Assembly: GCF_016862915.1 (NCBI RefSeq)
Contig: NZ_BONW01000039.1
Span: forward strand, 310,001 to 374,000
Direction: 5' to 3'
Source of the DNA: Plantactinospora endophytica
Lineage (GTDB): Bacteria > Actinomycetota > Actinomycetes > Mycobacteriales > Micromonosporaceae
Length of the DNA: 64,000 nucleotides
The position numbers were made by a program, and so were the translations under genes. The notes under the pieces are model-generated. The model saw only the letters and a program-made list of their open reading frames with translations. It had not been told where the DNA came from and did no database searches. Positions 1 to 64,000 of this stretch are shown in pieces. Position 1 is the stretch's first letter, and every line of letters starts with the position of its first letter.

Positions 1-78
1 GGCGGTGCCGAGCACGACCCCGGCGGTGGCCGCCGTGCCCATGCCCAGCGCGGTCCTGCGATTCACCTTGCTCACCAC
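1..78 (-). CDS. 5' end of an exported protein with a Tat-like signal peptide (partial)
   Basis: Only the first 26 codons are in the window; the gene runs off the left edge. Reading leftwards from GTG at 78 the product has a twin-arginine-like N-terminus (VNRRTALGMG) followed by a small, Ala/Gly-rich hydrophobic stretch, as in Tat or Sec signal peptides. A GGGAG ribosome-binding site lies a few bases upstream, and a second in-frame GTG at 75 is an equally plausible start. The mature protein is not visible, so no function can be given. It is separated from the sdh operon by a hairpin, so it is probably transcribed on its own. Confidence 0.55.
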   Translation of the reverse strand, partial: MVSKVNRRTALGMGTAATAGVVLGTA

Positions 79-196
79 GTGGTCTCCCGTTCCGGAGGCG
101 TCGATGTCGTCTACCGGCGGCAGCCCGCTGCCGGCTGGCCGCAGGGCGACTGCCGGATTTGCGGCTTGCCGCCCGGTAACAATAGGCGACTCCGGT

Positions 197-226
197 CCGC
201 ACCGCCCAGCCGCACGAGCGGTGCGG
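197..226 (-). terminator. Hairpin downstream of sdhB
   Basis: A perfect 9-bp inverted repeat (CCGCACCGC / GCGGTGCGG) with a 12-base loop lies about 35 bases past the sdhB stop, before the next minus-strand gene. There is no T-run, which is usual for high-GC actinomycete terminators. Confidence 0.6.
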
Positions 227-260
227 GCTGCGGTGTATCGGCGGTGTATGTGCGTCGGGT

Positions 261-1018
261 TCAGGTGGCCGGGGCGCCGTCCCGGTCGCGGGTGGCCTTC
301 AGGTAGTCGCGGTTCAGTCGGCCGATGCTGGTCAGCGGGATCCCCTTGGGACAGACGGCGGTGCACTCGCCGATGTTGGTGCAGCCGCCGAACCCCTCGG
401 CGTCGTGCGCGTCGATCATCCCGACGACCCGGGTGGAGCGTTCCGGCTGGCCCTGCGGGAGCAGGCTCAGGTGGCTCACCTTGGCGGCGGTGAACAGCAT
501 CGCCGAGCCGTTCGGGCAGGCCGCGACGCAGGCGCCGCAGCCGATGCAGGCGGCCGACTCGAAGGCGGCATCGGCGTCGGACTTGCGGACCAGTTGGGCG
601 TGCGCCTCCGGGGCGGCGCCGGTCGGCGCGGTGATGTACCCGCCGGCCGCGACGATCCGGTCGAACGCGCTCCGGTCCACCACCAGGTCCTTGATCACCG
701 GGAACGCCTTGGCCCGCCACGGTTCGATGTCGATGGTCTGGCCGTCCCGGAAGTGTCGCATGTGGAGCTGGCAGGCGGTGGTGGCCCGCTCCGGCCCGTG
801 CGCCACACCGTTGATCACCATGCCGCAGGCGCCGCAGATGCCCTCCCGGCAGTCGTGGTCGAAGGCGACGGGTGCCTCGCCGTCGAGGGTCAGCCGGTCG
901 TTGAGCACGTCCAGCATCTCCAGGAACGACATGTCGGGGGAGACGTCCGGGACCTGGTAGCTGACCATCCGTCCGGGGTCGTCCGGTCCGGTCTGGCGCC
1001 AGATCCGCAGGGTCAGGT

Positions 1019-1022
<4 letters not shown>
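261..1022 (-). CDS. sdhB: Succinate dehydrogenase / fumarate reductase iron-sulfur subunit
   Basis: This 253-residue subunit carries electrons from the flavoprotein to the membrane quinone site. The N-terminal plant-ferredoxin-type domain has the 2Fe-2S motif [10 protein letters not shown] (Cys58, 63, 66) plus Cys84. The C-terminal domain has [12 protein letters not shown] (Cys159, 162, 165, 169) and a second group at Cys214, 220 and 224 for the 4Fe-4S and 3Fe-4S clusters. The GTG start at 1022 overlaps the sdhA stop by 4 bases (GTGA), so the two are translationally coupled. It is last in an sdhC-sdhA-sdhB operon and is followed by a hairpin. Length and cysteine pattern are normal for the family. 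Confidence 0.95.
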
Positions 1023-3066
<2,044 letters not shown>

Positions 3067-3067
<1 letters not shown>

Positions 3068-3798
3068 CAGCGCACCAATCCCGCGATGACGGCGAAGGGG
3101 ACGAGTAGGTAGCCGGCGCAGAGCGCGACGGAGAAGCCGAGCGCGAGCGCCCGGGCCCGGGCCTCGCCCCGGGGAGTCTGCTGACCGAGGCTGCGGAACG
3201 CGCTGAACAGCCCGTGCCGCAGGTGGAAGCCGAGGGTCACGATCGCGACGGTGTAGAGCAGGGTCACGTACCAGCGTTCCGGCGCGAAGTCGGCGGCCAC
3301 GTTCGCGTACGGCCGGCGCGGGTCGCCGACCGGGTTCAGGTCGCCGGTGGTCAGGTCCAGCAGGTGGTAGACCACGAAGAGGGCGATGATCACGCCACCC
3401 CAGCGCATCGTCCGGGCCGCGTAGCTGCCCTGCACCTTGGGACGGTGCGCGTACCGGACGGGGCGGGCGGCGCGGGCCCGCCGGGCCAGCACGGTGGCCG
3501 ACCAGATGTGCGCGACCAGGGCGATCCCGAGCACGGCGCGCTGGATCCAGAGGTACCAGGTGTCCGGCAGTACCGGGGAGCCGATCGTCCGCAGCCAGTG
3601 CGCGTAGTGGTCGAACGACGCGGGTCCGACGAAGATCTTGAGGTTGCCGAGCATGTGTGCGAGAAGGAAGAGCACCAGCAGGATGCCCGTCACCGCCATC
3701 ACGATCTTCAGGCCGATGCTGGACCGGATCGGCGACCGCGTCGAGAGAGCTGTCACCCTCCAAACGCTAGGAGACCTCTCATTAGTCGTCCAATGCAT
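3067..3798 (-). CDS. sdhC: Succinate dehydrogenase cytochrome b / membrane anchor subunit
   Basis: This 243-residue membrane protein has about five hydrophobic helices, the first being [21 protein letters not shown]. His residues in the helices ([22 protein letters not shown]) are candidate haem ligands. A single large anchor subunit without a separate SdhD fits the type-B menaquinone-reactive complexes. The ATG at 3798 has GAGG five bases upstream. A start further in, at GTG 3759, would leave more room for a promoter but has its GGAGG directly abutting the codon. The gene is divergent from a LysR regulator starting only about 30 bases away. Confidence 0.88.
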
Positions 3799-3814
3799 CA
3801 AAGCCTCAGCGTCG

Positions 3815-3829
3815 ATAGCTGTAGGCTAT
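3815..3829. promoter_or_regulatory. LysR-type T-N11-A dyad between sdhC and the lysR gene
   Basis: ATAGC-TGTAG-GCTAT is a perfect 5-bp inverted repeat with a 5-base spacer and contains an exact T-N11-A. This is the classical LysR-type regulator core. It overlaps the ATG at 3828 of the divergent LysR gene and lies about 20 bases upstream of the sdhC start, so it is well placed to control both directions. Confidence 0.5.
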
Positions 3830-4763
3830 GCAGGTGCAGCTCCACCAGTTGAGATACTTCGTGGCAGTGGCGGAAACCCGGCATTTCACTCATGCCGCCG
3901 ACAATGTCGGCATCACCCAGCCTTCGTTGAGTAAGCAGATTCACGCCCTGGAGTCGGATCTCGGTGCCCCCCTCTTCGAACGGGTACGCGGCAACATCGG
4001 CCTGACAGCGGCCGGCGAGGTGCTGCTGCCGCTCGCCGAGCGCATCCTGGCCGACGTCGACACCGCCCGCCGGGAGGTCCAGGAACTCGTCGGAGTCCGG
4101 CGCGGCCGGGTACGCCTCGGCGCCACCCCCAGCCTGGCCACCTCCCTCGCCCCGGCGGTGCTGCGCCGGTTCCGGGACGCCCACCCCGGCGTCGACCTTC
4201 GGGTCGAGGAGAGCGGCTCGCAGGACCTGGTCCGCGACCTGCTCCGGGGCGAACTCGACCTGGCCCTGATCATCCTGCCGGCGACCGGCGCCGACCCGGC
4301 CCTGACCGCCGAGCCGATCCTCCGGGACAACCTGGTGGTCGCCTCGCTCAACCCGCTGCCGATGACCGACTCGGCCGGCACGCTGCACCTCACCGACCTG
4401 CGGCATCAGCCGCTGGTGATGTTCCGGCAGGGCTACGACCTGCGGGACGCCACCCTGCGGGCCTGCCGGGAGGCCGGCTTCGAGCCGTCGCTGGCGGTGG
4501 ACGGCGGCGAGATGGACGCGGTGCTGTCCTTCGTGGAGGCGGGACTCGGCGTCGCGCTGGTGCCGGGCATCGTGGTGGCCCGGCGGCCCAGGCTCTGGGT
4601 CACCCGGCTGGCCCCACCCGGGGTGCACCGGACGATCGCGCTGGCCCGGCGGCGGGAGCCGGAACCGACCCACGCGGCGCGGGCGTTCCGGCGGATCCTG
4701 CTCGAATACATCGGTACGGCCGCCGCGAACGCGACCCTGCCGGCAGAGGTCACGCCGTACTGA
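3828..4763 (+). CDS. LysR-family transcriptional regulator
   Basis: This 311-residue LysR-type regulator has an N-terminal winged helix-turn-helix (residues 3-62, with ITQPSLSKQIHALESDLG as the recognition region). A periplasmic-binding-protein-like effector domain follows from about residue 90. It is divergent from sdhCAB and a T-N11-A dyad lies in the shared promoter region, so control of the sdh operon and autoregulation are likely, as inference. GTG at 3834 is an alternative start (VQLHQLRYF), matching where many LysR proteins begin and leaving the dyad outside the coding sequence. No Shine-Dalgarno is evident for either start. The inducer cannot be predicted. Confidence 0.88.
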   Translation: MQVQLHQLRYFVAVAETRHFTHAADNVGITQPSLSKQIHALESDLGAPLFERVRGNIGLTAAGEVLLPLAERILADVDTARREVQELVGVRRGRVRLGATPSLATSLAPAVLRRFRDAHPGVDLRVEESGSQDLVRDLLRGELDLALIILPATGADPALTAEPILRDNLVVASLNPLPMTDSAGTLHLTDLRHQPLVMFRQGYDLRDATLRACREAGFEPSLAVDGGEMDAVLSFVEAGLGVALVPGIVVARRPRLWVTRLAPPGVHRTIALARRREPEPTHAARAFRRILLEYIGTAAANATLPAEVTPY

Positions 4764-4769
4764 GCGCTG

Positions 4770-5294
4770 CTAGTGCTGACCGTCGTCGGGGGCGACCAGC
4801 AGCCTCGCGTAGTTCGCCATCGAGCGCTGGTAGCGGGGCAGGTGCGGGGCGAGCGCGGCGACCGCGACCGAGACCGCTTCCCGCTCGCGGCCGGCGTCAA
4901 CCAGGCAGAGCGCCAACACCGCGCTGATTGCGTCACCGAGGCCACGGGTCTGCTCGTCCAGCGTCGCCGGGTCGATGGCGCGCTCGGCCTCCAGCAGCGT
5001 GACCGCCAGCTCGGCCTGCCCGACGTTCCGCAGCGAACTCGACAGTTGGATCACCGCCCGGCGGCGCCGGTAACCGGAGAGGCCGTCGTCCAGCGCCCGC
5101 CGGTAGAGCGGGACGGCGCGGTCGGAGTGCCCGGTCGAGTCCCAGGCGCAGGCCCGCTCGAACGCGGCGACCGGGTCACCGTCGGGCAGTTCGGCCGCCA
5201 AGCCGTCGATCAGGGCTCGGAACTCCTCGTCCCGGCCCTCGTACTCGTCGATCGATGCCCACGCCTCGGCGACCCGCCGCTCCCAGTCCCGCAT
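4770..5294 (-). CDS. Tetratricopeptide-repeat protein
   Basis: This 174-residue soluble protein is built of amphipathic helix pairs with TPR-like spacing (for example AFERACAWDSTGHSDRAVPLYRRAL and the following units). It resembles the bacterial TPR_5 group. It has no signal peptide, catalytic motif or membrane segment. It converges on the lysR gene, the two stops being 6 bases apart, and appears monocistronic. The family usually serves as a protein-interaction scaffold; the partner is unknown. Confidence 0.75.
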   Translation of the reverse strand: MRDWERRVAEAWASIDEYEGRDEEFRALIDGLAAELPDGDPVAAFERACAWDSTGHSDRAVPLYRRALDDGLSGYRRRRAVIQLSSSLRNVGQAELAVTLLEAERAIDPATLDEQTRGLGDAISAVLALCLVDAGREREAVSVAVAALAPHLPRYQRSMANYARLLVAPDDGQH

Positions 5295-5468
5295 CCGTGC
5301 ATGATCGCAAATCCGCCGGTCACGCCTCCGTCAGCCCTCGGGCCGGCGCAACCCGAGCCACCCCGGCAGGTGTCGGAGCCGGGTCGGAGCACGGCGGCCG
5401 GTGACGCCCCTCCTCCAGGCGCGTCGCCGGCCGCCGCACCTGGTCGGGGCCGACCCTCGTGCGGGTGG

Positions 5469-6266
5469 CTACGGTGTGGTCACGGTGGGGTCGAGGGCGA
5501 TCGCGGTCAACTGTTCGATGGTCAACGGCGGGTCCTCGCCGTCCCCCCGGACGGTCACGATCAGGTACGTCCCGTCCGGACGCTGCACCTGGACCCAGCG
5601 GGTGGTGGCGTAGGCAACGGAAGGGTCGGAGGTCGGGACAGGCCGCAGGGTTTCGCCGGGCGGATACGTCTGCCTCGGAACGCGCACGATCGGGCCCCGG
5701 ACGGATTCGGACCGGATCTGCTCGCCGGCGGGTCCGGTGCTGTCGATGCAGTTGCGGTCCCGGACCGCATCCGGGGTGCACGGCCGGATCGTCTGGGTGC
5801 GGTCGATCTGTACGAGCAGACGACCGACCCGGTCACCCGAGCGAACTCCGCCCTGCCCCATGTGGCCGTGCGGGATGTCGCCACGAAGCATCGGACCGGA
5901 GAGCCAGATCGGCGGCTCGTCCGGTCCCACGGCCACGTGCGGTGCCCATTCGAGGTCCGGTGCCACCCGTGCCACCACGGCGAAGATCGCCCAGTCCACC
6001 GGCTGGAAGGGATTGCCCGCCGACGGAACGGGCGTGCGTACCGGCGCCGCCGTCGGGCCCGGCTGTGCGGGAAGATCGGCCGGCGGCCGTCCTACCACGG
6101 CCACCGCGCCGACGGTGACGGTTGCCACGGCGGCCACCGCCGCTGCCGTCGTACCGACCCGCTGGAGCCGCACCCGGCGGCGCTGCCCGGCGATCAGCCG
6201 GTCGATGTCGATGGTGGTCGGTGGAATCTCTCCGACCGCCTCTTCGAGGATGGTTCGATGGCTCAT
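5469..6266 (-). CDS. Membrane-anchored anti-sigma-like protein paired with the SigE-type sigma factor
   Basis: The 265-residue product has a short cytoplasmic N-terminus (about 38 residues) and one membrane segment (TTAAAVAAVATVTVGAVAVV). An extracytoplasmic Pro/Ala linker and a C-terminal domain of unknown fold follow. The ATG at 6266 overlaps the stop of the upstream sigma-factor gene by 4 bases. That coupling, with the single-pass topology, suggests a regulator of the sigma factor. No zinc-binding HxxxCxxC anti-sigma motif is present, so the role is inferred from position only. A ligand- or stress-sensing outer domain would fit. Confidence 0.6.
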   Translation of the reverse strand: MSHRTILEEAVGEIPPTTIDIDRLIAGQRRRVRLQRVGTTAAAVAAVATVTVGAVAVVGRPPADLPAQPGPTAAPVRTPVPSAGNPFQPVDWAIFAVVARVAPDLEWAPHVAVGPDEPPIWLSGPMLRGDIPHGHMGQGGVRSGDRVGRLLVQIDRTQTIRPCTPDAVRDRNCIDSTGPAGEQIRSESVRGPIVRVPRQTYPPGETLRPVPTSDPSVAYATTRWVQVQRPDGTYLIVTVRGDGEDPPLTIEQLTAIALDPTVTTP

Positions 6267-6775
6267 GCGCCCTCTCCGTTCACTCCCACACCCGTTGCCG
6301 CCAGCCGCAGGTGCTCCAGCCCACGCGCCGCCTGGCTCTTCACCGTGCCGGTGCTGATCCCCAACACCTGAGCGGTCTCCTCCACCGAGAGGTCGCAGTA
6401 GAAGCGCAGCACGACCACCGCCCGCCGACGCGGCGGAAGCTGTCTCAGCAGGTCGAGCAGCATCTCCCGGTCGGACAGCGCGTACTCGTGCACCGTCTGG
6501 TCCGCCGAGTCCGGCGGATCGTCGGTGGCCTTCTCCCGGCGCCACGGTCGACGGCACTCGTCCAGCCACGCGTTGGTGAGCATCCCGCGCACGTACCCGT
6601 CGACGCTCTCCATCGCGCGTACCCGCCGCCAGTGCCGGTACAGCTTGCCGAGGGTGATGGAGACCAGATCGTCGGCGGTGTGCCAGTCCCGACAGAGCAG
6701 GTAAGCCGTGACGCGCAGCGGTTCGAGCCGGGTGACGACGAACTGCCGGTACTCGTCCTCGTCGGCCCGTTTCAC
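6263..6775 (-). CDS. SigE-family (ECF-like) RNA polymerase sigma factor
   Basis: This 170-residue protein has sigma region 2 (residues about 10-75, with DWHTADDLVSITLGKLYRHW) and region 4 (about 105-160). The region-4 helix-turn-helix is LSVEETAQVLGISTGTVKSQ. It lacks regions 1 and 3, as ECF and actinobacterial SigE-type factors do. The GTG start gives MKRADEDEYRQFV, which matches how this group normally begins. It is the first gene of a two-gene unit with the membrane protein downstream, so it likely answers an envelope signal. Its target promoters cannot be deduced. Confidence 0.88.
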   Translation of the reverse strand: MKRADEDEYRQFVVTRLEPLRVTAYLLCRDWHTADDLVSITLGKLYRHWRRVRAMESVDGYVRGMLTNAWLDECRRPWRREKATDDPPDSADQTVHEYALSDREMLLDLLRQLPPRRRAVVVLRFYCDLSVEETAQVLGISTGTVKSQAARGLEHLRLAATGVGVNGEGA

Positions 6776-6868
6776 CGCGCCGCGCCCTTCGTTGACCTCA
6801 TGCCCGGGGAACGGAACGAGGGGTCGGAAAGGTTGCCCGGGTTCGTGCGGCGGGTCGACGCGGACAAG

Positions 6869-6904
6869 GCCGGGTCTGCGACTGAGGCCGGGTCTGCGAC
6901 TGAG
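6869..6904. repeat. Two perfect copies of an 18-bp direct repeat
   Basis: GCCGGGTCTGCGACTGAG occurs twice head to tail in the 230-base gap between the sigma-factor gene and the DUF1707 gene. The gap has no convincing gene. The repeat lies about 95-130 bases upstream of the sigma-factor start and might belong to its promoter region. Confidence 0.7.
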
Positions 6905-7005
6905 GAGGGTTCGACCCGGCGGGCTTCGGTGCCGGCAGTGTCCGTCGGAGCAGGCTCAGGACGGCGGCGACGCGGCAGCCGGCCGGGCGGGGAGGATTGG
7001 TCGTG

Positions 7006-7590
7006 CTACCAGCGCCAGCGCCAGAAGCGGCGCTCGTAGCGCACCACCAGCGTGCCGGCGGCGGTGCTGCCGGTGACGACGACGTGCGGGGCGGTCGAGC
7101 CGGGTTCCGGCGTGGACGGCACCTTGGCCTTCGCCGTGCCGGCGCTCGTGTTGACCCCGTCGATGTTGGCGGTCGCGCCGGTCGGCAGCACGATGTACGT
7201 CGAGCCGGCCTGGGTGGCGAGGTTGATCTCGACCACCCGGGAACTGATCACGGCGTGCCGCAGGTCGAGCTTGACCGTGCCGGCCTTGCTGCGGATCACC
7301 AGTTTCCGGGGTACGGTCCATCGACCGGAGCGCTTGATCTCCCCGGCGAAGCTGTTCAGCTCGACTACCTCGTCGGGTGTGACGGTCGGGGCGACGTCCG
7401 GCAGATCGGCGACGTACGGCTGTACCTCGCTGTCGGTCCGGGCCCGCAGCACGCCGTCGACGCGCTCCTCGAACTCGGGCAGCGTCAGCCGGCCCTCCGC
7501 GACCGCAGCGCTCAACCGGGCGACGACGCCCTCCCGCTCGGCGTCGGACAACCGCACCTCCCGCCTCGGCGGGACCACGTCACCACTCAC
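7006..7590 (-). CDS. DUF1707 (SHOCT-like) domain protein
   Basis: This 194-residue protein opens with a DUF1707-type segment (VRLSDAEREGVVARLSAAVAEGRLTLPEFEERV). That segment is found near the N-terminus of many actinobacterial membrane-associated proteins. The C-terminal part is beta-rich and resembles the LiaF-like or DUF2154 region; it ends in a Trp/Arg-rich tail (RRFWRWRW). No clear transmembrane helix is present. The start was set at GTG 7590 so that the protein begins just before the domain. A longer reading back to 7641 has no better signal. Function unknown; the fold is associated with envelope-stress sensing. Confidence 0.7.
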   Translation of the reverse strand: MSGDVVPPRREVRLSDAEREGVVARLSAAVAEGRLTLPEFEERVDGVLRARTDSEVQPYVADLPDVAPTVTPDEVVELNSFAGEIKRSGRWTVPRKLVIRSKAGTVKLDLRHAVISSRVVEINLATQAGSTYIVLPTGATANIDGVNTSAGTAKAKVPSTPEPGSTAPHVVVTGSTAAGTLVVRYERRFWRWRW

Positions 7591-7671
7591 CTGAGCAACA
7601 CTACGGTTCGGTCGACACGTGCAGAAGCCCGGTCGGCTCAACTCGGGTTGCTTAGCGAGCGACGGTGTCCG

Positions 7672-8232
7672 TCAGCCTGACGAACCGGGTCGGCTGGCGC
7701 GCTCGATGTGGGTGCCGAGCACGTCACCGCTCTCGATCTGGGTGTTGAACCGGATCGTACGGCCGCTTCGGCGCTGCACGACGTAACGGCAGTCGATGCC
7801 GAGGGTGTGCCGCCAACCGTCCCGCGCCTCACCGAGCCGCCGGACCCTGCTCACCTCCGACCAGGGGACGGGATCGGCGACTCCGCGTCGAGTGTGGACG
7901 AAACCGCCCTCGTACTCGTCGAACCGCTCGCCCCGGTTGGCGATGGCGTGCCCGAGCCGCCAACAGGCGAACGCGACCAGCAGCAGGCCGCCGAAGAGCG
8001 GAAAGCCGGTGATGGCGTTGGCGAACGGGCTGCCAGGGTTGCCGCCCTGCGACGAGATCTGCTCCTGCCGGGCCTGGAAGATGGGGAGGCCGATCAGGGC
8101 GCTCAGCGCGCCGACGATCAGCATCCCGATCGCGGTGCTGAACCTGCGACGGTCGTCTGCACGGTACGTCCGGACGAACTCGCCGAGTTGGGGACTGGCC
8201 GCTGGCGTCACCGGGTCGGTCACACCACGCAT
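7672..8232 (-). CDS. Two-helix membrane protein of unknown function (DUF6585-like)
   Basis: The 186-residue product has two hydrophobic segments (STAIGMLIVGALSALIGLPIF and GFPLFGGLLLVAFACWRL). A cytoplasmic C-terminal domain of about 85 residues then follows with the pattern of PH-like or DUF6585 proteins (FDEYEGGFVHTRRG, PWSEVSRV). There is no enzymatic motif. ATG at 8232 was taken as start; in-frame GTGs at 8223 and 8253 are possible. Neighbours on both sides are small unknown proteins, so context does not add a role. Confidence 0.65.
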   Translation of the reverse strand: MRGVTDPVTPAASPQLGEFVRTYRADDRRRFSTAIGMLIVGALSALIGLPIFQARQEQISSQGGNPGSPFANAITGFPLFGGLLLVAFACWRLGHAIANRGERFDEYEGGFVHTRRGVADPVPWSEVSRVRRLGEARDGWRHTLGIDCRYVVQRRSGRTIRFNTQIESGDVLGTHIERASRPGSSG

Positions 8233-8298
8233 GCTATCGACGCCATCGCCCACGGTGAATACCGATCTGGCGGCATGTGTCGTCGCGCTGTTCCGAGG

Positions 8299-8484
8299 CT
8301 AGGGCGAGCTGGGCCGCTCCGTTCGGCGTACCGGATCGTCGGTGTCGGGGTTGTTGAGCGGGTCGAGAAGGTCGGTCAACGTCAGCAGGGTCTCGACGGT
8401 CATGCCCCGCCGCCAGGCGGTCTCGGCCAGCAGGCGTATCGCGGCGTAGAAGGGCTCCTCGTGGGTCAACTCCTCCAGGCTCAT
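8299..8484 (-). CDS. Small acidic protein of unknown function (61 aa)
   Basis: ATG 8484 is preceded by a good AAGGA site eight bases upstream and gives a 61-residue acidic, mostly helical protein (MSLEELTHEEPFYAAIRLLA...). It has no membrane segment or recognisable motif. It lies about 50 bases after a 47-residue membrane zinc-ribbon gene on the same strand, and the two are probably co-transcribed. Both are divergent from an XRE-DUF5753 regulator with DUF397 genes, a common actinomycete arrangement for small variable proteins. Confidence 0.6.
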   Translation of the reverse strand: MSLEELTHEEPFYAAIRLLAETAWRRGMTVETLLTLTDLLDPLNNPDTDDPVRRTERPSSP

Positions 8485-8536
8485 CAACTGTTCCTTCCTG
8501 ACGCGTCGGGCAGGACGTGGGTCGGCACGATCAGAG

Positions 8537-8680
8537 CTACGTCCGGTGTTGCCCGCCCAGTTCGGACGTGGTGGTACCGCAGCGGGGACACCAGCGGGAC
8601 TTGACCCTGAAGGCGAAAAGCCCGGCGAGGAAACCGAGCAGGGTGCAGCCGACGACCGTGAAGAACAGGCGCAGCAGCAT
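8537..8680 (-). CDS. 47-residue membrane-anchored zinc-ribbon miniprotein
   Basis: ATG 8680 follows a near-perfect AGGAGG site at the right distance and opens a 47-codon gene. Residues 5-24 form one hydrophobic helix (LFFTVVGCTLLGFLAGLFAF). A half zinc ribbon with CPRCG (Cys31, Cys34) and a short polar tail follow. The strong ribosome-binding site and the membrane-plus-ribbon layout argue for a real gene, but there is no homology call. With only one CxxC pair, zinc binding would require dimerisation. Confidence 0.6.
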   Translation of the reverse strand: MLLRLFFTVVGCTLLGFLAGLFAFRVKSRWCPRCGTTTSELGGQHRT

Positions 8681-8987
8681 GGCGACCTCCTGGTTCGCGG
8701 GATGCCGGGCGGCGGCCGGTTGCCGCCAGCGACCTGCCCGGCATCCCGGTTACGGGACGTCCGCCCGAGGGCGGAGTGGCCACGGCGCATTCCGGCGGGG
8801 GAAGTGCGCGGCGCGCCGTGGCCGGTACGGGTCAGCCGGAGCGTGACTGAGGCCGTACCGTGGGTCATATTGCTGGGGTTTGATGCGCGAACGCAAGGCT
8901 TGCGAGGGGGCGTTCTGCTCATATCGCGCGGCTTTTCCATTGCCTTGCAAACGCAAGCCATCTGAGACTGGAGAGGAGCGAAGGAGC
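8681..8987. other. 307-base divergent intergenic region
   Basis: No gene is convincing here. The region separates the minus-strand miniprotein genes from the plus-strand XRE regulator and should hold both promoters. Two inverted repeats sharing the sequence CGCAAG lie within the last 100 bases and are listed separately. Confidence 0.6.
8892..8957. promoter_or_regulatory. Paired dyads, probable operators of the XRE regulator
   Basis: Two inverted repeats lie in front of the XRE-DUF5753 gene: CGCAAG-G-CTTGCG at 8892-8904 and CTTGC-AAAC-GCAAG at 8944-8957. They share the GCAAG/CTTGC core and their centres are about 52 bp apart, roughly five helical turns. Autoregulation by the adjacent DNA-binding protein is the simplest reading. 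Confidence 0.5.
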
Positions 8988-9854
8988 ATGAACGTGGCGG
9001 CACGAAAGCAACCGCCGACCGTCAGACTGCGCCGACTGGCGGCGGAAATCCGCGCACTGCGGCACGGCGCCGGTTTCACCCGCGAGGACGTCGCCGAGCG
9101 CACCCACATGAACCCGGCCACCCTCTGGCGCCTCGAAACCGCGCGGGCCCGTCCGCAGCGCCGGACTCTGCTCGGCCTGCTCGACGTCTACGGCGTCACC
9201 GATCCGGAGCGCCGGCTCGAACTGGTCGGCCTGGCCAAGGACGCGGGGCAACTGGGCTGGTTGCAGGCGTACGAGGACCAGTTGCCCGACGAGTACAGCA
9301 CCTACATCTCGTTCGAGTCGGAAGCCCAGACGGTCCGCAACTACGAGTCACTCTTCGTCCCGGGCCTGCTCCAGACCGAGGCGTACGCCCGAGCCTTGAT
9401 CGCCGGTGTACTGCCGGAGATCACGGAGGACGAGGTGGAACGTCGGGTGGAGGCGCGACTCAAGCGTCAGGAAGTACTCGCCCGAGCCGAGCCGCTGCGG
9501 GTGTGGGCCATCATCGACCAGAGCGTGTTGCACCGGCGCGTGGGCTCGGCGGACGTGATCCGCGATCAGCTACAGCACCTCGCCAAGCTGACGAAGTCGC
9601 CCAACCTCACGGTGCAGGTGCTGCCCTACGATGTCGGCGCGCATCCGGGGATGCACGGGGCGTTCGCAATCATGGGCTTTCCGGACGCGGCCGATCCGGA
9701 ACTGGTGTATCTCGAAAACCGCGTCAATGGCCTCTTCCTGGAGCGCGACACTGACGTCGCCAGCTACACCGATCTCTTCGAGCACCTACGCGCGGCGGCG
9801 CTGAATCCGGCGGCCTCGATCCGCATGATCCTCGGCGTCGCCGACCAGCATTGA
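8988..9854 (+). CDS. XRE-family regulator with DUF5753 domain
   Basis: This 288-residue protein has an N-terminal helix-turn-helix (residues 15-75, FTREDVAERTHMNPATLWRLE) followed by a DUF5753 domain (about 95-280). The latter is marked by the Trp-leading segment LGWLQAYEDQLPDEYSTYISFE and by VQVLPYDVGAHPG. This architecture is widespread in Streptomyces and relatives and is nearly always next to a DUF397 gene, as here. Known members such as BldB-linked and WhiJ-like systems act in development or antibiotic control. The specific role here is unknown. ATG 8988 was chosen because AAGGAG lies just upstream; the longer reading starting at 8880 would run through both dyads. Confidence 0.87.
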   Translation: MNVAARKQPPTVRLRRLAAEIRALRHGAGFTREDVAERTHMNPATLWRLETARARPQRRTLLGLLDVYGVTDPERRLELVGLAKDAGQLGWLQAYEDQLPDEYSTYISFESEAQTVRNYESLFVPGLLQTEAYARALIAGVLPEITEDEVERRVEARLKRQEVLARAEPLRVWAIIDQSVLHRRVGSADVIRDQLQHLAKLTKSPNLTVQVLPYDVGAHPGMHGAFAIMGFPDAADPELVYLENRVNGLFLERDTDVASYTDLFEHLRAAALNPAASIRMILGVADQH

Positions 9855-9873
9855 CGGAAGGGAGGTGAAGTAG

Positions 9874-10080
9874 ATGTACGAGATCAACATGGCCGACGCC
9901 ACTTGGCGTACGAGCAGTCGTTCGGGTGGCAACGGAAACTGCGTCGAGGTTGCCGACAACCTTGGGGCTGTGGTCGCGGTGCGGGACAGCAAGGACCGGT
10001 CCGGTGCGGTGCTGGCGTTCCGCCACGCCGCCTGGGCGACCTTCACGGCGTCGCTGAAGAACGGAACGCCCCCGGCGTAG
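9874..10080 (+). CDS. DUF397 protein, copy 1
   Basis: This 68-residue DUF397 protein has the family landmarks WRTSSRSGGNGNCVEVAD, VAVRDSKDRSG and the C-terminal AWATFTASLKNG. DUF397 proteins accompany XRE-DUF5753 regulators and are thought to act as small antagonists or partners (WhiJ-type systems). GGGAGGTGAAG precedes the ATG. The gene is 19 bases after the regulator stop, so the two are probably co-transcribed. The central 42 residues are identical to those of the next gene. Confidence 0.85.
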   Translation: MYEINMADATWRTSSRSGGNGNCVEVADNLGAVVAVRDSKDRSGAVLAFRHAAWATFTASLKNGTPPA

Positions 10081-10096
10081 CCGTTTTGCGGCAGTT

Positions 10097-10132
10097 CGGT
10101 GGCCCCCTCCGCAGCCGTGGGCGGGGCCGCCG
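10097..10132 (+). terminator. Hairpin after DUF397 copy 1
   Basis: CGGTGGCCCC and GGGGCCGCCG form a 10-bp stem (one G-T pair) 17 bases past the stop. It is the diverged twin of the hairpin after copy 2. Confidence 0.55.
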
Positions 10133-10155
10133 GCTGTACAAGGGAGGTGAGGAGA

Positions 10156-10362
10156 ATGTACGACTTCGATCCGAGCGATGCCAGGTGGCGCACGAGCAGT
10201 CGTTCGGGGGCCAACGGAAACTGCGTCGAGGTTGCCGACAATCTCGGGGCTGTGGTCGCGGTGCGGGACAGCAAGGACCGGTCCGGTGCGGTGCTGGCGT
10301 TCCGCCACGCCGCCTGGGCGACCTTCACGGCGTCGCTGAAGAACGGGACGCCTTCGGCGTAA
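10156..10362 (+). CDS. DUF397 protein, copy 2
   Basis: This second 68-residue DUF397 protein begins MYDFDPSDARWRTSSRSG and is nearly identical to copy 1 from residue 11 to the end. GGAGGTGAGGAG precedes ATG 10156. The variable N-terminus with a conserved body suggests recent duplication with early divergence of the part most likely to give partner specificity. That reading is inference. It sits 75 bases after copy 1, behind copy 1's hairpin. Confidence 0.85.
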   Translation: MYDFDPSDARWRTSSRSGANGNCVEVADNLGAVVAVRDSKDRSGAVLAFRHAAWATFTASLKNGTPSA

Positions 10363-10380
10363 CCGTTCTGCGGTGCGGTT

Positions 10381-10416
10381 CGGCGGCCCCCTCCGCAACC
10401 GTGGGCGGGGCCGCCG
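10381..10416 (+). terminator. Hairpin after DUF397 copy 2
   Basis: CGGCGGCCCC / GGGGCCGCCG is a perfect 10-bp stem with a 16-base loop, 18 bases past the stop codon. A run of six T occurs about 25 bases further on. Confidence 0.65.
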
Positions 10417-10552
10417 TCCGTACCCCGGAATGGCCACTTTTTTGTGCGTACTTGTCGGTCCGGGCGGGCTGGACGAACCTGGTTGTGGGCGGTCGGACGG
10501 CCGCCGGGATCAGGATCGACGGATTCGGGATCGACGGGAGGTCGACGGTATG

Positions 10553-10906
10553 TCAGGAGGCCGACGGCTGGGCGGCGGCGAGCTTGTCCAGGCGACGGTG
10601 TCCCCAGTCAGAGAGCGGGGCCACCGCCTCGGCGAGGTCGCGCCCGAACGGGGTCAGCGAATAGACCGTCTTCAGCGGCAGTACGTCGTGCACCTCCCGG
10701 TGCACCAGCCCGTCGTTCTCCATCTCGCGTAGCGCCTGGGTCAGCACCTTCTCGGTGAGGCCCGGCAGCCGCCGACGCAGTTCGGCGGGGCGGTGCGGGC
10801 CGGACTCCAACAGCCAGAGCAGCGACGTCTTCCACTTGCCGTCGATCACGGCGATCGCGGCGGTAACCCCGCAGACGTTCAGGTCCCGGGCTCGGCTGCG
10901 CGTCAT
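10553..10906 (-). CDS. HxlR-family winged-helix transcriptional regulator
   Basis: This roughly 117-residue protein has the HxlR fold: a conserved early Cys (NVCGVTAAIAVIDGKWKTSLLW), recognition helix ELRRRLPGLTEKVLTQALREM, and wing HREVHDVLPLKTVYSLT. Such regulators often sense electrophiles or redox state through the N-terminal Cys. It is divergent from an imine-reductase-like oxidoreductase about 50 bases away, which is the probable target. ATG 10906 was preferred because AAGGG lies five bases ahead; ATG 10921 is also in frame. Confidence 0.85.
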   Translation of the reverse strand: MTRSRARDLNVCGVTAAIAVIDGKWKTSLLWLLESGPHRPAELRRRLPGLTEKVLTQALREMENDGLVHREVHDVLPLKTVYSLTPFGRDLAEAVAPLSDWGHRRLDKLAAAQPSAS

Positions 10907-10953
10907 CTCCGCCCTTTTCATCCCAGTTTCGCACACGTATCAGGAGTTCAAGT

Positions 10954-11841
10954 ATGTCCTCGCACCCCGAACAGTCCGCTGTCACCGTACTCGGTCTGGG
11001 ACCGATGGGCCGGGCGCTGGCCGGCGCGTTCCTCGACGCCGGCCTGACCGTCACGGTCTGGAACCGCACTCCCGGCCGGGACGCCGCGCTGGTCGACCGG
11101 GGCGCGGTCGGCGCCGGCTCGGCGGCGGAGGCGGTCGCCGCCAGCGACCTGACCGTGGTCTGCGTGGTCAACTACGACGCGGTGGACGCCATCCTCCGGA
11201 CCGACGCCGTCGCCGCCGCGCTCAAGGGACGAACCGTGGTCAACCTCACCGCCGACACCCCGGAGCGGGCCAGGGACCTCGACCGTTGGGCGGCCGAGCA
11301 CGGGATCGGCTACCTGGACGGTGCGATCATGACGCCGACCACCACCATCGGTACCCCGGACGGTGTCTTTATCCACAGTGGTCCGAGCGACCTGCACCAG
11401 CAGTACCGGCCCGTGCTGGAGCGGCTGGGCGGCACCCACACCCACCTCGGGGAGGAGATCGGCCGGGCGGCGGCGTACGACATCGCCCTGCTCGACATCT
11501 TCTGGACCTCGATGGCGGGGTGGGCGCACGCGCTGGCAGTAGCGAAGGCGGAGGGGATCGGCGCGCGGGAGTTGGCACCGTTCGCCGTGGGCATCGGCGC
11601 GATCCTGCCGCCCCTCTTCGAACAGACGGCGGCCGAGGTGGCGGACGGCAGCTACTCCGGCGAGGGCAACCCGATCACCTCGGCGGCGTCGACCATGGCA
11701 CACGTCGTACACGCCTCAGAGGCGCACGGGATCGACGCTGGCGTGATGCGGGCGGTCGAGGGCTGGGCCCGGCGGACGATCGGACTCGGCCACGGTACGG
11801 ACGGATTCCTCCGGGTCGCCGAACTCCTCGGCCGCCGCTGA
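10954..11841 (+). CDS. NAD(P)-dependent imine-reductase / 6-phosphogluconate-dehydrogenase-like oxidoreductase
   Basis: The 295-residue protein has an N-terminal Rossmann fold (VTVLGLGPMGRALAGAFLDAG, then WNRTPGRD as the cofactor-specificity loop; the Arg suits NADPH). An all-helical C-terminal dimerisation domain follows from about residue 165. The pattern matches bacterial imine reductases of the 6PGDH superfamily (YLDGAIMTPTTTIG, and ITSAASTMAHVVHASEAHGID near the C-terminus). The substrate is unknown. The divergent HxlR gene probably regulates it. The upstream GGAG is well placed for ATG 10954. Confidence 0.82.
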   Translation: MSSHPEQSAVTVLGLGPMGRALAGAFLDAGLTVTVWNRTPGRDAALVDRGAVGAGSAAEAVAASDLTVVCVVNYDAVDAILRTDAVAAALKGRTVVNLTADTPERARDLDRWAAEHGIGYLDGAIMTPTTTIGTPDGVFIHSGPSDLHQQYRPVLERLGGTHTHLGEEIGRAAAYDIALLDIFWTSMAGWAHALAVAKAEGIGARELAPFAVGIGAILPPLFEQTAAEVADGSYSGEGNPITSAASTMAHVVHASEAHGIDAGVMRAVEGWARRTIGLGHGTDGFLRVAELLGRR

Positions 11842-11854
11842 GCCGGGCCGGCCG

Positions 11855-11908
11855 GTCCCGGAGCGCCGCGACCGCCGCCCGGCGGCCACGGCCTCGGCGT
11901 TCCGGGAC
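11855..11908 (+). terminator. Hairpin after the imine-reductase-like gene
   Basis: GTCCCGGAGCGCCG at 11855 pairs with CGGCGTTCCGGGAC at 11895 over 14 positions with one mismatch. The loop of 26 bases is itself GC-rich and partly self-complementary. It starts 13 bases after the stop. Confidence 0.6.
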
Positions 11909-11943
11909 GGTCGGCGCGACCTGCGGCCGGTAGGCTGGAGAAA

Positions 11944-12357
11944 GTGACCCTTACGCACCGGGAAGTCTTCGAGCGGTACGTCCACGCCGGCCCGATCAGC
12001 CGGGATCCCGACGCGGTCGCCGCCCTCTTCACCGACGACGGGATCTTCGAGGCACCGCTGGTCCCGGACGGGCATCCGCTACCGCGCCGACTGGTCGGCC
12101 GGGAGGCGATCCGGTCCGGGATCGGCGCCTACCAGCAGGCGCCGGCCTACCAGGGCGCGGTCGACGTGGCGGAGTCCGGATACGTGCTGCGCGACACCAC
12201 CGACCCCGAGGTCTTCGTCGTCGAGATCGACACGGTCCTCGTCCTGCCCTCCGGACACCGGACGACCATGTCCCTGGTGCAGATCTTCCAGGTCAGGGAC
12301 GGCCGGATCGTGAAACTACGCGACTACTTCCCGGTGCCGCCGCAGGCTGACTCGTGA
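11944..12357 (+). CDS. SnoaL-like (NTF2-fold) protein
   Basis: The 137-residue protein has the alpha+beta cone layout of SnoaL/NTF2 proteins: FERYVHAGPISRDPDAVAALFTDDGIFEAP, then GREAIRSGIGAYQ, and the C-terminal strands QIFQVRDGRIVKLRDYF. The fold serves cyclases, isomerases and small-ligand binders, and no catalytic His-Asp pair can be assigned by eye. It starts at GTG 11944 and its stop overlaps the GTG of the following SRPBCC gene by 4 bases. The two ligand-binding-fold proteins are therefore made together. Confidence 0.78.
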   Translation: MTLTHREVFERYVHAGPISRDPDAVAALFTDDGIFEAPLVPDGHPLPRRLVGREAIRSGIGAYQQAPAYQGAVDVAESGYVLRDTTDPEVFVVEIDTVLVLPSGHRTTMSLVQIFQVRDGRIVKLRDYFPVPPQADS

Positions 12358-12899
12358 CGGCGATCAGTTCGGTGCTGGACCGGGCGGCGCTGACCCTCAC
12401 CTTCGTCGCCGAGTACGCCGCCGACGCCGATGCCGTTGACGGCGTTGACGGCGGCGAGGGCGCTGATGCCGTCGACGCGGAGCGGGTGTGGCGAGTGTGG
12501 ACGGACCCCGCGCAGTTGGCCCGCTGGTGGGCCCCGCCCGGCTGGTCGACCGTGGTCGAGCCGCACGAGGTGCTGGTTGGCGGCAGGTCCGAGTGGCGGG
12601 TCACCGGTCCGGAGGGCGAGGAAGGGCTGGGCTGGTGGGCGACGACCGTGGTGGACCCGCCGTACCGGCTGGAGTTCGACGAGACCTTCGCCGGTGAGGA
12701 TCTCGAACCGATCGAGTACCTCGACCCGACGCACACCGCAGTGACGATCGAGCCGCTCGGGACCGGTACCCGGATGACCGTCACCGTCACGTTTCCCGAT
12801 CGCGGGCAGCTCGACCAGATGCTCGGGACGGGCATGGAGGAGGGCCTGCGCACCTGCCTGGAACAGATCGACGCCGTGCTCGCCGACCCGGCCCGGTGA
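12354..12899 (+). CDS. SRPBCC / AHSA1-type ligand-binding protein
   Basis: The 181-residue protein has the START-like fold: RVWRVWTDPAQLARWWAPPGW near residue 45, LGWWATTVVDPPYRLEFDE, and the C-terminal long helix GMEEGLRTCLEQIDAVL. An acidic insertion (residues about 22-42, AADADAVDGVDGGEGADAVD) precedes the first conserved helix and is unusual; it is encoded by imperfect GTTGACGGC-like repeats. The gene is coupled to the SnoaL-like gene upstream. AHSA1-like proteins bind hydrophobic ligands or act in stress responses; nothing identifies the ligand. Confidence 0.8.
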   Translation: MTAISSVLDRAALTLTFVAEYAADADAVDGVDGGEGADAVDAERVWRVWTDPAQLARWWAPPGWSTVVEPHEVLVGGRSEWRVTGPEGEEGLGWWATTVVDPPYRLEFDETFAGEDLEPIEYLDPTHTAVTIEPLGTGTRMTVTVTFPDRGQLDQMLGTGMEEGLRTCLEQIDAVLADPAR

Positions 12900-12912
12900 A
12901 CCGCCGGTCGCC

Positions 12913-12937
12913 CGGAGCCTCCGACCACCAGGCTCCG
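12913..12937 (+). terminator. Hairpin after the SRPBCC gene
   Basis: CGGAGCCT and AGGCTCCG form a perfect 8-bp stem with a 9-base loop, 13 bases past the stop. The next 140 bases, up to the peptidase gene, have no gene. Confidence 0.6.
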
Positions 12938-13075
12938 CCGGCCGGCCGACTCTAGCGCCCGTCGATCGGTCGAATGTGGTCGGTCGAGTGCCGTCCGATC
13001 GGCGATCCGACAGTACGACCCCGGTCCGCTGCCTACGATCGGCCTCCTCGGATGAGCCGAAGCGGGAGATGCAGC

Positions 13076-16000
13076 GTGCTGGAACCGCCGACCCACCACC
13101 GACCGCAACAGCCACCACCCGAGGAGCCCGCCGAACCCGTCGAGCCTGTCCGGTCCACCGAGTCCACCGAGCCCACCGAGCCCGCCGAACCCGCCGAGCC
13201 TGTCCGGTCCACCGAGTCCACCAGGTCCACCGAGCCTGCCGACCCGGTCGAGTCCGGCGCCGAACCCGTCGATCCTGCCGATCCGCCGGTTGCCGATGCT
13301 GCGGCGGAGGCCAGGGGACTGCGCTGGCTCCACCTGCTGGTGCTGCTCGCCCTCGCGGCCGTCGGGGTGGGGGCCGGTGACGCGGTGTTCGTGGTGCACG
13401 ACCTCGGCCGCTGGGGCGAGGTGCAGGCCTGCGCCGCCCTGCACGACCTGCCGCCGGACGGCGGGCAGATCGCCCGGCTGCTCGGGCGCGGTGACGTCTA
13501 CGAGACCTGCGAGGCCGGATTCGAGGCCAACCGCTACGCCGCCAGACTCGGCGGTGCGGTGGCGATGCTGCTGCTCGCCGGGCTTTGCGTGATCCTTGGC
13601 GGCCTGTGGTTGCGACTGCGGCTGGGCGGTCGGGTCCGGCGCCAGCCGCCGGACGGGGAGGCGACGGCGACGATCACCGGCCGGTTCGAGTACTGGTGCG
13701 GGGCGCTGGGACTGACCGGCCGGCGCCGCCCCGGGCTGGTCGTCGCGCCGTGGGGGCGTATCGACGGGGAGGCGTACACCACCTCGGTACCGTTCGGCCG
13801 GCCGGTGGTGGTGGTGCCGGTCGCGCACGCGTACGGCCGGGAGGACGTACTCGACCTGGTGCTGCTGCACGAGCTGGCGCACGTACGGGCCCGGGACGTC
13901 TCCTGGGCCTCGGCGACGTGGTGGGCCGGGTGGCTAGCCGTACCGGTGCTGCTGCTGGCGATGGCACCGGTACTCGTCGAGCCGGCCGCCGTGACCGGGT
14001 CGTACGTCCGCTCGCTGCCGATCGCCGTCGCGCTGGCGGTCGCCGCCCTCGTGCTGCGTGCGGCGGTACTGCGGCGCCGTGAGCACGCCGCCGACCGGTT
14101 CGCCGTCGCCCGGGGCGACCTGGGAAACGCGTTGAAGGCCGCCACCGGAGTCGACGACGACACGCCGACCCGTCCTCCGGCGCGGCGCTGGGCGCCCCGG
14201 TCGGGCCTGCGCCGGCTGCTCGCCACGCATCCGCCGAAGCCGGAACGGGCTTCGGCGGTGAACCGGTCGGCGGGCTGGGAGGGCGGCTTCGGGGTCGCGG
14301 CGGCGATCGGCCTGCTGGCCATGTTCACCTTCCAGACGATCGAACGCCTGCTGCTCGGCGTCGCGGACTCGCTGCCGTCGGCCGGATCCGTCGACGTCGA
14401 GCCGGCCGTCCTCGGCGCCGCCCTGGTCTGGGCGGCGGCGGTCCTGCCGATCTGGGCCCGGCATCCCGCACCGAACCGACGCAACTGGTGGGCCCGGGTG
14501 GCCGGCTCCACCAGCGGTCTCGTCGCCGGATACCTGCTACCCGGGTACGGCGAGGAAGCTCCGTTGCACGGGGTCTTCATGGTCGGCTTCGTGCCCGGTG
14601 TACTCGGCTGGGCGGTGCTGTTGCTGGCCGGGGTCAGCGCGATCGGTGCCGGGCTGGCCGAGGCGCTGGCCGCCGTGCCCCGGGGCGTCCGGCGGGCGGT
14701 GGCCGGCACGTGCGCCGTACTCGGCATGACGATGCTGCTGGGCACGGTCCTGGACACCGCGACCCTGGTGCTCTTCGGACACTGGGCCTGGCGCAGCGTA
14801 CCCATCGACCGGGCACTGTGGAATACCCCGAACGGCCTCTTCCGGACCTGGACGCCCGGGGTGATGCTGCTGGTCACCGCCGTGCTGTTGGCCCTGCGCG
14901 GCGGCGCGCCCAGGTCTCCGACGGGAGCCGCCCCCTCGCCGCCGGCCGGCGCCACTTCCCCGGCTCCGGCCGGCCCCACTCCCACCACCCCGGCCGGCCC
15001 CACTACCGCAACTCCGGCCGGCCTCGCTCCCACCACCCCGGCCGGCCTCGTTCCTGCGACCCCGGCCGGTGGCACCGGCCTGGCAGCGACCGGGACGAAC
15101 ACGGGAGCGGCCGACCGCGCATGGTCGGTCCGGCGGCTCGTGGTGCTGGTGCTGCTCGCGGTCTGCGTGGGAAGCGTTGCCGCCAGTGTCGCGAGCCCGG
15201 TCCTCGCCGACCGGGTCGCGGCGGACGGCGCGTTCTTCCTGCTGTTCAACAGATGGTGGATGTGTGCGGCGACCGGCTGGCTGGTCGTGCTGGTCGTGCT
15301 GCTGACCACCGGGGCGCAGGTCCGAACCGGCGGGATCGCCGTGGCCTGGCTGGCCGGCGCGGTCACCACGGCACTGACCGGCGCCGGCCAGTACCTCCGG
15401 GACGTGCTCGTCGGGGTGCGCCACGACCTTGATCACCTGACCAGTTTCGTCCAGCGACCGTGGTGGCTGCTGACCGCGCTGATCGTGCTCTCGATGCCGG
15501 TGACGGTGCTGCTGTCCGACGTACTCGCGGTGATCCGTGCCCGCGTCAGGTACGCCGACCGGCCGGTACGCCGACGTTTCTGGCCGGTGGCGACCGCCAG
15601 CACGGTGGGCGTGGTGGCGGCGGTCTGCGTGATCGTGCTCGGCTCGGCAACCGCGTTGACCGGCGAGGCGGGCGACTGGGACCGGTTACAGGCGGCCCGG
15701 ATCGAGCCAGGCGCTCCGGACGGCAACCGTGTCCGGCCGATCGGCGCGGACCCCGGGCGGCTGCTCAGCCAGGCGTCCGTGGACGCTCTGCTCGCCGAGG
15801 CGCGCCGGGGACTGCCGCCCGAGTGGCAGGTCAGCTCGATTCCCACCGAGACCGGCGCCGAGGAACTCGCCGGAATGCGACCACAGTCCTGCGCCGATCG
15901 GCTCGTCGCCCGCCGGCAGGTCCAGCGGGACCTGGGACCGGTCGCCGACGGCACGATCGTGCTCACCGTGCCGCCCGACACGCTGCCGCCGCTCGGGGCC

Positions 16001-16417
16001 ACGCTGGGATTCGCGCTCACGTCGTACCGGTCGAGGGACGCCGGTCGACAGCTCCTGGCCGAGGCCGATGCCGAACTCGCGAACTGTCCACGGTGGTCGG
16101 TGCCGGCGCCGCTCTCCGACGATCAGCGGTCGCATCTGTCCGCGGTCGCCATCGCGCCGCCGGACCTGCCGCACCAGAGCCTCCAGACCCGGCTCACCAA
16201 CTCGTCGTCGGTCGGTGGGCTGCCGGCCGTCGTCGGTGGTGCCCGCGTCGTCCTCGGAGTCGGGCACAACGTGCTGACGGTCGAGATCGCGCGCGGAATC
16301 CCGTTCCGCGACCAGCTCGACCCGAAGGAGCAGATTCTGCTGGACGATCTGGCGGTGCGTACCGCCCGGTTGATCGCCCATGCCCTGGACACTGCTCGGG
16401 CTCGCACAGACAGGTGA
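13076..16417 (+). CDS. Large multi-pass membrane protein with M48/M56-type HExxH peptidase domain
   Basis: The 1113-residue protein starts at GTG 13076 behind GGGAG. Residues 5-70 are a disordered Pro/Glu/Ser/Thr-rich segment made of EPAEPV- and RSTEST-type repeats. Transmembrane helices lie near residues 85-105 and 160-185. The zinc site is HELAHVRARD (His265, Glu266, His269), with EHAADRFA about 70 residues later as third-ligand candidate, as in M48/M56 peptidases. Further membrane helices, a low-complexity Ala-Pro-Gly-Thr linker (about 610-670), a second helix bundle and an extracytoplasmic C-terminal domain (about 855-1113) follow. Substrate unknown. It is co-transcribed with a small membrane protein and a lipoprotein. 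Confidence 0.75.
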   Translation: MLEPPTHHRPQQPPPEEPAEPVEPVRSTESTEPTEPAEPAEPVRSTESTRSTEPADPVESGAEPVDPADPPVADAAAEARGLRWLHLLVLLALAAVGVGAGDAVFVVHDLGRWGEVQACAALHDLPPDGGQIARLLGRGDVYETCEAGFEANRYAARLGGAVAMLLLAGLCVILGGLWLRLRLGGRVRRQPPDGEATATITGRFEYWCGALGLTGRRRPGLVVAPWGRIDGEAYTTSVPFGRPVVVVPVAHAYGREDVLDLVLLHELAHVRARDVSWASATWWAGWLAVPVLLLAMAPVLVEPAAVTGSYVRSLPIAVALAVAALVLRAAVLRRREHAADRFAVARGDLGNALKAATGVDDDTPTRPPARRWAPRSGLRRLLATHPPKPERASAVNRSAGWEGGFGVAAAIGLLAMFTFQTIERLLLGVADSLPSAGSVDVEPAVLGAALVWAAAVLPIWARHPAPNRRNWWARVAGSTSGLVAGYLLPGYGEEAPLHGVFMVGFVPGVLGWAVLLLAGVSAIGAGLAEALAAVPRGVRRAVAGTCAVLGMTMLLGTVLDTATLVLFGHWAWRSVPIDRALWNTPNGLFRTWTPGVMLLVTAVLLALRGGAPRSPTGAAPSPPAGATSPAPAGPTPTTPAGPTTATPAGLAPTTPAGLVPATPAGGTGLAATGTNTGAADRAWSVRRLVVLVLLAVCVGSVAASVASPVLADRVAADGAFFLLFNRWWMCAATGWLVVLVVLLTTGAQVRTGGIAVAWLAGAVTTALTGAGQYLRDVLVGVRHDLDHLTSFVQRPWWLLTALIVLSMPVTVLLSDVLAVIRARVRYADRPVRRRFWPVATASTVGVVAAVCVIVLGSATALTGEAGDWDRLQAARIEPGAPDGNRVRPIGADPGRLLSQASVDALLAEARRGLPPEWQVSSIPTETGAEELAGMRPQSCADRLVARRQVQRDLGPVADGTIVLTVPPDTLPPLGATLGFALTSYRSRDAGRQLLAEADAELANCPRWSVPAPLSDDQRSHLSAVAIAPPDLPHQSLQTRLTNSSSVGGLPAVVGGARVVLGVGHNVLTVEIARGIPFRDQLDPKEQILLDDLAVRTARLIAHALDTARARTDR

Positions 16418-16421
16418 AGTG

Positions 16422-17060
16422 ATGGAGGAGATGGTGGAGTCGATCGCCCAGCCGCAGCCGGAGCCGCAGTTGCGGTCGCAATCGGAGCCGGGGCCGGAGT
16501 CGCAGTCGGAGCCGGAGCCGGAGTCGGAGCTGCTGCGGCTGAGTGACCTCGCGCGCGAGGTGGTCGAGGCCGTCGCGCCGAAGGAGTTGCCACTGCTGCC
16601 CGAGGTCACCGCCGCCTGGCTGGCCGGCGACCTGGAGCCGGTGCCCGATCCGGCGACCGGTGCACCGGTCCGCTGGCGGGGCGGCGCGATCGGCGCCGGC
16701 CTGACCGCGGACCTGCTCGTCCTGGTCGTCTATCCGGTACTGACCGCCACGCTCGTGCACGTGCTCGGCCCGGCTGCCGAGCGGGGCCGGCAGCGGCTGG
16801 TCGACCGACTGCGCCGCCGACGGGTACGGCGAACCGACGAGGTGGTCCCGCGCGAGGTCATCGAGCAGGCGGAGACGGTACGCGAGCTGATCCTCGGTGT
16901 CGCGCCGGCCGTCGGCGTCTCCCGGCGGCGGGCCACGCTGATCGCCGACGCCGTCTACGCCGCCCTGGTACGCCGCCGGACCGCCGTCGAGCAGGAGCCG
17001 ACAGGTTCACAGGCCGGTGCCGGACGCGGCCCGACCGGTGCCGAAAGCGGCGCCGAGTGA
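16422..17060 (+). CDS. Single-pass membrane protein of unknown function
   Basis: This 212-residue protein starts four bases after the peptidase-like gene. The first 35 residues are a Gln/Pro/Glu/Ser-rich repetitive stretch (PQPEPQLRSQSEPGPESQSE). There is one hydrophobic segment (GAGLTADLLVLVVYPVLTATLVHVLG), then a basic juxtamembrane region (RLVDRLRRRRVRRTD) and a helical C-terminal domain. No family is recognised. Tight spacing on both sides (the stop overlaps the next GTG) makes it part of a three-gene unit with the membrane peptidase and a lipoprotein. Confidence 0.65.
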   Translation: MEEMVESIAQPQPEPQLRSQSEPGPESQSEPEPESELLRLSDLAREVVEAVAPKELPLLPEVTAAWLAGDLEPVPDPATGAPVRWRGGAIGAGLTADLLVLVVYPVLTATLVHVLGPAAERGRQRLVDRLRRRRVRRTDEVVPREVIEQAETVRELILGVAPAVGVSRRRATLIADAVYAALVRRRTAVEQEPTGSQAGAGRGPTGAESGAE

Positions 17061-17965
17061 CGACCGGCCGCCTCCCGGAGCGGGCGTTACGCCGTCGCGG
17101 CCTGCTGGGTCTGTTCGGGGCGGTGGCCACGGCTGGACTGGCCGGCGGCTGCACCGACGGTGGGGGAGCGGCCCGGGTGGGCGAGGGCGCGACGGTGCCG
17201 ACCAGCGCGGGATCGGCGCCGGCTGCCGTCGGTGACCTCGTCGACCGGCTCGCCGACTATCCGAGCCGCTTCCGGTTCGTTCCGACCAACAGCCTGCGCT
17301 ACGACGACGCCCTTGGACGGGCGCGGGCCACCGTCGAGATGCGTACCGAGATGTTGGCCTTCCTCGCCTGGGCCAGGACCCACGGCCACCCGGCGATCCG
17401 GCCGGCGCTGCCCGGGGACGTCACCGGCGAGGAGTTCCGGCTGGACCCGTTGATGGGCAACGCGGAGAGTCTGGACAGCCAGCCCCTGCCCGGCGCCGAG
17501 CGGCCGTTCGGCCGGCTGATCCCGGACAACGAGACCGTCAAGCACTACCTCGCGCTGCGGCAGTCCGGCTTCCTGCTGATCATGTTGAAGACCATGCTCG
17601 CCCCGGCGGAGTACGCCCGCCTGGTCACCGACTCGCCGCTGGTGAAGGCGGCGGCCGGAAAGAACGTCATCCAGATCTATCCGTACTCGACCCAGGAGCT
17701 GGATCTCGAGACCGCCCGGTACCTGCTGCTGATGACCGGAATCCGGGTCGCCTTCGTCGGTGATCCGGAGCTGCGGTGGCTGATCGCCAACCCCGGTCAG
17801 GCGCTGTCCCCGGAGAACCAGCGTCGACTGGCCGAGGCCGGCGGGACGCTCTACACCTCGGACGGCTACCGGGCGGTGTACCTGGACAGCGAGCGGGCCG
17901 GCAACGTCCCCGCCACCCTGGCCCGGACCCTGTACGCCGCGCTCCGCGCCGCCGCGCCCCGCTAG
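17057..17965 (+). CDS. Lipoprotein with Tat-like signal, unknown function
   Basis: The 302-residue protein has RRRGLLGLFGAVATAGLAGGC at its N-terminus: consecutive arginines (12-14), a short hydrophobic stretch and a lipobox with Cys32. Export by Tat and lipid attachment to the membrane are therefore likely. The mature part is mixed alpha/beta with no recognised domain (features include FVPTNSLRYDDA and VIQIYPYSTQELDLETARYLL). It is the last gene of the operon with the HExxH membrane protein, so it may be a surface partner or substrate-binding component. That role is inference. Confidence 0.68.
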   Translation: MTTGRLPERALRRRGLLGLFGAVATAGLAGGCTDGGGAARVGEGATVPTSAGSAPAAVGDLVDRLADYPSRFRFVPTNSLRYDDALGRARATVEMRTEMLAFLAWARTHGHPAIRPALPGDVTGEEFRLDPLMGNAESLDSQPLPGAERPFGRLIPDNETVKHYLALRQSGFLLIMLKTMLAPAEYARLVTDSPLVKAAAGKNVIQIYPYSTQELDLETARYLLLMTGIRVAFVGDPELRWLIANPGQALSPENQRRLAEAGGTLYTSDGYRAVYLDSERAGNVPATLARTLYAALRAAAPR

Positions 17966-17984
17966 GACCAGCCTCCGGCACGGG

Positions 17985-18635
17985 TCAGCGGGCGACGGCG
18001 TACGCCAGCGGCAGCGGGGTCGGCTGGCCCGGCCAGGTGCCGGTCAGCGTTGCGCCGGTCGGCGTGGCATCGGTCGGCCCGTCGTGCTCCGCACCGGGGC
18101 GGCGGACGATGGCGAGTTCCACGGTGTCGGTCACGATGGTCGTCAGGCTGTCCTCGACCACCCGACGGATCACCTGGACCGGTGCGACGGTGCTACCCGG
18201 TGCGCCGCTGCCGACCACCGTCATGCTCGGCTCGCGGACCTGGCGTACCCCGTCGACCTCGAAGAACTCCTCCGCCTGGCCGGCGGCGGTGACGATCGCA
18301 GCGGCCAGTGCGGCGGCGTAGACCGGGTCGCCGCAGGCGTCGTACACCCAGCGTCGGCCGAGCACCGAGTGCTCGGTGGTGCCGATCAACCAGTCCCCGC
18401 CACCGGGCAGCGGTGCGTCGCGGTAGCTGAGCGGCACCTGGTGCACCGGTCCGTCACCGGCCCGGACGAACATCGTCTCGATCCCGACCGCGCCGTGCGG
18501 GTCGTCGAACCGGAACGCGGCGACGCGTACCACGTCGGCCGGTGCGGGTCCCTGGTACCAGCGCCGGGTGGGCAGCCAGTCCACCAGGAGTTCGAGCTTG
18601 GTGGGGTGCAGTTCGGCGCGGTGCAGCAGGGCCAT
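17985..18635 (-). CDS. Maltokinase N-terminal cap-like domain protein
   Basis: This 216-residue protein resembles the N-terminal cap of maltokinase (LELLVDWLPTRRWYQGP near residues 14-30, LIGTTEHSVLGRRWVYDACGDPVY near 82-105). The kinase domain that would follow is missing, so it is a stand-alone cap-type protein as seen elsewhere in actinomycetes. It converges on the lipoprotein gene and is divergent from the P450. No phosphotransfer motif is present, so it should not be called a kinase. Biochemical role unknown. Confidence 0.72.
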   Translation of the reverse strand: MALLHRAELHPTKLELLVDWLPTRRWYQGPAPADVVRVAAFRFDDPHGAVGIETMFVRAGDGPVHQVPLSYRDAPLPGGGDWLIGTTEHSVLGRRWVYDACGDPVYAAALAAAIVTAAGQAEEFFEVDGVRQVREPSMTVVGSGAPGSTVAPVQVIRRVVEDSLTTIVTDTVELAIVRRPGAEHDGPTDATPTGATLTGTWPGQPTPLPLAYAVAR

Positions 18636-18775
18636 GCGTCAGATCGTATGGGCAGATGTGTCCGTGTCTGTACCCGGCCTGCCGGCGACCCGGCCGAGCG
18701 GGGCGGTGGCAGCATGGGAGGGGAGCCCGGATCCGCTCCGGCGGCCGGGACGTCCACTCGTCGAACGGGGAGACG

Positions 18776-19969
18776 ATGTCGACCGTTGCCGCCAATCCCT
18801 TCGGGTCCCCCGCCGACCTGCACCGGGTACTCGCCGACCTGCGCCGGCAGAGCCCGGTCGTCGAGGTCGCACTGCCGACCGGTTCCACCGGCTGGGTCGT
18901 GACCCGTTACGAGGACGCCCAGCGGGCACTCGGTGACCCGCGCCTGGCCAAGATGACCTCGGCCGGCGGGTTCAGCTACCGGGACATGATCCCGGAGGAC
19001 GTGGCCCGCGCGGTGGGCCGGCACATGTTGGCGTTGAACCCGCCCGACCACACCCGGCTGCGGCGGCTGGTCTCCGGCGCGTTCACCGCACGCAGGGTGG
19101 CCGCGCTGCGGCCCCGGATCGAGGAACTGGCCGAGGAACTGCTGGACGGCATCGCCGGTGCCGACGAGGTGGACCTGATCGACCGGTTCGCCTTTCCGTT
19201 GCCGATCCAGGTGATCTGCGAGCTGCTCGGGGTGCCGGCCGAGGACCAGGCGGACTTCCGCCGCTGGACGGACGCGATCGTCACCGGCCCGATGAACCCG
19301 GCCGGACTGCCGCCCGCGCTGATCGCGATCGTCGGCTACATCCGTACGCTGCTGGCCGCCAAGCGCGAGCAGCCGGCCGACGACCTGCTCTCCGCGTTGA
19401 TCGCGGTGCACGAGCAGGGCGACCGGTTGACCGACGACGAACTCGTCTCGATGGTCTACCTGTTCCTGATCGCCGGGCACGAGACCACCGTCAACCTGAT
19501 CGGCAACGGGATGCTGCTGCTGTTGGCCGAGCCTGCCCGCTGGGCCCGGGTGGTGGCCCAGCCGGAACTGCTGCCCGGAACGATCGAGGAGGTGCTCCGG
19601 TACGAGGGCCCGGTGCAGAACGCCTCGTTCCGGACCGCGACGGAACCGGTCGAGCTGGGGGGCCAGATCATCCCCGAGGGCGCGTTGGTGCTGGTCGCGT
19701 TGCTGTCGGCGAACCGCGACGCGGACCGGTTCGCCGAGCCGGACCGGCTGGACCTGGACCGGCCGGCCATCCCGAACCTCGCCTTCGGGCACGGCATCCA
19801 CTACTGCCTCGGTGCACCGCTGGCCCGACTGGAGGGGCAGATCGCCTTCGGTGCCCTGGCCCGCCGCTTCCCCGACCTGCGGCTGGCCGTACCGCCCGAG
19901 GAGATCGGCTGGCGGTCCAGCCTGTTGCTGCGCGGCCTGTCGGCACTTCCGGTCAGGCCGCGCGGCTGA
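18776..19969 (+). CDS. Cytochrome P450 (CYP105/107-like class I bacterial type)
   Basis: This soluble P450 of 397 residues has the I-helix oxygen-activation motif AGHETT (about 240-245) and K-helix ExxR in EEVLRYE. The haem-binding loop is FGHGIHYCLGAPLAR, with the proximal Cys. ATG 18776 follows GGGGAGA. No ferredoxin or ferredoxin reductase is nearby, so electrons must come from partners elsewhere. It is about 12 kb from the biosynthetic cluster and separated from it by housekeeping genes, so it is probably unrelated. Substrate not predictable. Confidence 0.92.
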   Translation: MSTVAANPFGSPADLHRVLADLRRQSPVVEVALPTGSTGWVVTRYEDAQRALGDPRLAKMTSAGGFSYRDMIPEDVARAVGRHMLALNPPDHTRLRRLVSGAFTARRVAALRPRIEELAEELLDGIAGADEVDLIDRFAFPLPIQVICELLGVPAEDQADFRRWTDAIVTGPMNPAGLPPALIAIVGYIRTLLAAKREQPADDLLSALIAVHEQGDRLTDDELVSMVYLFLIAGHETTVNLIGNGMLLLLAEPARWARVVAQPELLPGTIEEVLRYEGPVQNASFRTATEPVELGGQIIPEGALVLVALLSANRDADRFAEPDRLDLDRPAIPNLAFGHGIHYCLGAPLARLEGQIAFGALARRFPDLRLAVPPEEIGWRSSLLLRGLSALPVRPRG

Positions 19970-20084
19970 CCGCCCCGACCCCGGACGGCCCGGGTCGGGA
20001 CACCTCCGAAGAGGTAGGGATCAGAACACCACTGGTCACCGAGACCGGCGCGGCGATGGCACCGGCCCTCGGAGCGGAGAGGAC

Positions 20085-20127
20085 TCAGAGCACCTGGGAG
20101 AAGCGACGGATCAGAGCACCTGGGAGA
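20085..20127. repeat. Duplicated 3' end of the ABC ATPase gene
   Basis: TCAGAGCACCTGGGAGA occurs at 20085-20101 and again at 20111-20127. The second copy is the stop codon and last codons of the minus-strand ATPase gene (...SQVL-stop). The first is an extra copy just downstream, so the gene end has been tandemly duplicated with a 26-bp period. The rest of the 140-base gap after the P450 shows nothing else. Confidence 0.7.
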
Positions 20128-20896
20128 GGAACTGCGCGAGCCGAGCGCTCCGGGGGTCCTCGAAGATCTGCGCGGGCGGGCCGGCCTCGACCACCCGGCC
20201 CCGGTCGAGGAACACGACCTGGTCCGCGACCTGGCGGGCGAAGCCCATCTCGTGGGTGACGACCAGCATCGTCATGCCCTGACCGGCCAGGTCGGCCATC
20301 AGCGACAGCACGCCCTTGACGAGTTCGGGGTCGAGCGCCGAGGTCGCCTCGTCGAAGAGCATCACCCGGGGCGACATCGCCAGCGCCCGGGCGATGGCCA
20401 CCCGCTGCTGCTGGCCGCCGGAGAGCCGGCCGGGCCGGGCGTCGGCCTTGTGCCGCAGGCCGACCAGGTCGAGTTGGCGCAGCGCCAGTTCGGTGGCCTC
20501 GTCCCGGGGAAGCTTCTTGAGCTGCCGCAGCGCCAGCGTGACGTTGCGCAGCACGGTCATGTGCGGGAACAGGTTGAACTGCTGGAAGACCATCCCGATC
20601 CGCTGGCGCAGCGCGTCCGGGTCCTGGTCGAGCACGCTGACGCCGTCCAACAGCACGTCGCCGTGGTTCGGTTCGAGCAGCCGGTTGACCACCCGCAGCA
20701 GGGTGGACTTCCCGGAGCCGGAAGGGCCGATCACGCAGGCGGTCTCGCCCCGGCCGACGTCCAGGTCGATGCCGCGCAGCACCTGGTGCCGCCCGAAGGC
20801 CAGGTGTACGTCCCGGGTCGCCACACTGACCGACTCGTACCCGGGCCCCACCTCGGCGGGTGACACGGCTACCGCCGGACGGACAGTCTCAGGCAT
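20111..20896 (-). CDS. Polar amino acid ABC importer, ATP-binding subunit
   Basis: This 261-residue ATPase has Walker A GPSGSGKST, Q-loop GMVFQQFNLFPHMTV, signature LSGGQQQRV, Walker B VMLFDEATSALDPE and H-loop VVTHEMG. The FQQFNLFPH and DPELVKGVL features are typical of the GlnQ/HisP group. ATG 20896 is preceded by GAAAGGGAA and overlaps the end of the permease gene by 8 bases. It completes a three-gene importer (binding protein, permease, ATPase), all on the minus strand. Confidence 0.92.
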   Translation of the reverse strand: MPETVRPAVAVSPAEVGPGYESVSVATRDVHLAFGRHQVLRGIDLDVGRGETACVIGPSGSGKSTLLRVVNRLLEPNHGDVLLDGVSVLDQDPDALRQRIGMVFQQFNLFPHMTVLRNVTLALRQLKKLPRDEATELALRQLDLVGLRHKADARPGRLSGGQQQRVAIARALAMSPRVMLFDEATSALDPELVKGVLSLMADLAGQGMTMLVVTHEMGFARQVADQVVFLDRGRVVEAGPPAQIFEDPRSARLAQFLSQVL

Positions 20897-21686
20897 GCTG
20901 CGTTCCCTTTCCACCCGCCGGCAGCGCGGTTTCGCCGGCCAGCGCCACCGGATCGTCGGAGTCGGACTCCGGTCCGCCGCCGGCCCGGCCCTCCCGTAGT
21001 CGCCGGTCGACCCAGTTCACCAGGTGGGTCAGCGGCACCGTGATGACCAGGTAGAACAGCCCGGCGAGCAGTAGTGCGGACTCGTTGCCGGTGTTCGCGG
21101 CATAGTCCTGGCCGATCCGGAACAGTTCCCGTTGGCTGGCCACCAGACCGAGGAAGTAGACCAGGCTGGAGTCCTTGATCAGCGCGATGAGCTGGTTTAC
21201 CCAGGCCGGCAGGACCCGGCGTACGCCCTGCGGGATGATCACCAGGCGCATGGCGGCGCCGTGCGACAGGCCCAGTGCCCGGGTCGCCTCCAGCTGGCTG
21301 GCCTCCACGCTCTGGATGCCGGACCGGAAGATCTCCCCGATGTACGCCGCCGCGATCAGCGACAGCGCCAGGATGCCCAGCGGGTACGGGTTCGGGCCCC
21401 ACCAGGCGAGCCCGAGCGGCGCCAGCCCGACTCCGATCAGCAGGATGGTGACGGCGGCCGGCAGTCCCCGGAACACGTCGGTGTAGATCCGGGCCGGCCA
21501 GCGCAGCCACCGGGTCCGGGCCAGCCCGGCCATCGCGAGCAGCATGCCGAGCAGCGTCCCCAGGATGGCGGAGAGCAGCGCCAGCAGCAGCGTATTCGGC
21601 AGCCCGACGGTCAGCATCTCGGGCAGCGCCTCGCGCATCGACTGCCAGTCGAAGAACGTCTCCCAGAGCGTCGCCAGGGTCTCCAT
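20889..21686 (-). CDS. Polar amino acid ABC importer, permease
   Basis: The 265-residue integral membrane protein has about five helices and the His/Glu/Met-type permease signature in the region DVFRGLPAAVTILLIGVGLA. The EAA loop is EASQLEATRALGLSHGAAM, which contacts the ATPase. It carries a hydrophilic C-terminal tail of about 35 residues. It lies between the binding-protein and ATPase genes. One permease gene implies a homodimer. Confidence 0.92.
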   Translation of the reverse strand: METLATLWETFFDWQSMREALPEMLTVGLPNTLLLALLSAILGTLLGMLLAMAGLARTRWLRWPARIYTDVFRGLPAAVTILLIGVGLAPLGLAWWGPNPYPLGILALSLIAAAYIGEIFRSGIQSVEASQLEATRALGLSHGAAMRLVIIPQGVRRVLPAWVNQLIALIKDSSLVYFLGLVASQRELFRIGQDYAANTGNESALLLAGLFYLVITVPLTHLVNWVDRRLREGRAGGGPESDSDDPVALAGETALPAGGKGTQHA

Positions 21687-21767
21687 CGCCTCACCTGTCT
21701 CGGGTCGGTCGCCGTCGGCCGGCCGCGCGGGGCGGCCGGCCGACGACTACTTGAGGTGCGCGCCGGC

Positions 21768-22649
21768 TCAGCTCGCCGGGGTGGCGGCCGGGCTCGTCGG
21801 ACCGGCCTTGACCGGCGGGTACGTCACCGTGCCGCTGCCCGGCTTGAACGTCTCCGGTACCGGCCGACCCGGGTAGTACTGCTCCTGGAGGCGGGTCCAG
21901 GTGCCGTCCTCGATCACCTGGTCGAGTGCGGAGTCCAGCGCTTCGCGCAGCGGGTCGGCACCCTTGGCCACGGCGAACGCGGTCGGCGCCGAGCTGAGCT
22001 GCTTCTCGGCGAGTACGATTTTGCCGCCACTGTCCTGTGCGGACTTCTCGCCGATCTCGGCGGGCGAGATCCAGGCGTCCGCCGTCTTCGCCTTGAGCTG
22101 GTTGATCGCGCCGTTGTAGTCGGGTACCCGGACCGGGTCGAGGCCCTCCTTGGTGGCGTAGTCGTCCTGCACGGTGCCCTGCACCACGACCACCCGCTTG
22201 CCCTTCAGCTCACTGAAACTCCTGATCGGCGATCCGGCCGGTACGTCGAGTCCGAAGTAGCCGAAGTCGTACCCGTTGGTGAAGTCGACGGTCTTCTTCC
22301 GCGCCTCGGTGATGGTGATCGACGACGAGCCGGCGTCGAACTTGTGGTTGTTGACCTGGGCGAGCAGCGCGGAGAACTCGGTGCCGACGAACTCGACCTT
22401 CAGCCCGAGCTTGCCGGCGACGGCGGTCATCAGGTCGTTGTCGAACCCGGTGAACTTTCCGTCCTTGAGGAAGACGTTCGGCGGCGCGTCGGTCAGGGTG
22501 CCGACCCGCAGCGTGCCCGGTTGCAGCAGGTCGTACGGGTTGTCGGCGGCGTCGCCGGACGACGACCCGCCGCAGGCGGCCACCGCGCCGAGCAGCGCGA
22601 CGGCGGCGACCCCGGAGAGCAGGCGGGTTGCGAGAGAACTGATATGCAT
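21768..22649 (-). CDS. Polar amino acid ABC importer, substrate-binding lipoprotein
   Basis: The 293-residue lipoprotein has a signal peptide with lipobox LLGAVAACGG (Cys26). A family-3 solute-binding fold follows (LRVGTLTDAPPNVFLKDGKFTGFDNDL, DAGSSSITITEARKKTVDFT). These features match the glutamine/cystine/polar amino acid class; the exact ligand is not evident. It is the first gene of the importer operon, with a gap of about 80 bases before the permease. ATG 22649 gives the signal peptide directly. Confidence 0.9.
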   Translation of the reverse strand: MHISSLATRLLSGVAAVALLGAVAACGGSSSGDAADNPYDLLQPGTLRVGTLTDAPPNVFLKDGKFTGFDNDLMTAVAGKLGLKVEFVGTEFSALLAQVNNHKFDAGSSSITITEARKKTVDFTNGYDFGYFGLDVPAGSPIRSFSELKGKRVVVVQGTVQDDYATKEGLDPVRVPDYNGAINQLKAKTADAWISPAEIGEKSAQDSGGKIVLAEKQLSSAPTAFAVAKGADPLREALDSALDQVIEDGTWTRLQEQYYPGRPVPETFKPGSGTVTYPPVKAGPTSPAATPAS

Positions 22650-23172
22650 TGTGCTGAAACTCCATGAAATATCCGGCGCCGTCGGCGCCGACGGTGGCCC
22701 GCGACAGGAACTGCGACGGGTGCCCAGCGACGGTGACCCGGCGGCTGGCCCACGGCCGCGACCGGTCAGCGGTCGTGGCCGTGCCACAGTGCCGAGGTCA
22801 GCCGCCTCGAAGGGGATCGATCGGATGGTCGGAACTCCGCCGACCGGCGGTCGGGGTCAGGCGTGACCGCGACAGAGCATTGTGCTGGTCCGGCAGAGGT
22901 CGACGTGTCGACGCCACCGGTGCCAGGTGACATGGAGCCGGCTCGGCCGCTCGGCTCGGATGGTGCCCACTGCAAACCTCCATCGGTCCTGGCGGTAGCA
23001 CCCGCACCCGGATGGGGGGTTGCTGCGACGTCGACGAGCCAGGTCTCTCGGTCGCTCTGGATGGCCAGCGCTCACTCTACTCAACCGGGGCCCCGACGTT
23101 CCAACTGGTCAGGCCCGTACGGCTGTGGTGCTCACCACGCACCGTCCGGCTCCGACCCCGCTGCGGCGTGGC
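22650..23172. other. About 520-base non-coding stretch upstream of the importer operon
   Basis: No convincing gene is present. A plus-strand reading of 124 codons at 22863-23237 has no ribosome-binding site, no recognisable motif and would run through a strong terminator. The right part should hold little; the left 150 bases should contain the importer promoter. A GC-rich palindromic stretch (GGCGCCGACGGCGCC) lies about 25-40 bases upstream of the binding-protein start. Confidence 0.6.
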
Positions 23173-23218
23173 AAGGGGCTCCCGTTACCGCTGTCGTCAT
23201 CGGTAACGGGAGCCCCTT
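23173..23218 (-). terminator. Very strong hairpin terminator
   Basis: AAGGGGCTCCCGTTACCG pairs perfectly over 18 bp with CGGTAACGGGAGCCCCTT, leaving a 10-base loop. It begins 16 bases past the stop of the minus-strand secreted-protein gene and is the strongest intrinsic terminator in the window. Confidence 0.9.
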
Positions 23219-23233
23219 CAGGTACGCCGAGGG

Positions 23234-26200
23234 TTAACGCACCGTAATGGTCAGGTGACTCGACATCGTGGCTCCGGCGCTGTCGGTCACCGTCAGCCGG
23301 GCGGTGTAGGTGCCCGGCCGGGCGTACGCGTGGGTGGCCGACGCGGCGTGTACGACCGCAGTGTTGTCACCGAAGTCCCAGGCCCGGTCGGTGATCGTCC
23401 GCCCGGCCGCCGGAGTGACGGTGGCGGTGAACGCCACCGACAGCGGCGCGGTCCCGGTCCGGGGGTTGGCGGTGACCGAGACGGTGCCGCCGGTCTCCCG
23501 CTTCACCCCCGCGCCGTTGAACCGCAGCCAGTCCAGCGAGAGCAGGTCGGGCGTGCCGCCGACCTGCGCCGGGTTGACGAAGACCAGGTAGAGGTTGAAG
23601 GTCCCGCCCGGGTTGGCCAGGTTGACCGTCGGCGAGACGACGTTGTCCCAGCCGCCGGTGCTGCCGACCGGCATCGTGCCGAGCAGTTGCCCGGTCGGCG
23701 AACCGGCCCGGAACTCGATGGTGCCGCCGGTGCTGCCCGAACTGACCCCGGCGGTGACCGTGCTGATCCCGGTCAGGTTCACCGGGCCGAAGCTGATCCA
23801 CTCACCGTGGTCGACGTCGCCGATCCGTCGGCCGGCCCGGGCGGTCGCCCGGTCCAGCACCTGGATCCCGTTCGAGGCGTCGAAGTGCTCCGCCTCCTTG
23901 CTCTTGGTCTGCAACTCGTGCCGGACCGAGCCGACCAGCGCCGGCACGCCGCCGGTGGCGCCGCCGTCGGTGTACTGGGCGGTCAGCACCGTGTAGAGGT
24001 TCTGCCCCGGGCCGTGCCCGTCGCCGCCGTTCGCCTCGGTGTCGGCGACGCCGGAGCAGCCGACGTAGTTGTCCATCGGATGGCTGTGACTGTCGTGCCC
24101 GAGCTGGGTCTGGGTGACCACCCGGGTGCAGGCCACCGTGCTCTCCTCCGGGTCGGTGACGGTGACGGCGTACGGGATCTGGTCGCCGAAGTCGAAGAAC
24201 CCGCCGTTCGGCACGGTCAGCGTCACCGTCGGTCGGGTGTTGCCGACCGTGATCTGGGCGGTCGCCACCGAACTGAGCCCCCGGGCGGTGCTCACGGTCA
24301 ACCGGGCGGTGAACTGTCCCCGGGTCGAGTACGTGTACGTCGGGTTCGCCGCCGTCGAGTCGGTGTCGCCGTCGCCGTCGAAGTCCCAGGCGTACGTGAT
24401 CGGGGTGCCGTCACCGGAGGCCGAGCCGGCGCTGGAGAACCGGACCGCCAGCGGTCCCGGGCCGCTGTCCCGGTCCACGGTCAGCTTCGCCACCGGCGGC
24501 CGGCCGTTGGCCACGTAGTCGATCCGGTAGATCCCGGCGCCCTCGTTGCTGCCGCCCCGGCCGCTGCCGCTGCCCACCCCGAAGTCGATCACATACAGGG
24601 AACCGTCCGGGCCGAACTCGGCCTCGAAGGGCTGGATCCAGCTCATGTCGCCGAAGATCCCGTTGATCGACTGGAGGTCGCCGACCCGGGTCGGCCCGAA
24701 CCTCGGGTCGGTGAAGGTCTGCGCGGTGTCGTGCGTGGAGAGCGTCTTCCACCACTGTCGGGTCAGCTCGTAGACGATCCACTTGCCCTCGTAGTACTCG
24801 GGGAACTTGGTCGGCCTCGGGTTGGCCGGGTCGTAGTCGTAGACCGGGCCGCTCATCGGGCCACCGCCGCCGGTGCCCAACTCGGGGAACTGGGTCGACG
24901 CCGAGTAGGCGTACCAGACCAGGGCCGAGCGGGCTGCCGGCAGGTTGGTCAGCCCGGTGTTGTTCGGAGAGTTGTTGACCAGGGCACCGCAGTTGAACTT
25001 CGGCCCCGGCGTCGAGGTCGCGAAGTTGTAGTCGTTGAACGGCACGTTGTTGCCGGAGCAGTACGGCCAGCCGTAGTTGCCGGCGCTGGTGATCCGGTTG
25101 AACTCCACCGTCCCCTCCGGACCCCGGTTCGGGTCGGCGGCCCGGGCGTCCGGCCCGTAGTCGGCGACCAGCAGCGCGTCGGTGACCGGGTCGACGGTGA
25201 TCCGGAACGGGTTGCGCATCCCCATCGCGAAGATCTCCGACCGGGTCCGGGCGGTACCCGGGGCGAAGAGGTTCCCGCTCGGCACCGCGTACGTGCCGTC
25301 GGGGCGGGGCGTGATCCGCAGGATCTTGCCGCGCAGGTCGTTGGTGTTGCCGGCGGTCGCCTGCGCGTCCCAGGCCCGCCGGCCGGAGCGCTCGTCGATC
25401 GGGGTGTAGCCGCTGGACTCGAAGGGGTCGGTGTTGTCGCCGATTCCGGCGTAGAGGTTGCCGTGCCGGTCCATGGTCAGCGAGCCGCCCATGTGCGAGT
25501 TGGCCCGCCCCTCGCCCCGGTAGGTGGGGATGGTCAGCAGCCGCTTCTCACTGCTCAGCGCGATCGCGTCGTTCGCGACGGTGAACCGGGACAGGTTGAG
25601 CTGGTTGGCGGTCTTGTCCGACCAGAGCAGGTAGATCCAGTTGTTGGTGCCGAAGTCGTTGTCCAGGGTCATCCCGAGCAGCCCGTCGGACTGGCTGGTC
25701 TGGGCCGGGGTGTAGGCGAAGTCGATAAGCGTCCGGACGTTCAGCGTCTCCTGGTCGATCACCTTCACCGCGCCGGTCCGCTGGATGTAGAAGACCCGCC
25801 GGTCCGGCGCCACGGCCAGCTCGAACGGGTCGGCCAGGTCCTCGCTGACCAGCGGTACCCGTTGGAAGTTGCCGGTCCGGGTGGCGCCGCAGTCGCCGGG
25901 AGCCGCGCCGGCCGCCCACTCGATGCCGCCGCGCAGGTGGGCCAGGAACGCCGGCTCGGAGAAGGCGGAACCCGCGTGCCCACCGGCGGTGAACCAGGAC
26001 CGGCCGCCGTCGTAGTTCTGGCACCACGAGTACGCGTGGTCGTGCCCCTCGTCCATCCCCGGAATGCCGTCCCGGACCTTGATCTGGGCCAGCGTGTGCA
26101 CCTTGCCGGTCGGGTTGGTGCGCCAGTTGTACCACTCCTCGCCGCGCTCCCACAGCTCCGGCAGGCCCTTCGTGGACGGATGCGCCCCGTCCAGCACCTT

Positions 26201-26680
26201 GATCCGGCCCGGGTACGTGCCGCCGGTGGAGGAGAAGTCGGGATGGAAGTCGAAGATGGTGCCGATTAGGCCCTCGTACCAGGGCCAGTCGCGTTCACTG
26301 GCCGAGGCGGCGTGCAGGCCGACCCAGCCGCCGCCGGCCCGGACGAAGTTCTGCAACGCGACCCGCTGGGCGGCGTCGAGCAGGTCCCCGGACTCCGGGG
26401 TGGAGTTGGTGTTGTTGAAGACCAGCGCGTCGAAGCGGGCGAGGTTGGCGTCGGTGAACGCCCCGGCGTCGGTGGTCGCCTCGACCTCGAAGTCGTGTTC
26501 GGCGCCGAGCCGCTGGATCGCGGCGACCCCGGCCGGGATCGAGTCGTGGTAGTAGTTCGTGGTCTTGGAGAAGACCAGCACCCGGAACCGGGCCGCGGCC
26601 GAGGCGGGGATCGGGGCCGTGCCCAGTAACAGGGCCACGATGGCGAGCAGGGCGATGGTGGTCGTGCGGTGGCGTCTCAC
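23234..26680 (-). CDS. Secreted ThuA - sugar dehydrogenase (PQQ-type beta propeller) - PKD - carbohydrate-binding protein
   Basis: This 1148-residue exported protein has a Sec signal (TTTIALLAIVALLLGTAPIPASA). A ThuA/trehalose-utilisation-like domain (about 30-245: VLVFSKTTNYYHDSIPAGV, GGGWVGLHAA) comes first. A glucose/sorbosone-dehydrogenase-type six-bladed propeller (about 265-690) follows, then a PKD domain (about 710-795), a CBM6-like beta-sandwich (about 925-1060) and a final PKD domain. The arrangement is typical of large extracellular actinomycete carbohydrate proteins. Presence of PQQ or true dehydrogenase activity is not shown. GTG 26680 follows GGGAG. A sigma-70-like promoter lies upstream and a strong hairpin downstream, so it is monocistronic. 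Confidence 0.85.
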   Translation of the reverse strand: MRRHRTTTIALLAIVALLLGTAPIPASAAARFRVLVFSKTTNYYHDSIPAGVAAIQRLGAEHDFEVEATTDAGAFTDANLARFDALVFNNTNSTPESGDLLDAAQRVALQNFVRAGGGWVGLHAASASERDWPWYEGLIGTIFDFHPDFSSTGGTYPGRIKVLDGAHPSTKGLPELWERGEEWYNWRTNPTGKVHTLAQIKVRDGIPGMDEGHDHAYSWCQNYDGGRSWFTAGGHAGSAFSEPAFLAHLRGGIEWAAGAAPGDCGATRTGNFQRVPLVSEDLADPFELAVAPDRRVFYIQRTGAVKVIDQETLNVRTLIDFAYTPAQTSQSDGLLGMTLDNDFGTNNWIYLLWSDKTANQLNLSRFTVANDAIALSSEKRLLTIPTYRGEGRANSHMGGSLTMDRHGNLYAGIGDNTDPFESSGYTPIDERSGRRAWDAQATAGNTNDLRGKILRITPRPDGTYAVPSGNLFAPGTARTRSEIFAMGMRNPFRITVDPVTDALLVADYGPDARAADPNRGPEGTVEFNRITSAGNYGWPYCSGNNVPFNDYNFATSTPGPKFNCGALVNNSPNNTGLTNLPAARSALVWYAYSASTQFPELGTGGGGPMSGPVYDYDPANPRPTKFPEYYEGKWIVYELTRQWWKTLSTHDTAQTFTDPRFGPTRVGDLQSINGIFGDMSWIQPFEAEFGPDGSLYVIDFGVGSGSGRGGSNEGAGIYRIDYVANGRPPVAKLTVDRDSGPGPLAVRFSSAGSASGDGTPITYAWDFDGDGDTDSTAANPTYTYSTRGQFTARLTVSTARGLSSVATAQITVGNTRPTVTLTVPNGGFFDFGDQIPYAVTVTDPEESTVACTRVVTQTQLGHDSHSHPMDNYVGCSGVADTEANGGDGHGPGQNLYTVLTAQYTDGGATGGVPALVGSVRHELQTKSKEAEHFDASNGIQVLDRATARAGRRIGDVDHGEWISFGPVNLTGISTVTAGVSSGSTGGTIEFRAGSPTGQLLGTMPVGSTGGWDNVVSPTVNLANPGGTFNLYLVFVNPAQVGGTPDLLSLDWLRFNGAGVKRETGGTVSVTANPRTGTAPLSVAFTATVTPAAGRTITDRAWDFGDNTAVVHAASATHAYARPGTYTARLTVTDSAGATMSSHLTITVR

Positions 26681-26731
26681 AGGCGCTCCCGGACTCAGAA
26701 AACGGGAAAAATGCCGCCGCCGACCTGGGTC

Positions 26732-26761
26732 AGCCTACGTGAGCCGATTCGGACGCGTCAA
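26732..26761 (-). promoter_or_regulatory. Putative promoter of the secreted ThuA/propeller gene
   Basis: On the minus strand TTGACG (26761-26756) and TAGGCT (26737-26732) are separated by 18 bases, close to the -35/-10 consensus of the principal sigma factor. They lie about 50-80 bases upstream of GTG 26680. The surrounding TAGACATGTTCC could be an operator; no repeat was confirmed. Confidence 0.45.
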
Positions 26762-26829
26762 TCTAGACATGTTCCTTACTGTTTCCGGTGCAGCCCGCGT
26801 CAAGCCGGCTCAGTCCACCTCGACCCGGC

Positions 26830-29800
26830 TCAGCCCGCCTCGGCCAGGTCCATCGCCCGGTAGATCCGCTGCTCCGAGATCGGGTACGGGGTGCCGAGGG
26901 CCTGGGCGAAGACGTTCACCCGAAGCTCCTCGATCATCCAGCGGATCTGCCGTACGGCGTCGTCGGCGCGACGGGCCGGCGGCAGCGCGTCGACCATCTC
27001 CCGGTACTCGTTCTGCACCTGGGTGATTCGGGCCTGCTGGTCCCGGTCCCGCTGCGGGTTCTGCGGCAGCCGGTCGAGGCGACGCTCGATCGCGGTCAGA
27101 TAGCGCGGCAGGTCGGCCAGCCGGGCGTAGCCGGTCTCGGTGACGAAACCCCGGTGCACCAGGGCGGAGAGCTGGGCGCGGATGTCGGCCAGCGCCGCCA
27201 CCATGGTCAGGTCGTTGGTCCGGGCCAGCCGCTGCTCGACCGCGTAGGCGGTGCCGAGCACCCGGCGTACCCGGTCGACGACCTCGAACGTGGTGTCGAC
27301 CAGTTCCGCCCGGACCCGGTCCCGCAGCGCGGTGAAGCCGTCGGCGTCCCAGGCCGGCCCGCCGGCATCGGCCATCAACTTGTCCACCGCCGCGTCGGCG
27401 GCGTCGTCGAGCAGGTCCTGCACGTTGCGGTGCGGGTTGCGGCTCAACGCCAGCTTCGCCTCGTTGGACAGCCGCCCGGAGACGAACTTCTGCGGCGAGC
27501 CGAGGGTCAGCCGGAGCAGCCGTCGGGTGCCGGCCCACATCTGGCGGCGCTGCTCCGCCTCCGTCTCGAAGACGCGTACCCCGACCGTGTCGCCCTCGTC
27601 CACCACCGCCGGATAGGCGGTGACCAGGTAGCCGGCCCGGTCCTGCTCGATCGACCTCGGCAGCGTGCCGATGCTCCACTCCCGCAGCCCGGACCGTTCG
27701 ACGTCGGGAGCGGCGGCGGCCACCATCCGGCGTACCTGGGTGGTGAGCTGGCGTTGCAGCGCCGGCAGGTCCTTGCCCTCGGCGACGGTCTGCCGCTCCT
27801 CGCCGACCACCCGGTAGGTGGGGCGCAGGTGCGCCGGCAGCTTCGCCAGGTCCCAGGCGTCCCGGGGCACGGTCACCCCGGTCATTCGGCGCAGCTCCCG
27901 GGTCAGCGCGTCCAGCAGCGGCTCCCGGCCCGGCGTGATCGTGGCCAGCACCGCCCGCGCGTAGTCCGGCACCGGGACGAAGTTCCGGCGTACGGCCTTC
28001 GGCAGCGACCGGATCAGCGCCACCACCAGCTCCTCGCGCAGTCCCGGTACCTGCCAGTCGAAGCTCTCCGCGTCGACCTGGTTCAGCATCGGCAGCGGGA
28101 TGTCCACCGTCACGCCGTCCGTCGCCGTCCCCGGCTCGAACCGGTACGTCAACGGCAGCGCCACCCCGTCCGAGTGCCACTCGTCCGGGTAGTCCGCCGC
28201 GTCGACGCCGCCCCGGCCCTCGTTTACCAGCATCTGCCGGTCGAAGGTCAGCAGGTCGGGGGAGTCCCGGCGGGTCTTCTTCCACCACGCGTCGAAGTGC
28301 CGCCCGGAGACCACGTCGGCGGGGATCCGCTGGTCGTAGAAGGCGTAGAGGGTTTCGTCGTCGACCAGGATGTCCCGGCGCCGGGCCCGGTGCTCCAGCT
28401 CCTCGACCTCGTCGAGCAGGGCCCGGTTGTCGGCGAAGAATTTGTGGTGGGTCTGCCAGTCGCCCTCCACCAGCGCGTGCCGGATGAACAGGTCCCGGCT
28501 CAGCACCGGGTCGATCCGGCCGAAGTTGACCTTCCGGCCGCTGACCAGCGGGATGCCGTAGAGGGTGACCTTCTCGAAGGCCATCACGGCGCCCTGCTTC
28601 TTCTCCCAGTGCGGCTCGCTGTAGCTGCGTTTGGCCAGGTGTGGGGCGAGCGCCTCGACCCACTCCGGCTCGATCCGGGCGTTGACCCGGCCCCAGAGCC
28701 GGGACGTCTCGACCAGTTCGGCGGCCATCACCCAGCGCGGCGGCTTGCGGAACAGCGCCGAGCCGGGGAAGAGCCCGAACTTGGCACCCCGGGCGCCCAG
28801 GTATTCGTTCTTCTGCGCCTCCTTCAGCCCGACGTGCGAGAGCAGCCCGGCCAGCAGGGACTGGTGGATCCGGTCGGTGTCGACGTCCTCCGGCGTCGCG
28901 TCGCCGCCCGTGCTGGTCGTAGCCGCTGTCGGCGTACCCGTGCCGGAGCCGTCGGTGGCGGGATCGCCGCCGCGTCGGCCACGGCCCGGACGGCCCTCGG
29001 ACGCCGGGCCGCCGGTGCTGCGGAGCACCTGGCGGAGTTGGGAGTTGATGTCCTGCCACTCCCGGACCCGCAGGTAGTTGAGGTATTCGGCCTTGCACAT
29101 CCGGCGGAACCCGCTGGACGAGAGGGCGCGCTGCTGCTCCTGGAGATAACGCCAGAGGTTGAGCAGGGCGGCGAAGTCCGACTCCTTGTCGGTGAACCGG
29201 GCGTGTGCCTGGTCGGCCTGGGCCTGCCTGTCGGCGGGCCGCTCCCGGGGGTCCTGGATGGAGAGCGCGGCGGCGATCACCGAGACCTCGGTGGCGCAGC
29301 CGTTCCGTTCGCCCTCCAGCACCATCCGGGCCAGTCGGGGGTCGACCGGAAGCTGCGCCAGCCGGCGGCCCAGCGGGGTCAGCCGGTGCCCGGCCTCGTC
29401 GCCGCCCTCCTCCAGCGCGCCCAACTCGCGCAGCAGGTTGACCCCGTCGGCGATGTTGCGCTTGTCCGGCGGGTCGATGAACGGGAACGCGGCGATGTCG
29501 CCCAGCCCGATCGCGGTCATCTGGAGGATGACCGAGGCGAGGTTGGTACGCAGGATCTCCGGGTCGGTGAACTCCGGCCGGCCGAGGAAGTCCGACTCGT
29601 CGTAGAGCCGGATGCAGATCCCGTCCGAGGTACGTCCGCAGCGTCCCTTGCGCTGGTTCGCCGACGCCTGGGAGACCGGCTCGATCGGCAACCGCTGCAC
29701 CTTGAGCCGATGGCTGTAGCGGGAGATCCGGGCCGTGCCGGGGTCCACCACGTACTTGATGCCGGGCACCGTGAGCGAGGTCTCGGCGACGTTGGTGGCC

Positions 29801-30909
29801 AGCACCACCCGGCGGCGGCTCCGGTGCGGCTGGAAGACCCGGTGCTGCTCGGCGGTGGAGAGCCGGGCGAAGAGCGGCAGGATCTCGGTGTCGCGCAGCA
29901 GCGGGCGGTTCTGCACCAGTTTGCCCAGCGCGTCGGCGGTGTCCCGGATCTCCCGTTCGCCGCTGAGGAAGACCAGTACGTCGCCGGGGCCCTCGGCGGC
30001 CAACTCCTGCACCGCGTCGCCGATCGCCTGGATCTGGTCCCGGACGTTGTCCCCGTCGTCGTCCGGGTCCTCGCCGTCGGCCAGCTCGACCAGCGGCCGG
30101 TAGCGGGTCTCGACCGGATAGGTCCGACCGGAGACCTCCAGCACCGGCGCCGGCTCGTCGCCTGCGGCGAAGTGCCGGGCGAACCGCTCCGGGTCGATGG
30201 TCGCCGACGTGATGACCACCTTGAGGTCGGGCCGGCGGGAGAGGAGCTGCCGCAGGTACCCGAGGATGAAGTCGATGTTGAGGCTGCGCTCGTGCGCCTC
30301 GTCGATGATCAACGTGTCGTACTGCCGGAGCATCCGGTCCTGCTGTAGCTCGGCCAGCAGGATGCCGTCCGTCATCAACTTGACAAGCGTGCCGTCGCCG
30401 ACCTGGTCGGTGAAGCGGACCTTGTAGCCCACCACCCCGCCCAGCTCGGTGCCGAGCTCCTCGGCGATCCGGTCCGCCACCGTACGCGCGGCCAGCCGGC
30501 GCGGCTGGGTGTGCCCGATCAGCCCCCGGACGCCCCGACCCAGCTCCAGACAGATCTTGGGCAACTGGGTGGTCTTGCCGGAGCCGGTCTCGCCGGCCAC
30601 GATCACCACCTGGTTGTCCCGGATCGCGGCGAGCAGGTCGTCCTTGCGCTCGCTGACCGGTAACCCGGGCGGATAGGTGATCACCGGCACGCCGGCCCGG
30701 CGCCGGGCCAGCCGCTGTTCCGCGGTGTCGATCTCGGCGGCGACCTCGGCGGTGGCCGCCTGCCGCCGCTCCGGATCACGGATCTTGGCCACGCCGTCCA
30801 CCCGGCGCTGGATCCGGCGCTGGTCACGGAACATCAACTCCGGCAGCCGGCGGCGGAGCGCGGACAGCTCGGCGGCGGGTACGGCAGGGGCGGGCGGTGG
30901 CGTCTGCAT
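26830..30909 (-). CDS. hrpA: ATP-dependent RNA helicase HrpA (DEAH box)
   Basis: This 1359-residue DEAH/RHA helicase has motif I GETGSGKTTQ (about 105-115), motif Ia TQPRRLAA, motif II DEAH in IIDEAHERS, motif III SAT and motif VI QRKGRCGR. HA2 and OB-fold regions and the long HrpA-specific C-terminal domain follow. A low-complexity insert of about 45 residues (GRPGRGRRGGDPATDGSG and onward, near residue 635) interrupts the protein. HrpA acts in RNA remodelling and, in E. coli, rescue of stalled ribosomes. It stands alone on the minus strand and is a chromosomal landmark just outside the biosynthetic cluster. Confidence 0.94.
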   Translation of the reverse strand: MQTPPPAPAVPAAELSALRRRLPELMFRDQRRIQRRVDGVAKIRDPERRQAATAEVAAEIDTAEQRLARRRAGVPVITYPPGLPVSERKDDLLAAIRDNQVVIVAGETGSGKTTQLPKICLELGRGVRGLIGHTQPRRLAARTVADRIAEELGTELGGVVGYKVRFTDQVGDGTLVKLMTDGILLAELQQDRMLRQYDTLIIDEAHERSLNIDFILGYLRQLLSRRPDLKVVITSATIDPERFARHFAAGDEPAPVLEVSGRTYPVETRYRPLVELADGEDPDDDGDNVRDQIQAIGDAVQELAAEGPGDVLVFLSGEREIRDTADALGKLVQNRPLLRDTEILPLFARLSTAEQHRVFQPHRSRRRVVLATNVAETSLTVPGIKYVVDPGTARISRYSHRLKVQRLPIEPVSQASANQRKGRCGRTSDGICIRLYDESDFLGRPEFTDPEILRTNLASVILQMTAIGLGDIAAFPFIDPPDKRNIADGVNLLRELGALEEGGDEAGHRLTPLGRRLAQLPVDPRLARMVLEGERNGCATEVSVIAAALSIQDPRERPADRQAQADQAHARFTDKESDFAALLNLWRYLQEQQRALSSSGFRRMCKAEYLNYLRVREWQDINSQLRQVLRSTGGPASEGRPGRGRRGGDPATDGSGTGTPTAATTSTGGDATPEDVDTDRIHQSLLAGLLSHVGLKEAQKNEYLGARGAKFGLFPGSALFRKPPRWVMAAELVETSRLWGRVNARIEPEWVEALAPHLAKRSYSEPHWEKKQGAVMAFEKVTLYGIPLVSGRKVNFGRIDPVLSRDLFIRHALVEGDWQTHHKFFADNRALLDEVEELEHRARRRDILVDDETLYAFYDQRIPADVVSGRHFDAWWKKTRRDSPDLLTFDRQMLVNEGRGGVDAADYPDEWHSDGVALPLTYRFEPGTATDGVTVDIPLPMLNQVDAESFDWQVPGLREELVVALIRSLPKAVRRNFVPVPDYARAVLATITPGREPLLDALTRELRRMTGVTVPRDAWDLAKLPAHLRPTYRVVGEERQTVAEGKDLPALQRQLTTQVRRMVAAAAPDVERSGLREWSIGTLPRSIEQDRAGYLVTAYPAVVDEGDTVGVRVFETEAEQRRQMWAGTRRLLRLTLGSPQKFVSGRLSNEAKLALSRNPHRNVQDLLDDAADAAVDKLMADAGGPAWDADGFTALRDRVRAELVDTTFEVVDRVRRVLGTAYAVEQRLARTNDLTMVAALADIRAQLSALVHRGFVTETGYARLADLPRYLTAIERRLDRLPQNPQRDRDQQARITQVQNEYREMVDALPPARRADDAVRQIRWMIEELRVNVFAQALGTPYPISEQRIYRAMDLAEAG

Positions 30910-30954
30910 GTCGTCGCCAAGAATAGGCAGGCCCCGGCGGTGACCGCCCGCGAG

Positions 30955-31560
30955 TTACCGACCTTCCGGCATGGGCTGCCCCGGTTGCCGTCGCGCCGGC
31001 GGTGGACGGTCGCTGCCCCAGCCCGACGGCAGCCGGTACGACCACCCCGGTTGCCACTCGAACGGCGCCGCCACCAGGTCGGCCAGCGGTACCCCGTGCA
31101 GCAGGTGGTCCAGCGCCCACCGGTTCGCCGAGTGCGCCACCACCAGCACCCGGGACCCGTCCCAGGCGGCGGAAAGGTCCCGGAGGAAGTTCCTGGTCTG
31201 CGCCACCACCTGCCGATAGCTCTGCCCGCCCGGAAATGGCTCGTCCAGGTGCCGGACCCGCAGCGGGGCCAGCTCGGCCACGGGGTGGCCGGTCAGCTCG
31301 CCGTAGTCGCACTCGCGCAGCCGGCTGTCCTGGTGGACCGGCAACATCCGGACCGGAAACGCGATCTCCACGGTCTCCACCGCGCGGCTCAGGTCGGAGC
31401 AGAAGACGACGTGCAGCCCGTCGTCGCGGCGCCGCTGGCCCAGCTCGTGGGCACCCCGCCGGCCGTACTCGGAAAGGTGGCCGGGTTGCCAGCCGGTGGC
31501 CAGTCCGGCCTCGTTGTCGGTGGTCATCGCGTGCGTCTCGTAGACGATGTCGACCGCCAT
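30955..31560 (-). CDS. Histidine-phosphatase-family protein
   Basis: The 201-residue protein has the phosphoglycerate-mutase-like fold: VYETHAMTTDNEAGLATGW at the N-terminus, VVFCSDLSRAVETVEIAF with the conserved Ser-Arg, LRECDYGELTG with the acid, and VLVVAHSANRWALDHLL with the second His. The usual RHG is THA here, so the catalytic His is kept but the Arg before it is Thr. This variant is common in a group of actinomycete homologues as far as I recall. The substrate is unknown. It marks the left border of the biosynthetic cluster. Confidence 0.82.
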   Translation of the reverse strand: MAVDIVYETHAMTTDNEAGLATGWQPGHLSEYGRRGAHELGQRRRDDGLHVVFCSDLSRAVETVEIAFPVRMLPVHQDSRLRECDYGELTGHPVAELAPLRVRHLDEPFPGGQSYRQVVAQTRNFLRDLSAAWDGSRVLVVAHSANRWALDHLLHGVPLADLVAAPFEWQPGWSYRLPSGWGSDRPPPARRQPGQPMPEGR

Positions 31561-31626
31561 GCCTCCACCATGCCATCCGGGCCGGTCGGTGATCGCGCTA
31601 CTGCCCGAAACCGGCGCCCGGGGCGG

Positions 31627-31674
31627 ATATGGCGGACCGCCCGTCGCCATATAGGAGAAATATAGTCGCGGCTC
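31627..31674 (+). promoter_or_regulatory. 11-bp-phased repeat element in front of unit 1 of the cluster
   Basis: Half-sites ATATGG (31627), ATATAG (31649) and ATATAG (31660) are spaced 22 and 11 bp, so they lie on one face of the helix. The last 26 bases align with elements at 48506 and 59337 over the pattern ATATRG-N6-TATRG-N-CG-N2-G-N-TC. It lies about 145 bases before the first ACP gene. Phased short direct repeats are how SARP-type activators are recognised; no such regulator is in the window. Confidence 0.6.
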
Positions 31675-31816
31675 ACAGACTCGGGACAGTACCGCGATCC
31701 GATGGTGCCGCCAGACGGCCGAGCCGGCAAACGGTATCGGGTGATGAGGCGCACGGCGCCGCCAGTACGCGGCAGCCATCGAGACATTAACTCTTCCGAT
31801 CCGTCCTGGAGGCGAC

Positions 31817-32083
31817 ATGACCAGCACGACCCCGACCACCAGCACCGACATCGACCGCGAGCAGGTCAAGGAGATCGTCTGCGAGATTCTGGAAATCGAC
31901 GCCGACGAGGTCACCGAGACCAGTCTCTTCAAAGAGGACCACGGTGCGGACTCGCTGCTGGCGATCGAAATTCTCGCCGCGCTGGAGCGCAATCTGCACG
32001 TCACCATCGACCAGGCGGAACTGAGCCGAATGGTGAATCTCCAGGGCGTTTACGCCGTCGTCGGCGAGGCGTCGAACGCCTGA
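31817..32083 (+). CDS. Acyl carrier protein 1
   Basis: This 88-residue discrete ACP has the 4'-phosphopantetheine attachment motif GADSLLAIE (Ser46), preceded by a Thr-rich tail and a normal four-helix pattern. GGAGG is placed 5 bases before the ATG. It is the first gene of unit 1 and directly precedes the ketosynthases, so it is the likely carrier for chain elongation. It differs clearly from the two other ACPs of the cluster (45783 and 54093). Helix II reads LLAIEILAALE, typical of type II fatty acid/polyketide ACPs. Confidence 0.92.
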   Translation: MTSTTPTTSTDIDREQVKEIVCEILEIDADEVTETSLFKEDHGADSLLAIEILAALERNLHVTIDQAELSRMVNLQGVYAVVGEASNA

Positions 32084-32143
32084 GCGCGCTTCGCGCGGAC
32101 AGGCGAGTCGGGTCGGAGGACTACAGGTGAGTGAGGCGAGAAG

Positions 32144-33391
32144 ATGAGCGTTCTGCCAGGCGATGCTCGATCGCCCCGCCGGGTGGTCGTCACCGGGCTC
32201 GGCGTGGTGACCAGCATCGGGATCGGGGTCGAGGAGTTCCTCGCCGGGCTGCGGGCGGGTCGGAGCGGGGTCAAGCCGATCACCGCGTTCGACACCACCG
32301 GGTTCGCGCACGCCAACGGGTGCGAGATCACCGACTTCGACCCGGCCCGCTGGCTGCACCACGTCGACCCGGCGCAGCTCGGCCGGGCGAGCCAGCTCTC
32401 GGCCGCCGCCGCCGGCATGGCGGTCGCGGACGCGGGCATGTCCGTCGAGGCGCTGCGGTCCCGCCGCGCGCTGGTGTCGGTGGGGACCACCGACGGCGAG
32501 TCGCACGACCTCGACCAACTGGTCGGGGTGCAGGTCGACCGGGGTGCCGAGCACTTCGACCCGGTCGTCGCCCGCCGGGTCCCCGCCGGCCGCCTCTCGT
32601 CGAGCATCGTCGCCGAACTCGGGCTGACCGACGTCGAGGCGGTGACGATCCCGACCGCCTGCGCGGCCGGCAACTACGCCGTCGGGTACGGCTTCGACGC
32701 GATCCGCTCCGGGGACGTGGAGGTGGCCCTCTGCGGCGGCGCCGACGCGCTGTGCCGGAAGACCTTCACCGGCTTCTACCGGCTCGGCACCATCGCCCCG
32801 GAGGCGTGCCAGCCGTTCGACCGCAACCGCAAGGGCATCCTCACCGGTGAGGGCGCCGGCATCCTGCTGATGGAGAGCCTGGACTCGGCGCGGGCCCGGG
32901 GCGCGCGGATCTACGCGGAGGTGCTCGGCTACGGGCTCAACTGCGACGCGTACCACCCGGTCGCGCCGGACCAGAACAGCATCGCCCGCTGCATCGAGCT
33001 GGCCCACCGCAACGCCGGGGTGAAGCCGGGCGACATCGACTTCATCTCCGCGCACGGCACCGGTACCAAGGCGAACGACGTGACCGAGGCCGGCGCGATC
33101 CGGCAGGTCTTCGGACAGTGTCCGCCGCGAACGGTCTCGATCAAGGGGATGATCGGGCACACCATGGGCGCGGCCAGCGCGCTCGCCTCGGCGGCCTGTG
33201 CGCTCGCCATCACCCACCGGTTCATCCCGCCGACGATCAACCACGTCGAGACCGACCCCGAGTGCGGGCTCGACTGCGTGCCGAACGAGGCGCAGGAAGC
33301 CGACCTGCGGGTGGTGCAGAACAACGCGCTCGCCTTCGGCGGCAACAACGCGGTGCTGATCCTCGGCAGGTACGACGAGGTGGCGCCGTGA
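32144..33391 (+). CDS. Beta-ketoacyl-ACP synthase 1 (KS, intact active site)
   Basis: This 415-residue FabF/type II PKS-like ketosynthase has a complete triad: nucleophile in PTACAAGNYAVG (Cys173), HGTGTKAND and GHTMGAASA, with the supporting Lys in SIKGMIGH. It should catalyse decarboxylative Claisen condensation on an ACP-bound chain. RBS GAGGCGAG precedes ATG 32144. Its stop overlaps the next GTG by 4 bases, coupling it to KS2. NCDAYHP after the gatekeeper region is shared with KS2, suggesting they arose by duplication. Whether it initiates or elongates cannot be told from sequence alone. Confidence 0.93.
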   Translation: MSVLPGDARSPRRVVVTGLGVVTSIGIGVEEFLAGLRAGRSGVKPITAFDTTGFAHANGCEITDFDPARWLHHVDPAQLGRASQLSAAAAGMAVADAGMSVEALRSRRALVSVGTTDGESHDLDQLVGVQVDRGAEHFDPVVARRVPAGRLSSSIVAELGLTDVEAVTIPTACAAGNYAVGYGFDAIRSGDVEVALCGGADALCRKTFTGFYRLGTIAPEACQPFDRNRKGILTGEGAGILLMESLDSARARGARIYAEVLGYGLNCDAYHPVAPDQNSIARCIELAHRNAGVKPGDIDFISAHGTGTKANDVTEAGAIRQVFGQCPPRTVSIKGMIGHTMGAASALASAACALAITHRFIPPTINHVETDPECGLDCVPNEAQEADLRVVQNNALAFGGNNAVLILGRYDEVAP

Positions 33392-34530
33392 CCGCGCTGG
33401 TGGTGGGAATGGGTGCGGTGGCCAGCATCGGCGGCAGCACCGTCGAGTTCTTCGACTCGCTCTGCGCCGGCTACAGCGGACTGGCCGAACTGCGCGGCTT
33501 CGACCGCAGCCGCTATCGGGCGCAGCACGCGTACGAGATCGACGACCGGCCGGGGCCGGGCCGCGACGAGACCCTGCGGGCCAGCCGGTGGCTGGAGCAG
33601 GCGGTCGGGGCGGCACTGCGGGACGCCGGCCTGGACGACGACCTCGCCGACACGCCGGTACTGGTCGGCACGACCCTGCGCGAGCTGCGCTCGGTCGAGC
33701 TGAGCTGGCGCGACGGCGTACCGTTCGACGTGCGCGACCTGCACTTCGGCACCGCGCTGGCGAACCGGTTCGGGGCCACCGACACGCACACCGTGGCCAA
33801 CGCCTGCTCGGCCTCGCTCTACACCCTCGGGCTCGGCATGGACCTGCTCGACGTCGGCGCCGCCGACACCGTGGTGGTCGCCGGGGTGGACACCATCACC
33901 GAGAGCACCTACGGGCTGCTCGACCGCTGCTACCCGGAGGCGCCCGAGCAGGTCCGGCCGTTCGACCGGGACCGCCGGGGCATGCTCCAGGGCGAGGGCG
34001 CGGTCGCGGTGGTGCTGCGCCGGGAGGCGGACGGGCCCGGAGCCGGGCACCGGCACGCCCGGGTACGCGGCGTGGCGATGAACTGCGACGCCTACCACCC
34101 GTCGGCGCCGGACGCCAAGAGCATCGCGCTGGTCACCCGGGAGGCGCACCGCCGGGCCGGGATCGAGCCGGCCGACGTCGACCTGTTGATGCTGCACGGC
34201 ACCGGGACGGCGCTGAACGACGAGGCGGAGGCGCAGGCCGTCCGGGAGGTCTTCTCCGGGGTCACGCCGTCGCCGTGGATGACCGCGATCAAGTCGATGA
34301 CCGGGCACACCGCCGGCGCCTCCGGGCTGCACAGCCTGGTGGTGGCGGTGGAGACGCTGCGGTCCGGGGTGGTGCCGCCGATCCTCGGCCTGGACAACCC
34401 GATCGACGAGGTCGAGGGCTTCCGACTGGTACGCGAGCACGCCGAGCTGGCCTCCCTGCGGGTCGCCCAGGTGGACTCGTTCGGCTTCGGCGGGCTGAAC
34501 GCCGTCGCGATCGTGGAGAAGGTGTCCTGA
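33388..34530 (+). CDS. Beta-ketoacyl-ACP synthase 2 (KS, intact active site)
   Basis: This 380-residue ketosynthase starts at GTG 33388, overlapping the KS1 stop. The triad is present: VANACSASLYTLG (Cys140), HGTGTALND and GHTAGASG, with Lys in AIKSMTGH. The N-terminal part is shorter than in KS1 (about 33 fewer residues before the Cys). It is followed with a 1-base stop/start overlap by a ketosynthase-fold protein lacking the Cys. KS2 and that protein are therefore natural candidates for a KS/chain-length-factor-like heterodimer; this pairing is inference from position. Confidence 0.92.
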   Translation: MTALVVGMGAVASIGGSTVEFFDSLCAGYSGLAELRGFDRSRYRAQHAYEIDDRPGPGRDETLRASRWLEQAVGAALRDAGLDDDLADTPVLVGTTLRELRSVELSWRDGVPFDVRDLHFGTALANRFGATDTHTVANACSASLYTLGLGMDLLDVGAADTVVVAGVDTITESTYGLLDRCYPEAPEQVRPFDRDRRGMLQGEGAVAVVLRREADGPGAGHRHARVRGVAMNCDAYHPSAPDAKSIALVTREAHRRAGIEPADVDLLMLHGTGTALNDEAEAQAVREVFSGVTPSPWMTAIKSMTGHTAGASGLHSLVVAVETLRSGVVPPILGLDNPIDEVEGFRLVREHAELASLRVAQVDSFGFGGLNAVAIVEKVS

Positions 34531-35522
34531 TGGCTGCGGTGGACGTGGTGGTCAGCGGGGTGGGTGTGGCGGTCTCCGGGATCGCCGGCCCCGACGACCT
34601 GCTCCGGCGTACCCCGGCCGGTGCCCAGGGGGACGACCCGGCCCGCCGGCTCACCGGCAAGGGACTGCGCTACAAGGACCGGGCCACCCGGCTCGCGCTC
34701 TGCGCCGGGCGGGACGCGCTGGCCGACGCCGGGCTGCTCAACGACCCCGGGCTGACCGTGCCGAGCGAGACCGTCGGCGTGGTGGTCAGCTCGAACTACG
34801 GCAACGTCGACACCATCTGCGACACCGTGTCGACGATCGCCGCCGAGACGTACGTCGGGTTGAGCCCGATGGCCCTGCCGGCCACCGCCAGCAACGTGAT
34901 CGCGTCCTGGCTGGCGATCTGGTTCCGGCTGCGCGGCGCCAACCTGACCATGTGCAACGGGCCGACCTCCGGCCTCGACGCGGTCAACTGGGGGCGGCTG
35001 CTGGTGCTGGCCGGCCGGGTGGACCGGGTGCTGGTGGTCGGGGTCGAGCCGGCGAACGCGCCGGTCCGGCACCTGGTCAGCGGCGGTCGGAGCAACGGCG
35101 ACGACGACCTGCGGCTCTTCGACGGTGCCGCCGCACTGCTGTTGGAGTCGGCGGCGGCAGCCCGGGACCGGGGCGTCGAGGCGCTCGCCGAACTCGGCCC
35201 GTACGCCCGCAAGGCGGACCAGCCGGCGGCGGTGGCCTCGATCCGGCGTACCGACCCGCGTCCGGTGGACATGTGGTTCGGCGCGGGCGCGGGCGGGCCG
35301 GCCGGGATGACCGAGCAGACCAGTTACGACCTGACCGCGTACCACGGGCACTGCTCCGGGGCGCTCGGCGTGCTCCAGTGTGTCGCCGGCACCGCCTGGT
35401 TGAGTGGGCACGACCGGGGTGCCGTGCTGGCCAGCGCCGACGGCGACGGCTCGGACGCGGCGGCGGCGCTGCTGCTCACCGCCGGTACCCGGCCCGGACC
35501 GGCTGCCGGAGACCGGCGATGA
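34530..35522 (+). CDS. Ketosynthase-like protein with degenerate active site (A)
   Basis: The 330-residue protein keeps the thiolase fold and part of the KS sequence. Where a KS has TACASG it reads CNGPTSGLDAV, placing Thr146 at the nucleophile position. The HGTGT motif is missing, although a GHCSGALG segment aligns with the third motif. It is about 60-80 residues shorter than a normal KS. It should therefore be unable to condense by itself and more likely serves as a chain-length-factor-like partner. TGATG overlap with KS2 upstream and ATGA overlap with the hydrolase downstream tie it to the same transcript. Confidence 0.85.
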   Translation: MAAVDVVVSGVGVAVSGIAGPDDLLRRTPAGAQGDDPARRLTGKGLRYKDRATRLALCAGRDALADAGLLNDPGLTVPSETVGVVVSSNYGNVDTICDTVSTIAAETYVGLSPMALPATASNVIASWLAIWFRLRGANLTMCNGPTSGLDAVNWGRLLVLAGRVDRVLVVGVEPANAPVRHLVSGGRSNGDDDLRLFDGAAALLLESAAAARDRGVEALAELGPYARKADQPAAVASIRRTDPRPVDMWFGAGAGGPAGMTEQTSYDLTAYHGHCSGALGVLQCVAGTAWLSGHDRGAVLASADGDGSDAAAALLLTAGTRPGPAAGDRR

Positions 35523-36472
35523 GCACCTCCGCGCCGCCGAGGACGGGCCGGCCCTCGGTGCGGCGTTCCGGGGTACCGGTGCGGTGCCGGCGACCCGGGG
35601 TCGGGGCGCGGCCGGTGCGTACCCTGCTGCTGCACGGGCTGGGCAGCAGCCGGGCGATCTGGGACCGGTTCGAGTCGTGGGCGCCGGAGTGGCTGGAGCT
35701 GTGGGACGCCGAGCTGCCCTGGACGAGCGTCGGCGACGGCGGCTGGAGCCACCAGCCCGACGCCACCGGCTGGGCGGCACAGGCGTTGGCCGGTGTCGAC
35801 GGCGGGGCCGACCTGGTGGTGGCGCACTCGTTCGCCGCGAACACCCTGCTGGAACTGCTCGGCCGGGCCGGCGCGCCGGGCGCGGCGGAGTGGACCGGCA
35901 CGGCGGGCGAGCCCGAGGCGGTGCGGCCGGCGATGGTGATGGCCCCGGCGGCTCCGGCCCGGCTGCCGGTACCGCTGCCCCGGGCGGTGGTGCTGGTCTC
36001 GCCGTTCTACCGGCCGGCCGTCGCCGACTTCGACTGGGCGGCGATCGACTTCTACCTCAACGACTTCCACCGGATCCTCGAAGAGGGCATCCGGGTCAGC
36101 GCCCCGGCCGGACTGCCCGCCGAGGTACGCGCCGCGATGGGCGAGCGGGTACGCGAGCGGATCGGCCCGTACGGCTGGATGCGCTTCTTCGACGCCTACC
36201 TGCGTACCCCGTTCCTGCCCGTCGCCGACCTGGCGCTGCCGCTGCTGGTGATCTCCGGCGACGGCGACTTCGCCGCCCGGCCCGGTGACGGACGGGCGCT
36301 CGCCGACGCGGCGCCGAACGGCCGGTACGCGCTGCTCGCCGACTGCGGCCACTTCGCGATGGCCGAACACCCCGACCGGTTCGCCGCCCTGGTGGCGGAC
36401 TTCGCCCACCCGCTGTCGCCCCCCGACGCAATCCCGGACCCGATCCTCGACACACACCTGGAGCGCACGTGA
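35519..36472 (+). CDS. Alpha/beta hydrolase (candidate thioesterase or acyl hydrolase)
   Basis: This 317-residue protein has an oxyanion region LLLHGLGSSRAIWDRF and a nucleophile elbow reading VVAHSFAAN (Ser104; the usual G-x-S-x-G is relaxed). An acid follows in VISGDGDFAARPGD and a His in DCGHFAMAEHPDRF. The first 35 residues are Arg/Pro-rich. The catalytic Ser-Asp-His set appears complete. In a fatty acyl/polyketide operon it could edit or release acyl chains, but similar folds also do other hydrolysis. The ATG at 35519 overlaps the preceding stop. Confidence 0.82.
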   Translation: MSTSAPPRTGRPSVRRSGVPVRCRRPGVGARPVRTLLLHGLGSSRAIWDRFESWAPEWLELWDAELPWTSVGDGGWSHQPDATGWAAQALAGVDGGADLVVAHSFAANTLLELLGRAGAPGAAEWTGTAGEPEAVRPAMVMAPAAPARLPVPLPRAVVLVSPFYRPAVADFDWAAIDFYLNDFHRILEEGIRVSAPAGLPAEVRAAMGERVRERIGPYGWMRFFDAYLRTPFLPVADLALPLLVISGDGDFAARPGDGRALADAAPNGRYALLADCGHFAMAEHPDRFAALVADFAHPLSPPDAIPDPILDTHLERT

Positions 36473-37458
36473 ACTCGACGACCCTGGCACCCCGTCCCGT
36501 CCTCGAACCACTCGCGGACGGTGTGACCCGCGTGGACCTGCGGCCCCGGTACGAGGGGTCCAACATCTGCACCTGGATCGGCTTCAAGCACGTCAACTAC
36601 CTGGTGGAGGAGGCCGTCCTCGACCACCTGCGGCAGCGCGGCTTCGCCCCCGGCAAGCTCTACGAGCGGCACGGGCTCTGCGTCGACGTCGTCGACATCG
36701 ACAGCCGGATCACGCACGCCTTCCACATCGACGACGTGGCGACCGCCGAGGTCCGGCCGCTGCCCGGCGACGCGCTCGCCTTCGCGGTGGAGATCTCGGT
36801 CGACGGCAACCCGCCGGTCAAGGCGGTCTCCGCCAAGGTCCGGGTGGAGCTGCGGCTCGACCCGCACGGCCACCCGGCCGAGCCGGTACCGGCCGAGCTG
36901 GCCCCGTACGCGGTGGCCCGGCTGGGCCAGGCGCCGGTCAAGGTGACCTCGCCGGCCGCCGCCGGCCCGGCCCCCGAGGGCGACGTGCTGGCCGGGCTGA
37001 CCGCCGGCCGCAACGCGTACGCCTGGAAGTGGCGGATCCCGTACTTCTACTGCCACTTCACCGAGCGGATGCAGATGTCCGGCTACCTGCGCCAGATGGA
37101 GGAGGTCGTCGACCTCTTCCTGGCCGACCGGGGCGTCTCGATCAAGCGGCTGCTGGACGAGCAGGACTGGATCCCGGTGGTGCCGCACTCCCGGATCACC
37201 ATCCTGGACGAGGCGCGGATGGAGGAGGACCTCTACACCGTCTTCACCGTCGAGAACGTCTTCAAGCGGCTCACCTACACCTCGCGGATGGACTGCTACG
37301 TGCTGCGCGACGGCATCCTGGTGCCGACCGCGACCGGTCGGATCACCCACGGGTACGCGGTGATCGAGAACCGTCGCGACTGGAGCCTGGTGGACTTCGA
37401 CGACCGTCTCGCCGGCGCGCTGGAAGGTGCGCCGGCTGCTCCGAGTACGCGTCGATGA
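36469..37458 (+). CDS. Double-hotdog thioesterase/dehydratase-like protein
   Basis: The 329-residue protein appears to contain two hotdog-type halves: GSNICTWIGFKHVNYLVEEAVLDHL in the first, and FYCHFTERMQMSGYLRQMEEVVD plus RITILDEARMEEDLYTVFTVENVFKR in the second. The second half resembles acyl-CoA/ACP thioesterase-like hotdog proteins. No FabZ-type HFPG motif is present. Candidate roles are acyl-ACP thioesterase (supplying free acid to the acyl-AMP ligase downstream) or a dehydratase. The sequence does not decide. GTG 36469 overlaps the hydrolase stop by 4 bases. Confidence 0.72.
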   Translation: MNSTTLAPRPVLEPLADGVTRVDLRPRYEGSNICTWIGFKHVNYLVEEAVLDHLRQRGFAPGKLYERHGLCVDVVDIDSRITHAFHIDDVATAEVRPLPGDALAFAVEISVDGNPPVKAVSAKVRVELRLDPHGHPAEPVPAELAPYAVARLGQAPVKVTSPAAAGPAPEGDVLAGLTAGRNAYAWKWRIPYFYCHFTERMQMSGYLRQMEEVVDLFLADRGVSIKRLLDEQDWIPVVPHSRITILDEARMEEDLYTVFTVENVFKRLTYTSRMDCYVLRDGILVPTATGRITHGYAVIENRRDWSLVDFDDRLAGALEGAPAAPSTRR

Positions 37459-38630
37459 CCGGCGTCGCCATCACCGGCCTCGGTGTCGTCACGTGCCACG
37501 GCAGTGGTACGCGCGCCCTCTGGGACGCGATGATGGCGGCACCGGTTACCGACCCGGGTCCCGTGCCGGACCCGTACGCGAACATGGACGTGCCGGTGGT
37601 GCAGGGCGTACCCGACGCCCACCTGCCGGCCGAGTCCCAGGCGCTCGCCCGGACCTCCCGGCTGGCGCTGACCGCGGTCGACGAGGCGCTCGCCGACGCC
37701 GGCCTGCCACCGGGCGGGGCGGCGACGGCGAGGTCCCGGATCGGCCTGGCCCTGGGCACCTGCATGGGTGACGCGGGCCTGCACGAGCAGTGGCGGGCCG
37801 ACGGCGGCAAGCCGGTCGCCCGGTTCACCTCGGCGCTCGGCGTCGCCTCGGAGATCGCCGACCGGCTCGGCCCGGTCAGCGTCGCCACCACGATCAGCAA
37901 CGCCTGCGCGGCCGGCGGCTTCGCCCTCGGTGCGGCGGCCGACCTGGTCCGGTCCGGCGAGGCCGACGTGGTGCTGGCGGTCGGGGCGGACGCGTACAGC
38001 CGGGTGATGCTGGCCTGCTTCAACCGGATGGGCGCGGTGGACCCGGTCCGGTGCCGTCCCTTCGACCTGCACCGCCGGGGTACGTCGTTCGGCGAGGCCG
38101 CCGGCGCCCTGGTGGTGGAGTCGGCGGAGCACGCCCGGGCCCGGGGCGCCACCGTGCACGCCGTGCTGGAGGGCTCCGGCTGGACCTGCGACGCCTACCA
38201 CCTGACCGCACCGGAGCCGGAGGGCACCCAGATCATCCGGGCGATGCGGGCCGCGCTGGACGCCACCGGCACCGACGGCGACCGGATCGGCTGCGTCCTG
38301 CCGCACGGCACCGGTACCCAGCTCAACGACGTGGTGGAGAGCCGGGCCCTGAACGAGGTGCTCGGCGCTGACGTGCCGCTCTACAGCCTCAAGGCGTTGA
38401 TCGGGCACACCGGCGGTGCGGCGGCCTCGGTCGCGGCGGTGGCGGCGGCGCTGATCCTGCGGCACCGTACCGTCCCGCCGAACGTGCCGATCGCGCAGCA
38501 GGACCCGGAGTGCCGGGTCTGGCTGCCGCAGGGCCTGACCACCCCGTTGGGGTCCGACCGGATCATGGTCAACGGGTACGCCTTCGGCGGCAACAACGTG
38601 TCGCTGGTGCTCGCGGGGGCCGGCGGATGA
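37455..38630 (+). CDS. Beta-ketoacyl-ACP synthase 3 (KS, intact active site)
   Basis: The 391-residue ketosynthase has a full triad: ISNACAAGGFALG (Cys151), PHGTGTQLND and GHTGGAAAS with Lys in SLKALIGH. It is more FabF-like than KS1/KS2 around TCDAYHLTAPEPEG. It overlaps both neighbours by 4 bases (ATGA), and the next gene is again a ketosynthase-like protein lacking the nucleophile. The pattern intact-KS followed by degenerate-KS therefore repeats. It should perform chain elongation; chain-length range unknown. Confidence 0.93.
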   Translation: MTGVAITGLGVVTCHGSGTRALWDAMMAAPVTDPGPVPDPYANMDVPVVQGVPDAHLPAESQALARTSRLALTAVDEALADAGLPPGGAATARSRIGLALGTCMGDAGLHEQWRADGGKPVARFTSALGVASEIADRLGPVSVATTISNACAAGGFALGAAADLVRSGEADVVLAVGADAYSRVMLACFNRMGAVDPVRCRPFDLHRRGTSFGEAAGALVVESAEHARARGATVHAVLEGSGWTCDAYHLTAPEPEGTQIIRAMRAALDATGTDGDRIGCVLPHGTGTQLNDVVESRALNEVLGADVPLYSLKALIGHTGGAAASVAAVAAALILRHRTVPPNVPIAQQDPECRVWLPQGLTTPLGSDRIMVNGYAFGGNNVSLVLAGAGG

Positions 38631-39784
38631 ACCGGGACGGAACCGGGGTGGTCGGCCGGCCGCCCGGGGCGGGCGCACAGGCGGGGCAGCTCGACAGTCT
38701 GTCGGCGACGGTTCCTCCGCTGGCCGGCCCGGGCCGGAACGGTACGGGCGCTCGCGTGCCAGGTTCGGTGGACCGGGTGCCGGGTCCGGTGCCGTCGGTC
38801 GGGCGGGTGCCGGGCCGGATGCCGCCAGCCGGCCAGGTCGTGGTCACCGGGATCGGCGTCTGCGCGCCGCCGGTGGACCGGCCGGCGGTCGATGTCGCCT
38901 GGTTCGACGTGCGCAGCCAGCTCGGCCGGCGCGGCTACAAGTACCTGCCGGCCGCCTGCCAGTACCTGCTGGTCGCCGGGCGGCACGCCCTCGACGACGC
39001 GGGCGACTGCCTCGACGGCGCCGCCGAGGAGCAGCGCGGGGTGGTGGTCGGCACCAACAACGGGGTGGCGGCGCTGCACGACGAGCAGGACCGCACCGTC
39101 ATCGCCGAGCACGCCGGCGAGCTGAGCCCGGTCACCGCGCCGTTCGGTGCGGTCAACGTGCTGACCAGCCGGCTGTCGATGGAGCACGGCTTCAAGGGGA
39201 TCAGCCTGACCCTGACCTCGCCGCTGGTCGCCGGGCTGGAGTCGGTACAGGTCGGGGCGCGGGCGTTCGCGGCCGGCCGGTCCGCCCTGCTGCTCGCCGG
39301 AGCGATGGAGCAGGCGGTGCCGGCCCCCGAGGCGGCGGCACCGGAGGAGGGCGCGGTGGTCTTCGTGCTGGAGCCGCCGGAGCAGGCGGCGGCGCGTGGC
39401 GCCACCGGCTACGGCCGGTGCGCGGTCCGCACCCTGCTGCTGCCGCCGCACGGTCTCGGTGCCGGCCCGGCCCGGCGCCGGTCCGCCGCCGTGCTCCGGG
39501 AGGCGGCACTGGCCCTCGGCGCCGACCAGGTCCCGGTGTACGCGCTGCTGGACGACTCACCGGTCAGCGAACTGGTGGCCGGGGCGGTACCGGCCGCCGT
39601 CGGCCCGGTGCGGGACGCCGGCCCGCCCGCCGCCGGCAGCCTCACCCCGATGCTCCGGCTGGCCGACCGGCTGCGGACCGCCGACGGGGACAGCCTGCTG
39701 GTCACGGCGGCCGGCACCGGAAACGTGGCGATGGTCCGGATCTGGCGTACGGCCGGATCGACGAGAAGGAGCGCGGGATGCTGA
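38627..39784 (+). CDS. Ketosynthase-like protein with degenerate active site (B)
   Basis: This 385-residue protein starts with about 70 Pro/Gly/Val-rich residues without structure (PGSVDRVPGPVPSVGRVPGR). A thiolase-fold core lacking catalytic residues follows: the nucleophile segment is LTSPLVAGLESVQVG, with Leu200 in the Cys place, and HGTGT and GHT are absent. Such proteins cannot form the acyl-Cys intermediate. A structural or chain-length-determining role beside KS3 is the best inference. ATG 38627 overlaps the KS3 stop by 4 bases. Confidence 0.83.
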   Translation: MNRDGTGVVGRPPGAGAQAGQLDSLSATVPPLAGPGRNGTGARVPGSVDRVPGPVPSVGRVPGRMPPAGQVVVTGIGVCAPPVDRPAVDVAWFDVRSQLGRRGYKYLPAACQYLLVAGRHALDDAGDCLDGAAEEQRGVVVGTNNGVAALHDEQDRTVIAEHAGELSPVTAPFGAVNVLTSRLSMEHGFKGISLTLTSPLVAGLESVQVGARAFAAGRSALLLAGAMEQAVPAPEAAAPEEGAVVFVLEPPEQAAARGATGYGRCAVRTLLLPPHGLGAGPARRRSAAVLREAALALGADQVPVYALLDDSPVSELVAGAVPAAVGPVRDAGPPAAGSLTPMLRLADRLRTADGDSLLVTAAGTGNVAMVRIWRTAGSTRRSAGC

Positions 39785-40689
39785 TTCCCCTGGAAGGCAC
39801 GTGGAGTCTGCTGCTGGGCGCGTCCAGCGGCATGGGGCGGGCGACCGCGCTGGCGCTGGCCCGGGAGGGCGGCAACGTTCTCGGGGTACACCTGGACATG
39901 GGCGAGCGGGCCCAGGCGGCCAAGGCCCTCGAAGCGGAGCTGCGCGGGTACGGGGTACAGGCGCACTTCTTCAACGTCAACGCGTCCAGCCGGTCCGCCC
40001 GGGCGCAACTGCTGCCCACCATCGCCGAGCTGACCGGGGAGCGCGGGCTGCACGTCGTACTGCACTCGCTGGCGTTCGGTTCGCTGCTGCCGTACCTGCC
40101 GCGCGCCGGCTGGGACCGGACGCTCGGCCAGCGGCACATGGAGATGACCGTCGACGTGATGGCGCACAGCCTCGTCTACTGGGTGCAGGAGCTGATGGCG
40201 GCGAAGCTGCTGCACCGGGGCGCCAAGGTCTTCGCGATGACCAGCTCCGGCGCCACCTCGGTGATGCCGAGCTACGGCGCGGTGTCGGCGGCCAAGTGCG
40301 CACTGGAGTCACACGTCCGGCAGCTCGCCTGCGAACTCGCCCGGTACGGCGTCGCCGTCAACGCGCTCTGCGCGGGTGTCACCGTGACCCCGGCGTTGGA
40401 GCGGATCCCCGAGCACACCCAGTTCGTCGCCCAGGCCAGCGCCACCAACCCGCACGGCCGGCTGACCCGGCCGGAGGACGTGGCCGAGGCGATCCTGCTG
40501 CTGTCCCGTACCGACTCGTCCTGGATCACCGGCAACACGATCGGGGTCGACGGGGCCGAGAACATCGCCGGAATCCCGGCCTGGAGTCCACGCCACGCCG
40601 AGGCCGCCGTCGCACCGGACGAGGTGCCGGGGCCGGTGGCAGCACCCGAGCCGACCGGGGCTCCGGTCCCGGCACCGGCCGTGGTCTGA
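39778..40689 (+). CDS. FabI-like enoyl-ACP reductase (SDR fold)
   Basis: This 303-residue SDR has GASSGMGRATALAL for cofactor binding and the catalytic pair in SYGAVSAAK, Tyr166 and Lys173. The six-residue spacing is that of FabI rather than the Tyr-x3-Lys of FabG-like SDRs. The C-terminal GLTRPEDVAEAILLL-like segment and TGNTIGVDGAENI also match enoyl reductases. An acidic Ala/Pro tail ends the protein. It would saturate selected double bonds, so the chain is not necessarily a full polyene. ATG 39778 overlaps the previous gene by 7 bases. Confidence 0.82.
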   Translation: MLIPLEGTWSLLLGASSGMGRATALALAREGGNVLGVHLDMGERAQAAKALEAELRGYGVQAHFFNVNASSRSARAQLLPTIAELTGERGLHVVLHSLAFGSLLPYLPRAGWDRTLGQRHMEMTVDVMAHSLVYWVQELMAAKLLHRGAKVFAMTSSGATSVMPSYGAVSAAKCALESHVRQLACELARYGVAVNALCAGVTVTPALERIPEHTQFVAQASATNPHGRLTRPEDVAEAILLLSRTDSSWITGNTIGVDGAENIAGIPAWSPRHAEAAVAPDEVPGPVAAPEPTGAPVPAPAVV

Positions 40690-40703
40690 GGGGAGAGAAG
40701 GAC

Positions 40704-41882
40704 ATGACCGTCACCACCATCGCCGCGGACGAGCTGGTGCTCTCCGGCTGGTCGGCCGCGTCGGCGTTCGGGCTCGGTGCCGACCGGTTCACCGCCGGCC
40801 TGCGGGCCGGGACCGGTGCGGTGGCTCCGCTGGACCGGGCCGCCTGGCCCGGACCGTACGACCGGGCCGGCCTGATCCCCGGCTTCGACGTCGCCGGGGC
40901 GCTCGGCAAGAAGGGCACCCGGTCGATGGACCGGGCCACCGGGATCGCCATCGCCACCGTCGGGATGCTGCTCGACGAGTTCGGCCGGGACCGGCTCGGC
41001 GAGCCGGAGCGGCTCGGCCTGGTACTCGGCACCAACTCCGGCAGCGTGCAGAGCATCATGGACTTCACCCGGGAGTCGCTGACCGGGGCGAAGCCGTTCC
41101 ACGTCGACCCGGCCCGCTTCCCGAACACGGTGATGAACCGGGCCGCCGGGCAGAGCGCGATCTGGTACGGCCTCAAGGGCCCGAACACCACCATCGCGGG
41201 CGGCTCGCTGACCGGCCTGCTGGCGCTGAACTACGCCGTACGGCTGCACCGGTGCGGGCACGGCGAGCCGGTGCTGTGCGGCGCGGTCGAGGAGTACTCG
41301 GTGCCGCGCGGCTGGCTGGAGTGGCACGCCCGGTCCCGGGACGGCGTCGCCCCGGCCGGTGGTCCGGCCCCGCTCGGCGAGGGCTGCGCGATCTTCCTGC
41401 TGGAGTCGCACTCCAGCGCGCTCCGGCAGCAGCGCCGGCCGCTGGCGGCGGTCCGGGGCTCCCGGTTCCTCGCCTTCGCCGACCCGGCTGCGGTGCGTAC
41501 CCTGCTGGCCCGCGCCGTCGCGGAGGCACTGGCCGGAGCCGGCCTGAGCCCCGCCGACGTGACCGTGCTGGCGGCCTCGGACAGCGACGACGATTTCGGC
41601 GCGCAGGAGGAGGCGGCGCTGGCCGACGTGCTCGGCCCGAACAGGCCGACCCGGGTGCACTGCCGGGCACTGCTCGGCGACACCTCGGCGGCGTCGTCCG
41701 CGTTCCAGCTCGCGGGTGCACTCGCCGAGCTTTCCGACCGCTCCGGCCACTCCCACGGCTCCGGTCACTCCCACGGCTCCGGCCGCTCCGGCGGCTCCGA
41801 GCGGCGCGACGGTATCGCGCTGGTGACCGGGGTGGACCGGGACGGCCAGGTCGGCGCCACCCTGCTCGGCACGGTGGGCTGA
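40704..41882 (+). CDS. Ketosynthase-like protein with degenerate active site (C) and His-rich loop
   Basis: This 392-residue ketosynthase-fold protein has IAGGSLTGLLAL at the nucleophile site, with Ser168 where the Cys should be. Neither HGTGT nor GHTxGA is present (LLGDTSAASSAFQ aligns with the latter). The N-terminal half resembles FabF/CLF proteins (LGTNSGSVQSIMDFTRESLTG). Near residue 350 there is a short repeat, SGHSHGSGHSHGSG, not expected in the family. GGGAGAGAAGG precedes the ATG. It may partner with one of the intact KS proteins; Ser in place of Cys could also permit decarboxylation or acyl transfer. Both ideas are inference. Confidence 0.83.
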   Translation: MTVTTIAADELVLSGWSAASAFGLGADRFTAGLRAGTGAVAPLDRAAWPGPYDRAGLIPGFDVAGALGKKGTRSMDRATGIAIATVGMLLDEFGRDRLGEPERLGLVLGTNSGSVQSIMDFTRESLTGAKPFHVDPARFPNTVMNRAAGQSAIWYGLKGPNTTIAGGSLTGLLALNYAVRLHRCGHGEPVLCGAVEEYSVPRGWLEWHARSRDGVAPAGGPAPLGEGCAIFLLESHSSALRQQRRPLAAVRGSRFLAFADPAAVRTLLARAVAEALAGAGLSPADVTVLAASDSDDDFGAQEEAALADVLGPNRPTRVHCRALLGDTSAASSAFQLAGALAELSDRSGHSHGSGHSHGSGRSGGSERRDGIALVTGVDRDGQVGATLLGTVG

Positions 41883-41885
41883 GCC

Positions 41886-43628
41886 GTGGGAACCTCCACA
41901 CTGGACCTGATCAACGAGCTGCCGGACGGCGTCTGGCGACCCTGCCCGCGCTGCGCGGCGCTGCTGCACCGGGACCGGCTGGCCCGGGCCCTGCACACCT
42001 GCCCGGAGTGCGGTCACCACCTGCCGCTGCGCGCCGACGACCGGATCGCGCTGCTGGTCGACCCGGACAGCTTCGTCGAGTACGACGCCGACCTCGCCGG
42101 CACCGATCCGTTGGAGTTCACCGACCGGATGCCGTACCCGGAACGGCTGGCCCGGGCCCGGGCCAAGACCGGCCGGGCCGAGGGTGCGGTGCTGGGGCTG
42201 GCCACCATCGGCGGCCACCGGGTCGCCTTGGTGGTGCTCGACTTCGCGTTCCTCGGCGGCAGCATGGGCTCGGTGGTCGGCGAGAAGGTGGCCCGGGCCG
42301 CCGAGACCGCCCTCGACCACGGGGTGCCGCTGGTCGCGGTCAGCGCTTCCGGCGGCGCCCGGATGCAGGAGGGCGTGCTCTCGCTGTTGCAGATGGCCAA
42401 GACCGCCGCCGCGATCCGGCTGCTCCGGGACGCCGGGGTGCCGTTCGTCAGCGTGCTGACCGATCCGGTCTACGGCGGGGTGGCCGCCTCCTTCGCCAGC
42501 CTCGGTGACGTGATCGTCGCCGAGGAGGGCACCCGGGCCGGGTTCGCCGGTCCCCGGGTGATCGAGCAGACCATCCGGCAGCCGCTGCCGGCGGGCTTCC
42601 AGACCGCCCGCTTCCTGCACGAACACGGCCACGTCGACCTGGTGGTACGCCGGGCGGAGCTGCGCGGCGTACTGGCCCGGCTGGTCGGGTTCTGCGCGGC
42701 GGCCGGTACCTCCGCCGGCACTCCGAGCGCGGTCACCGGCCGTCGGCCGGCCCGGGGAGCCGGGCACGACGATCGGCCGGAGCGGTCGGTGGACGCCTGG
42801 ACGGCGGTGGGCCGGGCCCGGGCCGCCGACCGGCCGACGGTGCGGGAGCACATCGACCGGATCTTCGGCGACTTCGTCGAGCTGCACGGCGACCGCTGGG
42901 AGCGGGACGACCCGGCGATCGTCGGCGGGCTGGCCCGACTCGACGGTGCGCCGGTGGTGGTGGTCGGGCACGCGAAGGGCCGGGACACCAGGGAGAACGT
43001 GGCGAACAACTTCGGCATGCCGCACCCGGCCGGCTACCGCAAGGTGATGCGGCTCTTCGAGCTGGCCCAGCGCTGGGGCGTACCGGTGGTGACCCTGGTG
43101 GACACCCCGGGGGCGTACCCGGGACTGGCGGCCGAGGAGGGCAACCAGAGCGCCGCGATCGCCGAGACCCTCGCCCTGGCGGCGGGGCTGCGTACCCCGG
43201 TGGTCGCGGTGATCACCGGCGAGGGCGGCAGCGGTGGTGCGCTGGCACTGGCGGTGGCGGACCGGCTGCTGATCCAGGAGAACGGCGTCTTCTCGGTGAT
43301 CAGCCCCGAGGGCTGTGCCGCGATCCTGTTCGGCGACGCCGGGCAGGCCCCGGTGGCCGCCCGCGCGCTACGGCTGCGGGCTGAGGACCTCGCTCGGCTC
43401 GGTCTGGTCGACGAGATCCTGCCGGAGCCGCCCGGTGACCCGGCCCGGGCCGCCGAACTGATCGCCGAGGCCGTCGGCCGGCTGCTCCGCCAGCTCGCCG
43501 GAGTCCCGGTGGAGGAACTGCTGGCCGCCCGCTACCGCCGACTGCGCGGGTACGGCGTGCTGGCTCCGGACGGCGCCACCGGCGGGCGGCCGGCGGCGCG
43601 ACCCTGGAAGGAAGACGCGCATGTCTGA
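41886..43628 (+). CDS. accDA: Acetyl-CoA carboxylase carboxyltransferase, fused AccD-AccA
   Basis: The 580-residue fusion joins the beta subunit (residues 1-270; zinc ribbon CPRC ... CPEC near 19-41, then SASGGARMQEG) and the alpha subunit (about 300-570; RIFGDFVELHGDRWERDDPAIVGG, DTPGAYPGLAAEEGNQS, EGGSGGALAL). It transfers the carboxyl group from biotin to acetyl-CoA. It uses the E. coli AccAD-type split, not the acyl-CoA carboxylase beta subunit usual for actinomycete primary metabolism. Together with the next two genes it forms a complete, cluster-dedicated malonyl-CoA supply. GTG 41886 lies 3 bases after the preceding stop. Confidence 0.92.
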   Translation: MGTSTLDLINELPDGVWRPCPRCAALLHRDRLARALHTCPECGHHLPLRADDRIALLVDPDSFVEYDADLAGTDPLEFTDRMPYPERLARARAKTGRAEGAVLGLATIGGHRVALVVLDFAFLGGSMGSVVGEKVARAAETALDHGVPLVAVSASGGARMQEGVLSLLQMAKTAAAIRLLRDAGVPFVSVLTDPVYGGVAASFASLGDVIVAEEGTRAGFAGPRVIEQTIRQPLPAGFQTARFLHEHGHVDLVVRRAELRGVLARLVGFCAAAGTSAGTPSAVTGRRPARGAGHDDRPERSVDAWTAVGRARAADRPTVREHIDRIFGDFVELHGDRWERDDPAIVGGLARLDGAPVVVVGHAKGRDTRENVANNFGMPHPAGYRKVMRLFELAQRWGVPVVTLVDTPGAYPGLAAEEGNQSAAIAETLALAAGLRTPVVAVITGEGGSGGALALAVADRLLIQENGVFSVISPEGCAAILFGDAGQAPVAARALRLRAEDLARLGLVDEILPEPPGDPARAAELIAEAVGRLLRQLAGVPVEELLAARYRRLRGYGVLAPDGATGGRPAARPWKEDAHV

Positions 43629-44367
43629 GAAGCGCTTGTCCGAGAAGGTCCGCGAACCGGTCGCCACCCGGGGCGCCAACGGCACCGGGCCGGCGACCGC
43701 GAACGGCAGCCGGACGCGGGCCGTCGACCCCGTCGACCCGGTCGGCCTCGGAGACCCGCTCCGCGTGGTCGACTCGGTCGGTCCGGGAGATCCGGTCGGT
43801 CCCGGAGACCCGGTGGGGTCGGGAGATCCGGTCGGGTCGGCCGGCACCGCGCCGGTCGAGGCCGCGCTGTGGGGCGCGGTACGGGCCGCCGTCGAGGTGG
43901 CCGACCTGGTCCGCGATCCCGCGATCCGGCGGGTCCGGGTGACCGTGGCCGACGTCCGGATCGAGGTGGAGGGTGCCGGCGACGGCCGGGAGGCGCTGGT
44001 CACGGTCACCGGTGACGCGGCGGCGGTGACCGGGGCGGCGCTGACCGCCGGGGCCGGCGCGGCCGTGGCGGCGGTACCGGGTGCGGCGGTGGCCGCCGTC
44101 GCCGCGGCGGTCGCCCCGTCGGTCGGCACGGTGGCGGTGACCGCGCCGCTGATGGGCGTCTTCTACCGCAGCCCCGGCCCGGACCAGCCGCCGTTCGCCG
44201 AACTCGGCCAGCGGGTCGAGGCCGGCGACCAGGTCGCGATCGTGGAGGCGATGAAGATGATGAATCCGGTCGTCACCGACCGGAGCGGGATCGTCCGGGC
44301 CGTGCACGTCACCGACGGCGAGGTCGTCGAGTACGAGCAGGCGCTACTGAGCATCGAGCCGGGCTGA
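43621..44367 (+). CDS. accB: Biotin carboxyl carrier protein
   Basis: The 248-residue protein has the C-terminal biotinyl domain with EAMKMM (biotinylated Lys212) and the thumb-like segment GVFYRSPGPDQPPF characteristic of AccB. The N-terminal 75 residues are low complexity, including DPVGPGDPVGSGDPVGS. A second linker is Ala/Val-rich. The length exceeds the usual 150-180 residues because of these linkers. It carries carboxy-biotin between AccC and the AccDA fusion. ATG 43621 overlaps the AccDA stop by 8 bases. Confidence 0.92.
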   Translation: MSEKRLSEKVREPVATRGANGTGPATANGSRTRAVDPVDPVGLGDPLRVVDSVGPGDPVGPGDPVGSGDPVGSAGTAPVEAALWGAVRAAVEVADLVRDPAIRRVRVTVADVRIEVEGAGDGREALVTVTGDAAAVTGAALTAGAGAAVAAVPGAAVAAVAAAVAPSVGTVAVTAPLMGVFYRSPGPDQPPFAELGQRVEAGDQVAIVEAMKMMNPVVTDRSGIVRAVHVTDGEVVEYEQALLSIEPG

Positions 44368-44377
44368 GGTGCCGACG

Positions 44378-45790
44378 ATGGTCAACCGGGTACTCATCTG
44401 CAACCGGGGCGAGATCGCCGTCCGGATCATCCGCGCCTGCCGCGACCTCGGCCTGGAGAGCGTGCAGGTCTACTCCACCGCCGACCGGGACAGCCTGGCG
44501 GTGCAGCTCGCCGACCACTCCGTCCACATCGGACCCGGCCCGGTCGCCCGCAGCTACACCAACATCCCGGCGATCCTCTACGCCGCGGCCAAGTCCGGCG
44601 CCGACGCGGTGCACCCGGGCTGCGGCTTCGTCTCCGAGGATCCGGTCTTCGCCGCCTCCTGCCGGGGCGTCGGGCTCACCTTCGTCGGCCCGGCCGCCGA
44701 GCACATCGCGCTGATGGGCGACAAGGTGGCGGCCCGGGCGGCGATGCGGGCCGCCGGGGTACCGGTGCTGCCCGGCTCGGACGGCACCGTCGACTCGCTC
44801 GGCGACGCGGTGACGGTGGCCGGCGAGATCGGCTTCCCCCTGATCGTCAAGGCGGTGGCCGGTGGCGGTGGCCGGGGCATCGCGGTGGTGCACCAGGCCG
44901 AGGACCTGCCGCTGGCGTACGAGACGACCCGCTCCGCCGCGCGTACCCTCTTCGCCGACGACCGGGTCTACCTGGAGCGCTACCTCCCGGCCGCCCGGCA
45001 CATCGAGGTGCAGGTACTCGCCGACGGGTACGGCACCGTGCTGCACCTGGGCGAGCGGGACTGCTCGGTGCAGCGCCGGCACCAGAAGCTGGTGGAGGAG
45101 TCCCCGTCCCCGGCGCTCGATCCGGAACTGCGCGAGCGGCTCTGCGCGGCGGCGGTGGCCGGAGCCCGGGACATCGGCTACGTCAGCGCCGGCACCTTCG
45201 AGTTCCTGGTGGCACCGGACGGTGCGGCGTACTTCATGGAGATGAACACCCGGCTCCAGGTCGAGCACCCGATCACCGAGGTACGCACCGGAATCGACAT
45301 CGTCGCCTGGATGATCCGGATCGCCGCCGGCGAGAAGCTGGAGCTGAGCCAGTCCGACGTCCGGTTCGACGGGCACTCGATCGAGGCGCGGATCAACGCC
45401 GAGGACGTGGCCCGGGACTGGGCCGGCTCGACCGGCCGGGTGCACGGGCTGCGGATGCCGGCCGGCCCCGGCGTACGGGTGGACAGCCACCTCTACGACG
45501 GCTACGTCGTACCGCCGTTCTACGACTCGCTGCTCGCCAAGGTCGTCACGCACGGTGCCACCCGGGAGGAGGCGCTGGACCGGCTGGATCGGGCGCTCGC
45601 CGAGTACCGGTCGGCCGGGGTGACCACCAACGTCGACTTCCACCGCCGGCTGCTGCGCCATCCCGGCTTCCGCTCCGGCGACTACCAGCTCGGCGTCGTC
45701 GAGTCCGTACTCGCCGAGCCACTCCCGGGCGACGACGCCCACGGGGAGGACCACCAGACACACACCGAAAGGACGGAAAGTCATGTCTGA
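44378..45790 (+). CDS. accC: Biotin carboxylase subunit of acetyl-CoA carboxylase
   Basis: This 470-residue ATP-grasp biotin carboxylase has LICNRGEIAVRIIRACRDLG at the N-terminus, the glycine-rich ATP loop KAVAGGGGRGI, RDCSVQRRHQKLVEESP, and the active-site region EMNTRLQVEHPITE. It carboxylates biotin on AccB using bicarbonate and ATP. ATG 44378 was preferred because GAGG is seven bases upstream; GTG 44369 would add three residues. The C-terminus extends to overlap the following ACP gene by 8 bases. Length and motifs are normal. Confidence 0.94.
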   Translation: MVNRVLICNRGEIAVRIIRACRDLGLESVQVYSTADRDSLAVQLADHSVHIGPGPVARSYTNIPAILYAAAKSGADAVHPGCGFVSEDPVFAASCRGVGLTFVGPAAEHIALMGDKVAARAAMRAAGVPVLPGSDGTVDSLGDAVTVAGEIGFPLIVKAVAGGGGRGIAVVHQAEDLPLAYETTRSAARTLFADDRVYLERYLPAARHIEVQVLADGYGTVLHLGERDCSVQRRHQKLVEESPSPALDPELRERLCAAAVAGARDIGYVSAGTFEFLVAPDGAAYFMEMNTRLQVEHPITEVRTGIDIVAWMIRIAAGEKLELSQSDVRFDGHSIEARINAEDVARDWAGSTGRVHGLRMPAGPGVRVDSHLYDGYVVPPFYDSLLAKVVTHGATREEALDRLDRALAEYRSAGVTTNVDFHRRLLRHPGFRSGDYQLGVVESVLAEPLPGDDAHGEDHQTHTERTESHV

Positions 45791-46046
45791 CCAGCTCACC
45801 ACGGGGCTCGACAAGGAAGACCTGCGGCAGCTCATCGCCGACACCATCGACGTCGACCTCGCCGAGGTGACCGACGACGCGCACTTCGTCAACGACCTGG
45901 AGGTGGACTCCCTGATGGCTCTGGAGATCACCGTCCGGCTGGAGAAGCGGTACGGCGTCAAGATGGAGGAGAGCGAGCTGATCGCGGTCAGCACGCTGGA
46001 CAGCACGTACCAGCTCCTCGACGGCAAGCTGCGGGGCGGGTCGTGA
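45783..46046 (+). CDS. Acyl carrier protein 2
   Basis: This 87-residue ACP has NDLEVDSLMALEITVRLEKRYG with the phosphopantetheinyl Ser43 in VDSLMALE. It resembles fatty-acid-type ACPs more than ACP 1. It lies between the carboxylase and dehydratase genes, overlapping accC by 8 bases and the next GTG by 4. A second ACP within the same operon as ACP 1 suggests division between starter loading and elongation, or between two chains. Which ACP works with which ketosynthase is unknown. Confidence 0.92.
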   Translation: MSDQLTTGLDKEDLRQLIADTIDVDLAEVTDDAHFVNDLEVDSLMALEITVRLEKRYGVKMEESELIAVSTLDSTYQLLDGKLRGGS

Positions 46047-46423
46047 CACAGCGTGCCGCACCCCTGGCCGACCAGATCGGACTCGTCGCCGCCGACGCCG
46101 ACTCGGCGGTGGCGATCGCCAAGGTGGACCCCGGCGATCCGGTCTTCGCCGGGCACTTCCCGGGCTTCCCGCTGCTGCCCGGCGTCTACCTGGTCGAACT
46201 GGTCGGCCAGACCGTCCGGGCCGCCCTGCCCGGCAGCTACCGGCCCGAGCTGGAGGCGCTGGACCGGTGCCGTTTCCTCAGCCCGGTCGCGCCCGGCGAC
46301 GAACTGCGGATCGAGGTGGCCTTCACCCGGTCCGGTCCGGAGCTGCGCGTCACGGCCACCGTCAACACCGAGCGGGGGCGGGCCGCCGAGCTGAAACTGC
46401 GGTACCGCCCGGAGGAGGACTGA
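46043..46423 (+). CDS. FabZ-type hotdog dehydratase, intact active site
   Basis: This 126-residue hotdog protein has the catalytic motif AGHFPGFPLLPG (His38) and the acid in VYLVELVGQ (Glu52). The 14-residue spacing is the same as His54/Glu68 of E. coli FabZ as I recall that sequence. It should dehydrate beta-hydroxyacyl-ACP to the enoyl form. It is followed immediately by a FabZ-like protein lacking the His, so a mixed dimer is likely. The GTG start overlaps the ACP 2 stop. Confidence 0.87.
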   Translation: MTQRAAPLADQIGLVAADADSAVAIAKVDPGDPVFAGHFPGFPLLPGVYLVELVGQTVRAALPGSYRPELEALDRCRFLSPVAPGDELRIEVAFTRSGPELRVTATVNTERGRAAELKLRYRPEED

Positions 46424-46918
46424 ATGTTCGGGGTGGCGCAGATCAGGAAGGTGGTGCCGCACCGGTACCCGATCCTGCTGCTCGACCGGGTGGTCGAGCT
46501 GGTGCCGGGCGAGCGGCTGACCGCGCTGAAGGCGGTGAGCTGCACCGAGTCGTGTTACGAGGGGCTCGGGAACGACTCCGCCGACCGCGACTACGCGTAC
46601 CCGGCGACGTTGATCGTGGAGTCCTGGGCGCAGGCGGGCGTACTGCTCGCCACCTGGGACAAGCCCAACCCGGACGTACTGGTCGGGGCCGTCGGGCTGG
46701 CCGGGGCGATCAACAACGTCAGTTTCGGTGGTCCGGTGTATCCGGGAGAGGTTCTGGAGCATCGGGTCCGGCTGACCAAGGTCCTCGGCGACACGGTGAT
46801 CCTCGAGGGCGAGACCGTGGTCGGGGACCGCACCGTGATGCGGGTCGGACAGTTCGTCGAGACCCAGCGCCCGGTGAGCGCGCTGCGTCCGGCGGAACCG
46901 GCCCCGGTGGCGGGATGA
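46424..46918 (+). CDS. FabZ-like hotdog protein lacking the catalytic His
   Basis: The 164-residue protein has the FabZ entry signature VPHRYPILLLDRV and keeps the acid in LIVESWAQ (Glu66). The HFPG loop is replaced by LGNDSADRDYAYPATL, and the position of the His (14 before the Glu) is Ser52. By itself it should be inactive. Mycobacterial HadAB and HadBC are known dehydratases in which one subunit supplies the catalytic residues and the other shapes the acyl tunnel, and this pair fits that idea. ATG 46424 directly abuts the preceding stop. Confidence 0.82.
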   Translation: MFGVAQIRKVVPHRYPILLLDRVVELVPGERLTALKAVSCTESCYEGLGNDSADRDYAYPATLIVESWAQAGVLLATWDKPNPDVLVGAVGLAGAINNVSFGGPVYPGEVLEHRVRLTKVLGDTVILEGETVVGDRTVMRVGQFVETQRPVSALRPAEPAPVAG

Positions 46919-46926
46919 GGAGCGAG

Positions 46927-47673
46927 ATGAGCGAGAACGGACGACGGGTCGCGCTGGTCAGTGGGGGATCGCGGGGTATCGGCCGGGCCGTGGTGGCCCG
47001 GCTCGCCGCCGACGGTTTCGACGTGGCCTTCTGCTACCAGGCGAACGCAGAGGCGGCCGAGTTGTCGGCCAAGGCGGCCCGGGAGGCCGGGGCGCGGGTG
47101 CTGACCCGGCAGGTCGACGTGGTGGACCTGGCCCAGGTACGCGACTTCGTCGGCGCCACCGAGGACGAGCTGGGCCCGATCGACGCGGTGGTGACGGTGG
47201 CCGGGGTGACCCGGGACCGGCCGCTGGTGCTGATGGGCGACGACGAGTGGCACGGTGTGCTGCGGACCAACCTGGACGGCACCTGGACGGTGTGCCGGTC
47301 CGCCGTCTTCGCGATGATGAAGCGGCGGCGCGGCGCGGTGGTGACCCTCTCCTCGGTCGCCGGGGTGGCCGGCAACGCCGGGCAGACCAACTACTCGGCG
47401 TCCAAGGCCGGCATCATCGGCTTCACCAAGGCGCTGGCCAAGGAGATGGGCCGGTACGGCATCCGGGCCAACGTGGTCGCCCCGGGCTTCATCGAGACCG
47501 ACATGACGTCCGGGCTCTCGCCCGCGGTGACCAAGGAGATGCTGGGCCGGATCCCGCTGGGCCGGTTCGGCCGGGCGGAGGAGACCGCCGACCTGGTCGG
47601 CTTCCTCGTCTCGGACCGGGCGTCCTACGTCACCGGCCAGGTCTTCCAAGTCGACGGCGGCATCGCGCTGTAG
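46927..47673 (+). CDS. FabG-type 3-ketoacyl-ACP reductase
   Basis: The 248-residue SDR has SGGSRGIGRAVVARL for NADPH binding, Asn in NLDGTW, Ser in TLSSVAG and the pair NYSASKAG (Tyr156, Lys160). It ends GQVFQVDGGIAL, as FabG does. It should reduce beta-ketoacyl-ACP to beta-hydroxyacyl-ACP. ATG 46927 follows AGGAG, but ATG 46915 overlaps the preceding stop (ATGA) and would add four residues. With the dehydratase pair, the FabI-like enzyme and the ketosynthases it completes the reductive cycle. Confidence 0.92.
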   Translation: MSENGRRVALVSGGSRGIGRAVVARLAADGFDVAFCYQANAEAAELSAKAAREAGARVLTRQVDVVDLAQVRDFVGATEDELGPIDAVVTVAGVTRDRPLVLMGDDEWHGVLRTNLDGTWTVCRSAVFAMMKRRRGAVVTLSSVAGVAGNAGQTNYSASKAGIIGFTKALAKEMGRYGIRANVVAPGFIETDMTSGLSPAVTKEMLGRIPLGRFGRAEETADLVGFLVSDRASYVTGQVFQVDGGIAL

Positions 47674-47705
47674 CGCGCCCGCCTCCTGCACCCGAGGAGT
47701 TTCCC

Positions 47706-48467
47706 ATGGCGGTGCGCCGCACCCCACGGTTCTACTTCAGCCTGCGCAGCCCGTACTCCTGGCTCGCCTACCGGGACCTGCACGAGCGGTACCCGGAACT
47801 GGTGGCCGAGCTGGACTGGGTGCCGTTCTGGGAGCCGGACGAGCACAGCAGCCGGCTGCTGGCCGAGGCCGGCGGCGAGTTCGTCTACACCGCGATGTCC
47901 CGGGCCAAGCACCTCTACGTGCTCCAGGACGTCCGGCGGCTCACCTCGGCGCGCGGGCTGGCGTTCGCCTGGCCGGTCGACCGGGAGCCGGTCTGGGAGA
48001 TCCCGCACCTGGGCTACCTGGTGGCGGCCCGGCACGGCGCCGGGCCGGCCTACCTGGAGCGGGCGTACCGGGCCAGGTGGCAGGAGGGGCGGAACATCTG
48101 CGACCGGGCGACGGTCGCCGAGATCGCCGCCGAGCTGGAGCTCGACCCGGCCGAGCTGTCCGGGGCGGCCGACGATCCCGAGGTACGCCGTCAGGGCGTC
48201 GGTGCGCTGCTCGACATCTACTCCGACGGCGTCTTCGGGGTGCCGTTCTTCGTGCACGGCTTCGACCGGTTCTGGGGCGTGGACCGGCTGGCCGAGTTCG
48301 CCGCCTCGGTGGCCGCGAAGCGTGCCCCGGCGCGGCCGGCGGCCGTTGCCGCGCCGTTGCCCGACAACGGATCGACGGCAGAGCCGGACAGCGGGCCCAC
48401 GGCGGAGCCGCTGCTGGTGGGTGCGCCGGGGCGGACCGACGAGGGGCATGCCGGCGGCTGCGGCTGA
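47706..48467 (+). CDS. DsbA/HCCA-isomerase-fold protein, candidate acyl-chain isomerase
   Basis: This 253-residue thioredoxin-fold protein belongs to the 2-hydroxychromene-2-carboxylate isomerase/GST-kappa group: FYFSLRSPYSWLAYRDL at residues 8-24 (Ser in the SPYS position), RALG-like central helices and GVFGVPFFVHG with the cis-Pro near residue 180. There is no CxxC redox motif at the N-terminus, so it is not a disulfide oxidase. Known members isomerise double bonds, sometimes with glutathione. Here cis/trans or positional isomerisation of a polyene is a reasonable inference. RBS GAGGAG precedes the ATG. It is the last gene of unit 1. The C-terminal 45 residues are low complexity. Confidence 0.78.
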   Translation: MAVRRTPRFYFSLRSPYSWLAYRDLHERYPELVAELDWVPFWEPDEHSSRLLAEAGGEFVYTAMSRAKHLYVLQDVRRLTSARGLAFAWPVDREPVWEIPHLGYLVAARHGAGPAYLERAYRARWQEGRNICDRATVAEIAAELELDPAELSGAADDPEVRRQGVGALLDIYSDGVFGVPFFVHGFDRFWGVDRLAEFAASVAAKRAPARPAAVAAPLPDNGSTAEPDSGPTAEPLLVGAPGRTDEGHAGGCG

Positions 48468-48505
48468 GCCGGCGTACGGGTCACGGTCGGCGACCGAGCC
48501 CGCCG

Positions 48506-48531
48506 ATATAGCCCGAATATGGACGTCGATC
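48506..48531 (+). promoter_or_regulatory. 11-bp-phased repeat element in front of unit 2
   Basis: ATATAG (48506) and ATATGG (48517) are 11 bp apart and followed by CGTCGATC. The 26 bases align with the elements at 31649 and 59337. It lies about 70 bases upstream of GTG 48600, in the only gap between the isomerase-fold gene and the acyl-AMP ligase gene. Confidence 0.6.
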
Positions 48532-48599
48532 GTACGGTCTGCCACGGAAACGCCGATGGCGCGGTGGACGCCGTACCGGAGAAGGCCGGGGAAGCAAAC

Positions 48600-50483
48600 G
48601 TGTCCGAGTGGGGAAGCATCGTCGAGGCGGTCCGGCACAACGTGGCCGGATCGCCGGAACGGCAGGCGGTGGTGTTCTGCCGTGGTGCGGGGGAACGGTT
48701 CGTCGAGACGTCCCTGACGTACGCCGATCTCGACCGGGTGGCCCGGGCCACCGCGCGCTGGCTGGGCCGGCGGTGCCGGCCGGGCGACCGGGCGCTGCTG
48801 CTGTATCCGACCGGTCTGGAGTTCGTGGCCGGCTTCCTGGGCTGCCTCTACGCGGGCGTGATCCCGGTGCCGGTGCCGCTGCCGGCGAACTACCGGCACC
48901 ACGCCGACCGGACCAGCGCGATCGCCCGGAACGCCGACGTGGCGGCAGTGCTGACCGATCCGGCGAACCTGCGCGCGGTCGACGACTGGATGCTCCAGGA
49001 GGGACTCGACCACCTGGCCTTCGCAGCCACCGACACCGCCGCCCCCGGCGTCGTCATCGGCGCGGACGCCCCGCCCGGAACCGGAACGACGACCGGGGAC
49101 GCCGGGCCGACTACCGGGGACGCTGGGGCGGCGGGCGGCGCTGGGCCGGTGCCGGACGGGCCCTGGCGGCCGTATCCGGCCCGGCCGGACGACATCGCGT
49201 TTCTCCAGTACACCTCGGGCTCGACCAGCGACCCGAAGGGTGTGATGGTCACCCACGGCAACGTGCTGCACAACATCGGCTCGGTGCACCGCACCCTGGG
49301 CTGGACCGACCAGACCCGGTTCTGTAGCTGGCTGCCGCTCTACCACGACATGGGCCTGATCGCGATGCTGATCGCACCGCTGCTGCTCGGCAGCACGGCG
49401 GTACTGATCCGGCCCAACGACTTCCTCAAGCGCCCGCACCTGTGGCTGGAGGCGATCGACAGGTACGGCGCCGAGGTGGCCTGCGCGCCGAACTTCGCGT
49501 ACGACCTCTGCGCGCGGCTGCTCACCGACGAGCAGGTAGCCGGGCTGGACCTGTCCCGCTGGAAGTACGCCTGCAACGGTGCCGAGCCGATCGACCCGGC
49601 CACCCTGGACCGGTTCGCCGCCCGGTTCGCCCCGGCCGGCTTCCGGTACGAGTCGTTCCTGCCGACGTACGGGCTGGCCGAGGCGACGCTCTGCGTCACC
49701 GGGGCCCGCCCGGCCGGCCGCCCCGTCACCGCACACGTCGACCCCGTCGAACTGGCCCGGGATGTCTTCGCCCCGCTGCCCGACGGCACCTCGGCCGGAC
49801 TGGCCCTGGTCGGCAGCGGCCGGGTGAACGCGCTGGACGTGCGGATCGTCGACCCCGGCACCTGCGCCGTACTGCCGGACGGGCGGGTCGGCGAGGTGTG
49901 GATCCGGGGCGGCAGCGTGACCCGGGGCTACTGGGGGGATCCGGTGGCGACCCGGCGGGCCTTCGGCGCGGTGACCGCCGACGGCGACGGCGGTTTCCTG
50001 CGTACCGGTGACCTCGGCACCTTCGACGACGGCGAGCTGTACGTCACCGGCCGGATCAAGGAAATGATGATCGTGCACGGCCGCAACCTCTACCCGCACG
50101 ACGTGGAGCGCGAGGTCCGGGAGGTGGCCGAGGCGTTCGCCGGGCTGCCCTGCGCGGTCTTCTCGGTGCCGTCGCCCCGGGAGGAGATCATCGTCGTGCA
50201 GGAACTCCGGACCCGGGGTCGGGACGCGGCCGAGGTCACCGGGCTGGCGGCGGCGGTGAAGGCGACCCTGAGTCGGATCCTCGGGGTGCGGGTGGCGAAC
50301 GTCGTCTTCGTCCGGGTCGGCCAGGTCCGGCGGACCACCAGCGGGAAGATCCAGCGCACCATGATGCGGGAACTCTTCGTCTCCGGGGTGCTCGACGCGA
50401 CGTACGAGGAACTCGATCCGGAGGTCCGGGACCGCTACCGGCCCGCGCGGGCCGGGCTGCCGGTGCCGGCCGGGCGGGGGTGA
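48600..50483 (+). CDS. Fatty acyl-AMP ligase (FAAL)
   Basis: The roughly 627-residue adenylate-forming enzyme belongs to the FAAL type: LQYTSGSTSDPKGVMVTH (P-loop), LPLYHDMGLIAMLIAPLLLG, FLPTYGLAEATLCV, and the C-terminal KEMMIVHGRNLYPHDVE. It activates a free fatty acid as acyl-AMP and passes it to an ACP, not to CoA. A Gly/Thr/Pro-rich insert (about residues 155-180) is unusual. GTG 48600 behind GGGGAAG was chosen because the in-frame ATG 48519 lies inside the conserved promoter element and has no RBS. The partner is probably ACP 3 in the same unit. Confidence 0.9.
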   Translation: MSEWGSIVEAVRHNVAGSPERQAVVFCRGAGERFVETSLTYADLDRVARATARWLGRRCRPGDRALLLYPTGLEFVAGFLGCLYAGVIPVPVPLPANYRHHADRTSAIARNADVAAVLTDPANLRAVDDWMLQEGLDHLAFAATDTAAPGVVIGADAPPGTGTTTGDAGPTTGDAGAAGGAGPVPDGPWRPYPARPDDIAFLQYTSGSTSDPKGVMVTHGNVLHNIGSVHRTLGWTDQTRFCSWLPLYHDMGLIAMLIAPLLLGSTAVLIRPNDFLKRPHLWLEAIDRYGAEVACAPNFAYDLCARLLTDEQVAGLDLSRWKYACNGAEPIDPATLDRFAARFAPAGFRYESFLPTYGLAEATLCVTGARPAGRPVTAHVDPVELARDVFAPLPDGTSAGLALVGSGRVNALDVRIVDPGTCAVLPDGRVGEVWIRGGSVTRGYWGDPVATRRAFGAVTADGDGGFLRTGDLGTFDDGELYVTGRIKEMMIVHGRNLYPHDVEREVREVAEAFAGLPCAVFSVPSPREEIIVVQELRTRGRDAAEVTGLAAAVKATLSRILGVRVANVVFVRVGQVRRTTSGKIQRTMMRELFVSGVLDATYEELDPEVRDRYRPARAGLPVPAGRG

Positions 50484-52342
50484 CCGGGATGCGCTATCCG
50501 GCCTTCGCCCTCGCCGAACACCTCGACCACGGCCTCGGCGACCCCCGCGACCCGGGCCGGGCGGCCTCGTTCGCCCGCTGCGTAGAGCTGGACAGCCGGG
50601 AGGAGTTCCCGGCGGAGATCTGCGCCGAGCTGGACCGGCTCGGCCTGCCCCGTTGGTACGTGCCGACCGAGTACGGCGGCGAGCTGCGCAGCTACGAGGA
50701 ACTGCTGCACGCGGTACGGATCCTGGCCCGCCGGGACCTGACGGTGGCGATCGGCCACGGCAAGACGTACCTCGGTGCGGTCTCCGCCTGGGTGGGCGCC
50801 ACCCCGGAGCAGGCCCGCCGGGTCGGTGCCGAGGTGCTCGCCGGCAGCGTGATCTCGCTGGCGCTTACCGAGCGGGAGCACGGCAGCGATCTGCTCGCCG
50901 GTGAGGTCTCGGCGGTGCCGGCCGGCGACGGCTACCGGGTCGACGGCGAGAAGTGGCTGATCAACAACGCCAGCCGGGGGGACCTGGTCTGCGTACTGGC
51001 CCGGACCGAACCGGCCGGCGGCACCCGGGGCTTCAGCCTGCTGCTGGTCGACAAGCGACGGCTCGCCCCCGGCACGTTCCGCTGCCTGCCCAAGGAACGC
51101 ACCCACGGGGTACGCGGGGCCGACATCAGCGGGATCGCCTTCACCGGCGCCGAGGTGCCGGCCGAGGCGCTGCTCGGCCCGGCCGGCGCCGGCCCGGAGA
51201 TCGTGCTGAAGAGCGTGCAGCTCACCCGCACCATGTGCGCGGCGATGTCGCTCGGCCTGGCCGACCAGGCGCTGCGACTGGTCCTCGACTTCGCCACCGC
51301 ACACCGGCTGTACGACCGGCCGCTGGTAGACCTGCCGCACGCCAACCGCACCCTCACCGAGGCGTACGTCGACCTGCTGATCGGCGAGGCCACCAGTGTG
51401 CTCACCGCGCGCGGCATCCACGCCACCCCCGACGAGCTGAGCGTCACCTCGGCGATCGCGAAGTACCTGGTGCCGACGATGATGGACCGGGCCATCCCAC
51501 GGCTGGGCCAGGTGCTCGGGGCCCGCGCCCTGCTCACCGAAGACCACGCCGACGGGCTGTTCCAGAAGATCGAACGGGACCACCGGATCGTCGGCATCTT
51601 CGACGGCAACACCCTGGTCAACCTGAACACGCTGGTGAACCAGTTCCCCGGCCTGGTCCGGGGCTACCGCCGGGGCGTCGCCGATCCGGGGCTGACCGAC
51701 ACGGTCGACCTGGCCCGGCCGCTGCCCGACTTCGACCGGAGCCGGCTCGCGCTGCTGTCCCGTACCGGGTGCAGCGTGGTGCAGCAGTTCCCGGTCGCCG
51801 CCGCCGAGCTGCTGGACCTGGTCGAGGCGGGCGTCGCCCCGCCCGCCCTGGCCGTACAGGTGGAGACGCTGGCCGACCTGATCGACGGGCTGCACGAGCG
51901 GATGGCGGCGTACCGGCCTTCGCCCCGGCAGGTGCCGGCCGAGGCGTTCGCGCTGGCCGGCCAGTACGCGCTCGCCTTTGCCGCCGCCGGCTGTCTGCAC
52001 CTGTGGCTGCGCAACCGGCACCGGCTGGCCGGCGGGGCGACCGGGCCGCTCTGGGCGGATGCCCGCTGGCTGCGCGCCTGCCTGCACCGACTGATCGGGC
52101 AGCTCCGGCCGGCCGGTGTCGCCGGATCCGCGCCGGACGACGACGGCGAGGACTACGACCGGCTGCTGCCGGACCTGCGCGCCCAGCACCGCGAGGGCCG
52201 ACTCTTCTCCCTGCTCCCGTCCCGGCTCGCCGAGGCGGGGACGCCACCGCCCGATCCGCCGTCCGAAACTGCCGGGCAACCCGATGAGCAGCCGTCCCGG
52301 ACCGCCGGGGCGGTTACCCAGCCTTCCGAGGTGGTCCGATGA
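50480..52342 (+). CDS. Acyl-CoA dehydrogenase-like protein 1
   Basis: This 620-residue protein contains the three ACAD domains (about residues 40-410). It has LALTEREHGSDLLAG for FAD/substrate binding and VNLNTLVN in the last helix. The catalytic acid, normally Glu in YEGT, is Asp375 in GIFDGNT. A helical C-terminal extension of about 200 residues is absent from beta-oxidation enzymes but seen in ACADs of lipopeptide clusters such as ramoplanin and friulimicin types, as I recall. It probably desaturates an ACP-bound acyl chain. The GTG at 50480 overlaps the FAAL stop; ATG 50489 is an alternative. Confidence 0.85.
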   Translation: MTGMRYPAFALAEHLDHGLGDPRDPGRAASFARCVELDSREEFPAEICAELDRLGLPRWYVPTEYGGELRSYEELLHAVRILARRDLTVAIGHGKTYLGAVSAWVGATPEQARRVGAEVLAGSVISLALTEREHGSDLLAGEVSAVPAGDGYRVDGEKWLINNASRGDLVCVLARTEPAGGTRGFSLLLVDKRRLAPGTFRCLPKERTHGVRGADISGIAFTGAEVPAEALLGPAGAGPEIVLKSVQLTRTMCAAMSLGLADQALRLVLDFATAHRLYDRPLVDLPHANRTLTEAYVDLLIGEATSVLTARGIHATPDELSVTSAIAKYLVPTMMDRAIPRLGQVLGARALLTEDHADGLFQKIERDHRIVGIFDGNTLVNLNTLVNQFPGLVRGYRRGVADPGLTDTVDLARPLPDFDRSRLALLSRTGCSVVQQFPVAAAELLDLVEAGVAPPALAVQVETLADLIDGLHERMAAYRPSPRQVPAEAFALAGQYALAFAAAGCLHLWLRNRHRLAGGATGPLWADARWLRACLHRLIGQLRPAGVAGSAPDDDGEDYDRLLPDLRAQHREGRLFSLLPSRLAEAGTPPPDPPSETAGQPDEQPSRTAGAVTQPSEVVR

Positions 52343-54060
52343 GCGTCGACACCGCTTCCGTGCCCGGCCAGGTCGCCGACGCCGGGGCCGAGCCCGACCT
52401 GGAGACGTACCTCGGGAATCCGCACGACCCGGCCAACCCGGTGAGTTTTCCGGCGGTGCTGGCCGCCGACGAGCGCGGTGAACTGCTCGCCGAGGGCGAG
52501 CGGGCGCTGGACGGGTACGGGCTGAACGCCGAGTTCGTGCCCCGGGCCCTCGGCGGCCGGTTCGACCGGGCCGACCGGCTGGCCCAGGTGCTCCGCGCGG
52601 TGTTCCGCCGCGACACCACCCTCGGGGTCGGCTACGGGGTGACCACGTTCATCGCCGCGACTCCGGTCTGGACCGACGGCACCGCGCAGCAGCGGCGTTG
52701 GATGGCCGACCTGCTGCTGCGGCACGGCAAGGCGTCCGCCGGCTACAACGAGCTGGCGCACGGCACCGACTTCAGCCGGGCCGAGCTGCGGGCCCGGCCC
52801 GCCGGGGACCACTACCGGGTGACCGGTCGCAAGGAGATGGTCGGCAACCTGGCCCGGGCGGACGCGGTGACCCTCTTCGCCCGCACCGACGACCGGCCGG
52901 GCAGCCGCAGCCACTCGCACCTGCTGCTGGACATGGCCGCGCTGCCGGCGGAGCACCGCCGTCACCTGCGCCGGTACCGCACGGCCGGGGTGCGTGGGGT
53001 GCTGCTCGGCGGACTGGAGTTCACCGACTGTCCGGTGCCGTCCGACGCGGTGGTCGGGGAACCCGGCGGTGCGATGGAGACGGTGCTGCGGGCGTTCCAG
53101 GTGACCCGGGGAGTACTGCCCGGGATGGCCGTCGGGATCGTCGACACCCAACTGCGTACGGTGCTGCGGTTCGCCCTCGACCGCCGGCTGTACGGGCTGC
53201 CGGTGGCCGAGCTGCCGCACGCCCGGACCACCCTGGTCGACGGCTTCCTGGACCTGCTGATCGGGGACTGTCTGGCCACCGTGGTCGCCCGGGCCCTGCA
53301 CCTGCTGCCCGACCAGACCAGTGTCTACAGCGCGGCGGTGAAATACCTGGTGCCGAAGCTGTTGCAGGAGGCGGCGCACCGACTCTCCGTGGTACTCGGT
53401 GCGCGGTCGTACCTGCGGGACGGCCCGTACGGGATCTTCCAGAAGAACCTGCGGGACCTGCTCGCCGCCACGCTCACCCACGCCAGCGCGGCAGTCTGCC
53501 AGGCGACGATCATCCCGCAACTGCCCCGGCTGGCCCAGCAGGGCTGGCGCTCCTCGCCGCCACCGCCGCCGGCCCTGTTCCGGCTCGGCGACCCGTTGCC
53601 GCCGCTGGACTTCGGCGCGCTCGGGCTCTCCGCCCGGGGGGTGGACAGCCTGACCGCCACGCTTCGCGGCTACCTCGCGGAACCGGGTGCCCAGCCGGCC
53701 GTCGCCCGGCTCTGCGGACTGTTCACCGCCGAACTCGACCGGCTCGCCGAGGCGTGCGCCGAGCTGCCGCCCCGGGACCGTACGGTGATCGCCGGCCGGC
53801 GCAGCTTCGACCTGACCGACCGGTACGCGACCGTACTGGCCGCCGCCGCCTGCCTCGGAGTGTGGCGGCACCAGCGGGACGACCCGTTCCTGGGGGACGT
53901 CCCGTGGCTGGCCGCCGCGCTGTCCCGGCTGGCCGGCCGGCTGGGTCTGCACCCGGGTACGGCACCGGACGGGCTGGAGCGACACCTCTACACCGAGCTG
54001 CTGGCGCGTCACCGGGACAACCGCGGCTTCGATCTCGTCAACCGGCGTCTGGCCGGCTGA
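52339..54060 (+). CDS. Acyl-CoA dehydrogenase-like protein 2, catalytic acid not conserved
   Basis: The 573-residue ACAD-fold protein is collinear with protein 1 (YNELAHGTDFSRAEL for the FAD loop; FQKNLRDLLAATLTH aligns with FQKIERDHRIVGIFD). The residue in the catalytic-acid position is His381. Alone it may not dehydrogenate. Mycobacterial FadE pairs form alpha2-beta2 enzymes in which only one subunit has the base, and this adjacent pair, linked by an ATGA overlap, suggests the same. FAD could be shared between the subunits. The C-terminal region also carries the long extension found in protein 1. Confidence 0.83.
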   Translation: MSVDTASVPGQVADAGAEPDLETYLGNPHDPANPVSFPAVLAADERGELLAEGERALDGYGLNAEFVPRALGGRFDRADRLAQVLRAVFRRDTTLGVGYGVTTFIAATPVWTDGTAQQRRWMADLLLRHGKASAGYNELAHGTDFSRAELRARPAGDHYRVTGRKEMVGNLARADAVTLFARTDDRPGSRSHSHLLLDMAALPAEHRRHLRRYRTAGVRGVLLGGLEFTDCPVPSDAVVGEPGGAMETVLRAFQVTRGVLPGMAVGIVDTQLRTVLRFALDRRLYGLPVAELPHARTTLVDGFLDLLIGDCLATVVARALHLLPDQTSVYSAAVKYLVPKLLQEAAHRLSVVLGARSYLRDGPYGIFQKNLRDLLAATLTHASAAVCQATIIPQLPRLAQQGWRSSPPPPPALFRLGDPLPPLDFGALGLSARGVDSLTATLRGYLAEPGAQPAVARLCGLFTAELDRLAEACAELPPRDRTVIAGRRSFDLTDRYATVLAAAACLGVWRHQRDDPFLGDVPWLAAALSRLAGRLGLHPGTAPDGLERHLYTELLARHRDNRGFDLVNRRLAG

Positions 54061-54092
54061 CGACCCCGTTCCGTCCGCCGAAGGAGTGCACC

Positions 54093-54362
54093 ATGTCCGG
54101 AACCATCCAAGACACGTCCGTCGACGCGATCCGTAGCTGGCTCGCCGGCCGGATCGCCTTCTACCTGCAACGGTCGGTCGAGGAGATCGACCACGACCTG
54201 CCGCTGGTCGAGATCGGCCTCGACTCGGTGTACGCGATGACGCTCAGCGGCGACGTCGAGGAGCGGTACGACATCGAGGTGGAGCCGACGATGGCCTGGG
54301 ACCACCCGACCGTGAACGCCCTCGCCGGCTACCTGCACGGCGTACTGGGGTCGCGGGGATGA
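54093..54362 (+). CDS. Acyl carrier protein 3
   Basis: This 89-residue carrier has the motif VEIGLDSVYAMTLSGDVEERY with Ser45 in GLDSVYAM. It is closer to PKS-type carrier domains than to ACPs 1 and 2, and has a C-terminal helix WDHPTVNALAGYLHG. AAGGAG precedes the ATG. Its position directly after the FAAL and dehydrogenase genes, with a 3-4-base overlap into the condensation gene, suggests a defined path. In that path the FAAL loads the acyl chain here, the dehydrogenases desaturate it, and the condensation enzyme passes it to the peptide synthetase. This path is inference. Confidence 0.92.
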   Translation: MSGTIQDTSVDAIRSWLAGRIAFYLQRSVEEIDHDLPLVEIGLDSVYAMTLSGDVEERYDIEVEPTMAWDHPTVNALAGYLHGVLGSRG

Positions 54363-55921
54363 CCAAGCAGTCGACCGGGCCGGGGGAGCAGCCGGCCGCT
54401 CCGGGGGAGCAGCCGACCGGGCCGGGGGAGCAGTCGACCGGGCCGGGGGAGCAGCCGGTGGCGCCGGGGGAGCAGCCGGGCGGCGCCGGCCAGCCGCTGT
54501 CGGTCGGGCAGCAGGCGCTCTGGTTCCTCTACCAGCTCGCGCCGGAGAGTCCGGCGTACAACATCACGCTCGCGGTGCGGATCCGGTCCGCGCTGGACGA
54601 CGCCGCGCTGGGCCGGGCGGTCGACGCGCTGGTGGCCCGGCATCCGGTGCTCGGCGCGGCCTTCGCCGAGCTGGACGGGGTACCCCGGCAGTTCGTCCCC
54701 ACGGTCGACGCGAGCGCCGGGTCCGGTCCGGCCGGCGGCTCGCGCTGGCTGGAGATCCGGGACGTGCCCGGGCGCGGCGACGAGGCCCTGCTCGGGCTGG
54801 CCCGGACGGTCGGCGAGGTGCCGTTCCGGCTCGGTGCCGGCGACGTCTTCCGGGTGGTGCTGCTGCGCCGCAGCGCCGAGGAGGCCGCGCTGGTCCTGGT
54901 CACCCACCACATCGTCAGCGACGCCACCTCGCAGTGGCTGCTGCTGCGCGACCTGCTGGCCGCCTACCGGGGGATCGCGGCCGGCGGCGCCCCGGACTGG
55001 ACGCCACTGACCGCGAGCTACCTGGACCACGTCGAGACCGAACGGGTACTGCTGGACTCGCCCCGCCGGGACCGGCTGGAGCGGTACTGGCGGGACCGGT
55101 GCACCGGAGTCTCGGCCGGGGCGATCCCGCTCGACCGGCCCCGGCCGGAGCGGCAGACCTTCGACGGCGCCACCCACCACTGGCGGCTGCCCGACGAGTT
55201 GGCGGCCCGGGTGAGGACGGCGGCCACCTCGGCCGGGGTCACCCCGTTCGCCTTCCTGCTCGGCGTCTTCCAGGCCACCCTGCACCGGTACGGCGGCCAG
55301 GACGACTTCGCGGTCGGCTGCCCGGTGGCGACCCGGCACGGCCGGGGACTGCGGGACGTGGTCGGCTACCTGGTCAACACGCTGGTACTGCGCTCGTCGT
55401 TCGCCACCGGGGCCACCTTCGCCGACGCGGTGGCGGCGGCACACCGGGAACTCCTCTCCGGGCTGGCCCACGTCGGCTACCCGTTCCCGCTGCTGGACCG
55501 GATGCTCGGCGCGGGCCGGGGCGGCAGCCGGTCACCGCTGTTCCGGATCGCCTTCACGATGGTGGCGGCGGACCGGCTCGACCCGCCGCTGCCGCTGGTG
55601 CCCGAGGGCGCCGTGGTCGGCCCGGAGATCTCGTACGCCGGGCTGCGGCTGGCGGCGTTCGACGTACCGCAGTTGGAGGGGCAGTTCGACCTCAACGTGG
55701 AGCTGCGGCAGGCGGAGGATTCACTCACCGGTGCCTTCCGGTACAACACGGATTTGTTCGACGGTGCGACCATCGAGCGGCTCACCGGGCACTACCGCCG
55801 GCTGCTGGAGGCGGCCACCGCCGACCCGACGCGCCGGATCGACCGGGTCTCCCTTGTCGACAGCGCACAACTGGAACTGCTGCTCGCGTTGGGTACCGGC
55901 GGAGTCCGTCCCGGGCAGTGA
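54359..55921 (+). CDS. Stand-alone condensation (C) domain enzyme
   Basis: The 520-residue free-standing NRPS condensation domain has LSVGQQALWFLYQLAPESPAYNI (C1), the catalytic HHIVSDAT (His183, His184, Asp188; the usual Gly after Asp is Ala), and VGCPVATRHG/VGYLVNTLVLR (C5 region). The first 45 residues are tandem heptapeptides of the TGPGEQP/AAPGEQP type. A free C domain next to an ACP probably forms the first amide between the acyl-ACP and the aminoacyl carrier of the NRPS, whose first module lacks its own C domain. Substrate roles are inference. Confidence 0.88.
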   Translation: MTKQSTGPGEQPAAPGEQPTGPGEQSTGPGEQPVAPGEQPGGAGQPLSVGQQALWFLYQLAPESPAYNITLAVRIRSALDDAALGRAVDALVARHPVLGAAFAELDGVPRQFVPTVDASAGSGPAGGSRWLEIRDVPGRGDEALLGLARTVGEVPFRLGAGDVFRVVLLRRSAEEAALVLVTHHIVSDATSQWLLLRDLLAAYRGIAAGGAPDWTPLTASYLDHVETERVLLDSPRRDRLERYWRDRCTGVSAGAIPLDRPRPERQTFDGATHHWRLPDELAARVRTAATSAGVTPFAFLLGVFQATLHRYGGQDDFAVGCPVATRHGRGLRDVVGYLVNTLVLRSSFATGATFADAVAAAHRELLSGLAHVGYPFPLLDRMLGAGRGGSRSPLFRIAFTMVAADRLDPPLPLVPEGAVVGPEISYAGLRLAAFDVPQLEGQFDLNVELRQAEDSLTGAFRYNTDLFDGATIERLTGHYRRLLEAATADPTRRIDRVSLVDSAQLELLLALGTGGVRPGQ

Positions 55922-56028
55922 TTCCGGTGAACCGCCCGAAACCCGGGATAGCTCAGGGTCGCCGGTCCGGGGGTTCTCAGGGTGGTATCTCATGTGTCGA
56001 TCTAACGATCAGTGATTGGATGCTCGCT

Positions 56029-56763
56029 ATGGAGCACGCTGTGCGGCTGGAGTCGCTGAGCAAGACCTACGGTTCGGGCCAGAACGCGGTGCCCGCGCTG
56101 AGAGACGTGTCGCTCGCCCTCGCGGCCGGCAGCTTCACCGCGATCATGGGACCGTCCGGCTCGGGCAAGTCGACCCTGTTGCAGTGCGCGGCGGGTCTGG
56201 ACCGGCCGACCGGCGGCCGGGTCGTCATCGCCGGCACCGACCTGACCGGGCTGAGCGAGACGGGGCTGACCCTGCTCCGACGGGACAAGATCGGTTTCGT
56301 CTTCCAGGCGTTCAACCTGCTGCCGTCGCTGACCGCCGAGCAGAACGTGGCCCTGCCGCTGCGGCTGGCCGGCCGAAAGCCGAGCCGGTCCGAGGTGAAG
56401 GCCGTACTCGCCGAGGTGGGGCTCGGCAACCGGGGCGGACACCGGCCGGCGGAACTCTCCGGCGGCCAGCAGCAGCGGGTCGCGATCGCCCGCGCCCTGG
56501 TGACCAAGCCGGCGGTGCTCTTCGCCGACGAGCCGACCGGTGCGCTGGACACCAGCACCAGCCGGGAGGTGCTGGCGCTGCTGCGCGGCCTGGTCGACCG
56601 GCACGGCCAGACCATCGTGATGGTGACGCACGACCCGGTGACCGCCGCCAACGCGGACCGGGTGGTCTTCCTCGCCGACGGGGTGCTCGCCGGTGAGCTG
56701 GTGAACCCGACGGCGGAGGCGATCGCCGCCCGGATGACGCGCATGGAGGTCGGCGCGTGCTGA
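56029..56763 (+). CDS. ABC exporter ATP-binding subunit (MacB/LolD-like)
   Basis: This 244-residue ATPase has Walker A GPSGSGKST, FVFQAFNLLPSLTAEQN, signature LSGGQQQRV, Walker B VLFADEPTGALD and the H-loop VTHDP. These are features of the MacB/LolD/FtsE group that works with FtsX-type permeases, such as the next gene. ATG 56029 was chosen; ATG 56020 is in frame, and neither has a clear RBS. The 107-base gap before it carries no hairpin, so it likely belongs to unit 2. Role: export of or immunity to the lipopeptide, as inference. Confidence 0.88.
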   Translation: MEHAVRLESLSKTYGSGQNAVPALRDVSLALAAGSFTAIMGPSGSGKSTLLQCAAGLDRPTGGRVVIAGTDLTGLSETGLTLLRRDKIGFVFQAFNLLPSLTAEQNVALPLRLAGRKPSRSEVKAVLAEVGLGNRGGHRPAELSGGQQQRVAIARALVTKPAVLFADEPTGALDTSTSREVLALLRGLVDRHGQTIVMVTHDPVTAANADRVVFLADGVLAGELVNPTAEAIAARMTRMEVGAC

Positions 56764-59249
56764 GCATCGCGCTCCAGACGTTGCGGGTCCGCTGGGCCGC
56801 GTTCGTCGGTACCTTCCTCGCGCTGACCCTGGGTGCCGCCATGATCGCCGCAATGGGACTGGAGATCGGCGCCACCCTGGGGTTGCCCGAGCGGGCGCCG
56901 CAGCGGTTCGCCGCCGCCCCGGTGGTGGTCGCCGCGCTGGACCCGGAGTGGGACCCGGCCCGGCACGACCCGGGCAGCCGCTCGCTGATCCAGGCCCGGG
57001 GCATCTCGGCCGAGTTGGCCGCCGAGGTCGGCGCGCTCGGCCGGACCGTACCGGTCCGCTCCTTCTACGCCCAGCTTCCGGGCGGTTCCGACGACCAGGT
57101 CGGGCACGGCTGGTCCACCGTCGAGTTCGCTCCCTACCAACTCGCCGCCGGCCGGCCGCCGCAGACCGACACCGAGATCGTGGTACCGGACGGTGCCGCC
57201 GCACCGGGCGAGCGGCTCACCGTCTTCACCGCCGGGGGGCCGCGCGACTACACCGTCGCCGGGGTCACCGCGCCGGCCGACTTCGAGTCCGCCGTCTTCT
57301 TCACCGACGCCGAGGCGGCCCGGCTCTCGCCGAGGGTCGAGGCGCTGGTCGCGTACGGGGCGCCGGAGGCGGTACGGCAGGCCGTCGGCGGGGACGCCGA
57401 GGTGCTCACCGGAGACCGGCGCGGCGTGCTCGACCCGAGCTACAACGCCGACCGGGAGGCGATCGACAACACCCAGACACTGTTGCCGATCACCGCCGTG
57501 GTGGCCGGATTCGTCTCGATCTTCCTGGTCGCCTCGACCTTCGCCTTCGCGGTCGCCCAGCGGCGCCGGGAGATCGCGCTGCTCCGCACCGTCGGCGCCA
57601 CCCCCCGACAGGTACGCCGGATGGTGTTGACCGAGGCGTTCGCGGTCGGGCTCGCCTCGGCGGTCGCCGGCTGCGCGCTCGGGCTGGCCGTCGCGCCCGC
57701 GTTGGCCGGCTGGATGGTCGACCTGGGACTCGCCCCGTCGTGGTTCACCGTCGAGTTCTCCACCGGACCGGCGGTCTGGGTGCCGCTGCTGATCGCCTTC
57801 TGCATGGGACTCGGCGTGGCGCTGGCCGGCGTCTGGGCGGCGTCCCGCCGGGCCGGCGACGTACGTCCGATCGAGGCGTTGCGGGACGCCGCCGTGGACT
57901 CCCGCACCATGACCACCGGCCGGTGGCTCTACGGGCTGATGGCGCTCGCCTTCGGCCTGGTCACCATCGGCTGGGTGGCGGTGGTGAACCCGGGCATGGT
58001 GATGGTGCCGACCCGGTACATCGGGGTGCTGATGTTCCCGATCCTCGCCTTCGCGCTGCTCGCCCCGGTGGTGGTCAAGCCGATCGCCCGGCTGATCACC
58101 TGGCCGCTCGGCCGGCTCGGCGGCGCCGCCGGGATGCTGGTCCGGGAGAGCGCGCTGACGGCGGTGCGGCGTACCGCGGCCACCGCCGCGCCGGTGCTGC
58201 TCACCGTCGGGCTCTCCATCTCGCTGCTCGGCGCCGCCGCCACCATCGACCGGGCCAAGGACAGCGGCCGGCGCAACCAGGTGACCGCGGACTACGTGGT
58301 CACCCCGGACGGCACCGCCGGGGTCAACGAGGCGGTCACCGAACGGCTCCGGGCCGTCCCCGGCGTGGACGTGGTCGCCGCGCTGCCGACCATGGTGTAC
58401 GCCCGGGACGACGCCCGGCTCGCCGACTACGAGGCGCTGACCGTGGACCCGGCGGCGCTGGCCAGCACCCTGACCCTGCCGGTCGACGAGGGCAACCCGG
58501 CCGACCTGCGCGACGACACCATCATCGTCAACGACGACTGGGGTGTCGGGGTCGGCGAGACCGTCGAGGTCTTCATGGCCGACGGCACGACCGTGCCGCT
58601 GCGGGTGGCGGCGGTGCTGAACACCACCTCCGGCAGCAACGACGTCGCCTACCTGAGCACGAAGTTCGCCGGCACCGCCAAATACGCCTTCAGCGGCCTG
58701 GCCCGCAGGGTCTACGTCTCGGTGCGCGACGGCGCCGACCCGGCGGCGGTACGCTCCGCGCTCGACTCCGCCACCGCCGGGCTGGGCGCCCGGGCGATCC
58801 CGGCCGAGGACTGGCTCGGCGAGGAGAGCAGCGAGAACAGCGAGACCACCTCGCTGGGCATGCTGCTGGTGCTCGGCATCGCGATCGTCTTCTGCTTCAT
58901 CGCCATCGTCAACACGCTGGTGATGGCGACCTCGGACCGGCTCCGGGACCTGGCGATCCTGCGGCTGGCCGGGGCCACCCCGCCACAGGTGCTCCGGGTC
59001 TTCGCCGCCGAGTCGCTGCTGGTGGTCGGCGTCGGGGTACTGCTCGCGGTCGGGGCGTCGGCGGTGAACCTGGCCGGGCTGCGGCTCGCCCTGGGGCAGC
59101 TCGTCGGCGCCACCCCGGTCACCGTGCCGTGGGGCACCGTCGCGCTGATCACCGTGGTCAGCGCCGGGCTGGCCGTACTCGGGGCGGTGGTGCCGGTACG
59201 GCTCGCGTTCCGGTCCCGCGCGGTCGAGCTGGCCGGCGTACGCGAATAG
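56757..59249 (+). CDS. FtsX-family ABC exporter permease (two FtsX domains)
   Basis: The 830-residue membrane protein has a first helix at about 15-35 and a large extracytoplasmic domain. A first FtsX domain follows (about 240-370, VAGFVSIFLVASTFAFAVAQRRREIALLRTVGAT), then helices near 390-440, a second extracytoplasmic region and a C-terminal FtsX domain (about 690-820, RDLAILRLAGATPPQVLRVF). This is a fused two-domain permease that pairs with the upstream ATPase, whose stop it overlaps by 7 bases. A strong hairpin follows its stop and ends unit 2. Such pumps export peptides, lipopeptides or lipids in actinomycete clusters. Confidence 0.87.
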   Translation: MLSIALQTLRVRWAAFVGTFLALTLGAAMIAAMGLEIGATLGLPERAPQRFAAAPVVVAALDPEWDPARHDPGSRSLIQARGISAELAAEVGALGRTVPVRSFYAQLPGGSDDQVGHGWSTVEFAPYQLAAGRPPQTDTEIVVPDGAAAPGERLTVFTAGGPRDYTVAGVTAPADFESAVFFTDAEAARLSPRVEALVAYGAPEAVRQAVGGDAEVLTGDRRGVLDPSYNADREAIDNTQTLLPITAVVAGFVSIFLVASTFAFAVAQRRREIALLRTVGATPRQVRRMVLTEAFAVGLASAVAGCALGLAVAPALAGWMVDLGLAPSWFTVEFSTGPAVWVPLLIAFCMGLGVALAGVWAASRRAGDVRPIEALRDAAVDSRTMTTGRWLYGLMALAFGLVTIGWVAVVNPGMVMVPTRYIGVLMFPILAFALLAPVVVKPIARLITWPLGRLGGAAGMLVRESALTAVRRTAATAAPVLLTVGLSISLLGAAATIDRAKDSGRRNQVTADYVVTPDGTAGVNEAVTERLRAVPGVDVVAALPTMVYARDDARLADYEALTVDPAALASTLTLPVDEGNPADLRDDTIIVNDDWGVGVGETVEVFMADGTTVPLRVAAVLNTTSGSNDVAYLSTKFAGTAKYAFSGLARRVYVSVRDGADPAAVRSALDSATAGLGARAIPAEDWLGEESSENSETTSLGMLLVLGIAIVFCFIAIVNTLVMATSDRLRDLAILRLAGATPPQVLRVFAAESLLVVGVGVLLAVGASAVNLAGLRLALGQLVGATPVTVPWGTVALITVVSAGLAVLGAVVPVRLAFRSRAVELAGVRE

Positions 59250-59272
59250 GCACCGTCCACGACGGACCCCGA

Positions 59273-59314
59273 CCGGGCTCCGCACACCCCGATTTCCGGG
59301 GTGGCGGAGCCCGG
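59273..59314 (+). terminator. Strong hairpin ending unit 2
   Basis: CCGGGCTCCGC and GCGGAGCCCGG form a perfect 11-bp stem, continued after one bulged A by a further 7 bp (CACCCCG / CGGGGTG) around the loop ATTTC. TTCGTTTTCG follows directly. It is 23 bases past the exporter stop. Confidence 0.85.
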
Positions 59315-59325
59315 TTCGTTTTCGA

Positions 59326-59362
59326 AGATAGTTTCGATATGGGGCTGGTATAGCCGCGGGTC
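59326..59362 (+). promoter_or_regulatory. 11-bp-phased repeat element in front of unit 3
   Basis: AGATAG (59326), ATATGG (59337) and GTATAG (59348) are three half-sites exactly 11 bp apart, followed by CGCGGGTC. This is the most complete copy of the cluster element. It lies between the hairpin that ends unit 2 and the diaminopropionate gene, about 105 bases upstream of the latter. Confidence 0.62.
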
Positions 59363-59465
59363 GCAGGATGACTAGGAGCCGAGGAAGCAGGCCGGCGCCA
59401 ACCGTGGGAACTGCACCTGTCGGTGACGTTTCCCGGGACAGTAACTGACCCGCGAAGGGAAAGCC

Positions 59466-60566
59466 GTGCCAATGGACCTTTTACAACCTGGAGAGCGCGG
59501 CGCCTGCACGCCGACCTTCACCGGCGGCCACGACCAACCGCAGGGGGAGGTCCAGAAAGGTTCACCGCACGCGCTGAAGGGCATCCTCGCGGCCGTCGGG
59601 AACACGCCTCTGGTCGAACTCGAACGGCTGGTACCCGATTCCCGGATCCGGGTGTTCGCGAAGCTGGAGCGGTTCAACCCCGGCGGCAGCGTCAAGGACC
59701 GGACCGCGCTGAGCATGCTGCTGGACAAGATCCGCAGCGGTGAACTCCAGCCGGGCCGGTCGGTGGTGGTCGAGTCCAGCTCGGGCAACCTGGCGGTCGG
59801 GCTGGCCCAGATCTGCCGGTACTTCGGACTCCGGTTCGTCTGCGTCGTCGACGCCAAGACGACCGAGCAGAACATCGCGATCCTGCGGGCGTACCAGGCG
59901 CAGGTCGAGGTGGTGACCCGGCCCGACCCGGACAGCGGCGAGTACCTGCCGGTGCGGGTACGCCGGGTCCGCGAACTCGTGGCGAACACCCCGCACTCGT
60001 TCTGGCCCAACCAGTACGCGAACCCGCTCAACCCGATCGCGCACCGACAGACCATGGGCGAGATCGTCGAGGCGCTGGACGGCTCCGTCGACTACCTGTT
60101 CTGCGCGGTCAGCTCCTGCGGCACCCTGCGCGGCTGCGCCGACTACATCCGCGAGCACGGATTGAGCACGAAGATCGTCGCGGTCGACGCGGTCGGCAGC
60201 ATGATCTTCGACGGGCAGCGGCCGATCGAGCGGCTGCTCCCCGGGCACGGCGCGTCGCTGCGCCCGGGGCTCTTCGACCCGAACGCCGCCGACGAGGTCG
60301 TGCACGTCACCGACCTGGAGTGTGTCGCCGCCTGCCGTCGGCTCACCGCCCGGGAGGCGATCCTGGCCGGCGGCTCCTCCGGGGCCACCATCGCGGCCCT
60401 GGAACGGCGCGCCCCGACCATTCCGGCGGACGCGAAATGCGTACTCATCTTTCCCGACGGTGGCGACCGCTACCTCGACACGATCTATTCCGACGACTGG
60501 GTACGAAGCCGCTTCGGTGAGGTTTCGCACCTCTGGAAGGAAGCCGCCGGTGGTGATCAGGTCTGA
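59466..60566 (+). CDS. sbnA: 2,3-diaminopropionate biosynthesis protein SbnA (PLP-dependent)
   Basis: The 366-residue fold-type-II PLP enzyme resembles cysteine synthases and SbnA: VGNTPLVELE, NPGGSVKDRTAL with the Schiff-base Lys77, and a phosphate-binding Ser/Gly loop AGGSSGA. SbnA joins O-phosphoserine and glutamate to N-(1-amino-1-carboxyl-2-ethyl)-glutamate, the precursor of L-2,3-diaminopropionate. The TGATG junction to sbnB supports the assignment. GTG 59466 follows GAAGGGA at a spacing of 5; ATG 59472 is two codons in. The N-terminus is about 30 residues longer than in S. aureus SbnA. Confidence 0.9.
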   Translation: MPMDLLQPGERGACTPTFTGGHDQPQGEVQKGSPHALKGILAAVGNTPLVELERLVPDSRIRVFAKLERFNPGGSVKDRTALSMLLDKIRSGELQPGRSVVVESSSGNLAVGLAQICRYFGLRFVCVVDAKTTEQNIAILRAYQAQVEVVTRPDPDSGEYLPVRVRRVRELVANTPHSFWPNQYANPLNPIAHRQTMGEIVEALDGSVDYLFCAVSSCGTLRGCADYIREHGLSTKIVAVDAVGSMIFDGQRPIERLLPGHGASLRPGLFDPNAADEVVHVTDLECVAACRRLTAREAILAGGSSGATIAALERRAPTIPADAKCVLIFPDGGDRYLDTIYSDDWVRSRFGEVSHLWKEAAGGDQV

Positions 60567-61582
60567 TGCTGATCCTTCGACATGACGACGTGCAACAGAT
60601 CCTGGCCGAACGCGAACTCGCACTGATCGAGTTGGTCGGCGAGGCGTACAGGTTGCACGACGAGGGCGCCACGACGGTGCCGCACTCGATTTTCCTCCGC
60701 TTTCCGGACCAGCCCCGCAACCGCATCATCGGGCTACCCGCGTACGTCGGCGGAAAGTCGCCGGCCGCCGGGATGAAATGGATCGCCTCCTGGCCGGGGA
60801 ACATCTCCGCCGGACTGGCCCGGGCCAGTGCCTCCATCGTGATCAACGACCTCGACACGGGGCAGCCGACGGCACTGCTCGAAGGCTCGGTGATCTCGGC
60901 CAAGCGGACCGCCGCCAGCGCCGCGCTCGCCGCCCGACTGCTGGTCCGCGAGCCGGGCCCGGGCGGGGTGAGCCTGGTCGGCTGTGGCGTGATCAACCTG
61001 GAGGTACTGCGCTTCCTGCTCGCGGCGCTGCCCACGCTGACCGAGGTGACGCTCTTCGACAGCGACTGCGCCCGGGCGGCGGCGTTCGCCCGGCAGTGCG
61101 CCGACCTCTCGCCCCGGCTGCACGTGACGCTGGCCGCCGACGCCGGCCGGGCGGTCGCGGCACACGACCTGGTCTCGATCGCCACCACCGCCGCCGAGCC
61201 GCACCTCGACCTCGGGCCGGCCCGGCCCGGCACCCTCGTGCTGCACGTCTCGCTCCGCGACCTGACCCCGGCCACGATCCTGGCCAGTCAGAACGTGGTG
61301 GACGACGCCGACCACGTGTGCCGGGAGCGGACCTCGCTGCACCTCGCCGAGCAGCAGGTGGGGCACCGCGACTTCATCGACGCGCCGATCGGCCAGCTCC
61401 TGCGCGGCACCGGCGGCTTCCGCCGGGACCCCGGCCGGACGGTGGTCTTCTCGCCGTTCGGTCTCGGCGCCCTGGACATCGCGCTCGCGGAGTTCGTCCG
61501 GGCCGCCGCCGTCGAACGGGGCCTCGGCATCCGCGTCGACGACTTCCTGCCCGCCCCGGGCGGCACCCCGCATCCCCGCTGA
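60566..61582 (+). CDS. sbnB: 2,3-diaminopropionate biosynthesis dehydrogenase SbnB
   Basis: This 338-residue protein of the ornithine cyclodeaminase/alanine-dehydrogenase superfamily has [38 protein letters not shown] and a Rossmann motif [20 protein letters not shown]. SbnB oxidatively cleaves the SbnA product to L-2,3-diaminopropionate and 2-oxoglutarate. The two adjacent genes together are diagnostic of Dap supply (staphyloferrin B, viomycin/zwittermicin-type pathways). The 3' end encodes [11 protein letters not shown], which looks like the founder unit of a 33-bp repeat array continuing beyond the stop. Confidence 0.91.
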
Positions 61583-61741
61583 CCCGATCCGGGCGGCTCC
61601 CGAGTCCCAATCGACCCGCTCCGGGCGGCATCCCGAATCCCGGGTGACCCGCGTCAGGCGGCACCCCGAAAACCCAGGTGACCGGCTTCGATCGGCACCC
61701 CCGAATCCCGGGTGGTCCGGCTCCGGCCGGAGACCCGACCG
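61550..61741. repeat. Imperfect tandem repeat, about 33-bp unit, five to six copies
   Basis: Copies of a unit approximating GACCCGNTCCGGGCGGC followed by ANCCCGAATCCCGGGT start near 61550, 61582, 61614, 61647, 61681 and 61715. The anchors GGCGGC/TCGGC fall at 61559, 61592, 61624, 61657 and 61691. The first copy is the last 11 codons of sbnB and the others fill the gap to mbtH. There is no other gene in this 175-base gap. Confidence 0.8.
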
Positions 61742-61757
61742 AGAACAAGGAGTTCCG

Positions 61758-61973
61758 ATGGCTGACGAGCAGACCGACGACCGGGTGTACCGGGTGGTCC
61801 GCAACGACGACGAGCAGTACTCGATCTGGCCTGCCGACCGGGACCTGCCGGCCGGCTGGCACGCCGAGGGCACCGAGGGCCCCCGGGCCGACTGCCTCGC
61901 CCGGATCGGCGAGGTCTGGACCGACATGCGCCCGCTGAGCCTGCGCCAGCGGATGGCGGCCGCACAGGGCTGA
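61758..61973 (+). CDS. MbtH-family NRPS accessory protein
   Basis: The 71-residue MbtH-like protein has the conserved [19 protein letters not shown] and [12 protein letters not shown]. These small proteins bind adenylation domains and are needed for their solubility or activity. AAGGAG precedes the ATG, and the gene sits 30 bases before the NRPS gene, its expected partner. All three invariant tryptophans of the family appear to be present. Confidence 0.95.
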
Positions 61974-62003
61974 CCGCCCCCGCGACGAGGTGAGGAGCAC
62001 CCG

Positions 62004-64000
62004 ATGAACCCCGATCGACGCCGGACCGACCAGGTCGGCGACTCCAGCGGGCCGGCGGGCGACGCCGGGTCCGCCAACATCCTGCCGGCGCTGGTCGCCC
62101 GCCAGGTGGCGGCCACGCCCGACGCGGTCGCCGTACTGGCCGGCGACGTCGAGGTGAGCTACGCCGAGCTGGACCGCCGGAGCAACCGGCTGGCCCGGTA
62201 CCTGCACGGGCTCGGCGTCGGGTCCGACGCGCTGGTCGGCGTCTGCCTGCCGCGCGGCGTGGACCTGGTCGTCGCACTGCTCGGCGTCTGGAAGGCCGGC
62301 GCGGGATACGTGCCGCTCAGCCCGGACCACCCCCGGGACCGGGCCACCTGGGTGCTCACCGACACCGGCGCCGGAGTCGTACTCACCGGATCGGCCCAGG
62401 CCGAACTGGTGGCCGGTACCGGGGCCCGGGTGGTCCGCCTCGACGACATCTCGGCCGAACTCGCCGGGCTGTCCGACGAGGCACCGGCCAACCCGGCGAC
62501 CGGGGACAGCCTCGCCTACGCGATCTACACCTCCGGCTCCACCGGGCGACCCAAGGGCGTCATGGTCAGCCACGCGGCGATCGCCAACCGGGTCGACTGG
62601 GCGGTCCGACAGCACGGCCTCGGCCCGGGGGACCGGGTACTCCAGAAGACCGCGCTGACCTTCGACGCGGCCTGCTGGGAGTTCTTCGCCCCGCTGGTCA
62701 GCGGCGGCGCCGTGGCGCTCGCCCCGGTCGGCGCCGAGCACGACCCGGCCGCCCTGGTCCGGGCGATCGTCCGGTACGGCGTCACCGTCTTCCAGGGCGT
62801 GCCGTCGGTGCTCCGGCTGCTCGCCGACGACCCGGGCTGGCGGGACTGCACCTCGCTGCGGCTGCTCTTCTCGGCCGGCGAGCCGCTGCACGCCGAGCTG
62901 TGCCGGCGGCTCACCGACGGGCTCAAGGTCACGCTCTGGAACACGTACGGGCCGACCGAGTGCGCCATCGACGTGACCGCACACCCGTACGACCCGGCGC
63001 TGCCGACCGGCCCGGTGCCGATCGGCCGGCCACTGGCCAACCTGCGCGTGCTGGTCCTCGGCCCGGACGGTGACCCGGTGCCGATCGGGGTCGCCGGTGA
63101 ACTGCACGCCGGCGGGGTCGGGGTGGCCCGGGGCTACCTGGGCCGGCCGGACCTGACCGCCGAGAAGTTCGTGCCGGACCCGTACGGGCCGCCCGGGTCG
63201 AGGCTCTACCGCACCGGTGACCTGGTCCGGTGGCGGGCCGACGCGACCCTGGAGTACATCGGACGGCTGGACCACCAGGTCAAGGTGAACGGCGTCCGGA
63301 TCGAACCGGGCGAGGTGGAGTCGGCGCTGGTCGCCCACCCGGAGATCAGCGCCGCCGTGGTGCTGGCGCTGGACACGGCCGAGGGCGGCAAGCGGCTCGT
63401 CGGGTACGTCACCGGCGAGCGGGTGCCGAGCGCCGACCAGCTCCGTACCTTCCTGCGGGACCGACTGCCCGACCCGATGATCCCGGCCGCCTTCGTGGCG
63501 ATGCCGGAGTTCCCGCTGAACAGCAGCGGCAAGGTGGACCGCGCCGCGCTGCCGGCACCGGACGCCGCCGCCGAGGACGGTCGCCCGCCGTACGTGGCGC
63601 CGCGTACCACCGCCGAGCGGCTGGTCGCCCGCGCCTGGTCGGAACTGCTCAAGGTGGACCGGGTCGGCGCGCACGACGACTTCTTCTCGCTCGGCGGCTC
63701 GTCGCTGCTGCTCACCCGGCTGGCCAACCAGCTCCGGGCGGCGTCCGGCAGCAAGGTCGCGCTGCGCGGTCTCTTCGCCGCGCCGACCGTGGAGCAGCAG
63801 GCGAAGCTGATCGCGGTGCCCGCCGACGACGGGCCGCCGCTGGTGCCGGTGCCCCGGACCGGGCCGCTGCCGCTGTCGTTCGGGCAGCGCCGGCTCTGGT
63901 TCCTGGACCGGCTGGAGCCGGGCAACACCGAGTGGGTCGCCCCGCTCTTCGTCCGGCTGGCCCCGGAGGTCGACCAGACGACGGTACGGCGGGCGCTGAC
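62004..64000 (+). CDS. Non-ribosomal peptide synthetase, A-PCP-C..., 3' end beyond the window
   Basis: The open frame from ATG 62004 (GAGGTGAGGAG upstream) has no stop before the right edge. Domains: adenylation (residues about 30-540; A3 YTSGSTGRPKGV, A4 TFDAACWEFF, A5 NTYGPTE, A7 YRTGDL, A8 GRLDHQVKVNGVRIE, A10 NSSGKVDR), carrier (FFSLGGSSLLLT, Ser567) and the beginning of a condensation domain (LSFGQRRLWFLDRLEPG). By-eye alignment to GrsA gives the specificity residues D-A-W-Q-F-A-T-I-D-K, closest to Gln/Glu-type codes I remember (DAWQFGLIDK). The protein begins with A, with no C domain, so this is the initiation module acylated by a separate C enzyme. Confidence 0.93.
   Translation, partial: MNPDRRRTDQVGDSSGPAGDAGSANILPALVARQVAATPDAVAVLAGDVEVSYAELDRRSNRLARYLHGLGVGSDALVGVCLPRGVDLVVALLGVWKAGAGYVPLSPDHPRDRATWVLTDTGAGVVLTGSAQAELVAGTGARVVRLDDISAELAGLSDEAPANPATGDSLAYAIYTSGSTGRPKGVMVSHAAIANRVDWAVRQHGLGPGDRVLQKTALTFDAACWEFFAPLVSGGAVALAPVGAEHDPAALVRAIVRYGVTVFQGVPSVLRLLADDPGWRDCTSLRLLFSAGEPLHAELCRRLTDGLKVTLWNTYGPTECAIDVTAHPYDPALPTGPVPIGRPLANLRVLVLGPDGDPVPIGVAGELHAGGVGVARGYLGRPDLTAEKFVPDPYGPPGSRLYRTGDLVRWRADATLEYIGRLDHQVKVNGVRIEPGEVESALVAHPEISAAVVLALDTAEGGKRLVGYVTGERVPSADQLRTFLRDRLPDPMIPAAFVAMPEFPLNSSGKVDRAALPAPDAAAEDGRPPYVAPRTTAERLVARAWSELLKVDRVGAHDDFFSLGGSSLLLTRLANQLRAASGSKVALRGLFAAPTVEQQAKLIAVPADDGPPLVPVPRTGPLPLSFGQRRLWFLDRLEPGNTEWVAPLFVRLAPEVDQTTVRRAL

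Follow-up and report, generated by a model that had tools for sequence, protein, structure and literature searches.

Gene content of the locus

The window, by which we mean the whole 64,000-nt stretch of Plantactinospora endophytica DNA that was analyzed (NZ_BONW01000039.1, positions 310,001 to 374,000), contains the feature under study at positions 32144 to 54060. All of the genes described here lie on the + strand. A first acyl carrier protein (ACP) of 88 amino acids with a GADSL motif, recognized from its translation only, is encoded at 31817 to 32083, directly 5' of KS1, and an ACP match has the same placement in 15 of 18 relatives. These relatives are the best-scoring places of a ketosynthase search in which 181 of 201 genomes gave some match. 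Three ketosynthases were assigned by Pfam and NCBIfam, as follows: the Iga11-like KS1 (Cys173; 32144 to 33391), which also has a PDB match, KS2 (Cys140; 33388 to 34530), and KS3 (Cys151; 37455 to 38630). Three further proteins carry another residue at the Cys position. KS-A (Thr146; 34530 to 35522) and KS-B (Leu200; 38627 to 39784) are assigned by Pfam and neighborhood as the putative CLF partners of KS2 and KS3, respectively, and KS-C (Ser168; 40704 to 41882), Iga12-like by profile PDB match, is the proposed CLF partner of KS1. Two proteins of the conserved core, an alpha/beta hydrolase (35519 to 36472; Pfam and synteny) and a thioesterase-like hotdog protein (36469 to 37458; weak 4HBT_2 match below the Pfam cutoff, and synteny), are encoded between KS-A and KS3; neither gave a match in PADLOC.

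KS-B is followed by a FabL-like enoyl reductase (39778 to 40689), called from alignment and from an NCBIfam FabL score of 141.6 bits, which is below the cutoff; its Y-x6-K motif is taken here as the enoyl reductase signature. Downstream of KS-C are a fused AccD-AccA carboxyltransferase (41886 to 43628), an AccB biotin carrier (43621 to 44367), an AccC biotin carboxylase (44369 to 45790), and a second ACP (45783 to 46046), all assigned by Pfam and NCBIfam. Two FabZ-family hotdog proteins come next: DH1 (46043 to 46423), which has His38 and Glu52, a Pfam FabA match, and some ApeI likeness below the cutoff, and DH2 (46424 to 46918; Pfam and NCBIfam), which has no corresponding His and keeps Glu66. 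A FabG-type ketoreductase (46915 to 47673; Pfam and NCBIfam) precedes a DsbA-fold protein (47706 to 48467; Pfam DSBA and synteny) that is perhaps a polyene cis-trans isomerase, by analogy with YsfG and GlaV as these are presented in the available descriptions. The feature ends with a fatty acyl-AMP ligase (FAAL; 48519 to 50483; Pfam and NCBIfam) and two ACADs identified by Pfam and alignment. ACAD1 (50480 to 52342) has Asp375 at the catalytic base position, and ACAD2 (52339 to 54060) has His381 there. A Trp that is conserved in ACAD1 is replaced in ACAD2. A stand-alone condensation domain (C; 54359 to 55921; NCBIfam) lies beyond ACAD2 and is found again near ACAD2 in several relatives. Further downstream, SbnA (59466 to 60566) and SbnB (60566 to 61582), both NCBIfam equivalogs above the cutoff, point to 2,3-diaminopropionate biosynthesis.

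By its gene set, the region belongs with the highly reducing type II polyketide synthases (PKSs) of the cinnamoyl-lipid (CCNP) type and has a nonribosomal peptide synthetase (NRPS) alongside. Ketosynthase, ketoreductase, dehydratase, ACP, and isomerase genes (the last called from Pfam DSBA and synteny only) are clustered with NRPS genes by Pfam, NCBIfam, and synteny, and the window has three KS/CLF pairs, where the type has two or three. The core conserved by synteny in the 18 relatives agrees with the gene sets of ysf, gla, and the CCNP clusters, as far as these are given in the available published accounts. According to the same accounts, ysf and gla also have three KS/CLF pairs, gla has two dehydratase genes (GlaS and GlaT) like DH1 and DH2, the ketoreductase, ACPs, and isomerase are common to ysf, gla, and the CCNP clusters sky, cal, and kcn, and the NRPS neighborhood is shared with the CCNP clusters. 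In contrast, the window has an enoyl reductase that goes with KS3 and KS-B, an enzyme that gla and the other cinnamoyl clusters lack according to the available part of the source, and it differs from ysf, gla, and CCNP in its AccDA-AccB-AccC set and FAAL-ACAD1-ACAD2-C block. The genes annotated in the window include no ring-oxidizing enzyme, which leaves some doubt about an aromatic cinnamoyl ring. The cispentacin type was rejected as the closest kind, since the matches to AmcF, AmcG, and AmcE are all below the NCBIfam cutoffs. Scanning a genome collection with DH2 gave five loci. The close one among them (L009, from Plantactinospora mayteni) was taken as the same locus as relative G003 and counted once.

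Ketosynthase pairs

A sequence-only reading of this DNA had described three ketosynthases with Cys and three with Thr, Leu, or Ser in its place, and gene calls and alignments bear this out. In alignments that count the window, the Cys is invariant in KS1 (18/18), KS2 (19/19), and KS3 (11/11) and never occurs in the partners (0/19 for KS-A, 0/11 for KS-B, and 0/19 for KS-C). The partner position drifts: it is Thr in 15 of the 19 KS-A sequences and Leu, Pro, Gly, or Asp in the others, and among the 11 KS-B sequences there are six Leu, two Met, and single Trp, His, and Thr residues.

The gene neighborhood follows the same pairing. KS-A adjoins KS2 in 18/18 relatives, with in-frame natural KS2-KS-A fusions in two genomes (G179 and G026), and each of the 10 relatives with KS3 has KS-B next to it. 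KS-C adjoins KS1 in 6 of the 18 relatives, the compact ones, whereas in the window it sits 7 kb from KS1, which stands against this third pairing. The best PDB match of KS1 is 6kxd_A (E value of 1.2e-167) and that of the KS-C profile is 6kxd_B (E value of 6.2e-109), two chains of one entry that we take to be Iga11:Iga12 of ishigamide. This entry, 6KXD, is described as a typical KS-CLF complex. Unlike ishigamide, the window has three pairs, and the KS-A profile has 9s5h_C as its best match.

As in KS/CLF heterodimers, each partner lacks the Cys and is encoded beside its ketosynthase, which for KS1 and KS-C is seen in the six compact relatives. KS1:KS-C, KS2:KS-A, and KS3:KS-B would thus be heterodimers with one Cys active site each, in which the CLF subunit would shape the pocket. 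The ketoreductase and the isomerase, plus the enoyl reductase acting with KS3:KS-B, would finish the cycles. The FabL-like enoyl reductase was detected in 9 of the 10 relatives with KS3 and in none of the 8 without it.

Dehydratase pair

DH1 has His38 and Glu52 and its neighbor lacks the His, as the earlier reading stated, but the Ser that was said to replace it does so only if 14 residues are counted back from Glu66. The alignment instead places a gap of eight residues opposite the His-bearing segment, so this segment of DH2 is missing rather than substituted. With the window counted, the His of DH1 is conserved in 17/17 sequences and the Glu of DH2 in 19/19; the Glu position of DH1 holds 15 Glu, 1 Asp, and 1 Gly. 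Taken together, the invariant ketosynthase Cys, its consistent absence from the partners, the DH1 His, and the DH2 Glu argue that the residue pattern of these two classes is not due to chance.

DH1 and DH2 are naturally fused in G179. An 843-amino-acid reading frame in G071 that touches the enoyl reductase and DH1 is not a fusion, as KS-C and an ACP lie between. The DH1 profile matches 6qsr_A (E value of 8.5e-11), and the DH2 profile matches 6qsr_B weakly (E value of 0.0022); 6QSR is presumably ApeI:ApeP. In the manner of that type, one subunit has no catalytic His and its partner has it. DH1 and DH2 may pair in the way of the ApeI:ApeP heterodimer, with a single composite site to which DH1 contributes His38 and DH2 contributes Glu66. 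Against this arrangement, both His and Glu are kept in 15 of 17 DH1 sequences, so that DH1 could act as a homodimer, and DH2 is nearer to FabZ, which it matches far better (E value of 5.1e-30) than 6qsr_B. HadAB was dropped as a dehydratase precedent because both proteins match FabA/FabZ families. An AlphaFold2 model of DH2 (mean pLDDT of 56, four sequences) was too poor for structure-based residue alignment. Aryl polyene clusters, in the available descriptions, combine a KS/CLF pair (ApeO:ApeC) with a one-site heterodimeric dehydratase (ApeI:ApeP) in one pathway, as proposed here. Unlike the window, they have one KS/CLF pair plus a homodimeric ketosynthase and occur in Gram-negative hosts.

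ACAD1 and ACAD2

Gene calls and alignments likewise confirm Asp375 in ACAD1 and His381 at the aligned position of ACAD2. The Asp is present in 16/16 ACAD1 sequences, and the Asp/His tandem was seen in 16 and 18 pairs in two samples. Of 37 intact tandem ACAD2 partners, 35 have the His, as do 42 of all 48 ACAD2-labeled sequences, and it therefore appears to be under selection and not a product of decay. The description of the pair as intact and degenerate is not supported: the corresponding CLF positions drift, whereas this one is kept, and the odd ACAD partner looks specialized rather than broken. In the 37-sequence alignment, 66 of 555 columns are more conserved than the His381 position, and Glu138, Asp144, Arg372, and Asp373 are kept in 37/37. 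At the position that we take to be the alternative catalytic base, ACAD2 has Thr in 33 and Ser in 2 of 35 sequences.

The two tandem exceptions, Thr in G494 and Ala in G252, are distant and ambiguous, scoring nearly alike to ACAD2 and ACAD1 (187 versus 169 bits and 184 versus 162 bits, respectively), whereas the other 35 partners are clearly ACAD2 (313 bits or more). The 35-sequence set was chosen after the residues had been seen and omitted these two full-length partners, which the 37-sequence set restores. The latter in turn leaves out G437 and G622, which are fragments, and the nine loci that have no ACAD1 (7 His, 1 Pro, and 1 Gln). Counts of ACAD2 in the second sample cover family matches with a returned locus, and the ACAD2 proteins of G777 and G714 fell out of it by the overlap filter. 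Foldseek with an AlphaFold2 model of ACAD2 pointed to an ACAD-type fold and no more; the model (mean pLDDT of 51, four sequences) was too poor for structure-based residue alignment.

ACAD2 searches gave matches in 27 of the 394 genomes sampled from the class (E value up to 1e-45, including single ACAD1-like matches) and in 36 of 354 genomes of the family (E value up to 1e-70). Nine of 11 genomes tested that have FAAL-ACAD1-ACAD2 gave no KS1-type ketosynthase at E values up to 1e-70, so the proposal that mixed complexes act throughout one pathway is not established. FAAL-ACAD1-ACAD2-C would be a separable lipopeptide-initiation block, and the rotihibin, taromycin, and malacidin clusters have, in their available descriptions, FAAL and two ACADs in the same gene set and context. 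At 9 of 27 sampled loci, an ACAD2-like protein occurs without ACAD1 within the fetched 13 to 18 kb. These loci are weak evidence because in eight of the nine proteins the final Asp of the flavin motif is gone, and such motif-altered proteins may be another subfamily.

Interpretation of the locus

We consider it probable that the following holds jointly: a CCNP-type PKS with an NRPS, three KS:CLF heterodimers, a DH1:DH2 heterodimer, a separable FAAL-ACAD block in which ACAD1 would use Asp375 as base, and an ACAD2 that would be a specialized ACAD with a selected His381 and not a decayed dummy. Residue conservation, gene neighborhood, fusions, and family matches are observed here; predicted from them are the complexes and the composite dehydratase site, along with the step order, the product, and the role of His381.

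A possible, though less favored, account is that ACAD1 and ACAD2 are successive desaturases (alpha,beta and then gamma,delta), with His381 as the second base and no heteromer. It agrees with the conserved His and with the published reading of the rotihibin, taromycin, and malacidin ACADs, to which the window is likened by description, the available text making no mention of base residues. The loss of the Trp in ACAD2 is less easily accommodated, and no His-base ACAD was among the matches listed, although a His base was not asked for by name.

Somewhat doubtful is the proposal of the sequence-only reading that mixed complexes with a single catalytic subunit are obligatory in all three classes, in which case ACAD1:ACAD2 would be one-site like the steroid ACADs ChsE4-ChsE5 and ChsE1-ChsE2. 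In the available accounts, these ACADs have two genes with the catalytic acid in one subunit and are heterotetrameric, with one flavin per dimer and a heteromer that is essential for activity. The acid is likewise encoded in only one of the two adjacent genes in the window, and the Asp/His tandem, the lost Trp, the Thr or Ser found where an alternative base would lie, and a 4-base overlap of the two genes all fit; the Thr and Ala exceptions speak against a selected His381. On the other hand, free drift at the base position of the second subunit, a criterion chosen here and not a published definition, is not what the His counts of ACAD2 indicate, and its four invariant residues also speak against the proposal. 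Both members have Asp in G422 and G610, and ACAD2-like proteins, albeit motif-altered, occur without ACAD1. ACAD2 also differs from the ChsE type in its conserved His, long C-terminal part, and lipopeptide-type cluster. Thus, the claim that a single logic runs through the three enzyme classes of a pathway is supported for two, ketosynthases and dehydratases, by residues, neighborhood, fusions, and chain matches.

It is unlikely that the tandem ACAD1 and ACAD2, which many actinobacterial clusters carry next to FAAL genes, form one two-subunit acyl-ACP desaturase in which ACAD2 gives its conserved His to a shared site. If true, the pair would be distinct from both homomeric ACADs and dead-partner steroid ACADs, and the "two successive desaturases" of the literature would be one enzyme. 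That the degenerate ketosynthase and dehydratase genes are decaying duplicates without function is very improbable: catalytic residues are absent, but KS-A, KS-C, and DH2 are all present in 18/18 relatives, other positions are conserved (in KS-A, for instance, 19 of 279 columns do not vary), and there are natural fusions and matches to CLF and dehydratase chains.

The chain-building enzymes of this locus appear to act as unequal pairs, as already known for the ketosynthase and dehydratase classes. This separates an explained part, KS:CLF and one-site dehydratase heterodimers in polyene-type PKSs, from ACAD2, which is unexplained. According to a 2021 review (PMC9113097), mechanistic work on dehydrogenases of this kind from lipopeptide clusters had yet to be reported. 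The ACAD2 family, with its conserved His where a catalytic acid is expected, is the lead worth following. The contrast also gives an easy way to examine further intact/degenerate pairs, in which a drifting position would point to a dead partner and a fixed unusual residue to altered function.

Gene content and relatives of the cluster

The cluster spans approximately 31.8 to 61.6 kb of the window, and the gene calls place every gene on the + strand. Its first part encodes an ACP, six KS-like proteins, an alpha/beta hydrolase, a thioesterase-like hotdog protein, and a FabL-like enoyl reductase (ER). The middle encodes an acetyl-CoA carboxylase set (fused AccDA, AccB, and AccC; 41886-45790), a second ACP, two FabZ-family hotdog proteins (DH1 and DH2), a FabG-type reductase, and a DsbA-fold protein, and the last part a fatty acyl-AMP ligase (FAAL), two acyl-CoA dehydrogenases (ACAD1 and ACAD2), a stand-alone condensation domain, an ABC transporter assigned by reading its translation, and SbnA/SbnB for diaminopropionate. 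NRPS-module-like reading frames, recognized by eye and from the FAAL/condensation matches of relatives, follow downstream of the window (locus L014, 1974-12259) and extend to the contig end; the cluster is therefore probably truncated in the assembly. Outside the cluster, a SAM riboswitch (RF00162; 22977-23067, - strand) lies upstream of an apparent amino-acid ABC transporter operon, its genes assigned by reading.

Relatives were collected by searching 201 genomes with KS-A, a Cys-less KS-like protein, and fetching the 18 best places. Their recurrent core comprises FabG, DH1, DH2, KS1, KS-C, KS2, KS-A, the hydrolase, the hotdog protein, and the DsbA-fold protein. As exceptions, neither KS1 nor DH1 was seen in genome G060, where a contig end cuts the locus, the hydrolase and hotdog genes are separate from the core in G077, and DH2 is separate from DH1 in G066. 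Six relatives (G009, G173, G023, G155, G085, and G098) share the compact order FabG-DH1-DH2-(ACP)-KS1-KSC-KS2-KSA-hydrolase-hotdog-DsbA; no ACP was detected in G098. The AccDA-AccB-AccC set is complete in 4 of the 18 relatives, all of the same genus, and G077 has an AccDA match alone. Among named matches, the protein closest to DH2 comes from Plantactinospora mayteni (92% identity). In G089 (L052), an additional DH2-like gene, encoded on the opposite strand, adjoins FabG and the DsbA-fold gene.

Judged by gene content, the core is that of cinnamoyl-lipid and CCNP clusters; the likeness to the youssoufene (ysf) and globisporamic acid (gla) clusters lies in the gene set. PMC9381841 describes two or three KS/CLF (chain length factor) pairs, the DHs GlaS/GlaT, and an isomerase in cinnamoyl-lipid clusters, with YsfB-C, YsfD-E, and YsfJ-K acting one after another, and PMC6510318 counts 51 putative CCNP clusters.

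Probable ketosynthase and dehydratase pairs

The Cys is invariant in alignments of the window protein with its relatives for KS1 (n = 18), KS2 (n = 19), and KS3 (n = 11). The same column holds no Cys in the KS-like partners and drifts in KS-A (15 Thr and one each of Leu, Pro, Gly, and Asp), KS-B (6 Leu, 2 Met, and one each of Trp, His, and Thr), and KS-C (5 Ser, 5 Pro, 4 Arg, 3 His, and one each of Ala and Thr), the pattern that would be expected of a CLF. KS1 and the KS-C profile match best the two chains of one structure (6kxd_A and 6kxd_B, respectively), KS2 and KS-A occur together in 18/18 relatives and as a single reading frame in G179 and G026, and KS3 and KS-B lie side by side and are present in the same 10/18 relatives. 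Because of these chain matches, fusions, adjacency, and co-occurrence, the likely pairs are KS1:KS-C, KS2:KS-A, and KS3:KS-B.

The FabL-like ER (39778-40689, + strand) goes with KS3/KS-B, being found in 9 of the 10 relatives with KS3 and in none of the 8 without it. This association suggests that the third elongation module is a reducing one. PMC9381841 reports that gla and the other cinnamoyl clusters have no ER, so the module seen here is a variant.

DH1 keeps His38 in 17/17 sequences. In DH2 the aligned His is absent from all 19, six of which have a His elsewhere in a variable loop, while Glu66 is kept in 19/19. The Glu52 column of DH1 holds 15 Glu, 1 Asp, and 1 Gly (n = 17), a mild relaxation that would fit a composite site to which DH1 contributes the His and DH2 the Glu. 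DH1 is fused to DH2 in G179. The DH1 profile matches 6qsr_A and that of DH2 matches 6qsr_B weakly, FabZ being far ahead in both cases. The residues named in the sequence-only reading are each present; what it took for a Ser substitution in DH2 is a missing His-bearing loop, an 8-residue gap in the alignment.

From these patterns we infer KS:CLF and DH1:DH2 complexes. The aryl polyene pathway combines KS/CLF with heterodimeric ApeI/ApeP dehydratases having a single active site (PMC8041823), so that two of the three enzyme classes are already known together.

Acyl-CoA dehydrogenases

ACAD1 Asp375 aligns with the Glu of a solved ACAD, and ACAD2 His381 occupies the same column. At the position where ACADs of the isovaleryl type carry their alternative base, ACAD2 has Thr.

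ACAD2 was matched in 27/394 genomes of the class, the window's own included (E up to 1e-45), and 27 loci of 13-18 kb were fetched from the 26 others. Thirteen have the ACAD1-ACAD2 tandem (partner residue 10 His, 1 Thr, 1 Ala, and 1 fragment), one has two ACAD1-like proteins (Asp/Asp), nine have an ACAD2-like protein with ACAD1 not found in the fetched 13-18 kb, and four have a lone ACAD1-like protein, all with Glu. Within the family, ACAD2 was matched in 36/354 genomes (E up to 1e-70). The 24 further loci comprise 18 Asp/His pairs, one ACAD2 with His at a locus where ACAD1 was not seen, one fragment, one with Asp in both, one lone protein with Glu, and two whose ACAD2 was lost to the overlap filter.

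His381 is invariant, as one of 49 invariant columns among 555, in 35 sequences that are clearly ACAD2; their identity goes down to 37%, and 34 come from loci where ACAD1 was seen. This set was picked after the residues had been seen and omitted two full-length exceptions, with which His381 stands at 35/37 and 66/555 columns are more conserved. The ACAD2 column at the ACAD1 Trp position holds 24 Glu, 6 Gln, 3 His, 1 Asp, and 1 Ala in the 35 sequences. The conservation of His381 would be unlike a dead partner, for which CLF-like drift would be expected. The nine loci without ACAD1 in view (7 His, 1 Pro, and 1 Gln) give weaker support, because the final Asp of the flavin motif has been lost in 8/9 and the two whose surroundings were examined lie in aromatic-PKS-like settings. 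In L110 and L112 (G362 and G480), the neighbours of the ACAD2-like genes, which lack an ACAD1, include PKS-type and polyketide cyclase genes as well as genes for a PPTase or FAAL.

Eleven genomes with FAAL-ACAD1-ACAD2 were searched for KS1, namely G071 and 10 of the 13 class genomes that bear the tandem, and 9 of them gave no match at E up to 1e-70. In G535 and G324, which lack KS1, the same grouping of FAAL, ACAD1, ACAD2, the condensation domain, SbnA, and SbnB is present. These sets argue that the ACAD block is separable from the PKS and may handle another acyl chain. In G071 (L044), FAAL and ACAD1 form one 1135-aa reading frame, resembling the FAAL-ACAD fusion of enduracidin Orf45 (PMC9113097).

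Two ACADs in lipopeptide clusters have been read as successive desaturases, and PMC9113097 states that no mechanistic studies had been reported. Searches of the open-licence literature, not specific to the His, found no description of the ACAD2 His or of an ACAD heteromer in lipopeptide clusters. The proposal that one intact/degenerate logic runs through all three classes holds for KS and DH, where it was already known, and is not supported for ACAD, which has a conserved His instead of drift. The ACAD class differs from KS and DH, and the conserved His of ACAD2 is a more interesting point than the pairing logic known for those enzymes.
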